Source of the DNA: a virus
Virus record (IMG/VR): IMGVR_UViG_3300013137_000003
Location: 1-48,135 of that record
Strand: one strand, 5' to 3'
Length of the DNA stretch: 48,135 bases
Shown one piece after another: positions 1 to 48,135 of this stretch (within the stretch, counting starts at the first letter, position 1; each line of letters opens with the position of its first letter). Under the pieces are notes generated by a model. That model saw nothing but the letters and a program-made list of their open reading frames with translations. It was not told where the DNA came from and ran no database searches. Made by a program: the position numbers and the translations under genes.

Positions 1-123
1 GTGGAAAGGTTATAGTTTCAGCATCTCTTAACTATTACCTTAATCAAGTTTACCAAGGTGATTATATAACTGCATATCCAGGTGCCTTAAATGTAAGTTT
101 ACATCGTGTATCTGATTATGGCA
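1..123. repeat. Terminal direct repeat, left copy (circular closure)
   Basis: These 123 bases are identical to 48013-48135. They lie inside a coding sequence, and removing one copy gives a continuous reading frame from 46770 through the joint to 2648. This is therefore best read as the overlap an assembler leaves on a circular or circularly permuted molecule, not as a biological terminal repeat. Confidence 0.95.
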
Positions 124-2648
124 CACTTGATGTAACAGATTATGATATAGCTACTCTACATAATTTTGGAGTTGTCGGAAATGAGTTGACACCAGCTGGA
201 TGGAAAACTATAGATATAACAGATCAGTTGCAGATTGCTACAGATAATCTTGAAAGTTCTTTTAGCATTAGGTTTGTAGGTGATAAGGAAGTCTATGACT
301 ATCAGCGAACCTTCTGGATGTTAGCTTCAGCTCTTTACATTCCAGCTTATCTATCCGTAGTCTACGGTGTAATCCCTGCAGCTCCGATTGGTGTTGTTGC
401 TACTAAGTATCAGAATGATAGAGTAACAATTACCTGGAACAAAAGTACAGATGCAACTGGGTATAGGGTCTACAGAGATGGTGTGAATATCTATGGAACG
501 TTAGGTGATGTTAATACCCTTGATGACTTCGGTACTGCTGCTCCAGTGATTACTCCAGGAACTGCAACTGCTTCTGATGGGTCAAGTGCTGCTCATGTAG
601 AGTTGGTCTTAACTGGTTGTTCGATAGCTAACGGAACCACTCATACATACACAGTAGTTGCTGTAAATGCTTATGGAGAAAGTGCTCCAAGCAGCTCTGA
701 CACAGGTTATCGTTTAGCTGGTACTAGATCCTACCAATGGAAAAGGTCAGCAACTGATAACCCAGCTGATCCCAATTTTAGTATCATAGCAGGTGCAACT
801 TCAACTTCACACAATGATACTGAAGCACCAGCTGAGGGTGTTGGAAGGTATTTTAAGTGTCAGATAAGTGCTCCTGGTTCAGTAACTGTTCATTCAACTT
901 CTGATAGGGGATATAGGCTTGTAACAGTTCCTACTAATGTCCAGGCTACGGAGAATAGTACAGCGCAAGTTGTGATAACTTGGACCAAGGTAACTGGAGC
1001 CACTAATTATCGAGTATACAGAAACGGAATTGATATAAGTGGATTGTTAGGTGATGTAGCTACCTATACAGATACGACTGGTGACCCTCCAGTAATTACC
1101 CCAGGTTATGCAGCTGCTTCAGATGGACTTTATTCAGATCATGTTGAGGTAGGTGTAACAGGTGAGTCAGTAGCTAATGGAACAGCTTATAATTACACAG
1201 TTGCAGCTGTCCTTGGTGGAACGTTAGGTGCACAAAGTGTTGGAGACATTGGGAGGCGAATAGCATCTACATTAACCTATCAATGGCAAAGGAGTGCTGC
1301 TGACAGTGATGCTACATATTCTGACTTAGTAGGTGAAGTTACTAAAGCAATCACTGATGTGATACCTGATGAATATGGTAGATATTATAAATGTGTGATT
1401 GACTCTACAGATGCAGTCCAAGCCATTTCAACATCTGATCGGGGATTTCAGACTTACGGATGGGAAACTCAGCCACCTGCTTCTATCTACATTCGCATTA
1501 GAGGAATTTGGACTAACTTCCCTCCAGATCCTATAAACCACAATCTTGACAAGCTCTTTAACCTTGAGGAGTTGTTAGGTGACAATTGGACAGTTAATAT
1601 TTCCGCTCATGGAAATATGCTCAATGTAACGATAGTTCCACTCCATAATGAAGTAACTGTAACTGTCTTGGCAGAAGGTGATGAGTTTGTTGGAGGTGTA
1701 TGGGATAAAGGTGATATACCTGACATAGCCATCTCCATTGTCTCAGGTGTCATGTTCACCCTTGGCAGAAATAACTTAGTTATGTGGTCTAAGATAGGCC
1801 ATATGCAGTTTGAAATAGATCAGTCTAACGAAGCCGGAAATCGTAGAATGGACTGGGGAGGTGGGATTCATGCTATAGCGAAACTCCTTGGAAAGGTTAT
1901 AGTTTATGGTGACAATGGAGTTTCTATTCTCACTCCTTCAGGTGTAAACTGGGGAATGGAAACTATTGATAGAGTAGGAGTTAAAAACAAAGGAGCAGTT
2001 GCTGGAGATGAGTATGTTAACTTCTATGTTGATAAGCAGAGTAGGTTGTGTATGTTGACTAACAAACTCTTTATGCTAGACTATTCAGAATTCCTCAGTG
2101 CAATGGGAACTATCATTTTATCCTATGACAAAGTTAAGGAATTACTCTACATATGCGATGGAACTTACGGATATGTCTACAGTGCAAAGAATGAAAGTTT
2201 CGGTGAAGGACCTGTTGACATTACAGGGTTGGATTCGAGGGATGGGATCATCTACGTTGCATCTCCAGCTGCACTAACAGTTCCTAAATTTGAGATCTGT
2301 ACAGACATCTTTGATTTCAAAACGAGGAAGAATAAAACAGTTGAGGCACTGGAAATTGGAACAGATAAACCAAATGACTTGTTTTCCTCTATTGATTACA
2401 GAACGAGTTACAAAGATGACTTCAGACAACTTGGTTGGTTCCTTGTGAATCCAGATGGAAAATCCTATCCTAAGTGTTATGGAGTTGAATTTAGGTTCCG
2501 CCTCCGTTCTTTGGTAAAGGAAGATTTCGAAGTTGACTACATAAAGGTTTATGGCCGAGTACATGGGTTTAGTTCATTAGATATATCTGATTCAGCTAAC
2601 TCATTACTATCTAATGTTCTGACCAAGAGTGGTAGGGAAATTGGTTAG
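1..2648 (+). CDS. Large tail/nozzle-like virion protein, C-terminal part (continues from 46770)
   Basis: The frame is open from base 3 and joins in frame to the gene starting at 46770, giving a 1,296-residue protein; this piece is residue 416 onward. Visible in order: a first fibronectin-III-like module (about 541-650, 'VTITWNKSTDATGYRVYRDG'), an Ig-like module (about 653-720, 'SYQWKRS' to 'YFKCQIS'), a second fibronectin-III-like module (about 722-835), a second Ig-like module (about 838-901), and a C-terminal beta-rich domain of about 390 residues. That last domain sits where the tail hub or nozzle protein lies in podovirus genomes, just before the ejection proteins. The tail role is inferred from position and architecture. 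The TTG at 186 is not the real start. The TAG stop overlaps a palindromic repeat. Confidence 0.75.
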   Translation, partial: GKVIVSASLNYYLNQVYQGDYITAYPGALNVSLHRVSDYGTLDVTDYDIATLHNFGVVGNELTPAGWKTIDITDQLQIATDNLESSFSIRFVGDKEVYDYQRTFWMLASALYIPAYLSVVYGVIPAAPIGVVATKYQNDRVTITWNKSTDATGYRVYRDGVNIYGTLGDVNTLDDFGTAAPVITPGTATASDGSSAAHVELVLTGCSIANGTTHTYTVVAVNAYGESAPSSSDTGYRLAGTRSYQWKRSATDNPADPNFSIIAGATSTSHNDTEAPAEGVGRYFKCQISAPGSVTVHSTSDRGYRLVTVPTNVQATENSTAQVVITWTKVTGATNYRVYRNGIDISGLLGDVATYTDTTGDPPVITPGYAAASDGLYSDHVEVGVTGESVANGTAYNYTVAAVLGGTLGAQSVGDIGRRIASTLTYQWQRSAADSDATYSDLVGEVTKAITDVIPDEYGRYYKCVIDSTDAVQAISTSDRGFQTYGWETQPPASIYIRIRGIWTNFPPDPINHNLDKLFNLEELLGDNWTVNISAHGNMLNVTIVPLHNEVTVTVLAEGDEFVGGVWDKGDIPDIAISIVSGVMFTLGRNNLVMWSKIGHMQFEIDQSNEAGNRRMDWGGGIHAIAKLLGKVIVYGDNGVSILTPSGVNWGMETIDRVGVKNKGAVAGDEYVNFYVDKQSRLCMLTNKLFMLDYSEFLSAMGTIILSYDKVKELLYICDGTYGYVYSAKNESFGEGPVDITGLDSRDGIIYVASPAALTVPKFEICTDIFDFKTRKNKTVEALEIGTDKPNDLFSSIDYRTSYKDDFRQLGWFLVNPDGKSYPKCYGVEFRFRLRSLVKEDFEVDYIKVYGRVHGFSSLDISDSANSLLSNVLTKSGREIG

Positions 2649-2671
2649 ATCGTCCAAAATTTGGATAAACT
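2647..2671. repeat. Dispersed palindrome copy 1
   Basis: Left arm AGATCGTCCAAA, right arm TTTGGATAAACT. Its first AG belongs to the TAG stop of the tail gene, and a GGAGGA ribosome site follows at 2672-2677. Confidence 0.9.
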
Positions 2672-2684
2672 GGAGGACAGCTTA

Positions 2685-3167
2685 ATGCACAAGATGATTG
2701 AAACAGAGCCGAGAGAGGGTTATGAAACAGGGCAGTTGGAGTTCATCTTATTACCAATACAGATTCATATGTTCTGGGACGCAATAAAGTACGCATACGC
2801 ACAGTCGAGTGGTGTTCCTGAAAAGTTATTATCAGTAGCTTTCCATTCCTTACTTGTTGACTTGCTATGTGGAGTAGCAGCATGTGCTGTAGTGTTGACA
2901 AAGGAGAGACGAGTTGAGAGCGTTGTTGTAGTTCATGTTATTGAGGAAGTGCTGACTAAGGACAAAACATTGTTCATAGATGCACTCTATTCCTTCTTGC
3001 CTGCATCCCAAGATGATTGGTTGAAGAAAGGTGCTAGGTTAATTGAGTTCGCTCAATTACAAGAATGTAAGCGGATAAAAGGAAACACAGGTAATAAGAA
3101 ACTTCACGAAATAATTCAAGCATTTGGAGTGACTGAAGTTTATAGATGCTATTCACTTGATTTTTGA
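2685..3167 (+). CDS. GNAT-like internal virion protein
   Basis: 160 residues from the ATG at 2685, which has GGAGGA seven bases upstream; the upstream in-frame TTG lies inside the palindrome and has no ribosome site. The C-terminal half ('ALYSFLPASQDDWLKKGARL' then 'ECKRIKGNTGN' and a final 'FGVTEVYRCYSLDF') has the pattern of the small acetyltransferase-fold proteins at the start of podovirus ejection clusters, such as the T7 gp13 class. Its position, first of five genes ending in a lytic transglycosylase-bearing ejection protein, supports this. Whether it binds acetyl-CoA cannot be judged. The next gene's ribosome site overlaps its TGA. Confidence 0.5.
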   Translation: MHKMIETEPREGYETGQLEFILLPIQIHMFWDAIKYAYAQSSGVPEKLLSVAFHSLLVDLLCGVAACAVVLTKERRVESVVVVHVIEEVLTKDKTLFIDALYSFLPASQDDWLKKGARLIEFAQLQECKRIKGNTGNKKLHEIIQAFGVTEVYRCYSLDF

Positions 3168-3178
3168 GGAGACATAAA

Positions 3179-4024
3179 ATGGGTGGTTCTGCAAGTGATA
3201 AACTGACTACAATTGTAAGACAGAGTAATGATCTTGAAAGTGCCAATATTGATCTGATAAACTATTGGAAAGATCAGTGGGACGATCATGTAGATAATCA
3301 TCCTTATAGATACTATGTTCCAGTTGACTTGGGCCTGGCGTTCTTTGGTATAGGGTATTCGTTAGCTAGTTACCCTGCACTTTATGATATCTTCGGACGC
3401 TATATGGCAGGAGTTGACCTTGACACTTTATATAATAGAGTCTTTACGCTCAGTACTACAGGCGACATTATTAACACTGCAGTGGCTGAACAGGCACAGG
3501 AGTTATCAGATGATATTGAGCAAAATGTCTTGCCAAGGTTCGAAGCTGGAATGCGAGATATCAATGCAGTGAGTTCCAGTTCCTTCGTTGTTGGCAGGTC
3601 ATTGATTGAGGCTACGAGAGTCAAAGCACTGTCTAAATACAGTGCTGATTTGAAATATAGGATGTTGCCGATAGCTGCTGATGTCTTTAAAACTTACCTG
3701 ATATGGAATAAAGATATTACAAATACCTATGGGCAACTTCTAAAACTATATCTCTCAGCTGAAAGCGATCACTGGGATCAGTGGATGGAATTTGCTGTTA
3801 AAGGAGAGTTATGGAACTACACAATACTTGAGCAATTGAGACTGATTATAGGCGCAGCCCAAGGTGGGACAAGGACTACTTCTGATGTAGTTGGAGCACC
3901 TACTAAAACACAGAAAGTCATAGGTGGTGCTATGTCCGGTGCAGCTGTTGGAACTGAAATCAATGCAGGATGGGGAACAGCTATCGGTGCAGTAGTTGGC
4001 GCTGCTGCAGGCTATTTTTCATAA
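3179..4024 (+). CDS. Internal virion (DNA-ejection) protein with C-terminal glycine zipper
   Basis: 281 residues from the ATG at 3179; GAGGAG lies seven bases upstream and overlaps the preceding stop. The body is predicted mostly helical. The last 50 residues are Gly/Ala-rich ('VIGGAMSGAAVGTEI', 'GTAIGAVVGAAAGYF'), a glycine-zipper stretch suited to inserting in or packing against membranes. In short-tailed phages, such proteins just upstream of the giant transglycosylase protein are packaged in the head and ejected to form the DNA channel. The role is inferred from context; no catalytic motif is visible. Confidence 0.6.
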   Translation: MGGSASDKLTTIVRQSNDLESANIDLINYWKDQWDDHVDNHPYRYYVPVDLGLAFFGIGYSLASYPALYDIFGRYMAGVDLDTLYNRVFTLSTTGDIINTAVAEQAQELSDDIEQNVLPRFEAGMRDINAVSSSSFVVGRSLIEATRVKALSKYSADLKYRMLPIAADVFKTYLIWNKDITNTYGQLLKLYLSAESDHWDQWMEFAVKGELWNYTILEQLRLIIGAAQGGTRTTSDVVGAPTKTQKVIGGAMSGAAVGTEINAGWGTAIGAVVGAAAGYFS

Positions 4025-4036
4025 AGGAGAATTGAG

Positions 4037-4414
4037 ATGGAATTAAATAAAGATTTAATGGTTCAGTTATTGTTAGGTACTGGTTCTGCTCTTGGAGGTA
4101 AAGGATCATGGCAGGAGGCTTTAGGTGGAATTATACAAAAATACAAATCATCTAAAGAATACAAATCTATGCTTCAGCAACTCCTTAGTGGATTGCCTCA
4201 GGGTGCAAGTGTTAAAGGAGATAACCAGAGTCTAACATTCAAAATGCCTGTTGGAGCATGGAATGGAGGTGAAGCAGGTCAGGAAGCGGCTAATATCTTT
4301 GACATGAGTCAGAATTTAGCTGGCAATGTAAACACTCCTTCACAACAGACAAGTGCCCAACCTACCACTGGAACGGGAGGAGTCATAAACCCTTTCAAGG
4401 TTCGTTGGGATTAG
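4037..4414 (+). CDS. Small ejection-cluster protein, hypothetical
   Basis: 125 residues, with AAGGAG seven bases before the ATG. The N-terminal half has a hydrophobic Gly-containing helix ('LLLGTGSALGGKGSW'). The C-terminal half is Gln/Thr/Gly-rich and low in complexity ('TPSQQTSAQPTTGTGG'), ending 'NPFKVRWD'. The next reading frame begins inside its last codons, so the two are probably translated together. I do not recognise the family; its place between two ejection-type proteins suggests a minor internal virion protein. Confidence 0.6.
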   Translation: MELNKDLMVQLLLGTGSALGGKGSWQEALGGIIQKYKSSKEYKSMLQQLLSGLPQGASVKGDNQSLTFKMPVGAWNGGEAGQEAANIFDMSQNLAGNVNTPSQQTSAQPTTGTGGVINPFKVRWD

Positions 4415-5193
4415 ACCTAAGCAATGTCAACCCAGCGAACCTGAGTCCAGAATTAATGACAGCGGCATTGCAATTACAGCAAGGGCAGCAGAGGATTGGT
4501 CTTGAGTCTGCCAATGTAGGATTGAGAGCAGGAGAGCTCGAACGAGGTAGAATGTCTGACACTGTAGATGCCTTGTATAAAGCAACTGCAATGAGACATA
4601 CTGAAGCTGAGACAAAGAGATTAGAGTCTGGAGATGCTGACAAAACAGCTGAGATTAGAAACTATGAATATGCAAAGGCACATGGATATACTGGAACAGT
4701 GGAGCAGTGGAAGAGTGTAGCTGATACCACAAGTATCAAGGACTATGAATACGCTGTTGCTAAAGGTTTCAAAGGTAGTTTCATCGACTGGAAAACTGAA
4801 TTAGCTAAGGCTCAAGCTACTCAGGTAAATATAGGAGGTGCTGTTGAGAAACATAAAGCTATATCACAACTCAAAGGTCAAGACTACTTTAACAATCCTG
4901 ACTGGATAGATGATGTGCATAAATTTACTGATAGCAAAGAGTCACGTAGAGCTATCAGTCGAGCGGTAAGTGATGAGGAGTCTAAGGCTAAGAGAAAACT
5001 TACCAATGAAGAATGGGCAGAAGCTGAAGACAGAGCCAGAATCAGACGTGGATTGTCTTATATAGAAGACAAAATAGAAACAGCTGGTGGTAAAGCAACT
5101 AAGGCTAAATGGACAGGTGATGGTAGTGCTCTTGTCTTTACTGTTACTTGGAAAGATGGTTCGTCTCAACAATTAAGATATACTGTGAGGTAG
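4405..5193 (+). CDS. Internal virion protein with repeated E-Y-A-x-A-x-G-[YF] motif
   Basis: 262 residues if started at the TTG at 4405, which overlaps the previous gene by 10 bases. A weak AAGG lies four bases upstream and no ATG is available before residue 18, so the start is uncertain. Two copies of a short motif ('YEYAKAHGYTGTVEQWKS' and 'YEYAVAKGFKGSFIDWKT') are separated by about 27 residues. Such motifs recur in phage ejection and tail proteins. The first 70 residues are helical and Gln-rich. The C-terminus ends in a small beta-like segment ('SALVFTVTWKDGSSQQLRYT'). It precedes and is probably co-translated with the giant ejection protein. Confidence 0.7.
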   Translation: MGLDLSNVNPANLSPELMTAALQLQQGQQRIGLESANVGLRAGELERGRMSDTVDALYKATAMRHTEAETKRLESGDADKTAEIRNYEYAKAHGYTGTVEQWKSVADTTSIKDYEYAVAKGFKGSFIDWKTELAKAQATQVNIGGAVEKHKAISQLKGQDYFNNPDWIDDVHKFTDSKESRRAISRAVSDEESKAKRKLTNEEWAEAEDRARIRRGLSYIEDKIETAGGKATKAKWTGDGSALVFTVTWKDGSSQQLRYTVR

Positions 5194-5195
5194 CT

Positions 5196-8100
5196 ATGGG
5201 AATGTTGCTTGATTTACTGGATGAGAAAGAAGACCAGAACCTTACCGATCTCGCTGATCAACGACCTAAGACATTTGACTTTGCCTGGGATGAGAAATCT
5301 ATACCATATAGATTGAAAGTCGAAGCGGCTGAAAGGGAGCATGGGATTCCCAAGAACCTTTACGCAAGGATGCTTCAACAGGAGAGTAAATTTAATCCTA
5401 AGGCAAAGTCAAATGCAGGTGCTGAAGGTATAGCACAGATCGTTAGAAAATACCATCCAGGTGTCGATCCTTACAATGTAGATCAGGCAATACCTTACGG
5501 TGCGAAGTATCTGAGACAGCTCTATGACCAGTTTCAAGATTGGGGCAAGGCTGTTGCAGCTTACAATGAAGGACCTAGGGCCACAGCTGAAGGTCGGTTA
5601 CCTGATGAGACAAAGGAATATGTAGGTAGAGTCTATGGTGGAGTTGAAGATGAGAAAGGGATTAGTCTACTTGATTTAATAGACAGACCAAGAACTCAGA
5701 TTCAACCTAAACCTATACCTAAACCTCAAGAGTTCCAAGGTCCTAAGCAGAGATATGATGAAGCTGGGAACCCCATAGGTAAAAATGGAACTCCTTATCC
5801 CTTTATCTCATGGACAGGGAAAGGAGTTGGGAATGCGAGTGTTCTTTTTCCTATAACTATGTCTTCACTCTCTGATACTGACATGAAGAGTTTCTTGAAA
5901 CATTCAAAGTATGTTGGTGAGAGTTTCAAGTCAATGCCAGTAACTTTGTTTAATTCAATAGCTTCATATCTTCCAACTTATTGGGGACCTCCTATACTAT
6001 TTGGTCTGCATACTTATTTAACTAGTCTCGGAGTGAAAGGAGATCCAGATATAGCAAAAGCAGATGCAGACAAAGTAGCGATGATAACTAGTAAATATGC
6101 AGATAAGATATTTAAGATCAGAAATACAAAAGTAGGTGCAGCCCAAGAAGCTATGCTGACTGCCCCTCTCAGTTGGCCAAAGCTAGCTTTTGAGTATGTG
6201 TCTGAAGTATCGAAACTCAAAGAACTCGCTGCAAGAGGTGATAAGTATATACCTACTAAAGTGTCAAAAGTTATGGGGCACATGGCTAATATGGCAACTG
6301 ATTTACTATCATCTGTAATGGCTCTAAAAGGTGGTCATACAGGAATCTCCGGTGCAGGTAAGATAGCTGAGAGACTTAACAAAATGTATGTTAAGTCTAC
6401 AGCGAAGGAAGTTGCCAGGAGAAAGGGAACTATAGATACACTTGATCCAAAGGCAGCTGATAATTTAGTAAACGAAGTGAAATTCTTCCAAGAAGCAAGG
6501 GAGGCACAAAAGTCCTATGATAAACTTATTAGGGAGTTAGTAGATGAAAACATAGCTAAGGACAAAGCTGAAGCAGCATTGGTTAAGATGAAGGAGAGTA
6601 AGACTAAAGCTGAAGGTGAGAAGAAGGTTAAGATAGTTAAAGAGAAAGGTAAGGAACCTAAGGTTGAAATCCCTGTTGAAACCTCTGTTGAAACTCCAGA
6701 GGAAATTCCGAGCGGTCCATTACCTCTGACCGAAGAAAACATAGTTAAGTTTCTTGAAGGGCGAGGGTATAGTAAGGAAGATGCCATTGAGATGGCTAAG
6801 TATGATCTTGAATCCAAAGATATGGATGCACTTGATTTTGACTACCAAGATCAAAAAGGTGTATGGAGAAGCAAATCAGTCAATACGATTGATGAGTACG
6901 GTTTGTATTTAGACGGTCTTGAGGAAGTTAAATCTACTCCGACAAAGAAGAGGTCTGAACCTTATACAGAAGTAGACGAACATATTGGAACTGACAAACC
7001 TGAAGGATTGAAAGGAAATGAATCGCTCTTTAGGGACTCAGATGCAGAACATACAGAGTTGATGAAACGCTCTTATAATGAAAGGATGAATTCAGTTCGG
7101 AGTGATCCTGAGGTGATGACCAGTTACCTAATCAATGAGGTTAATAGGCATCTCAATGGGAAGGAAGTGGACATTGAGACGGCTCGTAATCAGTTGAGTG
7201 AAATCGCTGCAAGAGCAGATGAACTCCAAATGATGTTTGAAGATCCTAATGACTTTAGATCGTTTAGAGACTTTGTGAGTGAAGCAGCTGAGTGGGCAAG
7301 AAAATCAGACCGTCCAAAAATTGGACGAACTGCGAGCGAATCAACTCGAATGAATACGATGATTCCTTTGGATAAGGTCCCTGAGACCGTTAGTAGAATG
7401 ATTGAAGAGATAGCAAGAGTATCTGGAGGGATTAGGTCTAAGGATCTGTTTAGGAACAGAGAGATATATGATCAGACTGGTTACTGGCTAGGAATGGATT
7501 GGAGATGGAGGTATGAAATTGATCCTGATAGCTTTGAATACTCTGTGCCTAGGAATCCAGATACACCTACATCGTCTGGTGTTATGTTCCCTGGAGGACC
7601 CAAAAAAGGTCCCTTTAAAATAGGTGAGTTGTTAAAAGGTTCTGGTATGGATAACCTTCGTAGAGCTATTCCATCAATAGATGATATTACTGTAAAAAGA
7701 GATCCATTATTGAAAGTTAATGCTTTATATAGAGCAAGAAATAAAACTATATCTGTCAGAGATTTTTATGATAAATCTGCAGTATTTCATGAGCTATCTC
7801 ACGCAATCAATAGTGAATTAGGTTCAAAACATCCTTTCCTTGGTACTAACACTTCAATTGAGATAAGGAGGCTTCATAATGAGAGATTGATAGATATCCT
7901 GAATCAACTTGAAGGATTGTCTAAAAACGAAGATGTTAAGTCAACTGTCAGAGCAGCTATTGAGTTAGCTAAGGAGGAAAGTATTAAGGAACATCCTAGT
8001 AATACACTCTATACATACTTCTTCGATGAACTCCTTCCTGAATTAAGAAAGAAAGATCCAGATGTTATAAAGGAATATGATCCAACTATAATTCCAGAAG

Positions 8101-11100
8101 TAACTCACATGGCTGCAATGGAAAGGTATATGCTGAACCCAGGGGAGATGGAAGCTAGGCTAGTAAGTGAAAGATTGTCTATGTCTTTTGAGAAAAGAGC
8201 ATCTGAAGCTCCATGGGAAACGCTTGATAGAATGTTGAGTGAGGAAAACTGGTTACCAAATACTTATAGCAAAGATTATGCAAAGGGAGGGACAAAGCTT
8301 TATTCAAACATTCCTATTGATAAGGCCATTGAGTCGATGATGAAAGTCTGGCATGGCGCAGGGAAGGTTATAGATAAATTTCACTCCCTCGAAAGCGCTC
8401 CATTTAGGACAGGTGAAGGTGCAATGGCAAGAGGGGCAGGGCTTTATGTAAGTAGTGAACATGGAGTAGGTAAGAGCTATGCAGACGATCTTGGGGAGAG
8501 ACCTAAGGTTACTTATAAAGGTAAAGAAATAGGTTTTTCAAATTTTGGTACTTTTTTACCAAATCAGAACTATAATCACTATGAGAAACTTCTTGAAGAT
8601 TTTGCATCTGGTGAAAAGTCATTTAAGCAGTTTAGAGACGAAACGATTGCTAATATAAAGGCTGATACAGAGATTACACTAAAAGGGATAAGAGATATGG
8701 AATCAGAGCTTGTCAGCTATGAAAGAGGTGGAATCCCATCTGATAGTAAAAGTGTATCTACGTTAAAGCAGGCTATTAAAGATGATGTTGCATTAATAGA
8801 TAAGCTAAATGAATCGCTTGAAACAGCTAAATCATTTAAAGAAAACGACTTTTCAAAATCTCTAGGTAAACGAGCTCTCCATGAAATTTATATTCCTGAA
8901 GGTGCACTATGGTTAGATTGGGATAAGCCGATTAAAGAAACCTTGCCAAAGGAGAAGATAGAGGAATTAAGGAACGCTATAGGCGAACAGTACATGCCTG
9001 ATGTACAGGCTGACATAGGAGCTGCGATTGCAAATTTGGATAGCAACCCTCATTATGCTAAGTTGTCAAGTGAAGGAAAGATAGTAGCTTCCTCCATAGT
9101 AGAGAGTTTAGCTAGAACACCAACATCTAATAAGTTCAATTCTAAGCGACAGGAGATATTCGCTAATCTAATCAGTGATGAGCCCTCTATATCTTTCAAA
9201 GATCTTAGTAAAAACGATAGAAATATACTAAGTGATTTAGTAGTTGATCTCGATAAGAGTGACGTATCTGCTGTTCTTACCAAGGCACTTGAGTATGTTA
9301 ATAAAGAGACTGGAAGAGATCAGTATATTAATAAAGGTTCAAGGTTAATTATTTCAAAGCTAATCACAAAGGCGCACTTAAGTGAAGGTAGTACACTCGC
9401 TCAGAAAAGAATAGCTAAAGACCTTCTGGACAACTACAATGCAAATCCTGAATATGCAAAATTAACTGAATATGAAAGGTCAGTAGCGAAAAGGATAATT
9501 GATAAGGTTAAATCTGAAGACTTATTTAATAAGCTTAAAATAGATGAATGGACTAATGGAGGTGAGTTATATAGACAGATTGATAAGATACTTGCTAAAG
9601 AAAAAGGCACATCAGCAGGAGACATTGAAGCTTCTAAATTTCTCCGTGATCTTGGATTTGCAGGGAATATGTATCGTGCACTGAGTGGAAAAGCATCTTA
9701 TAAAAACTATGTCCTATTCGCTCCTGAGAAGTATGCGAGAGTTGGGGGAGTTAAATTATATTCAAACATTCCTATTGACCAAGCCATCAAACAAATGTCT
9801 AAGTCAATAGATGGTGTGATTAACTATATGAAGAAGGCCAGGGGTTCCAGGCGCCCAACGAAGGAGGTTGCTACTCATCTTAAGGAAGAGTTTATCAGAG
9901 ACTGGATTGAACGCTCGGGAAATATTAGGAGGGACTTGATTAAAAAGTACGGGAATGAAGGTTATGAGATAGTTCGTAAGGCTTCATTGTCAAAAGGTTC
10001 AGGTGCTTTAGCGAGTATGTACTTGAAACAGATGAATAAGGAATATGGAGCAGGAATGTCTAAACATATGAAGGATGTTCGAGACACACGTATCCTAGCC
10101 ATACGTATCCTTGACATTGCTAAGAGTGCAAAAGGGAAGAAGTTTAACTATCCTGAAAATTTCACTCCAACGGATGCAGCTAACTACGTTGTAGGTTTTG
10201 CACAGAAAGAAGGACTAAATCCTAAGCAGGCTGAAGAAATAATTAGGTCTAATGATGCCTACTTTGAATGGATGAAGAAGCCATTGAAAGATGCATTTGA
10301 AGTAGAGTTGATTTCTGAAAAGGAATATAATGACTTAGTCACGCATAATTATAGGAGATTGAAACCAGCTGAAGGAACTATAGAAGTCGCTGAAGTCTAT
10401 GATGCAAAGTTGCCTAGAGATGGAGTGAGGAGGAGTATCTACGATTCAGGTATTGAGCCACTGCAGTTAGGTAAGAAAACTGACATCTTTGAACCTTCAA
10501 GTGAAGTGATGGCACTTGAGGTGTTTAATAGAATGTATAATAGAATAGCGAACAACTTGGCGAATAGAGAGTTGTGGGACTTTGCACATGAGAAACCTGA
10601 CAATCCATTTGTTAGAGTTAAGTTTACTAAGGAACAAATGGCTGAGAAAGCTACTGAAATACGAGATAGAATGAAGGCAGAGGGTGCAACAGACGCTGCG
10701 ATTGAAGGAGCTATTAATGTACTTAATGCTGAAAATAAGATCCCTGTAGGGTGGAAAGACACCTTTGTCTTTGTCAAAGGGAAACGGGAGAGAATGTATC
10801 TCAGTCCAGAGATGGCTAAGGAATGGGTAACTGCAGGGCCTGAAATTAGTTATAAAACTGCAAGGCTTTTGAGATGGGCATCAGGTGCTCCTATCGTCAG
10901 AGCATTTGCAACTGGAATTAACTGGGCCTTTGCTCTTGCAAATCTACCAAGAGACGTAATGCACATTTGGTACTCAGCTCGCTCATTTGAAAATGGAAAG
11001 TGGAAGCCTATTTATAATAGTAACCTTCCAGTATATGGATTTCAGATGGCAAGGGACATCGCAGCAACGTTTAGTGATGCACTGTTACGTAAAGGTAGAT

Positions 11101-12581
11101 ACATAGACTATCTCAAGGAAGGTGGAGGGCTGGAGTTCCTCGTTCACCAAGGGAGGTTGTTTCAGAGAGGGAGACATGTAGGGAGTAAGACGCAGAAGGC
11201 TATGGACTTCCTTGGTTACATGGGAGAGACATCTGAGATTATGACTAGGTTAGCGATTCGTGAGAGGGCATTGAGACAAGGAAAGACACCTGAAGAGGCT
11301 ACGTTTATAGCTCGTGACTATATGGACTTTAATCAAGGTGGAGGGACAGCTAAGGCAATTGATCAAGCGTTCCCTTATTTTAATGCAACTATTGTGGCAT
11401 CGAGAGGGATCGGAAGAGCTATGATAGAGAATCCTATTTCGAGTGCTTATAAGATAGCACAGCTAACGGCACTGACTACAGGGATTTATATAGCCGCACA
11501 AGGTTATGCTCCTGAAACAACGCAGTCATTAAAAGGTGACATTAATGCTGAGAATAACTTAATCATCCCTTTTGGTGACTGGTTTGGTTTTGAGGATTCA
11601 AAGGGTCAGATGGTGTATCCTTATCTTAAATTACCTCTCGATACATTTCAGAAGTTTTTCAAAGCAGTGGGTGAGGCAGGGGTTGATTATCACTATGGAA
11701 AGGACGTAGACACTACGAGAATTGCTCAGGCATTTAAGCAGTTGTCTCCAGTTGATTTGTCAGCCCTTCCGCCTTCAGCAGCTGGCACGTTAGGTTATAT
11801 GGCTAATAAAGATTTCTGGAGGATGGAAGATATCTGGAAACAGAGTAGTAAAGAGTTTGAGTGGAGGATGCCTAAAGCGTTAAGTGGGAATGAAGTAGGT
11901 GGGAGTGAAGAGGAATATATTCCAGGGAAGACGCCACAAGCTATGGTTGATTTAGGTAAAGCAACTGGGTTGTCTCCAGAGAGAATGAAATACTTTGGTG
12001 AGCAGATCATTACCAAAGATAATTACTTCGCTGGATTGTTAGGCCATGCGTATGACCAAGCGTTTAGTGACCTTCCGAAGAAGGAAAGGCAGATGCATTT
12101 CTTTGAAGCACTTGCTAGGACTCCAGTTGCTAAACGATTCATTGGGCTTACTAATCCTTACTCTCAGCATGCTAAGTCAATAGATGATGCGAGACAGTGG
12201 GATGAAGCTATGAGAACCAGTCAGAAATTAGGCCTCGATGCGAGAGCTGAGGGTTATCTATTCTACAACAATCAAACGAAAAGTGACGTAGATAGATACA
12301 TTAATAGTTTCAAAGATCCTGATGTTAGAGATAGGTTGGAAGATAGGTTCCAGTTCCAAATTGACACTAAGAACCTTCCTAATAGATCATTTTGGTTACG
12401 GTTGCAGGGACTTTCAACTGAGGCAAGGGCTAAGGCATATGTAGATAGATTAGACAAAGCTTCACCAACAGATGCTGCATCATTAAGGAGGGAGGAAATG
12501 ATAGTAGACCTCGCAGGTGGAGTGCTTACTGATGAATTCTATGATGAAGTTTCTAAACTTCGTCGTGGTCGTGATCGTTAG
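5196..12581 (+). CDS. Giant polyvalent ejection protein: lytic transglycosylase + zincin + ART-like + LPD domains
   Basis: 2,461 residues from the ATG at 5196, with GTGAGG five bases upstream; the longer frame to 5148 overlaps the previous gene and has no ribosome site. Residues about 20-135 form a family-1 lytic transglycosylase ('QESKFNPKAKSNAGAEG' with the catalytic Glu, then 'AAYNEGP'), which would open peptidoglycan during infection. A Lys/Glu-rich linker follows. HELSH at residues 865-869 is a zinc-metalloprotease motif. Around residue 1,050, 'VWHGAGKVIDKF' and 'GLYVSSEHGVGKSYA' look like the ADP-ribosyltransferase domain of polyvalent proteins. 'LYSNIPID' occurs twice (near 8302 and 9759, 20 identical bases). 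The last 900 residues resemble a large polyvalent-protein-associated domain. The whole probably enters the host with the DNA. A dispersed palindrome lies in frame near residue 705. Domain calls other than the transglycosylase and HExxH are by pattern only. Confidence 0.85.
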   Translation: MGMLLDLLDEKEDQNLTDLADQRPKTFDFAWDEKSIPYRLKVEAAEREHGIPKNLYARMLQQESKFNPKAKSNAGAEGIAQIVRKYHPGVDPYNVDQAIPYGAKYLRQLYDQFQDWGKAVAAYNEGPRATAEGRLPDETKEYVGRVYGGVEDEKGISLLDLIDRPRTQIQPKPIPKPQEFQGPKQRYDEAGNPIGKNGTPYPFISWTGKGVGNASVLFPITMSSLSDTDMKSFLKHSKYVGESFKSMPVTLFNSIASYLPTYWGPPILFGLHTYLTSLGVKGDPDIAKADADKVAMITSKYADKIFKIRNTKVGAAQEAMLTAPLSWPKLAFEYVSEVSKLKELAARGDKYIPTKVSKVMGHMANMATDLLSSVMALKGGHTGISGAGKIAERLNKMYVKSTAKEVARRKGTIDTLDPKAADNLVNEVKFFQEAREAQKSYDKLIRELVDENIAKDKAEAALVKMKESKTKAEGEKKVKIVKEKGKEPKVEIPVETSVETPEEIPSGPLPLTEENIVKFLEGRGYSKEDAIEMAKYDLESKDMDALDFDYQDQKGVWRSKSVNTIDEYGLYLDGLEEVKSTPTKKRSEPYTEVDEHIGTDKPEGLKGNESLFRDSDAEHTELMKRSYNERMNSVRSDPEVMTSYLINEVNRHLNGKEVDIETARNQLSEIAARADELQMMFEDPNDFRSFRDFVSEAAEWARKSDRPKIGRTASESTRMNTMIPLDKVPETVSRMIEEIARVSGGIRSKDLFRNREIYDQTGYWLGMDWRWRYEIDPDSFEYSVPRNPDTPTSSGVMFPGGPKKGPFKIGELLKGSGMDNLRRAIPSIDDITVKRDPLLKVNALYRARNKTISVRDFYDKSAVFHELSHAINSELGSKHPFLGTNTSIEIRRLHNERLIDILNQLEGLSKNEDVKSTVRAAIELAKEESIKEHPSNTLYTYFFDELLPELRKKDPDVIKEYDPTIIPEVTHMAAMERYMLNPGEMEARLVSERLSMSFEKRASEAPWETLDRMLSEENWLPNTYSKDYAKGGTKLYSNIPIDKAIESMMKVWHGAGKVIDKFHSLESAPFRTGEGAMARGAGLYVSSEHGVGKSYADDLGERPKVTYKGKEIGFSNFGTFLPNQNYNHYEKLLEDFASGEKSFKQFRDETIANIKADTEITLKGIRDMESELVSYERGGIPSDSKSVSTLKQAIKDDVALIDKLNESLETAKSFKENDFSKSLGKRALHEIYIPEGALWLDWDKPIKETLPKEKIEELRNAIGEQYMPDVQADIGAAIANLDSNPHYAKLSSEGKIVASSIVESLARTPTSNKFNSKRQEIFANLISDEPSISFKDLSKNDRNILSDLVVDLDKSDVSAVLTKALEYVNKETGRDQYINKGSRLIISKLITKAHLSEGSTLAQKRIAKDLLDNYNANPEYAKLTEYERSVAKRIIDKVKSEDLFNKLKIDEWTNGGELYRQIDKILAKEKGTSAGDIEASKFLRDLGFAGNMYRALSGKASYKNYVLFAPEKYARVGGVKLYSNIPIDQAIKQMSKSIDGVINYMKKARGSRRPTKEVATHLKEEFIRDWIERSGNIRRDLIKKYGNEGYEIVRKASLSKGSGALASMYLKQMNKEYGAGMSKHMKDVRDTRILAIRILDIAKSAKGKKFNYPENFTPTDAANYVVGFAQKEGLNPKQAEEIIRSNDAYFEWMKKPLKDAFEVELISEKEYNDLVTHNYRRLKPAEGTIEVAEVYDAKLPRDGVRRSIYDSGIEPLQLGKKTDIFEPSSEVMALEVFNRMYNRIANNLANRELWDFAHEKPDNPFVRVKFTKEQMAEKATEIRDRMKAEGATDAAIEGAINVLNAENKIPVGWKDTFVFVKGKRERMYLSPEMAKEWVTAGPEISYKTARLLRWASGAPIVRAFATGINWAFALANLPRDVMHIWYSARSFENGKWKPIYNSNLPVYGFQMARDIAATFSDALLRKGRYIDYLKEGGGLEFLVHQGRLFQRGRHVGSKTQKAMDFLGYMGETSEIMTRLAIRERALRQGKTPEEATFIARDYMDFNQGGGTAKAIDQAFPYFNATIVASRGIGRAMIENPISSAYKIAQLTALTTGIYIAAQGYAPETTQSLKGDINAENNLIIPFGDWFGFEDSKGQMVYPYLKLPLDTFQKFFKAVGEAGVDYHYGKDVDTTRIAQAFKQLSPVDLSALPPSAAGTLGYMANKDFWRMEDIWKQSSKEFEWRMPKALSGNEVGGSEEEYIPGKTPQAMVDLGKATGLSPERMKYFGEQIITKDNYFAGLLGHAYDQAFSDLPKKERQMHFFEALARTPVAKRFIGLTNPYSQHAKSIDDARQWDEAMRTSQKLGLDARAEGYLFYNNQTKSDVDRYINSFKDPDVRDRLEDRFQFQIDTKNLPNRSFWLRLQGLSTEARAKAYVDRLDKASPTDAASLRREEMIVDLAGGVLTDEFYDEVSKLRRGRDR
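7307..7331. repeat. Dispersed palindrome copy 2 (inside coding sequence)
   Basis: Left arm AGACCGTCCAAA, right arm ATTGGACGAACT. It lies in frame in the giant ejection gene and encodes DRPKIGRT, far from either gene end. Confidence 0.85.
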
Positions 12582-13794
12582 TTTGTCCATTTTTTGAACG
12601 ATCTTGGAACTCAAGATAGTGAATTACAGAATCGACTCCAGGGCGTTTAATTACCTTGATATGTTTGCCTACTTCGAGAGTGGTTAATACTCGATCCATA
12701 GTAAACTTATCCATATTGCTTTCAAAATACCTGGAGAAGTCTGAGACTAAAATGTCAGGAGTTTCTGACATCTCCAGGAACAATAAAGCGTCGCTGATTA
12801 ATGAAGCGATGTCTGACTTACCAATACCTCTGAAAGTGGTTCCCATCTTTACTTCAACTTCGGCAAGTAGTTTATCGGCACGAGCTATGTCATCCTTTAA
12901 CAAGACCATGTTATTATCTCGACTAGCGCTACACACCATTGATAGAGATAATAAGTGATTACGCCTACGTCCAATATAGCCGTCGAACTTCTTGTCTTTA
13001 AATGGAGGATTGACATCAGCTTTGTAACACCATTCAGTGTAGTAAGCCATTGCATCTTCAGTGAAATGAAAGACACCTGCCATTAGAGAGATTTGTTCCA
13101 AGTCGTGGATTAAGTGTTGTTGGAGTTCTATCTCACGCATTGAAGTGGAAGGAAAGATTACTAACTTATCACGTTTGTCTTCGTTGACAAAGATAATGCG
13201 TGAAGTTAGGCCCGCTCCTATGGCTTCGATAGGGAGTGCAGTTTGTATGTTATCAGGAGTGGTTCCAGCCAAGATGTTAGTCCAAACTCCAATTACTTCT
13301 TCCTTATCCCTTTTAATAGTATCATAAACCCATCTGTTCTGACAGTCATACCAGTCACAAAGGGCAGAGATTAATTCCCTATTATGATAACCAAGGAATA
13401 CAGTAAACTCGTTGGAGAAGATTGTTAGAGATGAGTGGAATATCTGTTCTCCAGTTGCCAAGTCTATGTCGGTTAAGTTGGTTTCCTTCATCCTACGGAT
13501 CAGAGCTTGGAGGGATGTGGCTTGGGCTGCAAGACGAATTGATGGAACTTGTTCGAGAATGTCGTAAGCATACTTCATCGCAGTGCCTTTGCCTGTAGCC
13601 GAGGGACCGACAAGGACGATGTAGAAGTTGGGGTAAAAGGTTAATGATATTCCTATGTCGACCCTGCATTTCCTCTGCAATGCAGAAGCAACTGCCGAAA
13701 TAGCAGTCCATTTTCTGAATAGACGAGGAGGCTCAGATTCTTCTGATAGCAACATAAAGCCATCAATCCAGTCTGGAAGATTTCTATTAGACAC
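12553..13794 (-). CDS. DUF3987-like P-loop ATPase, probable replicative helicase/primase component
   Basis: 413 residues from a GTG start with GGAG about 12 bases upstream. Walker A is GPSATGKGT at residues 63-71. The preceding 'DGFMLLSEESEPPRLFRKWT' and the wide spacing to later acidic segments are typical of the DUF3987/YfjI-type ATPases found in phage replication modules. It follows the polymerase gene in the same operon. Its last codons run through a palindrome and overlap the convergent giant ejection gene by 29 bases, so the two transcription blocks end on top of each other. It would act on DNA in the cytoplasm. The helicase assignment is by fold pattern and neighbours. Confidence 0.65.
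   Translation of the reverse strand: MSNRNLPDWIDGFMLLSEESEPPRLFRKWTAISAVASALQRKCRVDIGISLTFYPNFYIVLVGPSATGKGTAMKYAYDILEQVPSIRLAAQATSLQALIRRMKETNLTDIDLATGEQIFHSSLTIFSNEFTVFLGYHNRELISALCDWYDCQNRWVYDTIKRDKEEVIGVWTNILAGTTPDNIQTALPIEAIGAGLTSRIIFVNEDKRDKLVIFPSTSMREIELQQHLIHDLEQISLMAGVFHFTEDAMAYYTEWCYKADVNPPFKDKKFDGYIGRRRNHLLSLSMVCSASRDNNMVLLKDDIARADKLLAEVEVKMGTTFRGIGKSDIASLISDALLFLEMSETPDILVSDFSRYFESNMDKFTMDRVLTTLEVGKHIKVIKRPGVDSVIHYLEFQDRSKNGQTNDHDHDEV
12580..12604. repeat. Dispersed palindrome copy 3 (convergent junction)
   Basis: Left arm AGTTTGTCCATT, right arm TTTGAACGATCT. It starts with the AG of the TAG stop of the giant ejection gene, and lies in frame in the last codons of the opposite helicase gene (DRSKNGQT). 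No ordinary terminator is seen at this junction. Confidence 0.85.
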
Positions 13795-13797
13795 AGT

Positions 13798-13956
13798 TTA
13801 TGCATTCTCCTGTTTCCGTATAGTTTGAAAAAGTTTAGTAGTTTCTAACATAAGTTCCATTAGAACATCGTAGATATCACGAACTGCGTCACCAGTATGT
13901 CTATCAAGAGATAGCTGGACTATCATTGATAAGATGTTTTGTATTGAGGGAGTCAT
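13798..13956 (-). CDS. Small helical protein, 52 residues
   Basis: ATG at 13956 with AAAGGAG four bases upstream. The start lies inside the last codons of the DNA polymerase gene (53-base overlap in another frame), and the TAA falls just before the helicase GTG. The product begins MTPSIQNILSMIVQLS and contains 'AVRDIYDVLMELMLETTKLF', an amphipathic helical pattern. The strong ribosome site, the tight packing between two replication genes and the clean fit in an otherwise empty gap argue it is real. Function unknown. Confidence 0.65.
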   Translation of the reverse strand: MTPSIQNILSMIVQLSLDRHTGDAVRDIYDVLMELMLETTKLFQTIRKQENA

Positions 13957-16447
13957 AAATCTCCTTTAACTTATCAGCGAATAGATTTACGTCGCTTGGG
14001 ATTTGTTTACTTTTCAATTCCTTCATTTCATCCTTACTCATATTGAAGCCTATAGATAAGTCAACTGGAGTTTTAATCTCATTATCGTGCCAGATGAGTG
14101 GGGTTTCAAGAGATTGTTTAATCATGAGTAACATCTCAGCGTGGGCAGTCCAAGGTAATGTTAAGGGAATCTGGAACACTATCGAATCATGGATTTGAGC
14201 AAGGAGTTCGATAGGAGAAAATAAGTGCTGGTTGTAATAGATGAACTCCACTCCCTGCTCATTCACTTTGTCAGCACAAGTACTTTGAGCAAAGTGTGCA
14301 TAAGCCTCACGGTATGTATCTTGACAAGCATTGAGAGGGACATTTGGATAGGATGGGAATATAGGTCCGAGGAATAGTCTGTTACGACCGAAGAGGTTTG
14401 TAACAACTCTATTATTCTTTAACATGCCTTGGATAGTTAAGTGATAACCACCTCGAATTTGCGGATAGCCTTTGTGAATCTTTTCAATAATGTATTTAGA
14501 TTCCGCTTCAGGCATTTCGTTTTTGAGTGCGAATGTTCTATACCCTACATCGTAGTTTATAGCATGGTTACCTTTCTTTCCCCAATAGCGTTCACTTTGC
14601 CTACCATCACCGAGATCGGAGGAACCATCTTCGGATGAGATCTGATCGTAAGGTTTGTTGAAGATAACTGAAGCAGTCATTTTATGTAGGTCAATGCCTT
14701 GTTCGAAAGCTTCGATTTGAGGAATGACACCTCCTACGTAGGCAACGATTCGGTTCTCAATTTGAGAAAGGTCGAAGGAGTAGCCGATATATCCTTCATC
14801 AAAGACGAAGAATCGCAAAAGGTCATGTGGCCAGTTCTGTTGATTTCCACCCTTTCCAAATATAGTTTCACCTGAAGACAGTCGACCAGTTTCAGCACCA
14901 ACAGGTTTGTAACTTGATCTGTATCTCCCATCGTTATCGACTTTTTCTATGTTTAGGTAAGTTGAAATGCGCTTGCTTAGACTACGAATATCAAGCATGA
15001 TGCGGGCTGCTGCTGATCCCTTAACGTTTAGACGAAAGATGCGCTTGAGAGCATCTACGTTGGAAGTTTCGTGGTATTCACCTTTCGTATTTCTATTTTT
15101 ATAAGGTTTGATTTTACATTCTTTATAGAAGTACTTCATCATCTGTGGAGGAGAGTTGTAGTTTATTTCATAGCCGACTTCATCTATCAATGCCTGATTG
15201 AGGGATCTGAGTTCACTTTCCTGTTCTTCCTTGTACTTAATCATCCCTTCAACGTCAATCCTGATCCCACGCTCAGACATATAGATGAGAGGAGAGATTA
15301 ACTTCCGCTGACGTTCGTAGGTTTCAATGTTAAACTGTTTACGGAGTGTCTCGAATTGCTTTGGGAAGGATTCGATAGGGACAATAGCATCGAGACCGTT
15401 GTAGTTCCACCACTCTTCCCATGATCCGGAGCCCATCTTAATCCACTGCTTCCCGTCTTGTTTGTAGTAAGGAATGTCAGTGTACATAGTTGTGACAGCA
15501 TCTAGACCCGCAGGGAGATCAGGGAAACTTATTTTCTGTGCTATCTGTGTACAGTGGATAGGTCCCCGAGGGAGGATTCCATACTTACGAAATAGGAATT
15601 GGAGATCGAAAATGAAGTTCGCACCTCCCTTGGGGATTCGATCATCTTGAATAATGTGAGCGATGAGGAGCATTATCTCCAACTCCTGATCAGGGGTAAA
15701 GTAATCTCCTTGGGAATATCTAAATGGGATAGAAATTGATTCGCTGCTATCGCAGCAGACTGATACACAGTCAACCTCTCTATTAATGACTTCGATGTCC
15801 AAGGAGATGAGTGTGCCTCTTGTTCCAAGGTCAAGACAGTGTTGAAGATATCTGATGCAATTTCCAAATGAAGGTCTAGTGATGACATTTCGTTCTTTCC
15901 TCCTTATTTCTTTAAATTCAGATTCGTATTTAGCTCGGAGTAAATCCTCGCAGATTAAAGGTTTGTTGAGAAAGTTTAGTTTTGGAGGGATGAAGGTAGC
16001 GGTGTGGAAAGTTGGGAGGACCTTGAGGTTTGGAACGAGAGTGGATTCAAGGACACTACCACGCCACTTTGTAATCCCTATGCGATTTGTTAGAGCGAGT
16101 AACGCTATGTTGCCAAGTGCTACGACGCAGTTGAGGTTGAGTTGAGATAGTTCCGCTCCGAGTTCTTGTATGTATTGGTAGCCTTCAGGGTGAATAGTGT
16201 ATTTACCTTTCTCGTCAAGGTCTATGTAGTGTTTAAGGGGTGCATCGAGATCTTTGATTACATTTGTTAGATACAATGAACTGCGAAGGATTTTCGTAAT
16301 ACCTAAACATTCATCAAGGCCTTTCCCTGTAGGACCAATGAAGGGTTTAGGAGGACGAGCTTGTGCTTCTTGTACACCAGGCTGCTCGCCAACGATAGCG
16401 AGTTTAGCTTTGGTATTCCCAGAAGGTGGTACGTAGAGACGTTTCAA
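13904..16447 (-). CDS. polA: DNA polymerase I family A with N-terminal uracil-DNA-glycosylase-like domain
   Basis: 847 residues from a TTG start with GGAGG seven bases upstream. Residues about 15-175 match the family-4 uracil-DNA glycosylase pattern: 'VGEQPGVQE', 'FIGPTGKGLDE', and a late 'PTFHTATF'. The usual N-terminal cysteine pair for an iron-sulfur cluster is absent. A 3'-5' exonuclease follows: D217 and E219 in 'SLDIEV', 'GANFIFD', and 'YNGLD'. The polymerase domain shows motif A 'DLSQIENR' (near 557), motif B around 'KKGNHAINYDVGY' (near 626) and motif C 'IHDSIV' (near 753), with Ser in place of the common Glu. A glycosylase-like domain on a phage polymerase is known from SPO1-type phages. 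This is the genome's replicative polymerase. Whether the glycosylase-like domain is active is open. Confidence 0.92.
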   Translation of the reverse strand: MKRLYVPPSGNTKAKLAIVGEQPGVQEAQARPPKPFIGPTGKGLDECLGITKILRSSLYLTNVIKDLDAPLKHYIDLDEKGKYTIHPEGYQYIQELGAELSQLNLNCVVALGNIALLALTNRIGITKWRGSVLESTLVPNLKVLPTFHTATFIPPKLNFLNKPLICEDLLRAKYESEFKEIRRKERNVITRPSFGNCIRYLQHCLDLGTRGTLISLDIEVINREVDCVSVCCDSSESISIPFRYSQGDYFTPDQELEIMLLIAHIIQDDRIPKGGANFIFDLQFLFRKYGILPRGPIHCTQIAQKISFPDLPAGLDAVTTMYTDIPYYKQDGKQWIKMGSGSWEEWWNYNGLDAIVPIESFPKQFETLRKQFNIETYERQRKLISPLIYMSERGIRIDVEGMIKYKEEQESELRSLNQALIDEVGYEINYNSPPQMMKYFYKECKIKPYKNRNTKGEYHETSNVDALKRIFRLNVKGSAAARIMLDIRSLSKRISTYLNIEKVDNDGRYRSSYKPVGAETGRLSSGETIFGKGGNQQNWPHDLLRFFVFDEGYIGYSFDLSQIENRIVAYVGGVIPQIEAFEQGIDLHKMTASVIFNKPYDQISSEDGSSDLGDGRQSERYWGKKGNHAINYDVGYRTFALKNEMPEAESKYIIEKIHKGYPQIRGGYHLTIQGMLKNNRVVTNLFGRNRLFLGPIFPSYPNVPLNACQDTYREAYAHFAQSTCADKVNEQGVEFIYYNQHLFSPIELLAQIHDSIVFQIPLTLPWTAHAEMLLMIKQSLETPLIWHDNEIKTPVDLSIGFNMSKDEMKELKSKQIPSDVNLFADKLKEIYDSLNTKHLINDSPAIS

Positions 16448-16459
16448 TGGCTAACCTCC

Positions 16460-16484
16460 AGTTTGTCCAAATTTTGGATGAACT
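16460..16484. repeat. Dispersed palindrome copy 4
   Basis: Left arm AGTTTGTCCAAA, right arm TTTGGATGAACT. On the - strand the order is TAG stop of the ParB-methyltransferase gene, palindrome, GGAGG, then the TTG start of the polymerase, the same layout as copy 1. Confidence 0.9.
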
Positions 16485-17805
16485 ATTGATTCATTAAATG
16501 AGCCTTGACAAGGAAGGAATCCTTGTAGGCTTTTGAAAGTTCAAATCCAGTCGCTGTCATTCCGAGTTGGGATGCAGCCAAGATTCCATTACCTGATCCA
16601 AGGAAAGGAATTAAAATACGGGAACCTGCGAAGGCAAATGTTTCATAGATTTCTTTCATCAGTTCGATTGGCCGCTCTGTTGGGTGAGTCTTTTGATTAG
16701 CAGGAACGGGTGAGAAGTGAAAATGGTTCGCACGTCCAGGTTTGTTGAGGGCAGGTTGTCCTTTCCACGCATAGAAGAACATTTCGTAGGAGTTTGATAG
16801 CCGAACTGCAGGGTTCATGTTTTGACCTGGAATGCCCTTAGTCCAGATACCACACATTCGAGTGGTTGAAAATCCAGCGTTGTTCAATTCCTGGAATACA
16901 ATCTCAAACCATGGTTGAGGAGCGAACCAACAGATTAACCAAGAATGCTGAGTCATGACTCGGTAACATTGAGCGAAAAGTTTTGCAAGGAAAACTTGGT
17001 ATTCCTCGACTGGAATTTCGTTATAGTTTTCCAAAATGTACGATGACTCACCATCTTTCTTCTTCTTACCCGTCAAGTCGATAGCGTAAGGAGGGTCGAT
17101 CTCGACGAGATGGATTATGCTGTCAGGGACTTCTTTAATTCCTTCGAAGAAATCCTTAACCACGAAACACTTTGATAACTGATGAACAGTGCTGTCAGTT
17201 TTATGTACTTCGAGTTGTTCAACTATTGCTTGCTTCATCGCTGCTTCATCGATCTTTTTAAGAATCTTAGATGCATCTGAAGCGGTTCGACAGGTTTCAA
17301 ATAACTCAGGAAATGCCTCACGAGCGTTTGCACGCTTGATTGCTTCTGAGACCTCAGTAGGTGATTTAGCACCTATTATTTCTGCAGTGTCTCGCATTCC
17401 CCAGCCTGAAGCCCCAGGTCCAGGCGCTTTAACACCGTGAGTTTCCTGTTGCATAGTATGGATGTCTAAGGTGAGTTGATCTAATTCGTAGAACTCCATA
17501 TCTTTACGCCAGAAGTTTTCGGCCTTCTCAATCATCTTCATTTCGAGTTCAGATAGATCTCTGTTGTATATGCGGACTGGGATTTCAAGCACTTGGTTGG
17601 CAAGGAGAACCGTATACCTCCGTTCGCCTGCAAGGAGTTTATAAGTCCCATCTTCGTTGTCCCTTACTGCTAACGGAGCTATGAGTCCACTCTCCTTCAT
17701 ATTTTCTTCAAGGCCAACTAAGTCTCCCATTACTTTCCTTGCCCTATCATCAACAATTACTGCTGTAATAGGAATCATTCCAACTTTTCCTACATCTATT
17801 GCCAT
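16483..17805 (-). CDS. ParB-like / DNA methyltransferase fusion
   Basis: 440 residues. The N-terminal 120 residues carry ParB boxes: 'LLAGERRYTVLLA' (58-70) and 'EKAENFWRKDMEFYELDQ' (93-110). A helix-turn-helix-like stretch follows (about 138-160, 'RDTAEIIGAKSPTEVSEAIK'). The C-terminal half is a beta-class amino-methyltransferase with DPPY at 237-240 followed by FLGSGNG at 401-407, so it should methylate adenine-N6 or cytosine-N4. Such fusions are common in phages; their targets are usually unknown. It is co-transcribed with the polymerase and could protect phage DNA, mark it, or bind the dispersed palindromes. That last idea is speculation from the ParB-like domain. Confidence 0.88.
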   Translation of the reverse strand: MAIDVGKVGMIPITAVIVDDRARKVMGDLVGLEENMKESGLIAPLAVRDNEDGTYKLLAGERRYTVLLANQVLEIPVRIYNRDLSELEMKMIEKAENFWRKDMEFYELDQLTLDIHTMQQETHGVKAPGPGASGWGMRDTAEIIGAKSPTEVSEAIKRANAREAFPELFETCRTASDASKILKKIDEAAMKQAIVEQLEVHKTDSTVHQLSKCFVVKDFFEGIKEVPDSIIHLVEIDPPYAIDLTGKKKKDGESSYILENYNEIPVEEYQVFLAKLFAQCYRVMTQHSWLICWFAPQPWFEIVFQELNNAGFSTTRMCGIWTKGIPGQNMNPAVRLSNSYEMFFYAWKGQPALNKPGRANHFHFSPVPANQKTHPTERPIELMKEIYETFAFAGSRILIPFLGSGNGILAASQLGMTATGFELSKAYKDSFLVKAHLMNQ

Positions 17806-17810
17806 AGCCG

Positions 17811-18014
17811 TTATTCTCCTTTGATTAGTTTTAACAACTCAGCTGCCATATCAGTATCGACTTTGGGTATAAGTTGTTTTTTACTTCTTATCGTTGTACT
17901 CTTTCTTACTTCAGGTGTTCTGCGACTGAGACGAATCTGACGAAGGCGTTCGAGAGCCTCGTCTGTGCTCATGTCTGTTATTGAAGTGTAGTTAAGAGAT
18001 TCCAAATCAGCCAT
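17811..18014 (-). CDS. Small basic phage protein, 67 residues
   Basis: ATG at 18014 with GGGAGG six bases upstream, overlapping the end of the upstream gene by eight bases. The product has an acidic helical N-terminus ('STDEALERLRQIRLSRRTP') followed by a basic stretch ('RKSTTIRSKKQL'). Short proteins with this E-A-L-x-R-L-R-x-I-R-x-S-R-R pattern are frequent in tailed phages and have no known function that I can name. It sits directly upstream of the ParB-methyltransferase and is probably co-translated. Confidence 0.75.
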   Translation of the reverse strand: MADLESLNYTSITDMSTDEALERLRQIRLSRRTPEVRKSTTIRSKKQLIPKVDTDMAAELLKLIKGE

Positions 18015-18261
18015 CTTTCCTCCCTTCTTTATCCGCAGCGTGCATAGTAGGAAGAATTTCCCTTGGCTTTACAGCGCCGGACATTAAGATGCCAATCGCT
18101 ATTCCTCCACGCTCTTCGATCAAATCAAGGACATCATCAAGGATATGTTGGAACAGAGCCTTACGAAGTCCATACTGTGTAATGAGACGATCAGCACGGA
18201 GTTTTTGTTCTTCAGTTACTTCAAATGAAAAGCGAGGGCGATAGTCTTCGTTGATTAGCAT
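18007..18261 (-). CDS. Small protein with possible ribbon-helix-helix N-terminus
   Basis: 84 residues from the ATG at 18261; GGAGG lies five bases upstream, so this is preferred to the GTG at 18273. 'RPRFSFEVTEEQKLRADRLI' followed by two helices ('RKALFQHILDDVLDLIEERG') is the strand-helix-helix pattern of ribbon-helix-helix DNA-binding proteins. The match is loose. If right, it is a candidate regulator in the early block and one candidate to bind the dispersed palindromes. It overlaps the next gene by eight bases and lies just after the sulfosugar synthase gene. Confidence 0.7.
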   Translation of the reverse strand: MLINEDYRPRFSFEVTEEQKLRADRLITQYGLRKALFQHILDDVLDLIEERGGIAIGILMSGAVKPREILPTMHAADKEGRKDG

Positions 18262-18263
18262 AG

Positions 18264-19442
18264 TTACCTCCACTTAATGTTAGGGTTGAGAACGTCCTTA
18301 ATAATATCGTAGGAGTAGGGCATTAACCTCTCCATTGTTATAGTAATTGAGTTTTGGAAGTCTAAATCTGGGACGAAACCGAGGGTTGATAGATTACTAT
18401 GAACTGGATTGTAGTAGTGTATCTCAGCCTCATTTCGAGGATTTTCAATGTGAGAGATTTTTGGAACTGTGATTCCAAGAATCTTTGCTGACTCACATAC
18501 CATCTCAGTAAGTTCATTGATAGTGAAGGTTTGAGCGAATTGATTGAAGGTTCTGTAGGTTCCCATTTCTGGTGGATTTGAAAGTGCGATTGTTATACAT
18601 TTGATCGAGTCTTCAATGGTTAAGTAACCACGTATTTGGTTACCTAAACCATAGACGGTGAGAGGTTCCTTGGCCAGGGTTTGGACGATGAAGCGGTTGA
18701 TTACTGTACCGAAGCACTCGTCATAGTCGAAACGAGTTAGGCAGCTGTTTGGCAGACCAAACACAATCCCTTGCATGATGTCAGTGGAGCGGAATCCCCA
18801 GTTTCGACAGCAAAACTCGATATTGTGAGTGTCATGGACTTTGGAAAGGTGATAGAAGGAATTTGCAGTGCGAGGGAAAAGGAGATCAGCCATAGGACAT
18901 TCAGCCACTGCTCCTGTATATTCATCTTGGATTTCGCCTATACAATCCTCAGGAATCTTCCCTTCAGATATGTCGCAGTTGGGTGTTCCATACTCTCCCA
19001 TCGTCCCTAATTTAATAAGATGCGCTTCAGGACATTCCTCTTTCATTGACCAAAGGAGGTCCAACGTCCCTATGATGTTCTCCTGCTGTGTTCGAGCAGC
19101 ATAGGAAGGACTGATCATAGACCATGCAGCTGAAGGTTGTTCAGCAAGGTGGATGATAGCATCTGGTTTGATTGTTGAGAGATAGTTCCGAAGATAAACA
19201 GGTGAGTCTATTCCTAAATTACATTCCATTGAGTGGATGAAGTTACTTCCGTAACGGTTTTTCAGTTCAGCGATTCGTCCACTAGGAGATCCAATTGGAG
19301 TTAGTGAATTACTTCCCATATTTTCAACTCTTACTCTGCGACAGTAGTTGTCAAGCCCAGCGACTTTATGACCGAGGGAGAGGAGATGATGAGTTAATGT
19401 ATGACCTATGTAGCCATCTGAACCAAGAATGAGAACTGTCAT
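18264..19442 (-). CDS. UDP-sulfoquinovose synthase-like short-chain dehydrogenase
   Basis: 392 residues with an NAD-binding GSDGYIG (7-13). Hallmarks of the SQD1/SqdB enzymes are visible: 'LAEQPSAAWSM' (99-109), 'KLGTMGEYGTPN' with catalytic Thr147, 'RTANSFYHLSKVHD' with Tyr197 and Lys201, and 'RFDYDECFGTVINRF'. The known reaction makes UDP-sulfoquinovose from UDP-glucose and sulfite, the head-group donor for sulfolipid. The gene is nearly full length for the family and its ATG overlaps the dCMP deaminase stop (ATGA), so it belongs to the phage early operon. In a phage the product may feed an unusual glycan or modify host lipids. The chemistry could also have drifted to another UDP-sugar. Confidence 0.82.
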   Translation of the reverse strand: MTVLILGSDGYIGHTLTHHLLSLGHKVAGLDNYCRRVRVENMGSNSLTPIGSPSGRIAELKNRYGSNFIHSMECNLGIDSPVYLRNYLSTIKPDAIIHLAEQPSAAWSMISPSYAARTQQENIIGTLDLLWSMKEECPEAHLIKLGTMGEYGTPNCDISEGKIPEDCIGEIQDEYTGAVAECPMADLLFPRTANSFYHLSKVHDTHNIEFCCRNWGFRSTDIMQGIVFGLPNSCLTRFDYDECFGTVINRFIVQTLAKEPLTVYGLGNQIRGYLTIEDSIKCITIALSNPPEMGTYRTFNQFAQTFTINELTEMVCESAKILGITVPKISHIENPRNEAEIHYYNPVHSNLSTLGFVPDLDFQNSITITMERLMPYSYDIIKDVLNPNIKWR

Positions 19443-19966
19443 AAGTTAAACCTCCTAATTTTAATCTCTGAGAACTTTATTATAAATCGAGAGTGAATGT
19501 CATAAGGTGTATTGTCTTCAACAACGATCTCAACAATCCCTGCATTAATTAAAGTGCCGAAGCATTTCTGGCATGGGATGAGAGAGTTCATGTAAAGTAT
19601 GGAGCCCCTTGCGCAAGTACCATTCCTCGCAGCGTTGGATACTGCGTTTTCTTCTGCATGTTGAGCAGTGCACCACTCCATACCTTCACCTGAACTGAAC
19701 CCCATGACTTTGCGAGGACATTCTTTATAAAAGCGTTTATGGTCAATGTATTCAGTTTGAAATTCCACTTCGTTAGCCTTTAGTAATAATGAGTCTACCA
19801 TAAAGCGATTATGTCCACAGTGTGGAATACCCCTTGGAGGGCCATTGTAGCCGGTGGAAATGATGGAGTTTTCGAAAACTAAAATGGCTCCTATCTTGCG
19901 TGACAGACAAGGGGATTTCGTGGCTATTGTAACACAGACGTTATGAAAGTATTTGTCCCAGTCCAT
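19439..19966 (-). CDS. dCMP deaminase
   Basis: 175 residues from the ATG at 19966, which has AGGAGG four to five bases upstream; the longer frame to 20011 runs into the structured leader. Zinc-binding residues are H103-A-E105 and P-C132-x-x-C135, and 'GYNGPPRGIPHCG' (39-51) is typical of deoxycytidylate deaminases. It would convert dCMP to dUMP for dTTP supply. No thymidylate synthase gene is visible here, so dUMP would be used by the host enzyme or kept for another purpose. It is the first gene after a structured leader and overlaps the sulfosugar gene by four bases. Confidence 0.9.
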   Translation of the reverse strand: MDWDKYFHNVCVTIATKSPCLSRKIGAILVFENSIISTGYNGPPRGIPHCGHNRFMVDSLLLKANEVEFQTEYIDHKRFYKECPRKVMGFSSGEGMEWCTAQHAEENAVSNAARNGTCARGSILYMNSLIPCQKCFGTLINAGIVEIVVEDNTPYDIHSRFIIKFSEIKIRRFNL

Positions 19967-19986
19967 TTTCCCTCCTAATAAAATAT

Positions 19987-20053
19987 GTGAGATGGAGAGC
20001 AACTGTCGCATCCCTTATCTGTTGTGGAGGTACAGTTGCAGATTCCATCTCAC
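19987..20053 (-). promoter_or_regulatory. Structured 5' leader of the dCMP deaminase gene
   Basis: Two nested perfect stems: 19987-19995 with 20045-20053 (9 bp), and 19999-20005 with 20033-20039 (7 bp). They enclose a 27-base loop. The loop, read on the transcribed strand, contains CCTCC, which could pair with the AGGAGG ribosome site of the deaminase just downstream. A translation-control RNA is plausible; it matches no riboswitch class I know. Confidence 0.5.
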
Positions 20054-20113
20054 TAATCAGCCCTTCATCAGACTTTAATCAAACTGATCCCAGTTTGAAA
20101 TAGATGGTGATAT

Positions 20114-20186
20114 GTTAGTTGATTAAATAGGTGGACTCACCTCCGATCCATTACCTATTATTTAGACAATGCCTAAATCAACTAAC
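20114..20186. repeat. Nested inverted repeats in the leader region
   Basis: An 11-bp perfect inverted repeat (20114-20124 with 20176-20186) encloses a 7-bp one (20126-20132 with 20153-20159). A smaller 7-bp hairpin lies at 20080-20097. The right arm is inside the last codons of the upstream gene. There is no T-run, so these are not ordinary terminators. Confidence 0.5.
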
Positions 20187-20476
20187 AGCGCCTCAAGGAG
20201 GAATGTGTAGTTGCGGATGTCCACAGTTTTCTCATGCCACTGCTTGAGGTTATAATTTTCTGGTTCTTTAGCCATGTCAGCGATTGAGGTTATATGTTTA
20301 GTTACCATACCGATGAGAGCAGAAGTTGGCGTAATGCCTTGAGTTGCACCTGCTCGATGGAACTGATCAAGTCGATCACCTGTTTCCGTAGCGTATTCTT
20401 TTCCTTTTTTCAGTAACGTGTTTTTGCTACGGAGGAAGGATTTTTCAACTTGGATGTTAAATTCTTCAGTATTCAT
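20162..20476 (-). CDS. Conserved phage protein, possibly nucleotide-modification-associated (DUF1599-like)
   Basis: 104 residues from the ATG at 20476, with AAAGGAGGAG six to seven bases upstream; the longer frame has no ribosome site. The pattern 'KKGKEYATETGDRLDQFHRA', 'TKHITSIADM' and 'EKTVDIRNYTFLLEALL' is all-helical and like the small DUF1599 / MazG-related proteins of phages. That family has been linked by context to modified nucleotides. Placing it next to dCMP deaminase fits nucleotide metabolism. The family assignment is tentative and no catalytic residues are certain. Confidence 0.65.
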   Translation of the reverse strand: MNTEEFNIQVEKSFLRSKNTLLKKGKEYATETGDRLDQFHRAGATQGITPTSALIGMVTKHITSIADMAKEPENYNLKQWHEKTVDIRNYTFLLEALLVDLGIV

Positions 20477-20478
20477 TA

Positions 20479-20673
20479 TTACTCCTCCTTTTCCAGTGGA
20501 GTCTTCCACTCATGGTTTGGATCAGGAACAAAAGTGAGGGCTGGTCTGTAGTCCCAGCCCCAGGTGCCTCGATCTGACTGGAATACATTTTCTAAGATCA
20601 TCACCAGCCACCCACCATAAATAGGCATTCGAGATAGAGCCGTTTCTGGTATTTCTTCCCATTGATAGCCCAT
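20479..20673 (-). CDS. Small phage protein, 64 residues
   Basis: ATG at 20673 with AAAAGGAG five bases upstream. The product has a compact Trp/Pro-rich body ('GTWGWDYRPALTFVPDPNHEW'), a pattern I associate with short conserved phage proteins of unknown function. The start overlaps the TGA of an upstream mini-gene (TGATG) and the stop lies two bases before the next ATG, so it is part of a tightly coupled operon segment. No function can be given. Confidence 0.7.
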   Translation of the reverse strand: MGYQWEEIPETALSRMPIYGGWLVMILENVFQSDRGTWGWDYRPALTFVPDPNHEWKTPLEKEE

Positions 20674-20804
20674 CACTTCTCCTTTTGTTGCCCCTGGCCG
20701 GTTTCGACACCGACTAATGCAATGACTTCGATTTCCGTTTCATCATGCTCGAATGCATGGCCGGACCATTGCCGGAGGTTCTTGCTCTGTGTGTCCTTCC
20801 ACAC
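20673..20804 (-). CDS. Probable mini-gene, 43 residues
   Basis: An open frame beginning at a GTG (20804) and ending in a TGA that overlaps the next ATG (TGATG), a typical coupling arrangement. The product contains 'DTQSKNLRQWSGHAF' and 'ETEIEVIALVGVETG', which reads like real protein rather than noise. It fills the 150-base gap between the recombination partner and the following small gene. No good ribosome site precedes it, so the start is uncertain and could be elsewhere in the same frame. Function unknown. Confidence 0.4.
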   Translation of the reverse strand: MWKDTQSKNLRQWSGHAFEHDETEIEVIALVGVETGQGQQKEK

Positions 20805-20823
20805 CGCAGGGGCATCTAGACAG

Positions 20824-21243
20824 CTACTTCTTCGCTACGTACTTAGCGACAGTGTTTTTGTCTCCGAATTCGTCATCTTTCTTAATCCCTACAATTACCC
20901 AACCTTCGAGACCGATCAGGGATTCCCAATCGAAGGGGCGAGAGTAGTCGATGCCAAAAGCAGCAGCGAAGTTCTTGAATTTGTTCAAGGAACGAGTGAA
21001 TTGCTTTGGTTCGACTTTGTTCTTGGCATCTGCCAGGTCCCAGAAGAAGTCATTAAACTCTATAACCATCGGTTCGGCAGGGACATCGAAGATAGGTTGA
21101 TACCACTGGCAGTTCACTTTCTCAGACACACCTTCACGAATAGCGATGATGCGAACCTTGGCTTCCCTCCCTCTGGCGAGAATGGTAGGTTCCTGAGAAG
21201 TTTCAATCTCTTTTTCAAAATCAGAATAATCTGTTAGTGCCAT
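20824..21243 (-). CDS. DUF669-like/ssDNA-binding partner of the recombination module
   Basis: 139 residues, with AAAGGAG eight to nine bases before the ATG. The body ('ILARGREAKVRIIAIREG', then 'PIFDVPAEPMVIEFNDFFWD') is a strand-rich N-terminus followed by helices. It is placed directly after a Sak4-like ATPase and near a Cas4-like nuclease. In many phages a DUF669-type or single-strand-binding protein sits in exactly this slot. I call it by context; no diagnostic motif is visible. It lies downstream of a 110-base leader that holds palindrome copy 5. Confidence 0.6.
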   Translation of the reverse strand: MALTDYSDFEKEIETSQEPTILARGREAKVRIIAIREGVSEKVNCQWYQPIFDVPAEPMVIEFNDFFWDLADAKNKVEPKQFTRSLNKFKNFAAAFGIDYSRPFDWESLIGLEGWVIVGIKKDDEFGDKNTVAKYVAKK

Positions 21244-21331
21244 AGTCTTTTCTCCTTTATGGAAAATTTTAGTTTAAAGATTAATGGTTTAACTACTAGT
21301 AATTGCCAAAGTGTTTCACCTCCTTTCGTTT

Positions 21332-21356
21332 GGTTTGTCCAAAATTTGGATGAACT
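21332..21356. repeat. Dispersed palindrome copy 5
   Basis: Left arm GGTTTGTCCAAA, right arm TTTGGATGAACT. On the - strand it follows the TAG stop of the Sak4-like gene, sharing its AG, and precedes a GGAGG at 21318-21322 that has no full-length gene at normal distance. Confidence 0.9.
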
Positions 21357-22179
21357 AAAGTTCCAGTTTCGATTTGTCCTGCCAGTCAAGTCCTGCTTTT
21401 TTCAACAGAGCACGAATGTCTGGAGGTTCCACTGCATTCAGTATACCGTTGCGTTTGAGGCGAGAACGTGCAATGTAGGTGCCGAGGGAGTCGATTAACA
21501 TCTCACGTTTCGGTCCTTCAGGGCCCTCACCTCTCCCGACAATGACGTAGATTTCGTCAAAGAGTAATGGAATAGTCATTACCGCATCCCCTGTTGTGAA
21601 GAACCGATACTTGATTTCCTCGTTAGCGATCCCAGTTTTAGCATCAATTCGGACGAGTTTGCGAATTTCCCTGAGGTGTCCAGTTAAGATGAAATCGCAG
21701 GGGAGGTTCATTAACTTACGGATGTAGTTAATCATGTACGTCTTTTGTGGCATATAGTCAATACGCATCTGAGGGGTCTCACCTGCTCTATTCCTCCCTG
21801 CCATACCATAGCCCATTACAGCATTTCCGAAGGTAGTGGCACTATCGAGGCAGTAGGTTCCGAAGTGATCGAAGTAGCCTATCTCACTACGAATATCAAC
21901 AGCTTTCATCCACTCTGCGAATGATGTAGGATCGAAAGGATCATCTCGTTCCCATCTCGTATCGGCAACTATGTCACCTTTCTCAATTAAATCGAGAAGA
22001 CACTTTGTTCCTCCAGGATCGAATGAATCTATGTGAATAGGCCGACGAGCCGTCCGGAGTAAGTAGGTTTTTCCAGCATTTGTTTCTCCAGTTACTAACG
22101 CTGAGAAACGTTTCTGGAGTCTGTCACCTGAGTAGTAATCTTTAACTCGTTTAAGTTCTGACTTGTAATCATAAGGCAT
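21355..22179 (-). CDS. Sak4-like RecA-fold ATPase (single-strand annealing recombinase)
   Basis: 274 residues; GGAG lies nine to eleven bases before the ATG. Walker A is GETNAGKT at residues 31-38, followed by 'HIDSFDPGG' and 'TYCLDSATTFGNAV', with a late 'FILTGHLREIRK'. This is the AAA_24 / phage nucleotide-binding family that includes Sak4 recombinases. It would work with the neighbouring single-strand-binding-like protein and the Cas4-like nuclease in recombination-dependent replication or repair in the cytoplasm. Confidence 0.8.
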   Translation of the reverse strand: MPYDYKSELKRVKDYYSGDRLQKRFSALVTGETNAGKTYLLRTARRPIHIDSFDPGGTKCLLDLIEKGDIVADTRWERDDPFDPTSFAEWMKAVDIRSEIGYFDHFGTYCLDSATTFGNAVMGYGMAGRNRAGETPQMRIDYMPQKTYMINYIRKLMNLPCDFILTGHLREIRKLVRIDAKTGIANEEIKYRFFTTGDAVMTIPLLFDEIYVIVGRGEGPEGPKREMLIDSLGTYIARSRLKRNGILNAVEPPDIRALLKKAGLDWQDKSKLEL

Positions 22180-22185
22180 TTGCTT

Positions 22186-22524
22186 TTACTCCTTTTCATT
22201 AGTTAAGTAGACACGACGGAGCAATTCACCAACTGCATCAGGGATAGATTTGACAAGGTAATTCTCCCACATGAGTTGAGACTCGCCAGAAATCCCAGAC
22301 AGTTGTTTAACTATCTCCGCAACAGGTATGTCATTACGGAGGGCCAACGAGATCAATCGTCCTAATGTTTCAGCCATAGCATTGACATCTCCACCACTTT
22401 TACCTATAACACAGAATACCTCAAAAGGGACTCCGTTGAGTTCTGAGATAGTTACATACAACTTGCCAAGCCCAGTAGGGATAGTGTAAGTTGAAGATGG
22501 TAGTTGTTTAGGACGTTCTTTCAT
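22186..22524 (-). CDS. Free-standing TSCPD domain protein
   Basis: 112 residues: 'GKLYVTISELNGVPFEVFCV', then 'GKSGGDVNAMAETLGRLISL' and 'KSIPDAVGELL' match the TSCPD domain normally fused to the C-terminus of coenzyme-B12 (class II) ribonucleotide reductases. No reductase catalytic chain is present in this genome. Stand-alone copies occur in phages and bacteria; they may regulate or replace part of the host enzyme. The ATG overlaps the stop of the upstream nuclease gene, so it is co-translated with the recombination genes. Confidence 0.75.
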   Translation of the reverse strand: MKERPKQLPSSTYTIPTGLGKLYVTISELNGVPFEVFCVIGKSGGDVNAMAETLGRLISLALRNDIPVAEIVKQLSGISGESQLMWENYLVKSIPDAVGELLRRVYLTNEKE

Positions 22525-23522
22525 TATTTACTCCATTCAAGATTTAGTTTGTTAGTAGTTTGCATTTCCGAAGGGTTCCAGAACTCCTCACGAAAACCGA
22601 GAGGTGGTTCGTAAGTATTCTGTAGTGGATTGCTCCAACTGAGACAGTAGTCATGGAAAGGACATCCACGGTAATCTGTGCAGGACATAGGATTCATACC
22701 AAAGGCCATCATTACAGTGTCGTCCTCTTTGCAATGCATCAGACGATCTATTTCCCTCTCAATCTCATCAAGGATGTCATTGACTCTCCATAACCAGACA
22801 TTCATTTGGTCAGGAGTTTTGAAAGCAGGGACTCGACGAAGAGTTGCATGGTAGCCAGCAGGACGATCCTTAGAACCACGCTGAAGGAATGTAAAGCCAG
22901 TTCCACAGAACTCGACACCTAAAACTTTGTCAATAGGGAACATGCAGTAGAGACAATGAGTGTAGGTTCCATTTTGGATTCCGAGATAAAATTGTTCAGG
23001 CCATTGTCTTCCAATTAGGTATTTCTCATGAGTAGTTTTATGATCCCAGGAGAATATCATATCATCTTCGATCCGTCTAAGGACAGAGTCCATTCGGTAG
23101 TGGAGGACTCTGCGTTCGTCGATAGGAACGGTTCCGGAGATTTCCGTTAACTTAACCCCATCGAGTACGACAACCTCATTCTCAATCAAGTCACTCGAAC
23201 GTTCCTCAGCGAACTTCATTAAGGCATTGAGGACACCTGTTGGTGTTTTAGGTGAGTAAAGGACATCGGAGTCAGCGTCAAATTCTCGCCTATACATTTC
23301 GATAAAGACACTGAAGGCATCAGAGACTTTATCGTAGCCGTGGAGTAACTGATATTCACGAGCAGCGTGCCAACAGTTGCCGAACCACAGATCATGAGCG
23401 GGCAGGTCAAGCCGCCAACCGAGGAGATGCTCATAGAAATATCTACGCTTACACTCAAGCCAAGAGTCAATCTTTGACGAGTCATGGATTGACCAAGTGG
23501 GACGTTCTTGGATAGGGAACAT
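22524..23522 (-). CDS. Cas4/RecB-like PD-(D/E)XK nuclease with four-cysteine cluster
   Basis: 332 residues, GGAGG nine bases before the ATG. Visible are C24 in 'LECKRRYFYEHL', H52 in 'NCWHAAREY', D145 in 'YRMDSVLRR', D160-x-K162 in 'WDHKTT', and a C-terminal C281/C287/C293 cluster ('SCTDYRGCPFHDYC'). This order is that of Cas4-type and RecB-type nucleases that hold a 4Fe-4S cluster. With the Sak4-like ATPase downstream it forms a phage end-processing and annealing module. It is unlikely to be a CRISPR adaptation protein, as no other cas gene or array is present. Confidence 0.85.
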   Translation of the reverse strand: MFPIQERPTWSIHDSSKIDSWLECKRRYFYEHLLGWRLDLPAHDLWFGNCWHAAREYQLLHGYDKVSDAFSVFIEMYRREFDADSDVLYSPKTPTGVLNALMKFAEERSSDLIENEVVVLDGVKLTEISGTVPIDERRVLHYRMDSVLRRIEDDMIFSWDHKTTHEKYLIGRQWPEQFYLGIQNGTYTHCLYCMFPIDKVLGVEFCGTGFTFLQRGSKDRPAGYHATLRRVPAFKTPDQMNVWLWRVNDILDEIEREIDRLMHCKEDDTVMMAFGMNPMSCTDYRGCPFHDYCLSWSNPLQNTYEPPLGFREEFWNPSEMQTTNKLNLEWSK

Positions 23523-23524
23523 GG

Positions 23525-23956
23525 TTATTTACCTCCAAAGATATAATTATAGTATTCTTCCAGTTCTCTCCAAACTCCTTCACTGCCTTCTCTGAGTAAG
23601 ACTTCAAATATTTCCTGAGCATATGAGCCACTACCTTCATAGAAACATTTACCACCAGTTAATTTACAGTTATAAGATGATGCTTCTTGTCCTTCATACA
23701 TAGGTTTAGGACTATGATAGCCTAAGTCTGAGGCCTGAGGTATATGGCGAGAAAATGGGAATTCACTATTCAGTGGCATGCTGTCAATCTCTCCTTGAAC
23801 ATTAGGTAAGTGCCAGTTTGTAAAGATGATAAATTGCACAGCCTTGTTTTCTTTACTTAAAGCGAATATTATATCCACTCCATGAATTCCATAGTCCTTA
23901 CTTGGATCAGGGTCTCTTTTATCAAAGGCTTTGGTAAACTCCACTGTTCTTTTCAT
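23525..23956 (-). CDS. Conserved hypothetical phage protein, 143 residues
   Basis: The product begins MKRTVEFTKAFDKRDPDP and contains 'YGIHGVDIIFALSKENKAVQF', 'PKPMYEGQEASSYNCKLTGG', and 'EVLLREGSEGVWRELEEYY'. I recognise the general look of a conserved phage protein with Cys residues (C103 in 'YNCKL', C110 in 'GKCFY') but cannot name a function. It lies immediately upstream of, and is probably co-transcribed with, the Cas4-like nuclease. Confidence 0.75.
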   Translation of the reverse strand: MKRTVEFTKAFDKRDPDPSKDYGIHGVDIIFALSKENKAVQFIIFTNWHLPNVQGEIDSMPLNSEFPFSRHIPQASDLGYHSPKPMYEGQEASSYNCKLTGGKCFYEGSGSYAQEIFEVLLREGSEGVWRELEEYYNYIFGGK

Positions 23957-23960
23957 TCTC

Positions 23961-24134
23961 TTATTTTCCTTTCATTAAGTTAATGTCTAACAATTCTTGA
24001 GTTAGACGGAGAATAGTTGCATTGAGAGCAAGGATTCTGTTTTGGAGGAAGATTAGGTTAGCCTTATCTTCATCTTTGATCTTATTTGTTAGAGCATCCT
24101 TTCTTAACTTCATTAATGTTCTGTTAGTTATCAT
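23961..24134 (-). CDS. Small coiled-coil protein, 57 residues
   Basis: ATG at 24134 with GGGAGGTG six bases upstream, overlapping the previous gene's end by 11 bases; the longer frame to 24182 lacks a ribosome site. The product is a basic helix ('RTLMKLRKDALTNKI') followed by a leucine-rich heptad-like helix ('NLIFLQNRILALNATILRLT'). Function unknown. Confidence 0.65.
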   Translation of the reverse strand: MITNRTLMKLRKDALTNKIKDEDKANLIFLQNRILALNATILRLTQELLDINLMKGK

Positions 24135-24438
24135 TCTTCTCACCTCCCTTAAGTACATGGTTTCTTTCAATGTATTTACCATTCTTAAACAATAACAAGT
24201 TTAACCTCCCATGAGTGTGAGCAAAGATTGCACATGCTATCGAATTCATTACGTTTAGGGAACAAGGAACGATGTAGTCGTCAGGTGAACTGTCAGCCAT
24301 AATGGCTGTAAAATTCCTAATCATCGAGTTTGTTTCATACCTGTTAATAGGTCCCTCAGATAGAAAAACTGTTTCACCAAAGTGTTTCGCTTCCCTAAAG
24401 TCATGACTGGAGTTATTGACTATAAATACCTTTTTCAT
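24124..24438 (-). CDS. Conserved hypothetical phage protein, 104 residues
   Basis: The ATG at 24438 is chosen because GAGGA lies five bases upstream; the longer frame begins inside the upstream gene. It reads 'KKVFIVNNSSHDFREAKHFG', 'DDYIVPCSLNVMNSIACAIF' and 'HGRLNLLLFKNGKYIER', an alternating strand and helix pattern that suggests a small alpha/beta fold. Proteins of this look are widespread among phages of varied hosts, but I know no function. It is tightly packed in the early operon. Confidence 0.75.
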   Translation of the reverse strand: MKKVFIVNNSSHDFREAKHFGETVFLSEGPINRYETNSMIRNFTAIMADSSPDDYIVPCSLNVMNSIACAIFAHTHGRLNLLLFKNGKYIERNHVLKGGEKNDN

Positions 24439-24439
24439 A

Positions 24440-24889
24440 TTATTCCTCGTTAGTTGGTTCTTCCTCATTTATAGATTCAGATCGTTCAGGTTGAAGATTG
24501 TTAGTAGGTAGTGCATTACTCATTGATCCTATGTTACGGAGGATAGAGAGAGGTGCTGTTGACTTGTCGTAGTCAATAGTTCTGCGATCTCTAAGATCAT
24601 CAGTTCCTACCATTTTAGGAAAAGGAGGTTGGAAGCCTTCTGAAGCACCATGAAGTGCAGGTTCAGGCCAAACTCCAGGACCTGGTTTCAGTTCGTTCAA
24701 AATTTGGACAAACTTGCCCTTAGGTTCCTTGACGTAAGGAGGAGCAGGATCGATGGAGAAGTCTGGTTGGATAGGCTCATCGAGACAAATGTGAGGTTCG
24801 ACGATTTCCACTATCCTTCCTAGACCTTTAATCGCCTTACGATGGACTTTCAAAGTCATTCCGCATTCAGAACAATATAGTTTATTCAT
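24440..24889 (-). CDS. Zinc-ribbon-start phage protein, hypothetical
   Basis: 149 residues. The N-terminus has C6-x-x-C9 ('LYCSECGM') and a later Cys in 'PHICLDEP', a possible incomplete zinc ribbon. The rest is Pro-rich and probably extended, with 'DDLRDRRTIDYDKSTAPLSI' in the middle. Palindrome copy 6 lies in frame and encodes KFVQILNEL, in a different codon phase from the other coding copies. The ATG overlaps the HIRAN gene stop (ATGA). Function unknown. Confidence 0.7.
   Translation of the reverse strand: MNKLYCSECGMTLKVHRKAIKGLGRIVEIVEPHICLDEPIQPDFSIDPAPPYVKEPKGKFVQILNELKPGPGVWPEPALHGASEGFQPPFPKMVGTDDLRDRRTIDYDKSTAPLSILRNIGSMSNALPTNNLQPERSESINEEEPTNEE
24690..24714. repeat. Dispersed palindrome copy 6 (inside coding sequence)
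   Basis: Left arm AGTTCGTTCAAA, right arm TTTGGACAAACT. It is mid-gene in the zinc-ribbon-start protein, one of only two copies far from a gene boundary. Confidence 0.85.
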
Positions 24890-25230
24890 GATAGCTCCAT
24901 AATCTCAACCATAGTCATATCCCATGGCTTTGCGAGTTTGTTGAGATAAACGAGTTTACAGCCAACGATTTTACCTACAGATAACTTAGCACTGATCTCA
25001 GCACTCCGCATTTTAGGAACATAGCCGAGCATTGTGTCTTTGAACTCAATGCGGATAGCGTTAGGGTCGAATTTGTTAGTTGGTTCGGTCCTCAGAGTTA
25101 ACCACTGACCTTCTTCCAGTTTGGACAGGACATCTTTAATTCTATGATGTTGGACACCTGCAATAGGGAATTTGTAAATGGGTTTGTATTCACTTGGATT
25201 GTCGATAGTTGTGTCTTTTTCTTCTTTCAT
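24886..25230 (-). CDS. Stand-alone HIRAN domain protein
   Basis: 114 residues; AGGAGG lies eight to nine bases before the ATG. 'YKFPIAGVQHHRIKDVLSKL', 'GQWLTLRTEPTNKFDPNAIR' and 'LGYVPKMRSAEISAKL' are the signature of the HIRAN domain, known in HLTF-type proteins to bind 3' DNA ends and found alone in bacteria and phages. A role in processing stalled or broken replication ends fits its place among ligase, nuclease and recombinase genes. Confidence 0.82.
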   Translation of the reverse strand: MKEEKDTTIDNPSEYKPIYKFPIAGVQHHRIKDVLSKLEEGQWLTLRTEPTNKFDPNAIRIEFKDTMLGYVPKMRSAEISAKLSVGKIVGCKLVYLNKLAKPWDMTMVEIMELS

Positions 25231-25242
25231 TGTAGTTACCTC

Positions 25243-25350
25243 CTAATTAATTAAAAAGATGAAAAACTCAGTTAAAATGTACCAGAAAGATAAACATGTG
25301 ATTAAGATGATTATCCAGAACCAACCTATGTTTTCTTTTAAGTAGTTCAT
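25243..25350 (-). CDS. Short single-pass membrane peptide, 35 residues
   Basis: ATG at 25350 overlaps the ligase stop (ATGA), a coupling signal; the TAG lies just before the HIRAN ribosome site. The product starts MNYLKENIGWFW and is almost wholly hydrophobic ('IIILITCLSFWYILTEFF'), one membrane helix. It exactly fills an otherwise empty 116-base gap. Possible roles are membrane anchoring or host interference; nothing specific can be shown. Confidence 0.6.
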   Translation of the reverse strand: MNYLKENIGWFWIIILITCLSFWYILTEFFIFLIN

Positions 25351-26228
25351 AAGTCTGCCTTCACCTTCACATAGACAGGAAATCGTGGGACTTTCCTACC
25401 TACAGTTATGTGTTGATACTTGACCACCGCTTTAAAACCACCTGAGGTTAACAATCCTTTAGTTTCCCACAGTTTAACACGTTCCTCGTCAGTGAAGCCA
25501 GTTCCTACATTGAACAAGTTACCATCACCTGACTTACACGTTAAGGCACCGAGGCGATCCTTGGGATTTCCATCTTTGTCATACTCCTCAACATAATCGA
25601 CTATCTCATACTCATCCTGTTGCTTAGGTTTAAACTTCATCACCCATGTTGAGCGTTTACGTTCATAAGGGCCCATTTTATGCCTAACAATGATGCCCTC
25701 ATATCCGAGTTCGATCACCTTATCAAACACACGAGTTATGTCATCAAGGGATTCACATAGCCAGAAGGGCGCTACTTCAATAGACGAACTGAGGTTGCGT
25801 AAGTTTTCAATTAACAAAGTCCGTTGCATCTGAGGTAATTTATTAACTATGTCGAAACAGTGGAATTTGATACTTGAATAATCAGGATGGAGATTGACGG
25901 TACGAGAAGTTATGCTAACTATCTCCTCGAATGGCTTTCCATGGCAGTAAAGTTCACCATCAAGTTCGGCTGTTAACTTTAACCTACGCAGTGATTCATT
26001 GACTTGAGGTACTGAATAGAAGATGTTCTCCTCACTTGAAAGTAACATAAATTCATCTCCTTTAGGACCAGTCATTGTAGGAACCGCTCTGCACCTAACT
26101 CCATCGTACTTAGGTTGTACGATGTAGGGAGGTTCCCACTTACTAAGACGCCTCTCTTCAAAGGGATAACATTTCATTATCCCATTCCAATACTTAGTAA
26201 AGCGAGTCTCGAGTTCCCCGTTGATCAT
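25347..26228 (-). CDS. ATP-dependent DNA ligase
   Basis: 293 residues. Motif I is 'QPKYDGVRC' with the adenylated Lys40; motif III 'AELDGELYCHG'; motif IV 'GYEGIIVRH'; motif V 'WVMKFKP'; then a C-terminal OB-fold-like domain. Size and motifs match the short phage ligases of the T7 type. It seals nicks in replicating phage DNA in the cytoplasm. Its start overlaps the upstream small gene by four bases. Confidence 0.93.
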   Translation of the reverse strand: MINGELETRFTKYWNGIMKCYPFEERRLSKWEPPYIVQPKYDGVRCRAVPTMTGPKGDEFMLLSSEENIFYSVPQVNESLRRLKLTAELDGELYCHGKPFEEIVSITSRTVNLHPDYSSIKFHCFDIVNKLPQMQRTLLIENLRNLSSSIEVAPFWLCESLDDITRVFDKVIELGYEGIIVRHKMGPYERKRSTWVMKFKPKQQDEYEIVDYVEEYDKDGNPKDRLGALTCKSGDGNLFNVGTGFTDEERVKLWETKGLLTSGGFKAVVKYQHITVGRKVPRFPVYVKVKADL

Positions 26229-26473
26229 GAGACCTCCAATTCTTTAATCAGTTTGTAGTAGGCTAGTTGGAGAACTTTCCAGGTTTTGTAACTATTATAA
26301 GTTGATTCTAATTCTAATTCTTCTCTACCGGCTATGTAGATTGAGAAGGTAAATTCTTCATTCCAGGAACTTTTAACCATCTCAATCGAGCATGGTCTTT
26401 TTGATATTCTATATAGTTCGCTAACCATCTTCTTTATCCGTGCTAAAGACGGTTCCTTAGTAATCTTTTCCAT
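26225..26473 (-). CDS. Small hypothetical protein, 82 residues
   Basis: ATG at 26473 preceded by an AAGGGA-like weak ribosome site. The sequence starts MEKITKEPSLARIKKMVSEL and has a central strand-like part ('EEFTFSIYIAGREELELEST') and a C-terminal helix. I do not recognise it. It overlaps the ligase ATG, so it is part of the same operon, and palindrome copy 7 lies about 20 bases upstream of its start. Confidence 0.65.
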   Translation of the reverse strand: MEKITKEPSLARIKKMVSELYRISKRPCSIEMVKSSWNEEFTFSIYIAGREELELESTYNSYKTWKVLQLAYYKLIKELEVS

Positions 26474-26494
26474 AGTCTTTTTTCCCTTTCATTC

Positions 26495-26519
26495 AGTTTG
26501 TTCAAAATTTGGATGATCT
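26495..26519. repeat. Dispersed palindrome copy 7
   Basis: Left arm AGTTTGTTCAAA, right arm TTTGGATGATCT. It is in the gap upstream of the gene starting at 26473. A short frame through it encodes KIIQILNKL, close to the KFVQILNEL encoded by copy 6. Confidence 0.88.
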
Positions 26520-26573
26520 TGTTGGGCCTCATAGTGCCTAATCCATGTAAGTAGTCAAAGTGGATCTTACCGC

Positions 26574-26762
26574 TTAACTTTTTTGAGTCACAGACCACCC
26601 AAAAAGCATAGCTTTGGAAAAGGTCACTAACTTGATTTTTTCATCTGACGTTGCAGCACACGAGAATTGCAACACTGTTTCATTATCATGCAGTATCTTA
26701 ACATTTTCGAAAGTAAATGTTTTTCCAGTAGGTGTGAAAACGCAAAGAATATCAAATTCCAT
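26574..26762 (-). CDS. Small hypothetical protein, 62 residues (possible frameshift extension)
   Basis: The ATG at 26762 has GGAGGTG about six bases upstream, so the longer frame to 26795 is not used. The product begins MEFDILCVFTPTGKTFTFEN and ends GWSVTQKS. Just before the TAA is a run of six A after C. A -1 slip there would continue through an open frame to 26443 ('KLSGKIHFDYLHGLGTMR', then the palindrome-coded KIIQILNKL). Whether such a slip occurs is unknown; without it, the stretch 26474-26573 is uncoded. Function unknown. Confidence 0.6.
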   Translation of the reverse strand: MEFDILCVFTPTGKTFTFENVKILHDNETVLQFSCAATSDEKIKLVTFSKAMLFGWSVTQKS

Positions 26763-26964
26763 AATAGTCACCTCCTTTTTTAAGATTTGATTCAACTAAT
26801 CGTTCGAGACAGATGACTTTGCCACTGCTCAACTCTGTGTTAGACAGCAGATATTTTATAGCCTCCTGAAAGCCTGCTACGAAATAAGCCTGTTCGCTTG
26901 CGCTTAAGTGCTCTGCTAATCCTACAGCTATAACACCAGCCTCTTCTACTGTTGGTAGATTCAT
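26752..26964 (-). CDS. Small hypothetical protein, 70 residues
   Basis: The ATG at 26964 is chosen because GGAG lies six bases upstream. A longer frame to 27060 would start right after a terminator and has no ribosome site. The product begins MNLPTVEEAGVIAVGLAEHL and is mostly helical. A 20-base direct repeat (26823-26842 and 27021-27040), coding for NTELSS in this frame, occurs once inside the gene and once upstream of it. Function unknown. Confidence 0.55.
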   Translation of the reverse strand: MNLPTVEEAGVIAVGLAEHLSASEQAYFVAGFQEAIKYLLSNTELSSGKVICLERLVESNLKKGGDYYGI

Positions 26965-27071
26965 ATCATTCTCCTGCTTTATGGGTGTGTCTAACAAGGC
27001 GTCGGAGCGTACTGCTTCTTCACTGCTCAACTCTGTGTTATTTCTCACTACATGGTACATTTTTTAGGACC

Positions 27072-27108
27072 AAAAAATGTCCTGGGAGGACATTCTCACT
27101 CCCAGGAC
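27072..27108 (-). terminator. Rho-independent terminator after the 128-residue gene
   Basis: On the - strand a perfect 10-bp G/C-rich stem (27099-27108 with 27079-27088) is followed by A and six T. It ends the transcription unit of the gene at 27129-27515. Confidence 0.85.
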
Positions 27109-27128
27109 AATCGATAGAGTTACCTGAG

Positions 27129-27515
27129 TTACTTTGCAGCTCGAGCGGTCAATTCGGCGATCATTCTTTTTTGCTCTTCTGGAGTCGCAGCGGCATACAT
27201 AGCGAGGAAGGCCTGCTTTGGATCGATAGGAGCAGAGCGCTGAGCGACACCCATCTTGGCACTTCCTAAATTGGCTTGCAGTTGGGCTTGGTTCCAACCT
27301 CTCTTCATCCCGGTCCTCATGCTTGCCTGCAAAGTCTTGACCCAGTTGGCATCAGCATTGCTGTGAACAGCCTCGTCGCCAAATAGCTCGATTGACTCTT
27401 TGGCAGTTGCGCCGCTCTTCACAGTGATTGTGTAAGGGCCAATTTGGGCTTGGAGAAGTTTGCCGGATGCATCTCTTTTCTCAGGTACTGTCGCTTGAAC
27501 TTTTAAATCTTTCAT
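27129..27515 (-). CDS. Hypothetical protein in its own insulated transcription unit
   Basis: 128 residues, GGAGG seven bases before the ATG. It begins MKDLKVQATVPEKRDASGKL; the N-terminal half looks strand-rich, and the second half is Ala/Gln/Met-rich and helical ('MKRGWNQAQLQANLGSAKMG', 'MYAAATPEEQKRMIAELTAR'). Unlike its neighbours it has its own promoter-like sequence upstream and a strong terminator downstream, and it looks richer in G+C. High expression early in infection is likely. A DNA-binding, host-takeover or anti-defence role is possible, but no motif decides this. Confidence 0.8.
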   Translation of the reverse strand: MKDLKVQATVPEKRDASGKLLQAQIGPYTITVKSGATAKESIELFGDEAVHSNADANWVKTLQASMRTGMKRGWNQAQLQANLGSAKMGVAQRSAPIDPKQAFLAMYAAATPEEQKRMIAELTARAAK

Positions 27516-27568
27516 AACTTTCCTCCTTAGTTTTTTTCCCGTTAGGGATGTTTAATTGTTATTCAATG

Positions 27569-27597
27569 ACGTTAACATAACTATAGAAAATTGTCAA
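27569..27597 (-). promoter_or_regulatory. Sigma-70-like promoter for the 128-residue gene
   Basis: On the - strand TTGACA, 17 bases, then TAACGT, in an AT-rich gap about 50 bases before the ATG at 27515. The -35 is perfect and the -10 is weak. Confidence 0.55.
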
Positions 27598-27627
27598 TGA
27601 AAAATTTGGTACATTTATTCACAGTTA

Positions 27628-27834
27628 TTAACCACCTCCTTTTTTTTCCATCAGTTTACCTACCTTCTTTAAATAGGCTAAGGCTCTCCCTTGATTGTAT
27701 TTAAGCAAAGTACGAAACTTCTCATACTGAAACTCTCCAACCAAGTGATAAGTATAACACTTATTACCTATCGCTATGGTTAGGAGAGAATAAGTGTGGT
27801 TCCAACTTATCGTGCGTACCCTAAGATCATCCAC
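27628..27834 (-). CDS. KTSC-like small protein, 68 residues
   Basis: GTG start at 27834, overlapping the previous gene's end by 28 bases, with no strong ribosome site, so it probably depends on translation of the upstream gene. 'VRTISWNHTYSLLTIAIGNK' then 'CYTYHLVGEFQYEKFRTLLK' follows the strand pattern of the KTSC domain, found beside or inside phage and nuclease proteins. The match is by eye and moderate. Function unknown. Confidence 0.6.
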   Translation of the reverse strand: MDDLRVRTISWNHTYSLLTIAIGNKCYTYHLVGEFQYEKFRTLLKYNQGRALAYLKKVGKLMEKKGGG

Positions 27835-28016
27835 AGTCGTTCCATTAAGGTATAGTTCACTTCAGGTTTCTTAGTCACATCTACTGTATACTCACCAATT
27901 CCAGTATGCCCAACTTCATATTGGTGAGTTTTGTCACTGAATCTAAGCATTCCCTTATTATGGTTAAGGATGATCTTCTTTACGTCTTCTATCCTATAGA
28001 TAGTTGTAACTATCAT
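27807..28016 (-). CDS. Small hypothetical protein, 69 residues
   Basis: A strong AAGGAGGAGGTG lies just before the ATG at 28016. The product begins MIVTTIYRIEDVKKIILNHN and ends with 'EVNYTLMERLWMILGYAR', with a middle of short strands. Not recognised. It belongs to a run of small genes from 28743 down to 27628 that share spacing and direction and are probably served by the promoter at 28787-28815. Confidence 0.65.
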   Translation of the reverse strand: MIVTTIYRIEDVKKIILNHNKGMLRFSDKTHQYEVGHTGIGEYTVDVTKKPEVNYTLMERLWMILGYAR

Positions 28017-28034
28017 ATGATCACCTCCTCCTTT

Positions 28035-28334
28035 TTAAAGTTCAATTCCCAGTGCCCTGGCTACTTCCAGTATTTGTTCTTTAGATAGTTGAACTGCTAA
28101 GTTAGTTGCATTTTTCTTTTCCTTCTCCTTTATATATTTAACTCTCCCATCATGTTCAGCAAGTTCTCTGTCGGCACTACTATATCTCTTATACCACATC
28201 ATGTAGGCTTCTTCGAACTGCGTGAGGTATTTCCTAAGCAATTTACAATCTTCGCTTAGTTCTTTCATTCTCGATTTTGCACTTGCTCGCTCAATCTCAA
28301 GATTGAGCAACTCCTTATCAGTTAACTCCTTCAC
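28035..28334 (-). CDS. Coiled-coil protein, 99 residues
   Basis: GTG start with GGGG seven bases upstream. The sequence is highly charged and helical ('KELLNLEIERASAKSRMKEL', 'KLLRKYLTQFEEAYMMWYKR'), with heptad-like spacing through about residue 80, then a short C-terminal helix ('KEQILEVARALGIEL'). It overlaps the upstream gene by four bases. Function unknown; dimerisation is likely. Confidence 0.65.
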   Translation of the reverse strand: MKELTDKELLNLEIERASAKSRMKELSEDCKLLRKYLTQFEEAYMMWYKRYSSADRELAEHDGRVKYIKEKEKKNATNLAVQLSKEQILEVARALGIEL

Positions 28335-28528
28335 GCTTTTTCCCCTTTCGTTAAGTTACTTGGATCAACTTTGCGAACTCTCGAACTACGTCCATAGCGA
28401 GGAGTCCATCCCTTACTCTTAACAGGTGAGTGATAGATGGCATGGAAGTCAGTCATTGCTGCTCTGACTTCGGTCGAGACGATAAGGTCTATAAATTCCT
28501 TCATTGGTCTACCGTTGACTGTAATCAT
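28331..28528 (-). CDS. Small basic protein, 65 residues
   Basis: The ATG at 28528 immediately follows palindrome copy 8, whose right half has changed to GGAGG and serves as the ribosome site, six bases from the start. The product ends with a basic patch ('GWTPRYGRSSRVRKVD'). Function unknown. Confidence 0.65.
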   Translation of the reverse strand: MITVNGRPMKEFIDLIVSTEVRAAMTDFHAIYHSPVKSKGWTPRYGRSSRVRKVDPSNLTKGEKA

Positions 28529-28553
28529 AGATCCTCCAAAATCTGAACGAACT
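28529..28553. repeat. Dispersed palindrome copy 8 (degenerate, doubles as ribosome site)
   Basis: Left arm AGATCCTCCAAA, right arm TCTGAACGAACT. On the - strand it lies exactly between a TAG stop and an ATG. Its changed arm reads TTTTGGAGGATCT, supplying GGAGG. Confidence 0.75.
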
Positions 28554-28740
28554 ATTTAACTTTAAGGGTTAACTTCTTCCTGAATCCATCTTCGTTAATT
28601 AGGTGAACAATGATCTCCGCATCGTCTTCGAATGACTCCGGTCCGAAGATAGCATAGTCCCACTTATCCCATCTCTCCATCTCTTTGGGGAACTCACTCT
28701 CCAACACTTCTTCAATTGTTACTGCTTGTCTTTCAGCCAT
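28552..28740 (-). CDS. Small acidic protein, 62 residues
   Basis: First gene after the consensus promoter at 28787-28815. Either the ATG at 28740 or the GTG at 28743 could be the start; GGGAGG lies 10 or 7 bases upstream. It begins MAERQAVTIEEVLESEFPKE and contains 'DKWDYAIFGPESFEDDAEII'. Strongly acidic, a feature shared by DNA-mimic and host-takeover proteins but not diagnostic. Function unknown. Confidence 0.65.
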   Translation of the reverse strand: MAERQAVTIEEVLESEFPKEMERWDKWDYAIFGPESFEDDAEIIVHLINEDGFRKKLTLKVK

Positions 28741-28786
28741 CACTCACTCACCTCCCTTCTCACTTACGTTTCTCATTTTTTAACAC

Positions 28787-28815
28787 ATTATAACACATCT
28801 CCAAACATTTGTCAA
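28787..28815 (-). promoter_or_regulatory. Consensus sigma-70 promoter
   Basis: On the - strand TTGACA (28810-28815), exactly 17 bases, TATAAT (28787-28792): a perfect match to the bacterial consensus, about 45 bases before the gene starting at 28740. It should be strong and recognised by the host polymerase. Confidence 0.9.
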
Positions 28816-28819
28816 TAAG

Positions 28820-28863
28820 TTAATCACCTGAATCATTATATCTTTAACGATTCAGATGATTAA
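28820..28863. repeat. Inverted repeat abutting the consensus promoter
   Basis: 15-bp arms 28820-28834 and 28849-28863 with one mismatch, enclosing 14 bases. It lies a few bases upstream of the -35, so it could bind a regulator; as RNA it could be the 3' end hairpin of the upstream gene, but there is no T-run. Confidence 0.7.
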
Positions 28864-28875
28864 CTATTGATTAAT

Positions 28876-28900
28876 AGATCATTCAAAATTTGGACGATCT
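28876..28900. repeat. Dispersed palindrome copy 9
   Basis: Left arm AGATCATTCAAA, right arm TTTGGACGATCT. The upstream - strand gene ends inside it, reading K-D-R-P-N-F-E then TGA. Both arms have the AGAT form. Confidence 0.9.
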
Positions 28901-29583
28901 TTAATCACCACTTTCTTCATCCACTCTGGATCAACCGGAGCGTTTTCCTTCTCTCTCACTTTCCTCTCTCTTTCCTTATCATAGTTATTTAACTCCTCAC
29001 TACTCATTCCTTCCTTCATCACTTTCCCTTCTCCATCAACTTCAGCAATAACTCCACTTTCCCTTGCCTGCTTAATCACTGCCTCTTTAGCATTCTTTAT
29101 TTCCTCCTCCTTCCTCTTCCTCTCAATCTCCACTAACTCATTGTAAAGTGATTGATTCCTTGGTACTTTTCTTATTCTCTCAATCACTTCACTTTCAGGC
29201 GCTTTAACACTGTTTGCATTGTGCAGAGTGTTATACTGTGCACTTGCTACCACTCTTGGATCAACTCCTTCATCTCTCATACTCTCAAATGCAAGTGTAT
29301 GAGCGATTTTGGTTCTCGTCCTCCCTCTCAATCCAGGTTGATAAAGTCCCAGGCCTATCATCAATCTATTCGCTTCCTCCACACTCACTTCATCTTCACT
29401 CATCTGCCCATTAGCTATCAAACTTTGTTTCAGCAATTCTAGACTCCAACTCACTAACTGACTCATGCTGTTAATTCTAATCCCTTTCCTCTCCCAATAC
29501 CCAGTTAACTCTGCCAGCACTACCATACTTATCCTCGCTTGCACTGGTATTGAGCTTTCCACTCTTTCTTCATAACTTTGCAT
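28879..29583 (-). CDS. Possible ribbon-helix-helix regulator with long helical tail
   Basis: 234 residues; AGGAGG lies just before the ATG. 'IPVQARISMVVLAELTGYWE' followed by 'MSQLVSWSLELLKQSLIANG' resembles a strand-helix-helix DNA-binding fold. The rest is charged and helical. Near the C-terminus 'KQARESGVIAEVDGE' closely resembles 'TAARESGMIVDVEPE' in the probable small terminase at 31090. It is the first gene left of the repeat-rich control segment, a usual place for an early regulator, and its end lies in palindrome copy 9. The regulator call is inference. Confidence 0.6.
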   Translation of the reverse strand: MQSYEERVESSIPVQARISMVVLAELTGYWERKGIRINSMSQLVSWSLELLKQSLIANGQMSEDEVSVEEANRLMIGLGLYQPGLRGRTRTKIAHTLAFESMRDEGVDPRVVASAQYNTLHNANSVKAPESEVIERIRKVPRNQSLYNELVEIERKRKEEEIKNAKEAVIKQARESGVIAEVDGEGKVMKEGMSSEELNNYDKERERKVREKENAPVDPEWMKKVVIKDRPNFE

Positions 29584-29660
29584 AACTCCTCCTTTCTCTC
29601 ACTTTTTCCTCACTCATTCCTCTTAGTGGTTGAAACAAGTGATTGAAATAGTGATTGGTT

Positions 29661-29685
29661 AGATTGTTCAAATTTTGGACGAACT
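29661..29685. repeat. Dispersed palindrome copy 10
   Basis: Left arm AGATTGTTCAAA, right arm TTTGGACGAACT, in the non-coding segment about 80 bases upstream of the gene starting at 29583. Confidence 0.9.
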
Positions 29686-29787
29686 GTTAAATTGTACGTA
29701 TGTAATGTATTACGTATTATGTCATCTGTCATCTGTCATGTTGTCAATAGTTTGCTTGTCCCCAGAGGTGTATATTGCATACAATGC

Positions 29788-29826
29788 CTACCTACAATAT
29801 CTACCTACAATATCTACCTACAATAC
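29788..29826. repeat. 13-base tandem repeat, three units
   Basis: Three head-to-tail units of CTACCTACAATAT, the last with one change. It lies in the AT-rich candidate origin. Confidence 0.9.
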
Positions 29827-29889
29827 ATACATTCATTACGAGTAGCCTACAATATATATATTCTTTTATATATACATGTAGTATGTATT

Positions 29890-29916
29890 CATTGTATGCA
29901 TTGTATGCATTGTATG
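29890..29916. repeat. 9-base tandem repeat, three units
   Basis: Three units of CATTGTATG. An inverted copy, GCATACAATG, lies 100 bases away at 29777-29786. Confidence 0.9.
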
Positions 29917-29949
29917 TATGCATATGCCCTCACCTGGAAGAGCAAACCA

Positions 29950-29978
29950 TTGACATTTCCTACACCATACATTAATAC
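29950..29978 (+). promoter_or_regulatory. Weak rightward promoter-like sequence
   Basis: TTGACA, 17 bases, TAATAC. The -35 with its flank TTGACATTTCC is identical to that of the strong promoter at 31020. No + strand gene lies close downstream, so it may drive an untranslated RNA or be chance. Confidence 0.3.
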
Positions 29979-30007
29979 ACCATACATCACCTACCTGTAA
30001 TTGTCAA
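29979..30007 (-). promoter_or_regulatory. Weak leftward promoter-like sequence
   Basis: On the - strand TTGACA, 17 bases, TATGGT. It could serve the gene at 29583 and so restart transcription after the terminator at 30084-30119. Confidence 0.35.
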
Positions 30008-30083
30008 CGTAATATTCTGCACAATGTCATTTCCTCGAACCTACATCTACCTACACCTACACTTTACACTTTACACTCTAAAC

Positions 30084-30119
30084 AAAAAAAGCCCTACAGA
30101 ACCTAATCCATAGGGCTTT
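30084..30119 (-). terminator. Rho-independent terminator
   Basis: On the - strand stem AAAGCCCTA / TAGGGCTTT with a 14-base loop, followed by seven T in all. It ends the transcript of the single gene 30151-30510. Confidence 0.85.
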
Positions 30120-30150
30120 CCTCCACCTGACATAGTTACTTACAAACTAC

Positions 30151-30510
30151 TCATTCATCTACATCGTCCTGATATTTAGCAAGTTCTCTTTCCAGGTATT
30201 CCTTAACTGAGATTCCTTCCGCTGCTGCCGCTGAGACAGGATCGAAAGTTATTTGCGTTCTCCCTGGAGCACTAAAGGAAAGTTCAATAGTTTGATTACT
30301 GTTCCACTTGTCAAAGTTTCTCCTCCCAGGGCCATTCTGCCAACTTATAACCGCACCGCTTAAGGCCTTCTGAAAGACGTCATGTAAAGTAATACCATGA
30401 AACTTTACACTAAGGTTTATCCGTTTGAACTCCTCGCTCCCTTTATAAGGTCTGATGTTACAACCCTTGGATAAAACGAGATTATCAACTTTTTCATTCA
30501 TATCTAACAT
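30151..30510 (-). CDS. First leftward gene, hypothetical, 119 residues
   Basis: AAGGAG precedes the ATG. The product begins MLDMNEKVDNLVLSKGCNIR and contains 'VKFHGITLHDVFQKALSGAV' and 'QTIELSFSAPGRTQI', ending in an acidic helix. It lies alone between the leftward promoter at 30695-30723 and the terminator at 30084-30119, so it is the first gene transcribed leftward. Such genes are often host-takeover or regulatory. Not recognised. Confidence 0.7.
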   Translation of the reverse strand: MLDMNEKVDNLVLSKGCNIRPYKGSEEFKRINLSVKFHGITLHDVFQKALSGAVISWQNGPGRRNFDKWNSNQTIELSFSAPGRTQITFDPVSAAAAEGISVKEYLERELAKYQDDVDE

Positions 30511-30694
30511 AGCTTTTCTCCTTACGTTTTTAATAGGTTTAAACGTGATCGGTTTAAAACTATGTCAGGTTTCGTTATTTCGCCGAGGTAATGGATATGG
30601 CTTTACAGGTTTAGGTGTTCGCATGAGTGGACACCGCACCTACCAGATAATATTCACCTCGTATGTCAATGAACTAATATTTAATTTTGAAACC

Positions 30695-30723
30695 ATTATG
30701 ACATAGTTTTAATGGGTTGTCAA
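30695..30723 (-). promoter_or_regulatory. Leftward sigma-70-like promoter
   Basis: On the - strand TTGACA (30718-30723), 17 bases, CATAAT (30695-30700). Five of six -10 bases match. It drives the gene at 30510, leaving a 5' leader of about 180 bases. Confidence 0.75.
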
Positions 30724-30864
30724 GTTGGGCATGGGGGTAGTTTTTTGCATAGTTACGGCGGGTTGACTCCTCTCCAAAATGGAAGGTAGTTTAGAACAAT
30801 GTACAATTTCGTAACATTTGCTACAGATCATCCATCTATCTATCCGTAACAGATAGTTGGTAAC

Positions 30865-30889
30865 AGATCGTGCAAAAATTGGACAAACT
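30865..30889. repeat. Dispersed palindrome copy 11
   Basis: Left arm AGATCGTGCAAA, right arm ATTGGACAAACT, within the divergent control region among the GTAACA units. Confidence 0.88.
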
Positions 30890-30958
30890 ACGTAACAAAT
30901 GAGAGGTTCCATGCCTGGGTCCCATGCCTAACGTTTATAGTTTAGTTATAGAAAGGTA

Positions 30959-30973
30959 GTACAAAATTTGTAC
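30959..30973. repeat. Perfect 15-base palindrome
   Basis: GTACAAAATTTGTAC. Its CAAAATTTG core is the same as the core of the dispersed palindrome, but the flanks differ. It lies about 50 bases upstream of the rightward -35. Confidence 0.85.
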
Positions 30974-31019
30974 AATTTCGTAACAATAGTACCTACCTAC
31001 AACCGTACAGAATAATACC

Positions 31020-31048
31020 TTGACATTTCCATCATTTAATGGTATACT
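31020..31048 (+). promoter_or_regulatory. Rightward sigma-70-like promoter
   Basis: TTGACA (31020-31025), exactly 17 bases, TATACT (31043-31048), about 40 bases before the gene at 31090. The best rightward promoter in the window; probably the start of the late block. Confidence 0.85.
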
Positions 31049-31089
31049 GATCTCAACTAAAGTTAAAAAAATTTTTCTGAGAAAATTTT

Positions 31090-31662
31090 ATGGAAACTGA
31101 ATTAGTTACAAGAAATGGCCTTTATGGATTTGAGTTCCGTGACCTCGATGGGAGGAGAGCTGAAGATGGAGAACGTAAAACTTACGAAATCAAACAGCTT
31201 TGGCAACGCTCTCATGAAATTGTGAGATTGGCTGCTCTTGGATGGAAGCAAACTGAAATCGCCCAAATCTTAAACATTCATCCTCAAACAGTCAGCAATA
31301 CACTCAATTCAAACCTGGGTGAGTTAAAACTTTCCGAAATTCGCCAGGATAAAGATCGTGAAGCGAAAAAGGTCATAGAGCGTGTTCGTGTTTTAACCAA
31401 TCGTGCTCTTGACGTTTATCAAGAGATTTTCGAAAACGAAGATGGTTCGGCTTCCGTTAAAGATCGAAAGGATGTAGCTGACACAGTCCTACTCGAACTC
31501 TCTGGTCTCCGTGTTCCTACTAAAGTCCAATCCAGTTCCACTCACATTGGACTTACAAAGGCTGACCTTGAAGAATTCAAGCAGCGTGCAATCACTGCTG
31601 CTCGTGAATCTGGAATGATCGTAGACGTTGAACCTGAGGAAGTTAATGAACAAACTACTTGA
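31090..31662 (+). CDS. Probable terminase small subunit (helix-turn-helix)
   Basis: 190 residues. The ATG is preceded by AT-rich sequence with only a weak GAG. A helix-turn-helix is clear ('GWKQTEIAQILNIHPQTVSN', about residues 54-73), followed by charged oligomerisation-type helices ('VRVLTNRALDVYQEIFENED') and a tail with 'TAARESGMIVDVEPEE'. This is the usual build of small terminases, which pick the packaging site; that site is often next to the gene, and a repeat cluster lies just upstream. The large terminase is 4.3 kb downstream. A transcription regulator is the main alternative. Confidence 0.65.
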   Translation: METELVTRNGLYGFEFRDLDGRRAEDGERKTYEIKQLWQRSHEIVRLAALGWKQTEIAQILNIHPQTVSNTLNSNLGELKLSEIRQDKDREAKKVIERVRVLTNRALDVYQEIFENEDGSASVKDRKDVADTVLLELSGLRVPTKVQSSSTHIGLTKADLEEFKQRAITAARESGMIVDVEPEEVNEQTT

Positions 31663-38658: not shown

Positions 38659-39606
38659 ATGATTGCTTTAGGACCTGAAGACACTTTACAGATAAATACA
38701 GATGTAGCTAACGTAATTGACTACTCAGTTCATGGGTATATAGATGCAATTCCTACTATATTAGCTCACGGACAGTCAGGTGCAGTTATTGATACAACTA
38801 TATTCACAGCTGTCACTCATACTCGAATTGAGAGTATAGTCTTAGTAAACAATCATACTAGTGCTGTTAAAGTAGCTCTATTTATAGGAAAGCATTCTTC
38901 TGGTGTTACTCGCTATATCTTACACAAAGAATTTACCATGCCAGCTAATAACACAGTAATCTTTGATGGTCATAGTGTTTATATGTCTGGTGTGGATACA
39001 GAGGTTATAGCAACTCTTGCATCAATAGATGAGGACAGAATAGCTGGAAGGATTTCAGGAGGTGTGCTGACTGGACTCACGGGTGCTCAGGTACGAACTA
39101 TTTTAGGAACTGCTCCTTTTGTTCTTGGCTCAGATGCTAACGGAGATATGTGGTATAGAGCAAGTGGACTATTGGCAAGATTAGCTATAGGTTCTGCTGA
39201 TAGAAAACTCTTTGTCAATGCAGGTGGAACAGCCCCAGAGTGGGCGGCAGGGGTTTATTGCATTACAACAACTCGGTATGCGGATGCCTCAACTGGCAAT
39301 ATTGCCGTGACCGGTGTTGGATTTAAACCGTCTGTCGCAATTGCTTTTGTTCAAATATCAAACACAGAATCCATAAGTTTAGGCATGTACTTTGGAGGGA
39401 ACGGAGCCGCCTTTGGATATTTAGCGGGGGCCGGTTGGCAGAATGGATCAGGAGCCTTGATATTGATGTACCCTTCAGGAGGTGGTTACACTTATGCCAG
39501 CGTAAATTCGTGGGATTCAGACGGGATGACACTTACCTGGGTAAATAGTACAAGTCCCGCTCCTGGACATGAAGAAATGAAAATAGTTTATGGGTTTTTT
39601 AGATAA
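38659..39606 (+). CDS. Tail fibre protein
   Basis: 315 residues from the ATG at 38659; the TTG at 38647 lies within the palindrome. An N-terminal beta domain ('ARIESIVLVNN'-type sandwich) leads to 'SDANGDMWYRASGLLARLAI' and 'LFVNAGGTAPEWA', the collar motif widespread in tail fibres. A Gly-rich C-terminal head domain follows from residue about 205, with 'VTGVGFKPSVAIAF'. That head looks richer in G+C than the rest and is the likely receptor-binding, exchangeable part. Confidence 0.82.
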   Translation: MIALGPEDTLQINTDVANVIDYSVHGYIDAIPTILAHGQSGAVIDTTIFTAVTHTRIESIVLVNNHTSAVKVALFIGKHSSGVTRYILHKEFTMPANNTVIFDGHSVYMSGVDTEVIATLASIDEDRIAGRISGGVLTGLTGAQVRTILGTAPFVLGSDANGDMWYRASGLLARLAIGSADRKLFVNAGGTAPEWAAGVYCITTTRYADASTGNIAVTGVGFKPSVAIAFVQISNTESISLGMYFGGNGAAFGYLAGAGWQNGSGALILMYPSGGGYTYASVNSWDSDGMTLTWVNSTSPAPGHEEMKIVYGFFR

Positions 39607-39624
39607 TAACAACTGGAGACTAAA

Positions 39625-41571
39625 ATGCCTTACATCATTCAAGGTGAACCATCTGAGTGGAAAAGTAACATCTACACAAAGGATAACTTTGACTACGAAT
39701 ATCCTAACGGATTGAAGTTGAAACCTGACACTCCTTTCCACAACAGACTTCGTAGCAAAATCTATCAACGTGCTCAAGAGTCACGTCTTGAGATGTCAAA
39801 ACGCTTTGATGATTGGAGAAAGATTGATAGGTCATTAGTTACCTACATTCCACTCAGTGACTATGAAGAGAAGTTGAAGACAAAGGATGAAACCAAACCT
39901 GTTTCCGTAGTCTTTCCATACAGCTATTCAATGCTTGAAGCACTGTTAACTTATCTCTCCATGGCTTTCTTCCAAGACCCTATCTTCCAATATGAGGGAG
40001 TGGAAGACGATGACACAGCTGGTGCAATGCTGATGGAGTTGATAATTCGTCTCCACTGTATTAAAAACAAAGTTGTCCTCAACCTCCACACGATGTTACG
40101 TGACTGTTTATGTTATGGAGTTGGGATAGTAATTCCTGAATGGATTCGTAGATACGGTCGCCGGCCTATTCGTTCTGAATCTATTATCACTTCAGAAATG
40201 GGCTCGAGTAGATTCCAATCTGTCCAAATGATTGAGGATTTACTATTTGAAGGTAATAGTTTGTCTAACATCGACCCTTACATGTGGCTCCCTGATCCTA
40301 GTGTAGCCAGCTCAGATATTCAAAAAGGTGAATTTGTAGGCTGGGTAGATCGTGATAACTATATGAATTTACTGAGTGAGGAATCTCAGCCTGATTCTGG
40401 TCTCTTCAATGTCAAATATCTGGGACTTAAGAAGGGCAAAAAATCCACTTTCGCTCTTGATCAAAGTGATAGAAGTATCAAAATAGGTGGTTCAACAAAC
40501 CTTCGTCGTTTCTCTGGAACTACAAACCCTGTTGACATCATCAAGATGTACGTAACACTCATTCCGAAAGAATGGAAACTCGGCTCTGGAACAAATCCTG
40601 AAAAGTGGTACTTTGAACTTGCTGCTGACGATGTAATTATCAGATGTGAAAAAGCTGATCACAATCACGGAATGTATCCGATAAGTGTGGCAAGTCCAGA
40701 ATTCGATGGTTACTCAATTACGCCTATAGGCAGAATGGAGGTACTCTATGGTCTGCAGCATACATTAGATTTCCTATTCAACAGTCACATAGCTAATGTC
40801 AAAAAAGCTATCAATGATATGCTGATAGTTGATCCTTACCTCGTCAATATCGAAGACCTTCGTGATCCAAGTCCAGGGAAACTTGTTCGACTTCGTCGTC
40901 CTGCTTGGGGTCGTGGAGTTGATAAGGTTGTCCAGCAGCTTCAAATAACTGACATAACACGAACTAATATTGCCGATAGTGGTTACATAACCAGCTGGAT
41001 GGATCGCATATCTGGAGCTGATCAGTCTATGCAGGGTGCTTTACGAACAGGTGGTCCTGAGCGTCTGACCAAAGGTGAATTCCAAGGCACTCGTGGTTCT
41101 GCCATTTCAAGACTACAACGTATCGCTATGATAGTTGGAGTTCAGGCATTTCAGGACATAGGAACTATGTTTGCTGTTCATGCTCAACAGTACATGACTA
41201 AGCAAACGTCTGTAAAAATCATAGGCAGATATGCTGATCAATTATCAGCTATCTTTGGAACTGGGCGAGTCAGTGTTAGTCCTAATGACCTAGCGATTAA
41301 CTACGACTTAATCGTCAGAGACGGTTCCATTCCTGGAGGTAACTTCTCAGATGCTTGGATAGATATGTTTAAAGTCATCGGAACAACTCCTGAACTTGCA
41401 CAACAGTTTGACATAACTCGAATCTTCATGTATATAGCACAACAGATGGGTGCTAAGAATGTTGAAGATTTCAGACGTAACGCTCAAATGATGCAACCTG
41501 TAACAATGCCTAATCAATTAGTCCAACAACAGGCTCAAGCCGGAAACTTAGTCCCAACGGAGGAAATGTAA
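39625..41571 (+). CDS. Portal protein
   Basis: 648 residues, GGAG six to eight bases before the ATG. Long helical protein with 'VVFPYSYSMLEALLTYLSMA', 'DPYMWLPDPSVA', a clip/stem-like middle and a Gln-rich C-terminus ('PNQLVQQQAQAGNLVPTEE'). Size, composition and position between fibre genes and scaffold fit podovirus portals, the 12-fold ring through which DNA enters the head. Overlaps the next gene by one base (TAATG). Confidence 0.87.
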   Translation: MPYIIQGEPSEWKSNIYTKDNFDYEYPNGLKLKPDTPFHNRLRSKIYQRAQESRLEMSKRFDDWRKIDRSLVTYIPLSDYEEKLKTKDETKPVSVVFPYSYSMLEALLTYLSMAFFQDPIFQYEGVEDDDTAGAMLMELIIRLHCIKNKVVLNLHTMLRDCLCYGVGIVIPEWIRRYGRRPIRSESIITSEMGSSRFQSVQMIEDLLFEGNSLSNIDPYMWLPDPSVASSDIQKGEFVGWVDRDNYMNLLSEESQPDSGLFNVKYLGLKKGKKSTFALDQSDRSIKIGGSTNLRRFSGTTNPVDIIKMYVTLIPKEWKLGSGTNPEKWYFELAADDVIIRCEKADHNHGMYPISVASPEFDGYSITPIGRMEVLYGLQHTLDFLFNSHIANVKKAINDMLIVDPYLVNIEDLRDPSPGKLVRLRRPAWGRGVDKVVQQLQITDITRTNIADSGYITSWMDRISGADQSMQGALRTGGPERLTKGEFQGTRGSAISRLQRIAMIVGVQAFQDIGTMFAVHAQQYMTKQTSVKIIGRYADQLSAIFGTGRVSVSPNDLAINYDLIVRDGSIPGGNFSDAWIDMFKVIGTTPELAQQFDITRIFMYIAQQMGAKNVEDFRRNAQMMQPVTMPNQLVQQQAQAGNLVPTEEM

Positions 41572-41882
41572 TGGAAGGAATAAGGTCATCTAAAAACCAA
41601 ATAGAAGCATTTAAAGCATCTTACGTTTGGTTAGATATAGTTGATGAACTAAACGAACTCTTACGAAGAACTACTTTGGAATACGACCTAGTTGGTGAAT
41701 ACCATCTCGACGATGATGGAGGTAAAGTGATACCAACTACAGCCGAAACTTTAATCCACCTTGGTGATATAAAAGGTAGGAAAAAAGCTATTAATTATTT
41801 CAGGTCACTGCCTGACATCTTAACTCAAATGGCAGAAGATAAACAAAAGAGCCGAAGAAAAAAGGAGGTTAGCAATGGATGA
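41571..41882 (+). CDS. Small protein between portal and scaffold, 103 residues
   Basis: The ATG overlaps the portal TAA. It is helical and charged ('NQIEAFKASYVWLDIVDELN', 'INYFRSLPDILTQMAEDKQK'), with a basic end where the scaffold ribosome site lies. Genes of this size and place occur in related short-tailed phages; possibly a head assembly helper. Function unknown. Confidence 0.7.
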   Translation: MEGIRSSKNQIEAFKASYVWLDIVDELNELLRRTTLEYDLVGEYHLDDDGGKVIPTTAETLIHLGDIKGRKKAINYFRSLPDILTQMAEDKQKSRRKKEVSNG

Positions 41883-42660
41883 AGATAGAAAGAAGGAAAT
41901 GATGAAGGAAGTGGATGAGTTGAATAGAGATCTCGGAATGACTATTCCTGAGCCTAAATCAGATCCACCTGAAACTGATGAACCAAAGACAGATGCACCT
42001 ACTACTGACGAACCAAGAACTGATGCACCTACAACAGATGAACCTAAGACAACTCCTCCTGCAACCGAACCACCTGATGAGCGTGATCTTATCATCAAGG
42101 ACCTTCGTGAGCGGATGGACAAACTGGAGAAACCCTCTCCAACTAAACCACCTTCAACAAAGCCTCCGTTGGAAGAACAAGACTTCATCGGAGACATTGA
42201 TGTTTCTGAGTTGACGAAAGAGGACCTTAACAAACTCCTTAACAAAGTCTATATACAAGGAGTCAAGACCAGTGAGCAGTCAATCACTGGAGTACTACCA
42301 AAACAAGTAACTAACATCATCGAAGTGGTTGAACGGATGAAGAAAACTAACGAGGAATTCTATGGGACCAATGAAGATCTCAAACCTTTTCAGAAAGTCG
42401 TAGCTACTGTATTCGATGAACTGGCAACTGCTAACCCTAAAAAACATCTCGATGAGATATTAAAGGCCACTGGGCCTGAAGTGAGGAAACGACTGAATTT
42501 ACCAACACCTGAAAACAAACCTAAACCAAAGGGAAACGATAAGCAAACCCCTCCTCATTTACCATCGAAAAAGGGTAAACCTGGAGGACATCAATCTGAA
42601 CCAACACCAAAGGGAGTGGCTGCTGACATAGAAGCCATGAACAAACTTTTAGGGAGGTAA
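41875..42660 (+). CDS. Scaffold-like protein with tandem D-E-P-K-T-D-A-P-T-T repeats
   Basis: 261 residues, AAAGGAGG just before the ATG. Acidic helical start, then a 30-base (10-residue) tandem repeat with about 2.6 units from 41977 ('DEPKTDAPTT'), a helical middle ('RDLIIKDLRERMDKLEK', 'NEEFYGTNEDLKPFQKVVAT') and a Pro/Lys-rich end. Its place between portal and capsid is that of the scaffold. Residues about 155-205 resemble most of the protein at 45347. Confidence 0.72.
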   Translation: MDEDRKKEMMKEVDELNRDLGMTIPEPKSDPPETDEPKTDAPTTDEPRTDAPTTDEPKTTPPATEPPDERDLIIKDLRERMDKLEKPSPTKPPSTKPPLEEQDFIGDIDVSELTKEDLNKLLNKVYIQGVKTSEQSITGVLPKQVTNIIEVVERMKKTNEEFYGTNEDLKPFQKVVATVFDELATANPKKHLDEILKATGPEVRKRLNLPTPENKPKPKGNDKQTPPHLPSKKGKPGGHQSEPTPKGVAADIEAMNKLLGR

Positions 42661-42667
42661 TATAACT

Positions 42668-43090
42668 ATGGCACTCGAAGACAAAAATGCTCAACATTAT
42701 GGGCAAGTTGTTGACAAGTATCACGACCCTACTGCAAATTACCAGATGACCACTCGGGACTATGTCCTTCGGCCATCTGCTGCAGTGCCCATAACTCTAA
42801 CACTTCCGCCTGTTGCTGAAGCAAAGGGACGCTTATACAGCATCATTGCGAGACAGGCTGATGCAACTAACACTATAACTATCACTGACAATGACGATTC
42901 TGAATGCTGGCTCGGTGATATCGTTCTGAATGGTAAGTGTGATCGGTTACTACTGTACAGTGACGGATTGGCCTGGTTTGCTTTTGAGGAGTTTGGATGG
43001 CCTGGATTTGAGACAACTTCACCTCCGGGTACTTCTGAGGCTCCTACAACTAGGGGTGGAACCACTGCCCCTCCGACCACTCAGGCTTAA
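42668..43090 (+). CDS. Minor head/decoration-like protein with Thr/Pro tail
   Basis: 140 residues, GGGAGG upstream. A compact beta domain ('PITLTLPPVAEAKGRLYSII', 'ATNTITITDNDDSECW') is followed by a low-complexity tail ('TTSPPGTSEAPTTRGG'). Located just before the capsid gene, where decoration or head-fibre proteins are often found. Structural role inferred. Confidence 0.65.
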   Translation: MALEDKNAQHYGQVVDKYHDPTANYQMTTRDYVLRPSAAVPITLTLPPVAEAKGRLYSIIARQADATNTITITDNDDSECWLGDIVLNGKCDRLLLYSDGLAWFAFEEFGWPGFETTSPPGTSEAPTTRGGTTAPPTTQA

Positions 43091-43103
43091 CCTTAATCAA
43101 AAC

Positions 43104-43128
43104 AGTTCATCCAAATTTTGGACGAACT
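43104..43128. repeat. Dispersed palindrome copy 15
   Basis: Left arm AGTTCATCCAAA, right arm TTTGGACGAACT: one of the most symmetric copies. It lies in the gap just before the capsid ribosome site. Confidence 0.92.
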
Positions 43129-43149
43129 TAACAATAGGAGGTAATAACT

Positions 43150-44454
43150 ATGTTTCTCGGAATGCGTGGAACTGGCGATTGGGTAGCTAACCAACGCCCT
43201 CAGAGTTGGAGAGAGCAGATTCTGTATCTCTACCCTAACGGTATGGCACCTCTTACTGCTCTTCTGAGCATGATGAGTAGTGAACAGGTAAATGATCCTG
43301 TCTTCAACTGGTGGACACAGGCTCAGACCACTGTCGGTGGAGCTGTTGCAGGTATCTTCACTCTCCCTGACCTCAGTGCTGCTTATGTAACAGGTGGAGT
43401 TGCAGGCGATGTAGTCTACGTCGTTATCACTACCACTCTCGGCAACCGAATCCGTGAGGGTCATCAGATTCTCCTCCGTGACGCTTCAGACTATCGTGTA
43501 GACGTTGTCGGTAAAGTCATCGGTGTTACCAGAGGTGGAGTCAATACTACGTTAGCTGTTCGCTTACTGGAAGCCGATGACAATTCCCCAGCTCATGATC
43601 TCTCTGACTGCGACACTTTCAAAATCATCGGTAACATTAACCCTGAAGGCGGTGAAATGCCTGATGCTATTGCCCTGAATCCTGTTCAGGTCTACAATTG
43701 CACTCAGATCTACAGAACCCCTTTAAGCATGACTCGTACTGCTTTGAAAACAAAGTTGCGAACCCCTGAACAGCGTGCCAAGGCAAAATCCGAGGCACTG
43801 GAAATGCACTCCTGGGAAATGGAGTTGTCTTTCCTCTGGGGAGTCATGACTCAGGGAATTGGAGACAACGGTAAACCGGAACGCACTACGATGGGAGTGA
43901 TCAACTTCATCCGTCAGTATGCGGCTGCAAACTGTGATGATTATACTCTCAACGTAACCTATACCGGTCTCGATTGGAACGCTGCAGGTGGTGGAGGGAC
44001 TTGGCTCCGGGCTATGCTCGAGCAAATCTTCCGCTATGGTGCTGAGGAGAAACTTTGCCTCTGCGGTTCTGGCGCTCTTCTCGGTATCGAAGCCTTGGCT
44101 ATGGCTGAGGGACAAATGTCTCTTAACACTGGTCAAACTGCCTACGGTATGAAACTCCGTGAGTGGGTGACTCCATTCGGTTCCATCTATCTCAAAACCC
44201 ACCCCTTGTTCAGTTTCGATGAAACTACTCGCAACATGATGGTTATTCTGGAGCCCAAGGAACTCGGCTATCGGTACATTGACGATACTGATTTCTACGG
44301 TGAGAATACCAGCAAGACTCATCCTCTCGGCTATGGCGCTCGTCGAGTTGATGGTATCAACGAGGAGTTTCTGACTGAGGCTGGACTCGAGTTTGGACTG
44401 CCACAGAAATGTGCAGTTCTCAATGGAGTTGGCTTGGACAACAATTTAACCTAA
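43150..44454 (+). CDS. Major capsid protein
   Basis: 434 residues with a strong TAGGAGG site. It starts MFLGMRGTGDWVANQRPQSW; 'LEMHSWEMELSFLWGVMTQG', 'LCGSGALLGIEAL' and 'REWVTPFGSIYLKTHPLF' fit the HK97-type capsid fold as seen in short-tailed phages. It follows portal and scaffold. Codon use looks more G/C-rich than most of its neighbours, as expected of the most abundant product. A strong hairpin follows the gene. Confidence 0.88.
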   Translation: MFLGMRGTGDWVANQRPQSWREQILYLYPNGMAPLTALLSMMSSEQVNDPVFNWWTQAQTTVGGAVAGIFTLPDLSAAYVTGGVAGDVVYVVITTTLGNRIREGHQILLRDASDYRVDVVGKVIGVTRGGVNTTLAVRLLEADDNSPAHDLSDCDTFKIIGNINPEGGEMPDAIALNPVQVYNCTQIYRTPLSMTRTALKTKLRTPEQRAKAKSEALEMHSWEMELSFLWGVMTQGIGDNGKPERTTMGVINFIRQYAAANCDDYTLNVTYTGLDWNAAGGGGTWLRAMLEQIFRYGAEEKLCLCGSGALLGIEALAMAEGQMSLNTGQTAYGMKLREWVTPFGSIYLKTHPLFSFDETTRNMMVILEPKELGYRYIDDTDFYGENTSKTHPLGYGARRVDGINEEFLTEAGLEFGLPQKCAVLNGVGLDNNLT

Positions 44455-44487
44455 CTGCTAACCTCCTGGTGTTTAAGCCAGCTATGG

Positions 44488-44521
44488 TCTCGGGGGCGGT
44501 AGTGTGGAGCCGCTCTCGAGA
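44488..44521 (+). terminator. Strong hairpin after the capsid gene
   Basis: A 12-bp stem (44488-44499 with 44510-44521, two G-T pairs, six G/C-rich steps) whose last three bases are the first of palindrome copy 16. There is no T-run, so it may stabilise capsid mRNA or act as a partial stop. Confidence 0.55.
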
Positions 44522-44543
44522 TCATTCAAATTTTGGACGAACT
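44519..44543. repeat. Dispersed palindrome copy 16
   Basis: Left arm AGATCATTCAAA, right arm TTTGGACGAACT, joined to the hairpin after the capsid gene and just before the next ribosome site. Confidence 0.92.
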
Positions 44544-44553
44544 GGTGATCACT

Positions 44554-45258
44554 ATGAATTTAAAGGAAATAAGAAATCAATTTGTTGAGTTGTCTGGGAG
44601 GCATGACTTAGTCGATGTTGAAGTCCCAGTCACAGCTAATATGTTAATCAATAGCGGATCGGAATACCTTGATCGAAAATCAGCGATGCAAAAAACCTAC
44701 GCAACGTGTTATAGGTTTCTTGGCATAAGTGGATGGAATGTTCAGATTCCATTCTGCAGAGCAGTTAAGGAAGTCTGGGTTGCCAACACTACGTCAAGGT
44801 GGCAGCTTGAAAAATATCCACTGCAGGATCTCCTCACTGGACTCATGACTGAGAAGGTTACATTGTTAGAAACAGGTGTTCCACTTTATTATGCACCTGT
44901 TCTTACACGAGTAGTAGGTAACATCCCTATTGAAATTAACAACTACATTGACTACATTGTGAGTCAAGGGAATAACTTCAACGCTGTCTTAATTCTCCCT
45001 CCATCTGATGCAAAAACTTTGGTTGAAGTCAGAGGGATGTTTTATTCAGATAAGTTATCTGCTGACAGTGATAGTAATCTTTGGTCTGAGGTTCATCCAA
45101 CTCTATTAATAATGGCTGCTCTTCGTTCTCTTGAAATCTTTCAACAGAATCCAGACAGAGTCAGAGCATGGGAGGCTACAATCTCAAATGAAATGGCAGC
45201 TATTAACATGGATTTGGTTGAAGAGCAAATAGCTGAAGTATCGGAGATGGAAGGATGA
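44554..45258 (+). CDS. Head-tail adaptor / tail tube A-like protein
   Basis: 234 residues from the ATG at 44554 with GGTGA five bases upstream; the TTG at 44533 lies in the palindrome. 'IRNQFVELSGRHDLV', 'INSGSEYLDRKSAMQKTYAT' and a late 'LLIMAALRSLEIFQQNP' follow the build of adaptor proteins that sit under the portal. Position right after the capsid gene agrees. The following gap 45259-45346 holds only a small hairpin (45295-45310). Confidence 0.68.
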   Translation: MNLKEIRNQFVELSGRHDLVDVEVPVTANMLINSGSEYLDRKSAMQKTYATCYRFLGISGWNVQIPFCRAVKEVWVANTTSRWQLEKYPLQDLLTGLMTEKVTLLETGVPLYYAPVLTRVVGNIPIEINNYIDYIVSQGNNFNAVLILPPSDAKTLVEVRGMFYSDKLSADSDSNLWSEVHPTLLIMAALRSLEIFQQNPDRVRAWEATISNEMAAINMDLVEEQIAEVSEMEG

Positions 45259-45346
45259 AGATAATTAGGACTACAAGCAGATGAGGGAACGGAACTTGTC
45301 GGTCGACAAGGAATAAACCAAGAAGGAAGAAACCGAAGGTGAGAAA

Positions 45347-45673
45347 ATGACTGATGAAGAAAGAAGGAATTTAATAGATCAAATTAAAGAAGAAATCCTC
45401 CTCGATATACCAAAGATAGTCAGTGTTGCTGTGACTACACAAATGTCTTTAATTAAATCGAGTAAGGAATTCTATGATAGTCATCCAGAGTTTAAAGATC
45501 ACAAAGATATAGTCTCTACTGTCATAGAGTTAACAGAAGGAACTAACCCTTTCATGGATAGAAAAAAGATAGAGGAAAAGGCTGTACCAGAGATAAGGAA
45601 AAAGATAGCCTTATTGAAAGACCTTAATGTGAACACTCTCCCATCATCCAAACCTGATCTTGGAGTCTTATAA
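45347..45673 (+). CDS. Scaffold-domain paralogue, 108 residues
   Basis: 'KSSKEFYDSHPEFKDHKDIV' and 'AVPEIRKKIALL' match, position by position, 'KTNEEFYGTNEDLKPFQKVV' and 'TGPEVRKRLNLP' in the scaffold-like protein at 41875. It therefore seems to be a copy of that domain without the Thr/Pro repeats and Pro-rich tail. It may be a second scaffold, or an assembly chaperone for the tail. Ends in TAATG overlap with the next gene. Confidence 0.68.
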   Translation: MTDEERRNLIDQIKEEILLDIPKIVSVAVTTQMSLIKSSKEFYDSHPEFKDHKDIVSTVIELTEGTNPFMDRKKIEEKAVPEIRKKIALLKDLNVNTLPSSKPDLGVL

Positions 45674-46182
45674 TGGAAGTATTTCGTACTGGAGCTTTCA
45701 TGGAAACTATAGGCCATGAATATTTGTCAAAGGGCCTAAGACCGTCTGCAAAACTTGCAAGGAATAATGGTTACCTTGTTGAGTGTGTAGGGGCTGTTGG
45801 AATAGATAATGTCCTGCAAACATTGAATGACTTGTCATTGTCAAGGATTGATACATCTGTGATCACAGATGGCTTTCCATATCCACAGCTTTTTATCTTT
45901 CCTAACATAACCTTGGTGTGTGGACAGAGTGATATTTATAGCTACTTAAGTGGAGTGCTAGCACTTGAACTTGGTTCTCTCACACCTGGTAATATCTGGT
46001 CTGCCATTTCAGTAGATGACTTTGTCTATATGACAAACAAAGTTGTAGGTGTAGTTAGAGACCCTGGCGATTTAGTCTTTCGCCAAACAGGTGCTTATCC
46101 AATAGCTGATGCACTCTGCAATTTTAATATGCAAGTGTTTGTAGGGTCGCCAATAGATTGGGATGTCTCAATTAATTTATAG
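45673..46182 (+). CDS. Structural tail/neck protein, 169 residues
   Basis: 'AFMETIGHEYLSKGLRPSAK', 'FPYPQLFIFPNITLVCGQSD' and 'LCNFNMQVFVGSPIDWD' give a beta-rich chain that I recognise as a common conserved virion-cluster protein of short-tailed phages; the exact role is not known to me. Its ATG overlaps the previous TAA. Confidence 0.7.
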   Translation: MEVFRTGAFMETIGHEYLSKGLRPSAKLARNNGYLVECVGAVGIDNVLQTLNDLSLSRIDTSVITDGFPYPQLFIFPNITLVCGQSDIYSYLSGVLALELGSLTPGNIWSAISVDDFVYMTNKVVGVVRDPGDLVFRQTGAYPIADALCNFNMQVFVGSPIDWDVSINL

Positions 46183-46191
46183 GAGTGAGTT

Positions 46192-46332
46192 ATGAAAAAA
46201 GAAGGAACAAATCCAAATTGGAAAGTCAAGAGTCAGCAACCTACTGACTTAAAACCAAATAGGTACTGGATTCATAATGTTAAGAAAGATAAAGAACTGA
46301 AGAAACAAAACGGAGGTAAAACCAATGGCTAA
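46192..46332 (+). CDS. Small basic protein, 46 residues
   Basis: ATG with AGGAGTGAG upstream and a stop overlapping the next ATG, filling a 140-base gap. It begins MKKEGTNPNWKVKSQQPTDL and is strongly basic and Asn/Lys-rich. Function unknown; perhaps a virion accessory. Confidence 0.65.
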   Translation: MKKEGTNPNWKVKSQQPTDLKPNRYWIHNVKKDKELKKQNGGKTNG

Positions 46333-46759
46333 TACCATAGCGAATAAATTAAAGTATCTATTGGCAGTAGGTGCTATTGATTTCTCTACTGACATTTTCA
46401 AAATTATCTTGATGGACACAGGCTTTGTGTTTGACAAAGATACCCATCACGGTTATGCAGATGTATCTGGTGAGGAGTTACCAACTGGTAATGGTTACAC
46501 TGCAGGTGCTAAGACTTTGACAGGTGTGACTTTAACAGAGGATGATGTAGATGACAGAACGGAGATTAGATGGGCTAATGTAACTTGGACTGCTTCAGGC
46601 GGATCTATCGGCCCAACTCCAGGTGCTATCATCTTTGATGACACAGTTACCACACCAACTGCTGATCCTGTCATTAGTTACATCGACTTTGGCGGTGAGC
46701 AAACTCAAGCTGATGGTGGAACTTGCACGATATCTAACATCGAAATAAGGATTTCATAG
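46325..46759 (+). CDS. Tail structural protein, 144 residues
   Basis: 'IANKLKYLLAVGAIDFSTDI', 'FKIILMDTGFVF', 'GYTAGAKTLTGVTLTEDD' and 'GGTCTISNIEIRIS' form a beta-rich protein of a kind common in phage tail-fibre clusters, often next to large fibre or nozzle genes as here. GGAGG precedes the ATG. Role inferred from look and place. Confidence 0.72.
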   Translation: MANTIANKLKYLLAVGAIDFSTDIFKIILMDTGFVFDKDTHHGYADVSGEELPTGNGYTAGAKTLTGVTLTEDDVDDRTEIRWANVTWTASGGSIGPTPGAIIFDDTVTTPTADPVISYIDFGGEQTQADGGTCTISNIEIRIS

Positions 46760-46769
46760 GGGTTAAAAG

Positions 46770-48135
46770 ATGTTATTTTCAACATTAGTTGATTATAGTC
46801 CTGGTCCATACTATTTCTCTGGGATAGTCTTCGGTGGAAAGATTTACGCAGGTACTCATGGTATAGCTGCAATAACAAGCTATCCGCCAGAGAATACACA
46901 GATACCTCTAGGTGAAACTGCATTTGAGTTCTGCAGTCATGGTGGAGAGCTGTATACCAATGTAGAGACAGGTGGAGATGTCTATAAATTAGTCGCTGGA
47001 ACTTGGACGTATGTAGGGACTGCTCCTGTTGGATGGGCTCATTCTTTAGGAATGGTGTCTTTCGGCAGCTATATGTATATGGTAGTTGGAGAGTTCTCTG
47101 GAGTATATCCTGTTCGAAACGGCTTGGTTAGATCAACAGATGGAGTTACCTGGACTGAGGTCTTCACAACTGACACTTTATGTTTCAGGGTTTTCACCTA
47201 TGGTGGAAAGTTATACTACGCTGGGACTTTAGCTGTTCCTGATTATAGGCTTGGAAACTGGGCTATCGGTTATGAGTCGACTGATGGAGTTAATTTCGTT
47301 GCTTCTCCTATGCTAAACCTCGGTGTGTTTTCACAGTTCATGGGTGAGTACATAGATTCAGTTACGGGCTATCTGTGGTTTGGCACTGGATCATGGTATG
47401 CAGCTGAAAATGGTCCTGCAAGATTGTGGTATTCACCTGATGGAATTAATAAGTATCAAGCAATTGAAGATCCTAACGTTAGAAGATTCAGTTCCATAGT
47501 CAGAATTGGTGGCACTTTGTATGCCATAGCTGATAATGGCTATGAAGCGTATAGTGGTTATTCAAGGATGTATATAAGTACCAACAATGGAGTTAGTTGG
47601 TCTTATGAAGGTGATTATAGCAACATGCCTTGTGCCACAAAGTTATTAAACTACGGTGGCTATCTCATAATGGTAGGCGGATTGTCAGGAACTTATGGCA
47701 GGATCTTAATTAGCGGTTTGTTAGCCACTACCCCACCTCCAACTACTACATTAACAACAGAGGTTCCGACAACAGGGCCACCAACTACTGCAGCACCACC
47801 TGAACATTATGTTGAAATAAAGGAATATGAAGAATTCTTTCCACCTGTACCTTCTAATGAAGGAACTATTGTGCAGAGTACTAACTTAGGTACATATGTA
47901 CAAAACCATTGGGACCTTCCGCCTAAATTTATAGCTGTTGGCACTGATGGTTACTTAGATATATACCAAAACTGGCACCGTGCTTTCAAAGACTTTCCAA
48001 TTAGTAAATTAGGTGGAAAGGTTATAGTTTCAGCATCTCTTAACTATTACCTTAATCAAGTTTACCAAGGTGATTATATAACTGCATATCCAGGTGCCTT
48101 AAATGTAAGTTTACATCGTGTATCTGATTATGGCA
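46770..48135 (+). CDS. Large tail/nozzle-like virion protein, N-terminal part (continues at 1)
   Basis: ATG at 46770 with AGGGG upstream. The frame runs to the window end and on, through the 123-base overlap, to 2648. The first 310 residues look like beta-propeller blades ('GGKIYAGTHG', 'RSTDGVTWTEV', 'YESTDGVNF', 'ISTNNGVSWSYEG'), as in BNR/sialidase-like repeats. A Thr/Pro linker follows ('TTTLTTEVPTTGPPTT'), then a beta domain ('RVSDYGTLDVTDYD'). The propeller could bind glycans or form the tail hub. Confidence 0.78.
   Translation, partial: MLFSTLVDYSPGPYYFSGIVFGGKIYAGTHGIAAITSYPPENTQIPLGETAFEFCSHGGELYTNVETGGDVYKLVAGTWTYVGTAPVGWAHSLGMVSFGSYMYMVVGEFSGVYPVRNGLVRSTDGVTWTEVFTTDTLCFRVFTYGGKLYYAGTLAVPDYRLGNWAIGYESTDGVNFVASPMLNLGVFSQFMGEYIDSVTGYLWFGTGSWYAAENGPARLWYSPDGINKYQAIEDPNVRRFSSIVRIGGTLYAIADNGYEAYSGYSRMYISTNNGVSWSYEGDYSNMPCATKLLNYGGYLIMVGGLSGTYGRILISGLLATTPPPTTTLTTEVPTTGPPTTAAPPEHYVEIKEYEEFFPPVPSNEGTIVQSTNLGTYVQNHWDLPPKFIAVGTDGYLDIYQNWHRAFKDFPISKLGGKVIVSASLNYYLNQVYQGDYITAYPGALNVSLHRVSDYG
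48013..48135. repeat. Terminal direct repeat, right copy
   Basis: Identical to bases 1-123; marks the circular joint. The unique genome length is therefore 48,012 bases. Confidence 0.95.

Follow-up and report, generated by a model that had tools for sequence, protein, structure and literature searches.

What are the 16 copies of a single 25-letter palindrome, dispersed along a stretch of phage DNA, for, and which protein reads them? The stretch analysed, here called the window, comprises 48,135 nucleotides and represents the viral record IMGVR_UViG_3300013137_000003, which is probably a complete genome because it carries a 123-base direct terminal repeat. All 16 copies listed in a preliminary description of this DNA are present exactly where it had placed them (Table 1). 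Their score against shuffled sequence had been suggested there as a check, and the sites stand far above it. With a symmetric position weight matrix (PWM) built from the 16 sites, these score 30.9 to 40.2 bits and the next-best position in the window scores 4.5 bits. Across 40 Markov-shuffled sequences, a total of 2 places reached at least 10 bits (a mean of 0.05 per shuffle), with a top score of 22.1. Likewise, a consensus search allowing up to 3 mismatches returned exactly 16 copies in the window, and the reversed-pattern control returned none. Five copies start between 26.49 and 30.9 kb, not six as had been counted before; six are obtained only with the degenerate copy at 30954, which is also included in the site count of the window in the clade-wide and junction tallies below.

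Positions 3 and 23 of the site are non-complementary in 11 of the 16 copies, the same number as originally given. This mismatch, and the fact that the covariation described below is with a protein, speak against an RNA stem. A reading of the sites as promoters or terminators was also rejected, as such matches are not clearly commoner in positions 12000-48135 of the window than in shuffles (sigma70-like, 37 versus 41.7 and 27 versus 35.0; terminator-like, 9 versus 14.3 and 12 versus 11.4). Site 43104 is the one site that scores as terminator-like, owing to its palindrome.

Table 1. Palindromic sites and the putative site-binding protein in the window.
Feature	Coordinates	Strand	Remarks
ParB-HTH-DNA methyltransferase fusion, 440 aa, proposed site binder	16483..17805	-	Pfam, PDB profiles, AF2, covariation
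ParB_N (CTPase-fold) stretch, aa 23-93	17527..17739	-	GERR motif inside; ENxxRKD motif just after
Helix-turn-helix region, aa 134-161	17323..17406	-	recognition helix from aa 149
aa 148-156, top covarying segment	17338..17364	-	covariation scan
N6_N4 methyltransferase stretch, aa 231-430	16516..17115	-	DPPY and PFLGSG motifs intact in window phage
Site 1	2647..2671	.	at stop codon of 186-2648 / upstream of 2661-3167
Site 2	7307..7331	.	within 2477-aa ORF 5148-12581
Site 3	12580..12604	.	convergent junction, late versus replication arms
Site 4	16460..16484	.	between ParB-MTase and DNA polymerase A
Site 5	21332..21356	.	
Site 6	24690..24714	.	within ORF 24440-24889
Site 7	26495..26519	.	
Site 8	28529..28553	.	
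Site 9	28876..28900	.	3' end of 28879-29583
Site 10	29661..29685	.	
Site 11	30865..30889	.	
Degenerate 17th copy, AGGTAGTACAAAATTTGTACAATTT	30954..30978	.	PWM score low (4.5 bits); status unsure
Site 12	33398..33422	.	
Site 13	35924..35948	.	stop of 34828-35925 and start of terminase large subunit
Site 14	38633..38657	.	
Site 15	43104..43128	.	upstream of major head gene
Site 16	44519..44543	.	

A ParB-HTH-methyltransferase fusion protein

The product of 16483-17805 matches the Pfam models ParB_N (PF02195, E=1.1e-8, above the cut-off) and N6_N4_Mtase. Its profile matches in the PDB are, on the ParB side, Noc (7ng0, 7e-17, the best), Spo0J (1vz0), ParB (6t1f) and KorB (8qa8, E=2e-6), and they also include N4/N6 methyltransferases (MTases). 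An AF2 model with a pLDDT of 79.5 contains a helix-turn-helix (HTH) with the recognition helix at residues 149-164; a single-sequence model (pLDDT 32.6) was set aside. The HTH region is matched by generic HTH models alone (HTH_23 in 3 of 13 A3 members, best E 0.002), with no HTH_ParB match among these 13 members in the Pfam scan, and the HTH subprofile did not match ParB in the PDB. The nucleotide box GERR/GGRR is present in every aligned ORF except that of G013, whose N-terminus is short, and the box ENxxR in every aligned ORF except that of L084 (ENFYHKN).

The C-terminal ParB dimerisation domain is not present. Because the N6_N4 methyltransferase occupies the C-terminal half, the protein is a fusion variant and not a canonical ParB. 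The order of its methyltransferase motifs (DPPY, then PFLGSG) is that of the beta class, and structural comparison of this part with CcrM gave a Z of 22.8 over 220 residues (rmsd 3.0); the VIA-align listing for the fusion protein consisted of methyltransferases only, a bias of which the tool itself warns.

Co-occurrence of the fusion gene and the palindromes

A motif search in related phages had been proposed, and it did reveal palindrome families: dispersed 25-bp sites, in many cases differing in their core, occur in 28 of the 29 contigs made up of the window and its 28 relatives. The fusion gene is present in 27 of these 28 site-bearing contigs. The exception is G031, from which the ParB side is missing because this contig is a fragment that starts at a truncated polA. 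The contig without sites, G018, lacks the fusion gene at an otherwise intact locus, the gene's neighbour directly adjoining polA. No ParB ORF was found in it at E≤10, and no palindrome family with the PWMs of the 28 genomes or in a de novo search. Two further contigs picked by protein similarity, L162 and L166, carry palindrome families; no site was seen in L165, a 5.1-kb fragment with the fusion gene, and no clear family was found in L046. A scan of IMG/VR with the consensus pattern matched 39 stretches, many of which are probably chance matches, with a single match and a low PWM score.

Covariation of the recognition helix and the site

Among 39 non-redundant protein-site pairs, the distance between HTHs correlates with the distance between sites (r=0.65). 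The partial correlation is 0.61 when the rest of the protein is controlled for (p=0.0005, the minimum for 2000 permutations), and that of the methyltransferase domain is -0.20. Near-duplicates (G007, G024, L059, L064, L082), L046 entirely, 1 of 9 L080 sites and 1 of 4 L057 sites were dropped from this set, and fragments with fewer than 3 sites (e.g. L011) were left out. When 35 conserved proteins were scanned segment by segment, residues 148-156 of the fusion protein tracked the site sequence best (0.627), and the runner-up, a segment of 31090-31662, was not far behind (0.562). The 35 queries represent 33 distinct ones, the pairs 45347/41875 and 4037/4405 each having collapsed on one family, and every third segment was scanned for ORFs of at least 600 aa.

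The correspondence can be read at the level of a single residue. Q149 goes together with A7 (an A at position 7 of the site) in 5 of 5 genomes and R149 with G7 in 1 of 1, and where residue 149 is neither of these the site has T7, in 35 of 35. On a tree made without the HTH, 5 changes are counted for Q149 and 5 for A7, and all 5 independent pairs agree; the sign test on these gives p=0.0625, and 5 pairs cannot reach 0.05. L162 and L166 were not used in deriving this code and obey it. According to PDB sequences, residue 149 aligns with the specificity position occupied by R173 in Caulobacter ParB and by Q in Noc. The available text of PMC7383237 describes experiments in which this position reads G or A, and the published code (R-G, Q-A) agrees with the one found here. 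Judged from these sequence relationships, the fusion protein made by the phage itself is very probably the binder of the 16 palindromes. The preliminary proposal that the palindrome is a site on DNA to which a dimeric protein binds is supported.

Placement, spacing and orientation of the sites

In 26 contigs, 277 of 408 sites are at least 40% intergenic, compared with 2.5-7% of intergenic sequence. Particular junctions recur: in 18 of 21 relatives the ortholog of the 2477-aa gene has a site no more than 100 bp from its 3' end, and sites are found upstream of polA in 12 of 24 and 3' of 28879-29583 in 14 of 20. Sites are enriched at convergent junctions (57 of 387 sites versus 83 of 1454 junctions), and co-directional junctions hold 303 of 387 sites versus 1287 of all 1454 junctions. 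Asymmetric copies in 24 contigs, counted without G007, G024, G020 and W01, show a weak orientation bias, with 110 copies running with transcription and 77 against it (p=0.019).

Site density is about 1 per 3 kb and the largest gap does not exceed about 7 kb. In all 11 terminal-repeat contigs of the spacing test, the sites are spaced more evenly than randomly chosen gene junctions (p≤0.0085); compared with uniform placement, spacing is more even in 10 of them at p<0.05, the remaining one having a p-value of 0.0785. W01 was left out of this test although it has a terminal repeat as well. The sites of the window, too, are found mostly at gene junctions and are spaced more evenly than chance.

Proposed mechanism

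We propose that the phage's own fusion protein binds specifically to the 16 palindromes and probably loads there, and that it would act as a clamp in three steps. From the sequence data we assign to this account as a whole a probability of roughly 0.6. In the first step, the HTH of the fusion dimer would read the central 13 bp, positions 7-19, of the palindrome (compare parS, NBS and the KorB operators). This step is strongly supported by the sequence covariation, and we consider it highly probable. In the second step, nucleotide binding would close the dimer, which as a clamp would then move off its site and slide, as described for ParB, Noc and KorB; the conserved nucleotide motifs of ParB_N make this about an even bet. 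In the third step, with sites as dense and gaps as limited as described above, clamps would reach the whole genome, so that the fused methyltransferase could act in cis on phage and not host DNA. The fusion itself and the even spacing hint at such action in cis, which we put forward tentatively.

The third step might serve self-marking and protection from host nucleases, the phage DNA being methylated or otherwise marked. That these apparently non-temperate phages mark themselves in this way, some 16 centromere-like sites loading sliding clamps and methylation or shielding being confined to array-bearing DNA, is perhaps slightly more doubtful still. In methyltransferase motif IV, G020 has a degenerate sequence (DIDY) and there are alterations in W01 (DFPY), G010 (DSPY) and G022/G024 (DPIY), yet their sites are kept, and methylation may therefore not be the shared function. 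Sites would diversify because the recognition helix and the sites coevolve within each lineage, and this coevolving specificity of site and clamp would give each phage lineage a private address. We know of no other methyltransferase whose target molecule is set by clamp-loading sites beyond a short target motif.

The arrays supply candidate cognate sites for the ParB-methyltransferase fusions of one clade. Together with 41 naturally occurring protein-site pairs, from which an amino-acid-to-base code can be read, and with the natural co-absence in G018, these sites make the function of the fusion directly testable. If the clamp account is true, ParB-type site arrays would also occur in phages that are apparently not temperate and have no ParA, and many ParB-like protein/site pairs would become usable as tools.

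Alternative readings

With convergent junctions enriched, the sites may have a role as transcription boundaries. Wider control in the manner of KorB or stoperators, in which a junction-bound or clamped fusion protein silences or blocks operons, for example to delay late genes or to insulate convergent arms, seems unlikely. It would suit the intergenic location of the sites, their recurrence at particular junctions, the convergent enrichment and the slight bias with transcription, and the related KorB silences from sites up to more than 1 kb away (PMC11790492, available text). However, no site overlaps the control region's strongest sigma70-like promoters (28815, 30723, 31020), the majority of sites lie between co-directional genes, and promoter control has no need of even spacing. 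Moreover, no KorA-like second regulator was identified, and lysogeny genes were not found in the 29 contigs.

Four proteins had originally been named as possible binders, and the covariation favours the fusion protein, whereas the other three do worse. The protein of 28879-29583 covaries weakly with the sites (best segment 0.34), and neither it nor that of 31090-31662 (HTH, TerS-like) was found in the site-bearing G022 and G024. The 88-aa product of 18007-18273, ribbon-helix-helix-like by eye, could bind the site or co-bind its outer AGWT positions, which we regard as very improbable. Across 22 genomes its partial correlation with site sequence is 0.49 given polA, and 0.36 (p=0.006) given polA and the HTH; at outer positions 1-4 it outdoes the HTH (0.43 versus 0.22; 22 genomes). 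Some correlation is expected because the gene is linked. At positions 7-9 no covariation remains after correction for the HTH (-0.04). Besides, the protein was not found in G020, G022 and G024, all of which bear sites, and it is present in G018, which does not.

Partition and silencing of the stoperator or SPbeta type, both raised in the preliminary description, fare poorly. None of the 29 contigs, which include some fragments, had a match to integrase (PF00589), resolvase (PF00239) or ParA (PF13614, the AAA_31 model), whereas these were found in 14, 10 and 14 of 14 control genomes, respectively. A ParB-family protein and a parS-like core would fit a partition array of a plasmid-like phage, but such an array is very unlikely because no ParA was found, and the sites lie evenly round the genome instead of being clustered. 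Least credible of all is a lysogenic immunity repressor, maybe a small control-region protein, acting on stoperators: the many dispersed, lineage-specific sites per genome resemble those of cluster A (PMC6550527, available text), but the relative Desulfofustis phage MD01 is predicted to be strictly lytic (PMC10370329, available text), integrase, resolvase and ParA are unmatched as stated, the proteins of 28879-29583 and 31090-31662 were not found in G022/G024 and covary less, and the palindromic sites show only a weak orientation bias. A scan of genome contigs identified two loci, one on a fragment of 5.1 kb and one on a contig of 46 kb, each in a MAG; no integrated copy was seen.

Comparison with known systems

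The phiC31 conserved inverted repeats, the SPbeta repeats and the P1 C1 operators are dispersed repressor sites in phage genomes, and their repressors belong to temperate phages. To our knowledge, none of these three systems has a ParB-methyltransferase, and the stoperator repressor of cluster A is not ParB-like. Cluster A stoperators are similar in being many, dispersed, lineage-specific and correlated with the cognate protein, but they are 13 bp long, lie predominantly in one orientation and belong to temperate phages (PMC6550527).

Noc shares with the phage protein the ParB-family fold with an HTH and the Q-A/R-G code at the first position of the recognition helix (PMC7383237), and it spreads from 16-bp sites scattered round the replicon (PMC8429893, available text). 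In contrast, the phage sites are 25 bp long, have a density of about 1 per 3 kb and lineage-specific cores, and the phage protein has a DNA methyltransferase where the C-terminal dimerisation domain would be. KorB of plasmid RK2, a CTPase clamp of the ParB family whose dispersed operators number 12, resembles the phage protein in having dispersed sites on one replicon; the available text of PMC11790492 mentions no methyltransferase for KorB. The RK2 operators differ in serving promoters, and the sequence match is weak (8qa8, E=2e-6).

The domain pair of the window protein is identical to that of the ParB-CTPase-N6_N4 methyltransferase fusions of Kaljevic et al. 2025 (PMC12704722), which are described in the available text as commoner in phages than in bacteria and as of unknown function. 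The available main text gives no DNA site for these fusions, and certain ParB-fold fusions are reported in it to bind ATP or GTP in place of CTP.

Palindromes beyond the clade

Microcystis phage Mel-JY34 encodes a fusion that is 24% identical and contains 7 loosely similar 25-mers, compared with at most 4 in 30 shuffles; under a stricter setting the phage has 5. It breaks the residue-149 code, combining Q at 149 with T7, and is only suggestive of generality beyond the clade. In L024, which has no ParB, the 61 places reached by refinement of the site family are of low complexity and an artefact. The phages MD02, MD03, MD05 and MD06, from one habitat and without the fusion gene, have 0-2 copies at 25 bp (MD03 was scanned over 50000 of its 50490 bases). 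At 23 bp, however, the AT-rich MD03 gave 5 copies, so that small families can arise; MD01, the positive, gave 9.

Palindromic sites in the window and its relatives

All 16 copies of the 25-bp palindrome claimed in the preliminary description are real and lie where it placed them. With a symmetric position weight matrix (PWM) made from these 16 sites, they scored 30.9-40.2 bits versus at most 4.5 bits for the rest of the window, and a consensus search allowing up to 3 mismatches returned exactly the 16 sites, with no control matches. It had also been proposed to set the motif against shuffled sequence and related phages, and both comparisons bear the sites out: 40 Markov shuffles gave in total 2 places of at least 10 bits (top 22.1), and palindrome families were found in 28 of 29 contigs of the clade, the window included. 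These 29 comprise 27 full contigs, OP947158 and the window, the DNA polymerase used as query having yielded 42 loci. Sites were called in each genome separately by a de novo palindrome search and subsequent PWM refinement. The 28 site-bearing contigs have 6-24 sites of 25 bp each. In every one of them the weakest member reaches at least 13.5 bits (at least 19 outside contig G001), and no place beyond the family exceeds 10.6; palindrome seeds numbered 4-22 versus 1-3 in letter shuffles (three per genome). The site array is a clade-wide trait.

The site ends AG..CT are common to most genomes and the cores vary: the core is AGWTYRTYCAAA in the window, AGTYNNATTTAW in G001, AGWYSGTTAAWT in G005, AGWTRATTAAAT in G009, AGATAWATAAAW in G013, AGWTYGTTTTGR in G014 and AGTTYGAWCNAW in G015, and lies near that of the window in other genomes, such as G023. 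The ends in G020 and OP947158 are unlike AG..CT.

Features of the window considered in this analysis
Feature	Position	Strand	Remark
2477-aa gene	5148-12581		
polA	13904-16447	-	family A DNA polymerase; N-terminal uracil-DNA-glycosylase superfamily domain
ParB-MTase	16483-17805	-	440 aa; ParB_N, helix-turn-helix (HTH), N6_N4 methyltransferase
Neighbour gene	17811-18014		
88-aa protein	18007-18273		ribbon-helix-helix-like by eye
Epimerase-like gene	18264-19442		nucleotide-sugar type
Promoter-like sites	28815, 30723, 31020		sigma70-like, extended -10, near consensus
234-aa protein	28879-29583		control region; N-terminus ribbon-helix-helix-like by eye
17th palindrome	30954-30978		degenerate
Fourth protein	31090-31662		
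Epimerase-like gene	33523-34344		nucleotide-sugar type
Glycosyltransferase-like gene	34828-35925		

The degenerate palindrome, which may be a decayed site or an operator for some other protein, lies 42 bp upstream of the last, strong promoter-like site; none of the three promoter-like sites overlaps a palindrome.

Co-occurrence of ParB-MTase and sites

The ortholog search found ParB-MTase in 27 of the 29 contigs, G031 and G018 being the exceptions. G031 is a fragment that starts at a truncated polA. In G018 the neighbour gene's ortholog directly adjoins polA, no ParB ORF was found with an E-value of 10 or less, and a family was seen neither with the 28 genomes' PWMs (top 9.2 bits) nor in a de novo search for palindromes of 14-30 bp, which gave none exceeding shuffles. 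Gene and sites are thus jointly absent from G018. A second polA locus lacking the gene, the 5.7-kb fragment L083, gave no PWM match (top 7.6 bits). Among 19 fragment loci with the gene, at least 3 sites were found automatically in 14; a looser seed regained sites in L056, L057 and L080, and gave no clear family in L046. Two sites lie within the 7 kb of L011, which is nearly a copy of the window. In G022 and G024 the structural module differs, and ParB-MTase and 9-10 sites are kept; orthologs of the neighbour gene and of the 88-aa, 234-aa and fourth proteins were not found there by the ortholog search. Palindromes and ParB-MTase may be passed on together with the replication arm.

Probable recognition of the sites

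Among 39 non-redundant protein-site pairs, half-site distance over positions 4-12 correlated with that across aa 134-161, the HTH region (r=0.65; with the remainder of ParB-MTase as control, partial r=0.61, p=0.0005), and no positive correlation was seen for the methyltransferase domain (partial -0.20). The top 9-residue window in ParB-MTase was aa 148-156. This window also ranked first (0.627) when 35 conserved proteins (33 distinct) were scanned and polymerase distance was controlled for, followed by the best windows of the fourth protein (0.562), portal (0.522), major head (0.514) and the 88-aa protein (0.511). With the latter as added control, the HTH effect persisted in 22 genomes (0.65, p=0.0003) and was located at half-site positions 5-9. 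After HTH control the 88-aa protein retained a residual of 0.36 (p=0.006), and at outer positions 1-4 its correlation exceeds that of the HTH; judging from these two correlations, it is a possible helper or partner of ParB-MTase. The 234-aa protein had no family match in Pfam, PHROGs or NCBIfam.

Nearly the whole variance of site position 7 goes with residue 149 (R2 0.99). In 41 genomes, namely the 39 together with L162 and L166, both protein-found and outside the derivation of the code, Q149 occurs with A7 (5/5), R149 with G7 (1/1), and K, P, D, G or S with T7 (35/35). K149 occurs with G6 in 22/22, and G6 is also present in 9/19 without K149. On a tree of ParB-MTase minus the HTH (40 rows), Q149 and A7 each changed five times and agree in 5/5 independent pairs (for which the sign test gives its lowest reachable p, 0.0625; Fisher 1.3e-6, kinship disregarded). 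In our own alignment, residue 149 opens the recognition helix and falls in line with the R of the Caulobacter ParB motif GKSR and the Q of Noc's GKGQ; according to PMC7383237, experiments on ParB/Noc showed that R173 reads guanine 1 and Q adenine 1. The HTH subprofile did not match ParB in the PDB; the whole-protein profile matched Noc over 6-195. An AF2 model (25 sequences; pLDDT 79.5, pTM 0.53) places helices at 137-144 and 149-164 (model numbering 136-143 and 148-163), and Foldseek matched it to beta-class methyltransferases and Noc/ParB (7nfu, E=8.9e-9).

Placement and function

By mechanical gene calling made for this analysis, 277 of 408 sites in 26 contigs are at least 40% intergenic, intergenic sequence making up 2.5-7%. 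For the 11 contigs compared whose ends carry terminal repeats of 35-144 bases, spacing is in every case evener than for random gene junctions (p<=0.0085), with a widest gap of 7.1 kb; the comparison with uniform placement gave p<0.05 for 10 of them and 0.0785 for the other. Conservation of site positions in relatives, a test named in the preliminary description, held at some junctions, such as the end of the 2477-aa gene (18/21 relatives), the 3' ends of the 234-aa gene (14/20) and major head (13/22), and upstream of polA (12/24); for the median gene end, 14% of relatives carry a site no more than 100 bp away, versus about 7% expected.

The most economical reading is that ParB-MTase would load genome-wide at the sites and then act in cis; we favour it because of the even spacing, the fused methyltransferase and the clamp behaviour known for the ParB family (PMC11790492 and PMC8429893). 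Its main rival is transcription control by the site-bound protein. Sites are enriched at convergent junctions (57/387 sites versus 83/1454 junctions), and asymmetric copies show a weak bias along transcription (110 versus 77 opposite, p=0.019). The persistence of sites where methyltransferase motif IV is degenerate or changed (DIDY in G020; changed in W01, G010, G022 and G024) speaks against methylation alone. Lysogenic silencing and ParABS partition, following up earlier suggestions, are unlikely, because integrase, serine recombinase and ParA had no match in the 29 contigs, some of them fragments (positive controls 14/14, 10/14 and 14/14 genomes). The G020 methyltransferase (locus L081), with DIDY in place of DPPY and 6 palindromes still there, is perhaps catalytically dead.

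We file the array and ParB-MTase with the ParB/Noc/KorB kind, as a variant. ParB-N6_N4 methyltransferase fusions are known from phages, their function not being given in the accessible text of PMC12704722; no description of their DNA sites was found in the literature searched, subscription papers and preprints lying outside it.

Gene content

PHROGs and Pfam matches identify the window, a 48,135-base virus record whose ends share a direct terminal repeat of 123 bases, as a tailed phage. Its + strand carries the late genes (terminase large subunit, portal, major head, tail), and its - strand a replication arm (DUF3987/phage primase family, family A DNA polymerase, ParB-methyltransferase, dCMP deaminase, Sak4-type annealing protein, exonuclease, ligase). 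To our knowledge, the fusion of a uracil-DNA-glycosylase domain to a family A DNA polymerase is unusual. The phages of L006, L013 and L015 (G022, G024) have the replication module, ParB-MTase and palindromes in common with the window; the search did not find the window's structural genes there. Megablast of window positions 10000-34000 against the phage collection gave no match. By terminase comparison, the closest named relative is Desulfofustis phage LS06-2018-MD01 (OP947158.1; 44%), predicted by its authors to be strictly lytic (PMC10370329). The two epimerase-like genes lie on opposite arms, and together with the glycosyltransferase-like gene of the same phage they possibly serve DNA or surface modification.

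Follow-up and report, generated by a model that had tools for sequence, protein, structure and literature searches.

The window analysed here comprises the whole stretch of 48,135 nucleotides. Its phage origin was confirmed for this IMG/VR record, which encodes a terminase, a portal, a major head protein and replication genes (PolA, primase, ligase and Sak4). An exact direct repeat of 123 bp is found at its ends (1–123 and 48013–48135); in many relatives, the end repeats measure 114 or 127 bp, sizes that resemble assembly overlaps of circular genomes. The open reading frame to which an earlier note on this DNA had drawn attention (18264–19442) is real. It lies on the minus strand and encodes 392 amino acids, starts with ATG and is preceded by the Shine-Dalgarno-like TTAGGAGG; the plus strand of the same span is full of stops. 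A dCMP deaminase-like gene (19439–20011, minus strand, Pfam dCMP_cyt_deam_1) overlaps this gene, referred to as SqdB in the following, by 4 bases. Two small ORFs without a Pfam match directly follow SqdB throughout the lineage: a conserved ORF of 88 amino acids within the operon, which belongs to no family (18007–18273, minus strand), and a second one at 17811–18014 (minus strand). The genes for an N6/N4 DNA methyltransferase fused to a ParB N-terminal domain (16483–17805, minus strand), a core gene of the whole lineage, and for DNA polymerase A (13904–16447, minus strand) complete this part of the locus. In the polymerase, an N-terminal uracil-DNA-glycosylase-like domain (family 4/UdgX-type) is fused to the exonuclease and polymerase.

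The operon is common to about half of the 80 contigs that were kept, in the order ligase, HIRAN, PD-(D/E)XK, Sak4, SSB-like, (dCMP deaminase), SqdB, orf88, orf67, ParB-methyltransferase, PolA and primase. Among relatives picked by the ParB-methyltransferase, SqdB behaves as a clean cassette that enters and leaves this operon. Relatives of SqdB are encoded on at least 124 viral contig stretches, and a search of named phages (50,697 records) gave no homologue of SqdB or of the partner glycosyltransferase described below.

Over residues 1–392, SqdB matches the NCBIfam model of UDP-sulfoquinovose synthase, NF041015 (401 bits, E 4e-120), and it shares 44% identity over 364 residues with the Arabidopsis SQD1 structures (E 7e-90). 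The score of 401 bits lies below the equivalog cut-off of 575 bits. In a calibration, Arabidopsis SQD1, the activity of which is proven (Sanda 2001, as cited in PMC4388408), reached 471 bits and an sqdBDC-type SqdB 338 bits. As these two also fall short of 575, falling short of it says nothing, and the cut-off was rejected as a test of function. The AlphaFold2 model of SqdB (pLDDT 93.6) superimposes on SQD1 (1i24) with a TM of 0.92 and 1.9 Å, compared to a TM of 0.68 for the next epimerase. In an outgroup-rooted tree, the SqdB family is set apart by a long branch with full support (100*). The phage copies nest inside a clade with the Sulfolobales (Agl3 group) and thaumarchaeal copies, and are placed by the tree between proven lineages. 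Sequence, fold and tree all place the window gene in the SqdB/SQD1/Agl3 family, which bears out the identification in the earlier note; the phylogeny recommended there places the phage protein within the SqdB family and not among ordinary epimerases. Pairs of viral SqdB copies show dN/dS values of 0.07–0.13, i.e. purifying selection, and the gene is therefore maintained.

The UDP-sulfoquinovose synthase fingerprint [ST]MG...YxxxK (PMC8987622) is matched by T147-M148-G149, Y197 and K201. In Agl3, the exchanges H95A, R101A, M145A, Y182A, and K186A abolished activity, and E147A, Y148A, and S180A impaired it (PMC4388408). Agl3 His95, Met145, Glu147, Tyr148, and Ser180 correspond to H98, M148, E150, Y151, and S195 in the window enzyme, in which Thr147-Met148-Gly149, Glu150, Tyr151, Ser195, Tyr197, His198, and Lys201 are kept. 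All residues mutated in Agl3 are conserved except for Arg101, which is replaced by Pro103. The earlier description of the SQD1/SqdB signatures as intact thus holds for the residues it named (Thr147, Tyr197, Lys201 and R237-F-D-Y-D241, all present) and not for the essential Arg101, which it had missed.

At position 101 (SQD1/Agl3 numbering), Pro was found in 63 of 63 distinct viral sequences, a set biased for Pro101 because the pattern used to retrieve the contig relatives contains this Pro, and in 12 of 12 thaumarchaeal sequences. The Pseudomonadota and archaeal sets are free of this bias. Arg or Lys occupies the position in SQD1, in the sqdBDC type (10/10) and in Sulfolobales, 13 of which have Arg and 1 Lys. 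As Pro-type thaumarchaea, whose proteins score above the NCBIfam equivalog cut-off, group in the tree with Arg-type Sulfolobales, the position is labile within the family. Arg101 does not define the family, in which either Arg or Pro can occupy this place. This Arg/Pro split runs inside the UDP-sulfoquinovose synthase family, and most Pro-type enzymes seem to be without functional tests.

A CysH-type PAPS/APS reductase adjoins SqdB, or lies within two genes of it, in three distinct phage records outside the lineage, which fits a sulfite-using enzyme. DUF2061 beside CysH/SqdB was confirmed by Pfam in one record, and a homologue was found in another. The CysH-type reductase and DUF2061-like ORFs near SqdB (L067, L071, and L073/L074) may constitute a sulfite supply of these phages. 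CysH as a general partner of SqdB was rejected, since only 3 of the group's 24 records from outside the lineage contain it. Neither the window nor 16 lineage relatives encode CysH, and sulfite from the host is therefore assumed for the window phage. Sulfate-reducing hosts produce sulfite as an intermediate. CRISPR spacers link the nearest named relative, a Desulfofustis phage, to the sulfate reducer Desulfofustis (PMC10370329), and our guess is that the host of the window phage is similar.

Pro103 constitutes the main doubt regarding the exact product of the window enzyme. A diverged Pro101 SqdB could form another product, either as a UDP-glucose 5,6-dehydratase or by addition of another nucleophile, which the glycosyltransferase would then use. 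In line with such a change, every viral copy has Pro where Agl3 has its essential Arg101, Agl3 yields UDP-glucose-5,6-ene when sulfite is omitted (PMC4388408), and most Pro-type cellular relatives seem uncharacterised. However, Pro and Arg switch within the family, with equivalog-level Pro-type thaumarchaea grouped with Arg-type Sulfolobales, CysH is found beside Pro-type phage copies, and the active site is otherwise intact. We regard a different product as rather unlikely; the phage enzyme probably makes UDP-sulfoquinovose, an activated sulfonated sugar.

Genes that accompany SqdB were identified by a scan of 63 gene families across 25 near-complete genomes chosen by a gene other than SqdB. 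A single family tracks SqdB, namely a glycosyltransferase that is present in 14/14 genomes with SqdB and in 1/11 without (p 3.4e-6); the next-best family reached p 0.012. Within 36 relatives chosen by the ParB-methyltransferase, this glycosyltransferase was found in 17 of the 20 with SqdB and in 2 of the 16 lacking it, and in records of at least 44 kb (n = 26) the counts were 15/15 and 1/11, respectively (p 2e-6). The dCMP deaminase, to which the earlier note had linked SqdB by its position, shows no association (10/14 genomes with SqdB, 8/11 without) and is judged functionally unrelated. A function of SqdB tied to replication or to dCMP deaminase was rejected based on presence and absence across genomes.

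In the window, the glycosyltransferase gene (34957–35925, plus strand, 322 amino acids) lies about 15 kb from SqdB and has a TTG start with AGGAGA upstream. It is preceded by two optional accessory genes. The first, for an NDP-sugar epimerase/dehydratase (33523–34344, plus strand, Pfam Epimerase, E 8e-44), was present in 4/14 genomes with SqdB and in 0/11 others. The second, for a methyltransferase (34295–34960, plus strand, Pfam Methyltransf_12/25), overlaps the start of the glycosyltransferase gene and has homologues at the same position in three relatives. Two genomes encode the transferase without SqdB: G036 (51418 bp with end repeats; loci L377–L379 and L285), where it is diverged, and the partial record G031. 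The transferase family may therefore use other donors. G036 also encodes a poly-Thr/Ser-rich protein of 827 amino acids two genes from the transferase. Among the 24 records of that group from outside the lineage mentioned above, the partner transferase was found in G042 only.

The only Pfam domain of the glycosyltransferase is the generic Glycos_transf_2. Sequence profiles matched GalNAc-T with E 1e-4, more weakly than chondroitin synthase and TarP. As the sequence search alone left the family undecided, the structure was used instead. The model (pLDDT 94.2) is one compact globular chain of the GT2/GT-A fold. VIA-align returned 29 GalNAc-transferase entries as the nearest solved folds (Z 24.0–26.2 over 269–286 residues), with the next fold at 18.9. 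The residues D94, H96, and H222 (DxH ... H, with a DSH motif) are invariant in 44 glycosyltransferase sequences, and we take them to correspond to the DxH and His that bind Mn2+ in GalNAc-transferases. The partner is thus predicted to be closest in fold to polypeptide GalNAc-transferases, with putative transfer to Ser/Thr of peptides; which acceptor it uses does not follow from the fold.

A glycosyltransferase that modifies DNA, with SqdB providing the donor from the replication operon, would account for the place of SqdB in that operon beside the dCMP deaminase and the DNA methyltransferase, and virus transferases are reported to modify DNA (reference list of PMC12619734). However, no DNA-modifying enzymes were found among the ORFs scanned (matches to TET/JBP, thymidylate synthase-like proteins and hydroxymethylases were absent), and DNA hypermodification was rejected on this basis. 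Moreover, the methyltransferase is of the N6/N4 type, the dCMP deaminase does not track SqdB, and the transferase fold is nearest to protein transferases. A DNA target is, in our view, very unlikely.

The foremost candidate acceptor is a small core protein from the head-gene block (42668–43090, plus strand), which is flanked by the scaffold-like protein and the major head protein and ends in the C-terminal tail ETTSPPGTSEAPTTRGGTTAPPTTQA; the members of its family measure 105–150 amino acids. A mucin-like TT..P/APTT tail on this protein was found in 11/11 genomes with SqdB and 0/9 others (p 6e-6), by a criterion that was defined after the first alignment had been seen, and all independent pairs were concordant with the SqdB state. 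Among contigs outside this first set, some of which are near copies of genomes already counted, the tail was present in 11/11 with SqdB or the transferase compared to 0/4 without (p 7e-4). In the four negative contigs (L405, L407, L409, and L481), a relevant locus is covered and the genes are missing; short contigs that show the tail and neither gene were excluded, as the loci may lie beyond their ends.

Strict T/P tracts occurred in 8/14 genomes with SqdB, including long APTTLAPTT arrays in several of them, and in 0/11 others (p 0.003); they were absent from 6/14 genomes with SqdB. When 35 orthologous core families were compared, the top two both belonged to the head-gene block (p 6e-4 and 1e-3). 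The scaffold-like core protein (41875–42660, plus strand), a possible acceptor with the linker TDEPKTDAPTTDEPRTDAPTTDEPKTTPPATEPP, is richer in S/T-P when SqdB is present in the genome than when it is absent (p 6e-4). In this protein and its orthologues, the linker is acidic in genomes without SqdB (EEEPP, DKDKD) and often Ser/Thr-Pro-rich in those with SqdB (STEAP), as if a sulfonated glycan took the place of the acidic residues. Further possible acceptors are a putative fibre protein that runs past the end of the record (46770–48135, plus strand), with the strict T/P tract TTPPPTTTLTTEVPTTGPPTTAAPP, and the product of a small ORF (38085–38309, plus strand) beginning with MTTVPTTVVPTTVPPTTLTTTLPTTVPPTT. 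As their genes lie among head genes, the candidate acceptors of the head-gene block are expected to be part of the particle. At SqdB loci outside the lineage, such tracts were found in 1/23.

Common descent alone explains the association poorly, because the SqdB state is dispersed over the PolA and portal trees, where its 8 changes equal the number in shuffles, and the nearest PolA relative has the same SqdB state in only 14/25 genomes. Well-supported branches provide only 2 to 4 independent pairs and therefore too few for significance. This small number leaves room for SqdB, transferase and tail to have hitchhiked together in mosaic phages with no shared function. Against this, about 15 kb of the window separate SqdB from the transferase, none of the 62 other families co-varies to this degree, the SqdB state is unclustered on both trees, and the contigs outside the first set agree. 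Hitchhiking is thus highly improbable, and the least probable of the explanations considered.

UDP-sulfoquinovose could also be used on a glycan or lipid of the host surface, for superinfection exclusion or as sulfolipid under phosphate limitation. Its known uses are SQDG and archaeal N-glycans (PMC4388408), and in other phages SqdB lies in clusters with several glycosyltransferases, sugar aminotransferases, and methyltransferases. In the lineage of the window, however, the sole gene that tracks SqdB encodes a GalNAc-transferase-like enzyme, modelled as one compact globular chain, the presence of tails on a phage core protein follows that of SqdB, and none of the genes seen in the window is SqdD/SqdX-like. 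A host target therefore appears unlikely. Of the two roles put forward in the earlier note, an alteration of host lipids lacks a sulfolipid-type partner here, and a sulfonated sugar for a glycan is the idea that fits best.

We therefore lean, with some reserve, towards a two-enzyme phage pathway in which SqdB provides UDP-sulfoquinovose and the glycosyltransferase attaches the sugar to Thr/Ser of virion proteins; donor and acceptor are deduced from the co-occurrence of the genes and the tail. By analogy with SQD1 and Agl3, SqdB with bound NAD would oxidise UDP-glucose at C4 and eliminate water to give the 5,6-ene, then add sulfite at C6 and reduce C4 to yield UDP-sulfoquinovose. The sulfite would be drawn from the host or, in some other phages, produced by a CysH-type reductase that they encode themselves. 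The unlinked GT-A glycosyltransferase (34957–35925, plus strand) would transfer sulfoquinovose to Thr/Ser in mucin-like tracts (TT..P, APTT, PSTEAP) of particle proteins, foremost in the C-terminal tail of 42668–43090, and the virion would be decorated with strongly acidic sulfonated sugars. The pathway predicts +226 Da on the named threonines. The broader view that these are tailed phages with a mucin-type O-glycosylation of their own, independent of host glycans, which places a sulfoquinovose coat on virion Thr/Pro tails, seems to us evenly balanced.

If this is true, sulfoquinovose has a third biological use beyond sulfolipids and archaeal N-glycans, viruses of microbes have mucin-like glycoproteins whose synthesis relies on a GalNAc-transferase-type fold, and the PTT-rich tracts in these uncultured phages have a testable reason. 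An acidic coat could affect adsorption, surface charge, particle stability or defence.

The nearest named relative, Desulfofustis phage LS06-2018-MD01 (OP947158), resembles the window phage in its terminase (44%), ParB-methyltransferase (40%) and operon layout, but shows no match to SqdB or the glycosyltransferase and no strict T/P tracts. SQD1-like genes on viral contigs have already been published for a Mu-like virus from the Cariaco Basin (PMC7785012) and for estuarine viruses (PMC13288924). In the available portions of these reports, the genes are interpreted as part of host metabolism or N-glycosylation, with no mention of a partner transferase, of co-occurrence across a lineage or of an acceptor in the virion, whereas gene content, structure, and acceptor sequences in the present lineage point to the virus particle. 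Virion glycosylation by phages is likewise known: in mycobacteriophages, phage transferases place glycans at the C-termini of capsid and tail-tube subunits (Freeman 2023, as cited in PMC12619734). Those phages are unrelated, and the portion of PMC12619734 available mentions no dedicated enzyme for a sulfonated-sugar donor. The combination of SqdB with this transferase fold and such acceptors was not found in the literature searched.

With SQD1 of Arabidopsis, bacterial SqdB and Agl3 of Sulfolobus, the window enzyme shares full-length homology, the fold (TM 0.92), the TMG...YxxxK fingerprint and most residues tested in Agl3. It differs in being phage-encoded, in the Pro at the position of Arg101, and in its partner, which is GalNAc-transferase-like and not a lipid or N-glycan transferase. 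That partner differs from the GT27 polypeptide GalNAc-transferases in its low sequence identity (10–17%), in the lack of a lectin domain in the chain of 322 amino acids, and in the expected donor, UDP-sulfoquinovose in place of UDP-GalNAc; its membership in GT27 is putative. What it shares with GT27 are the nearest whole-chain solved folds and an invariant DSH with a later His, and the Thr/Pro-rich tracts of the phage resemble the mucin acceptors of GT27-type O-glycosylation.
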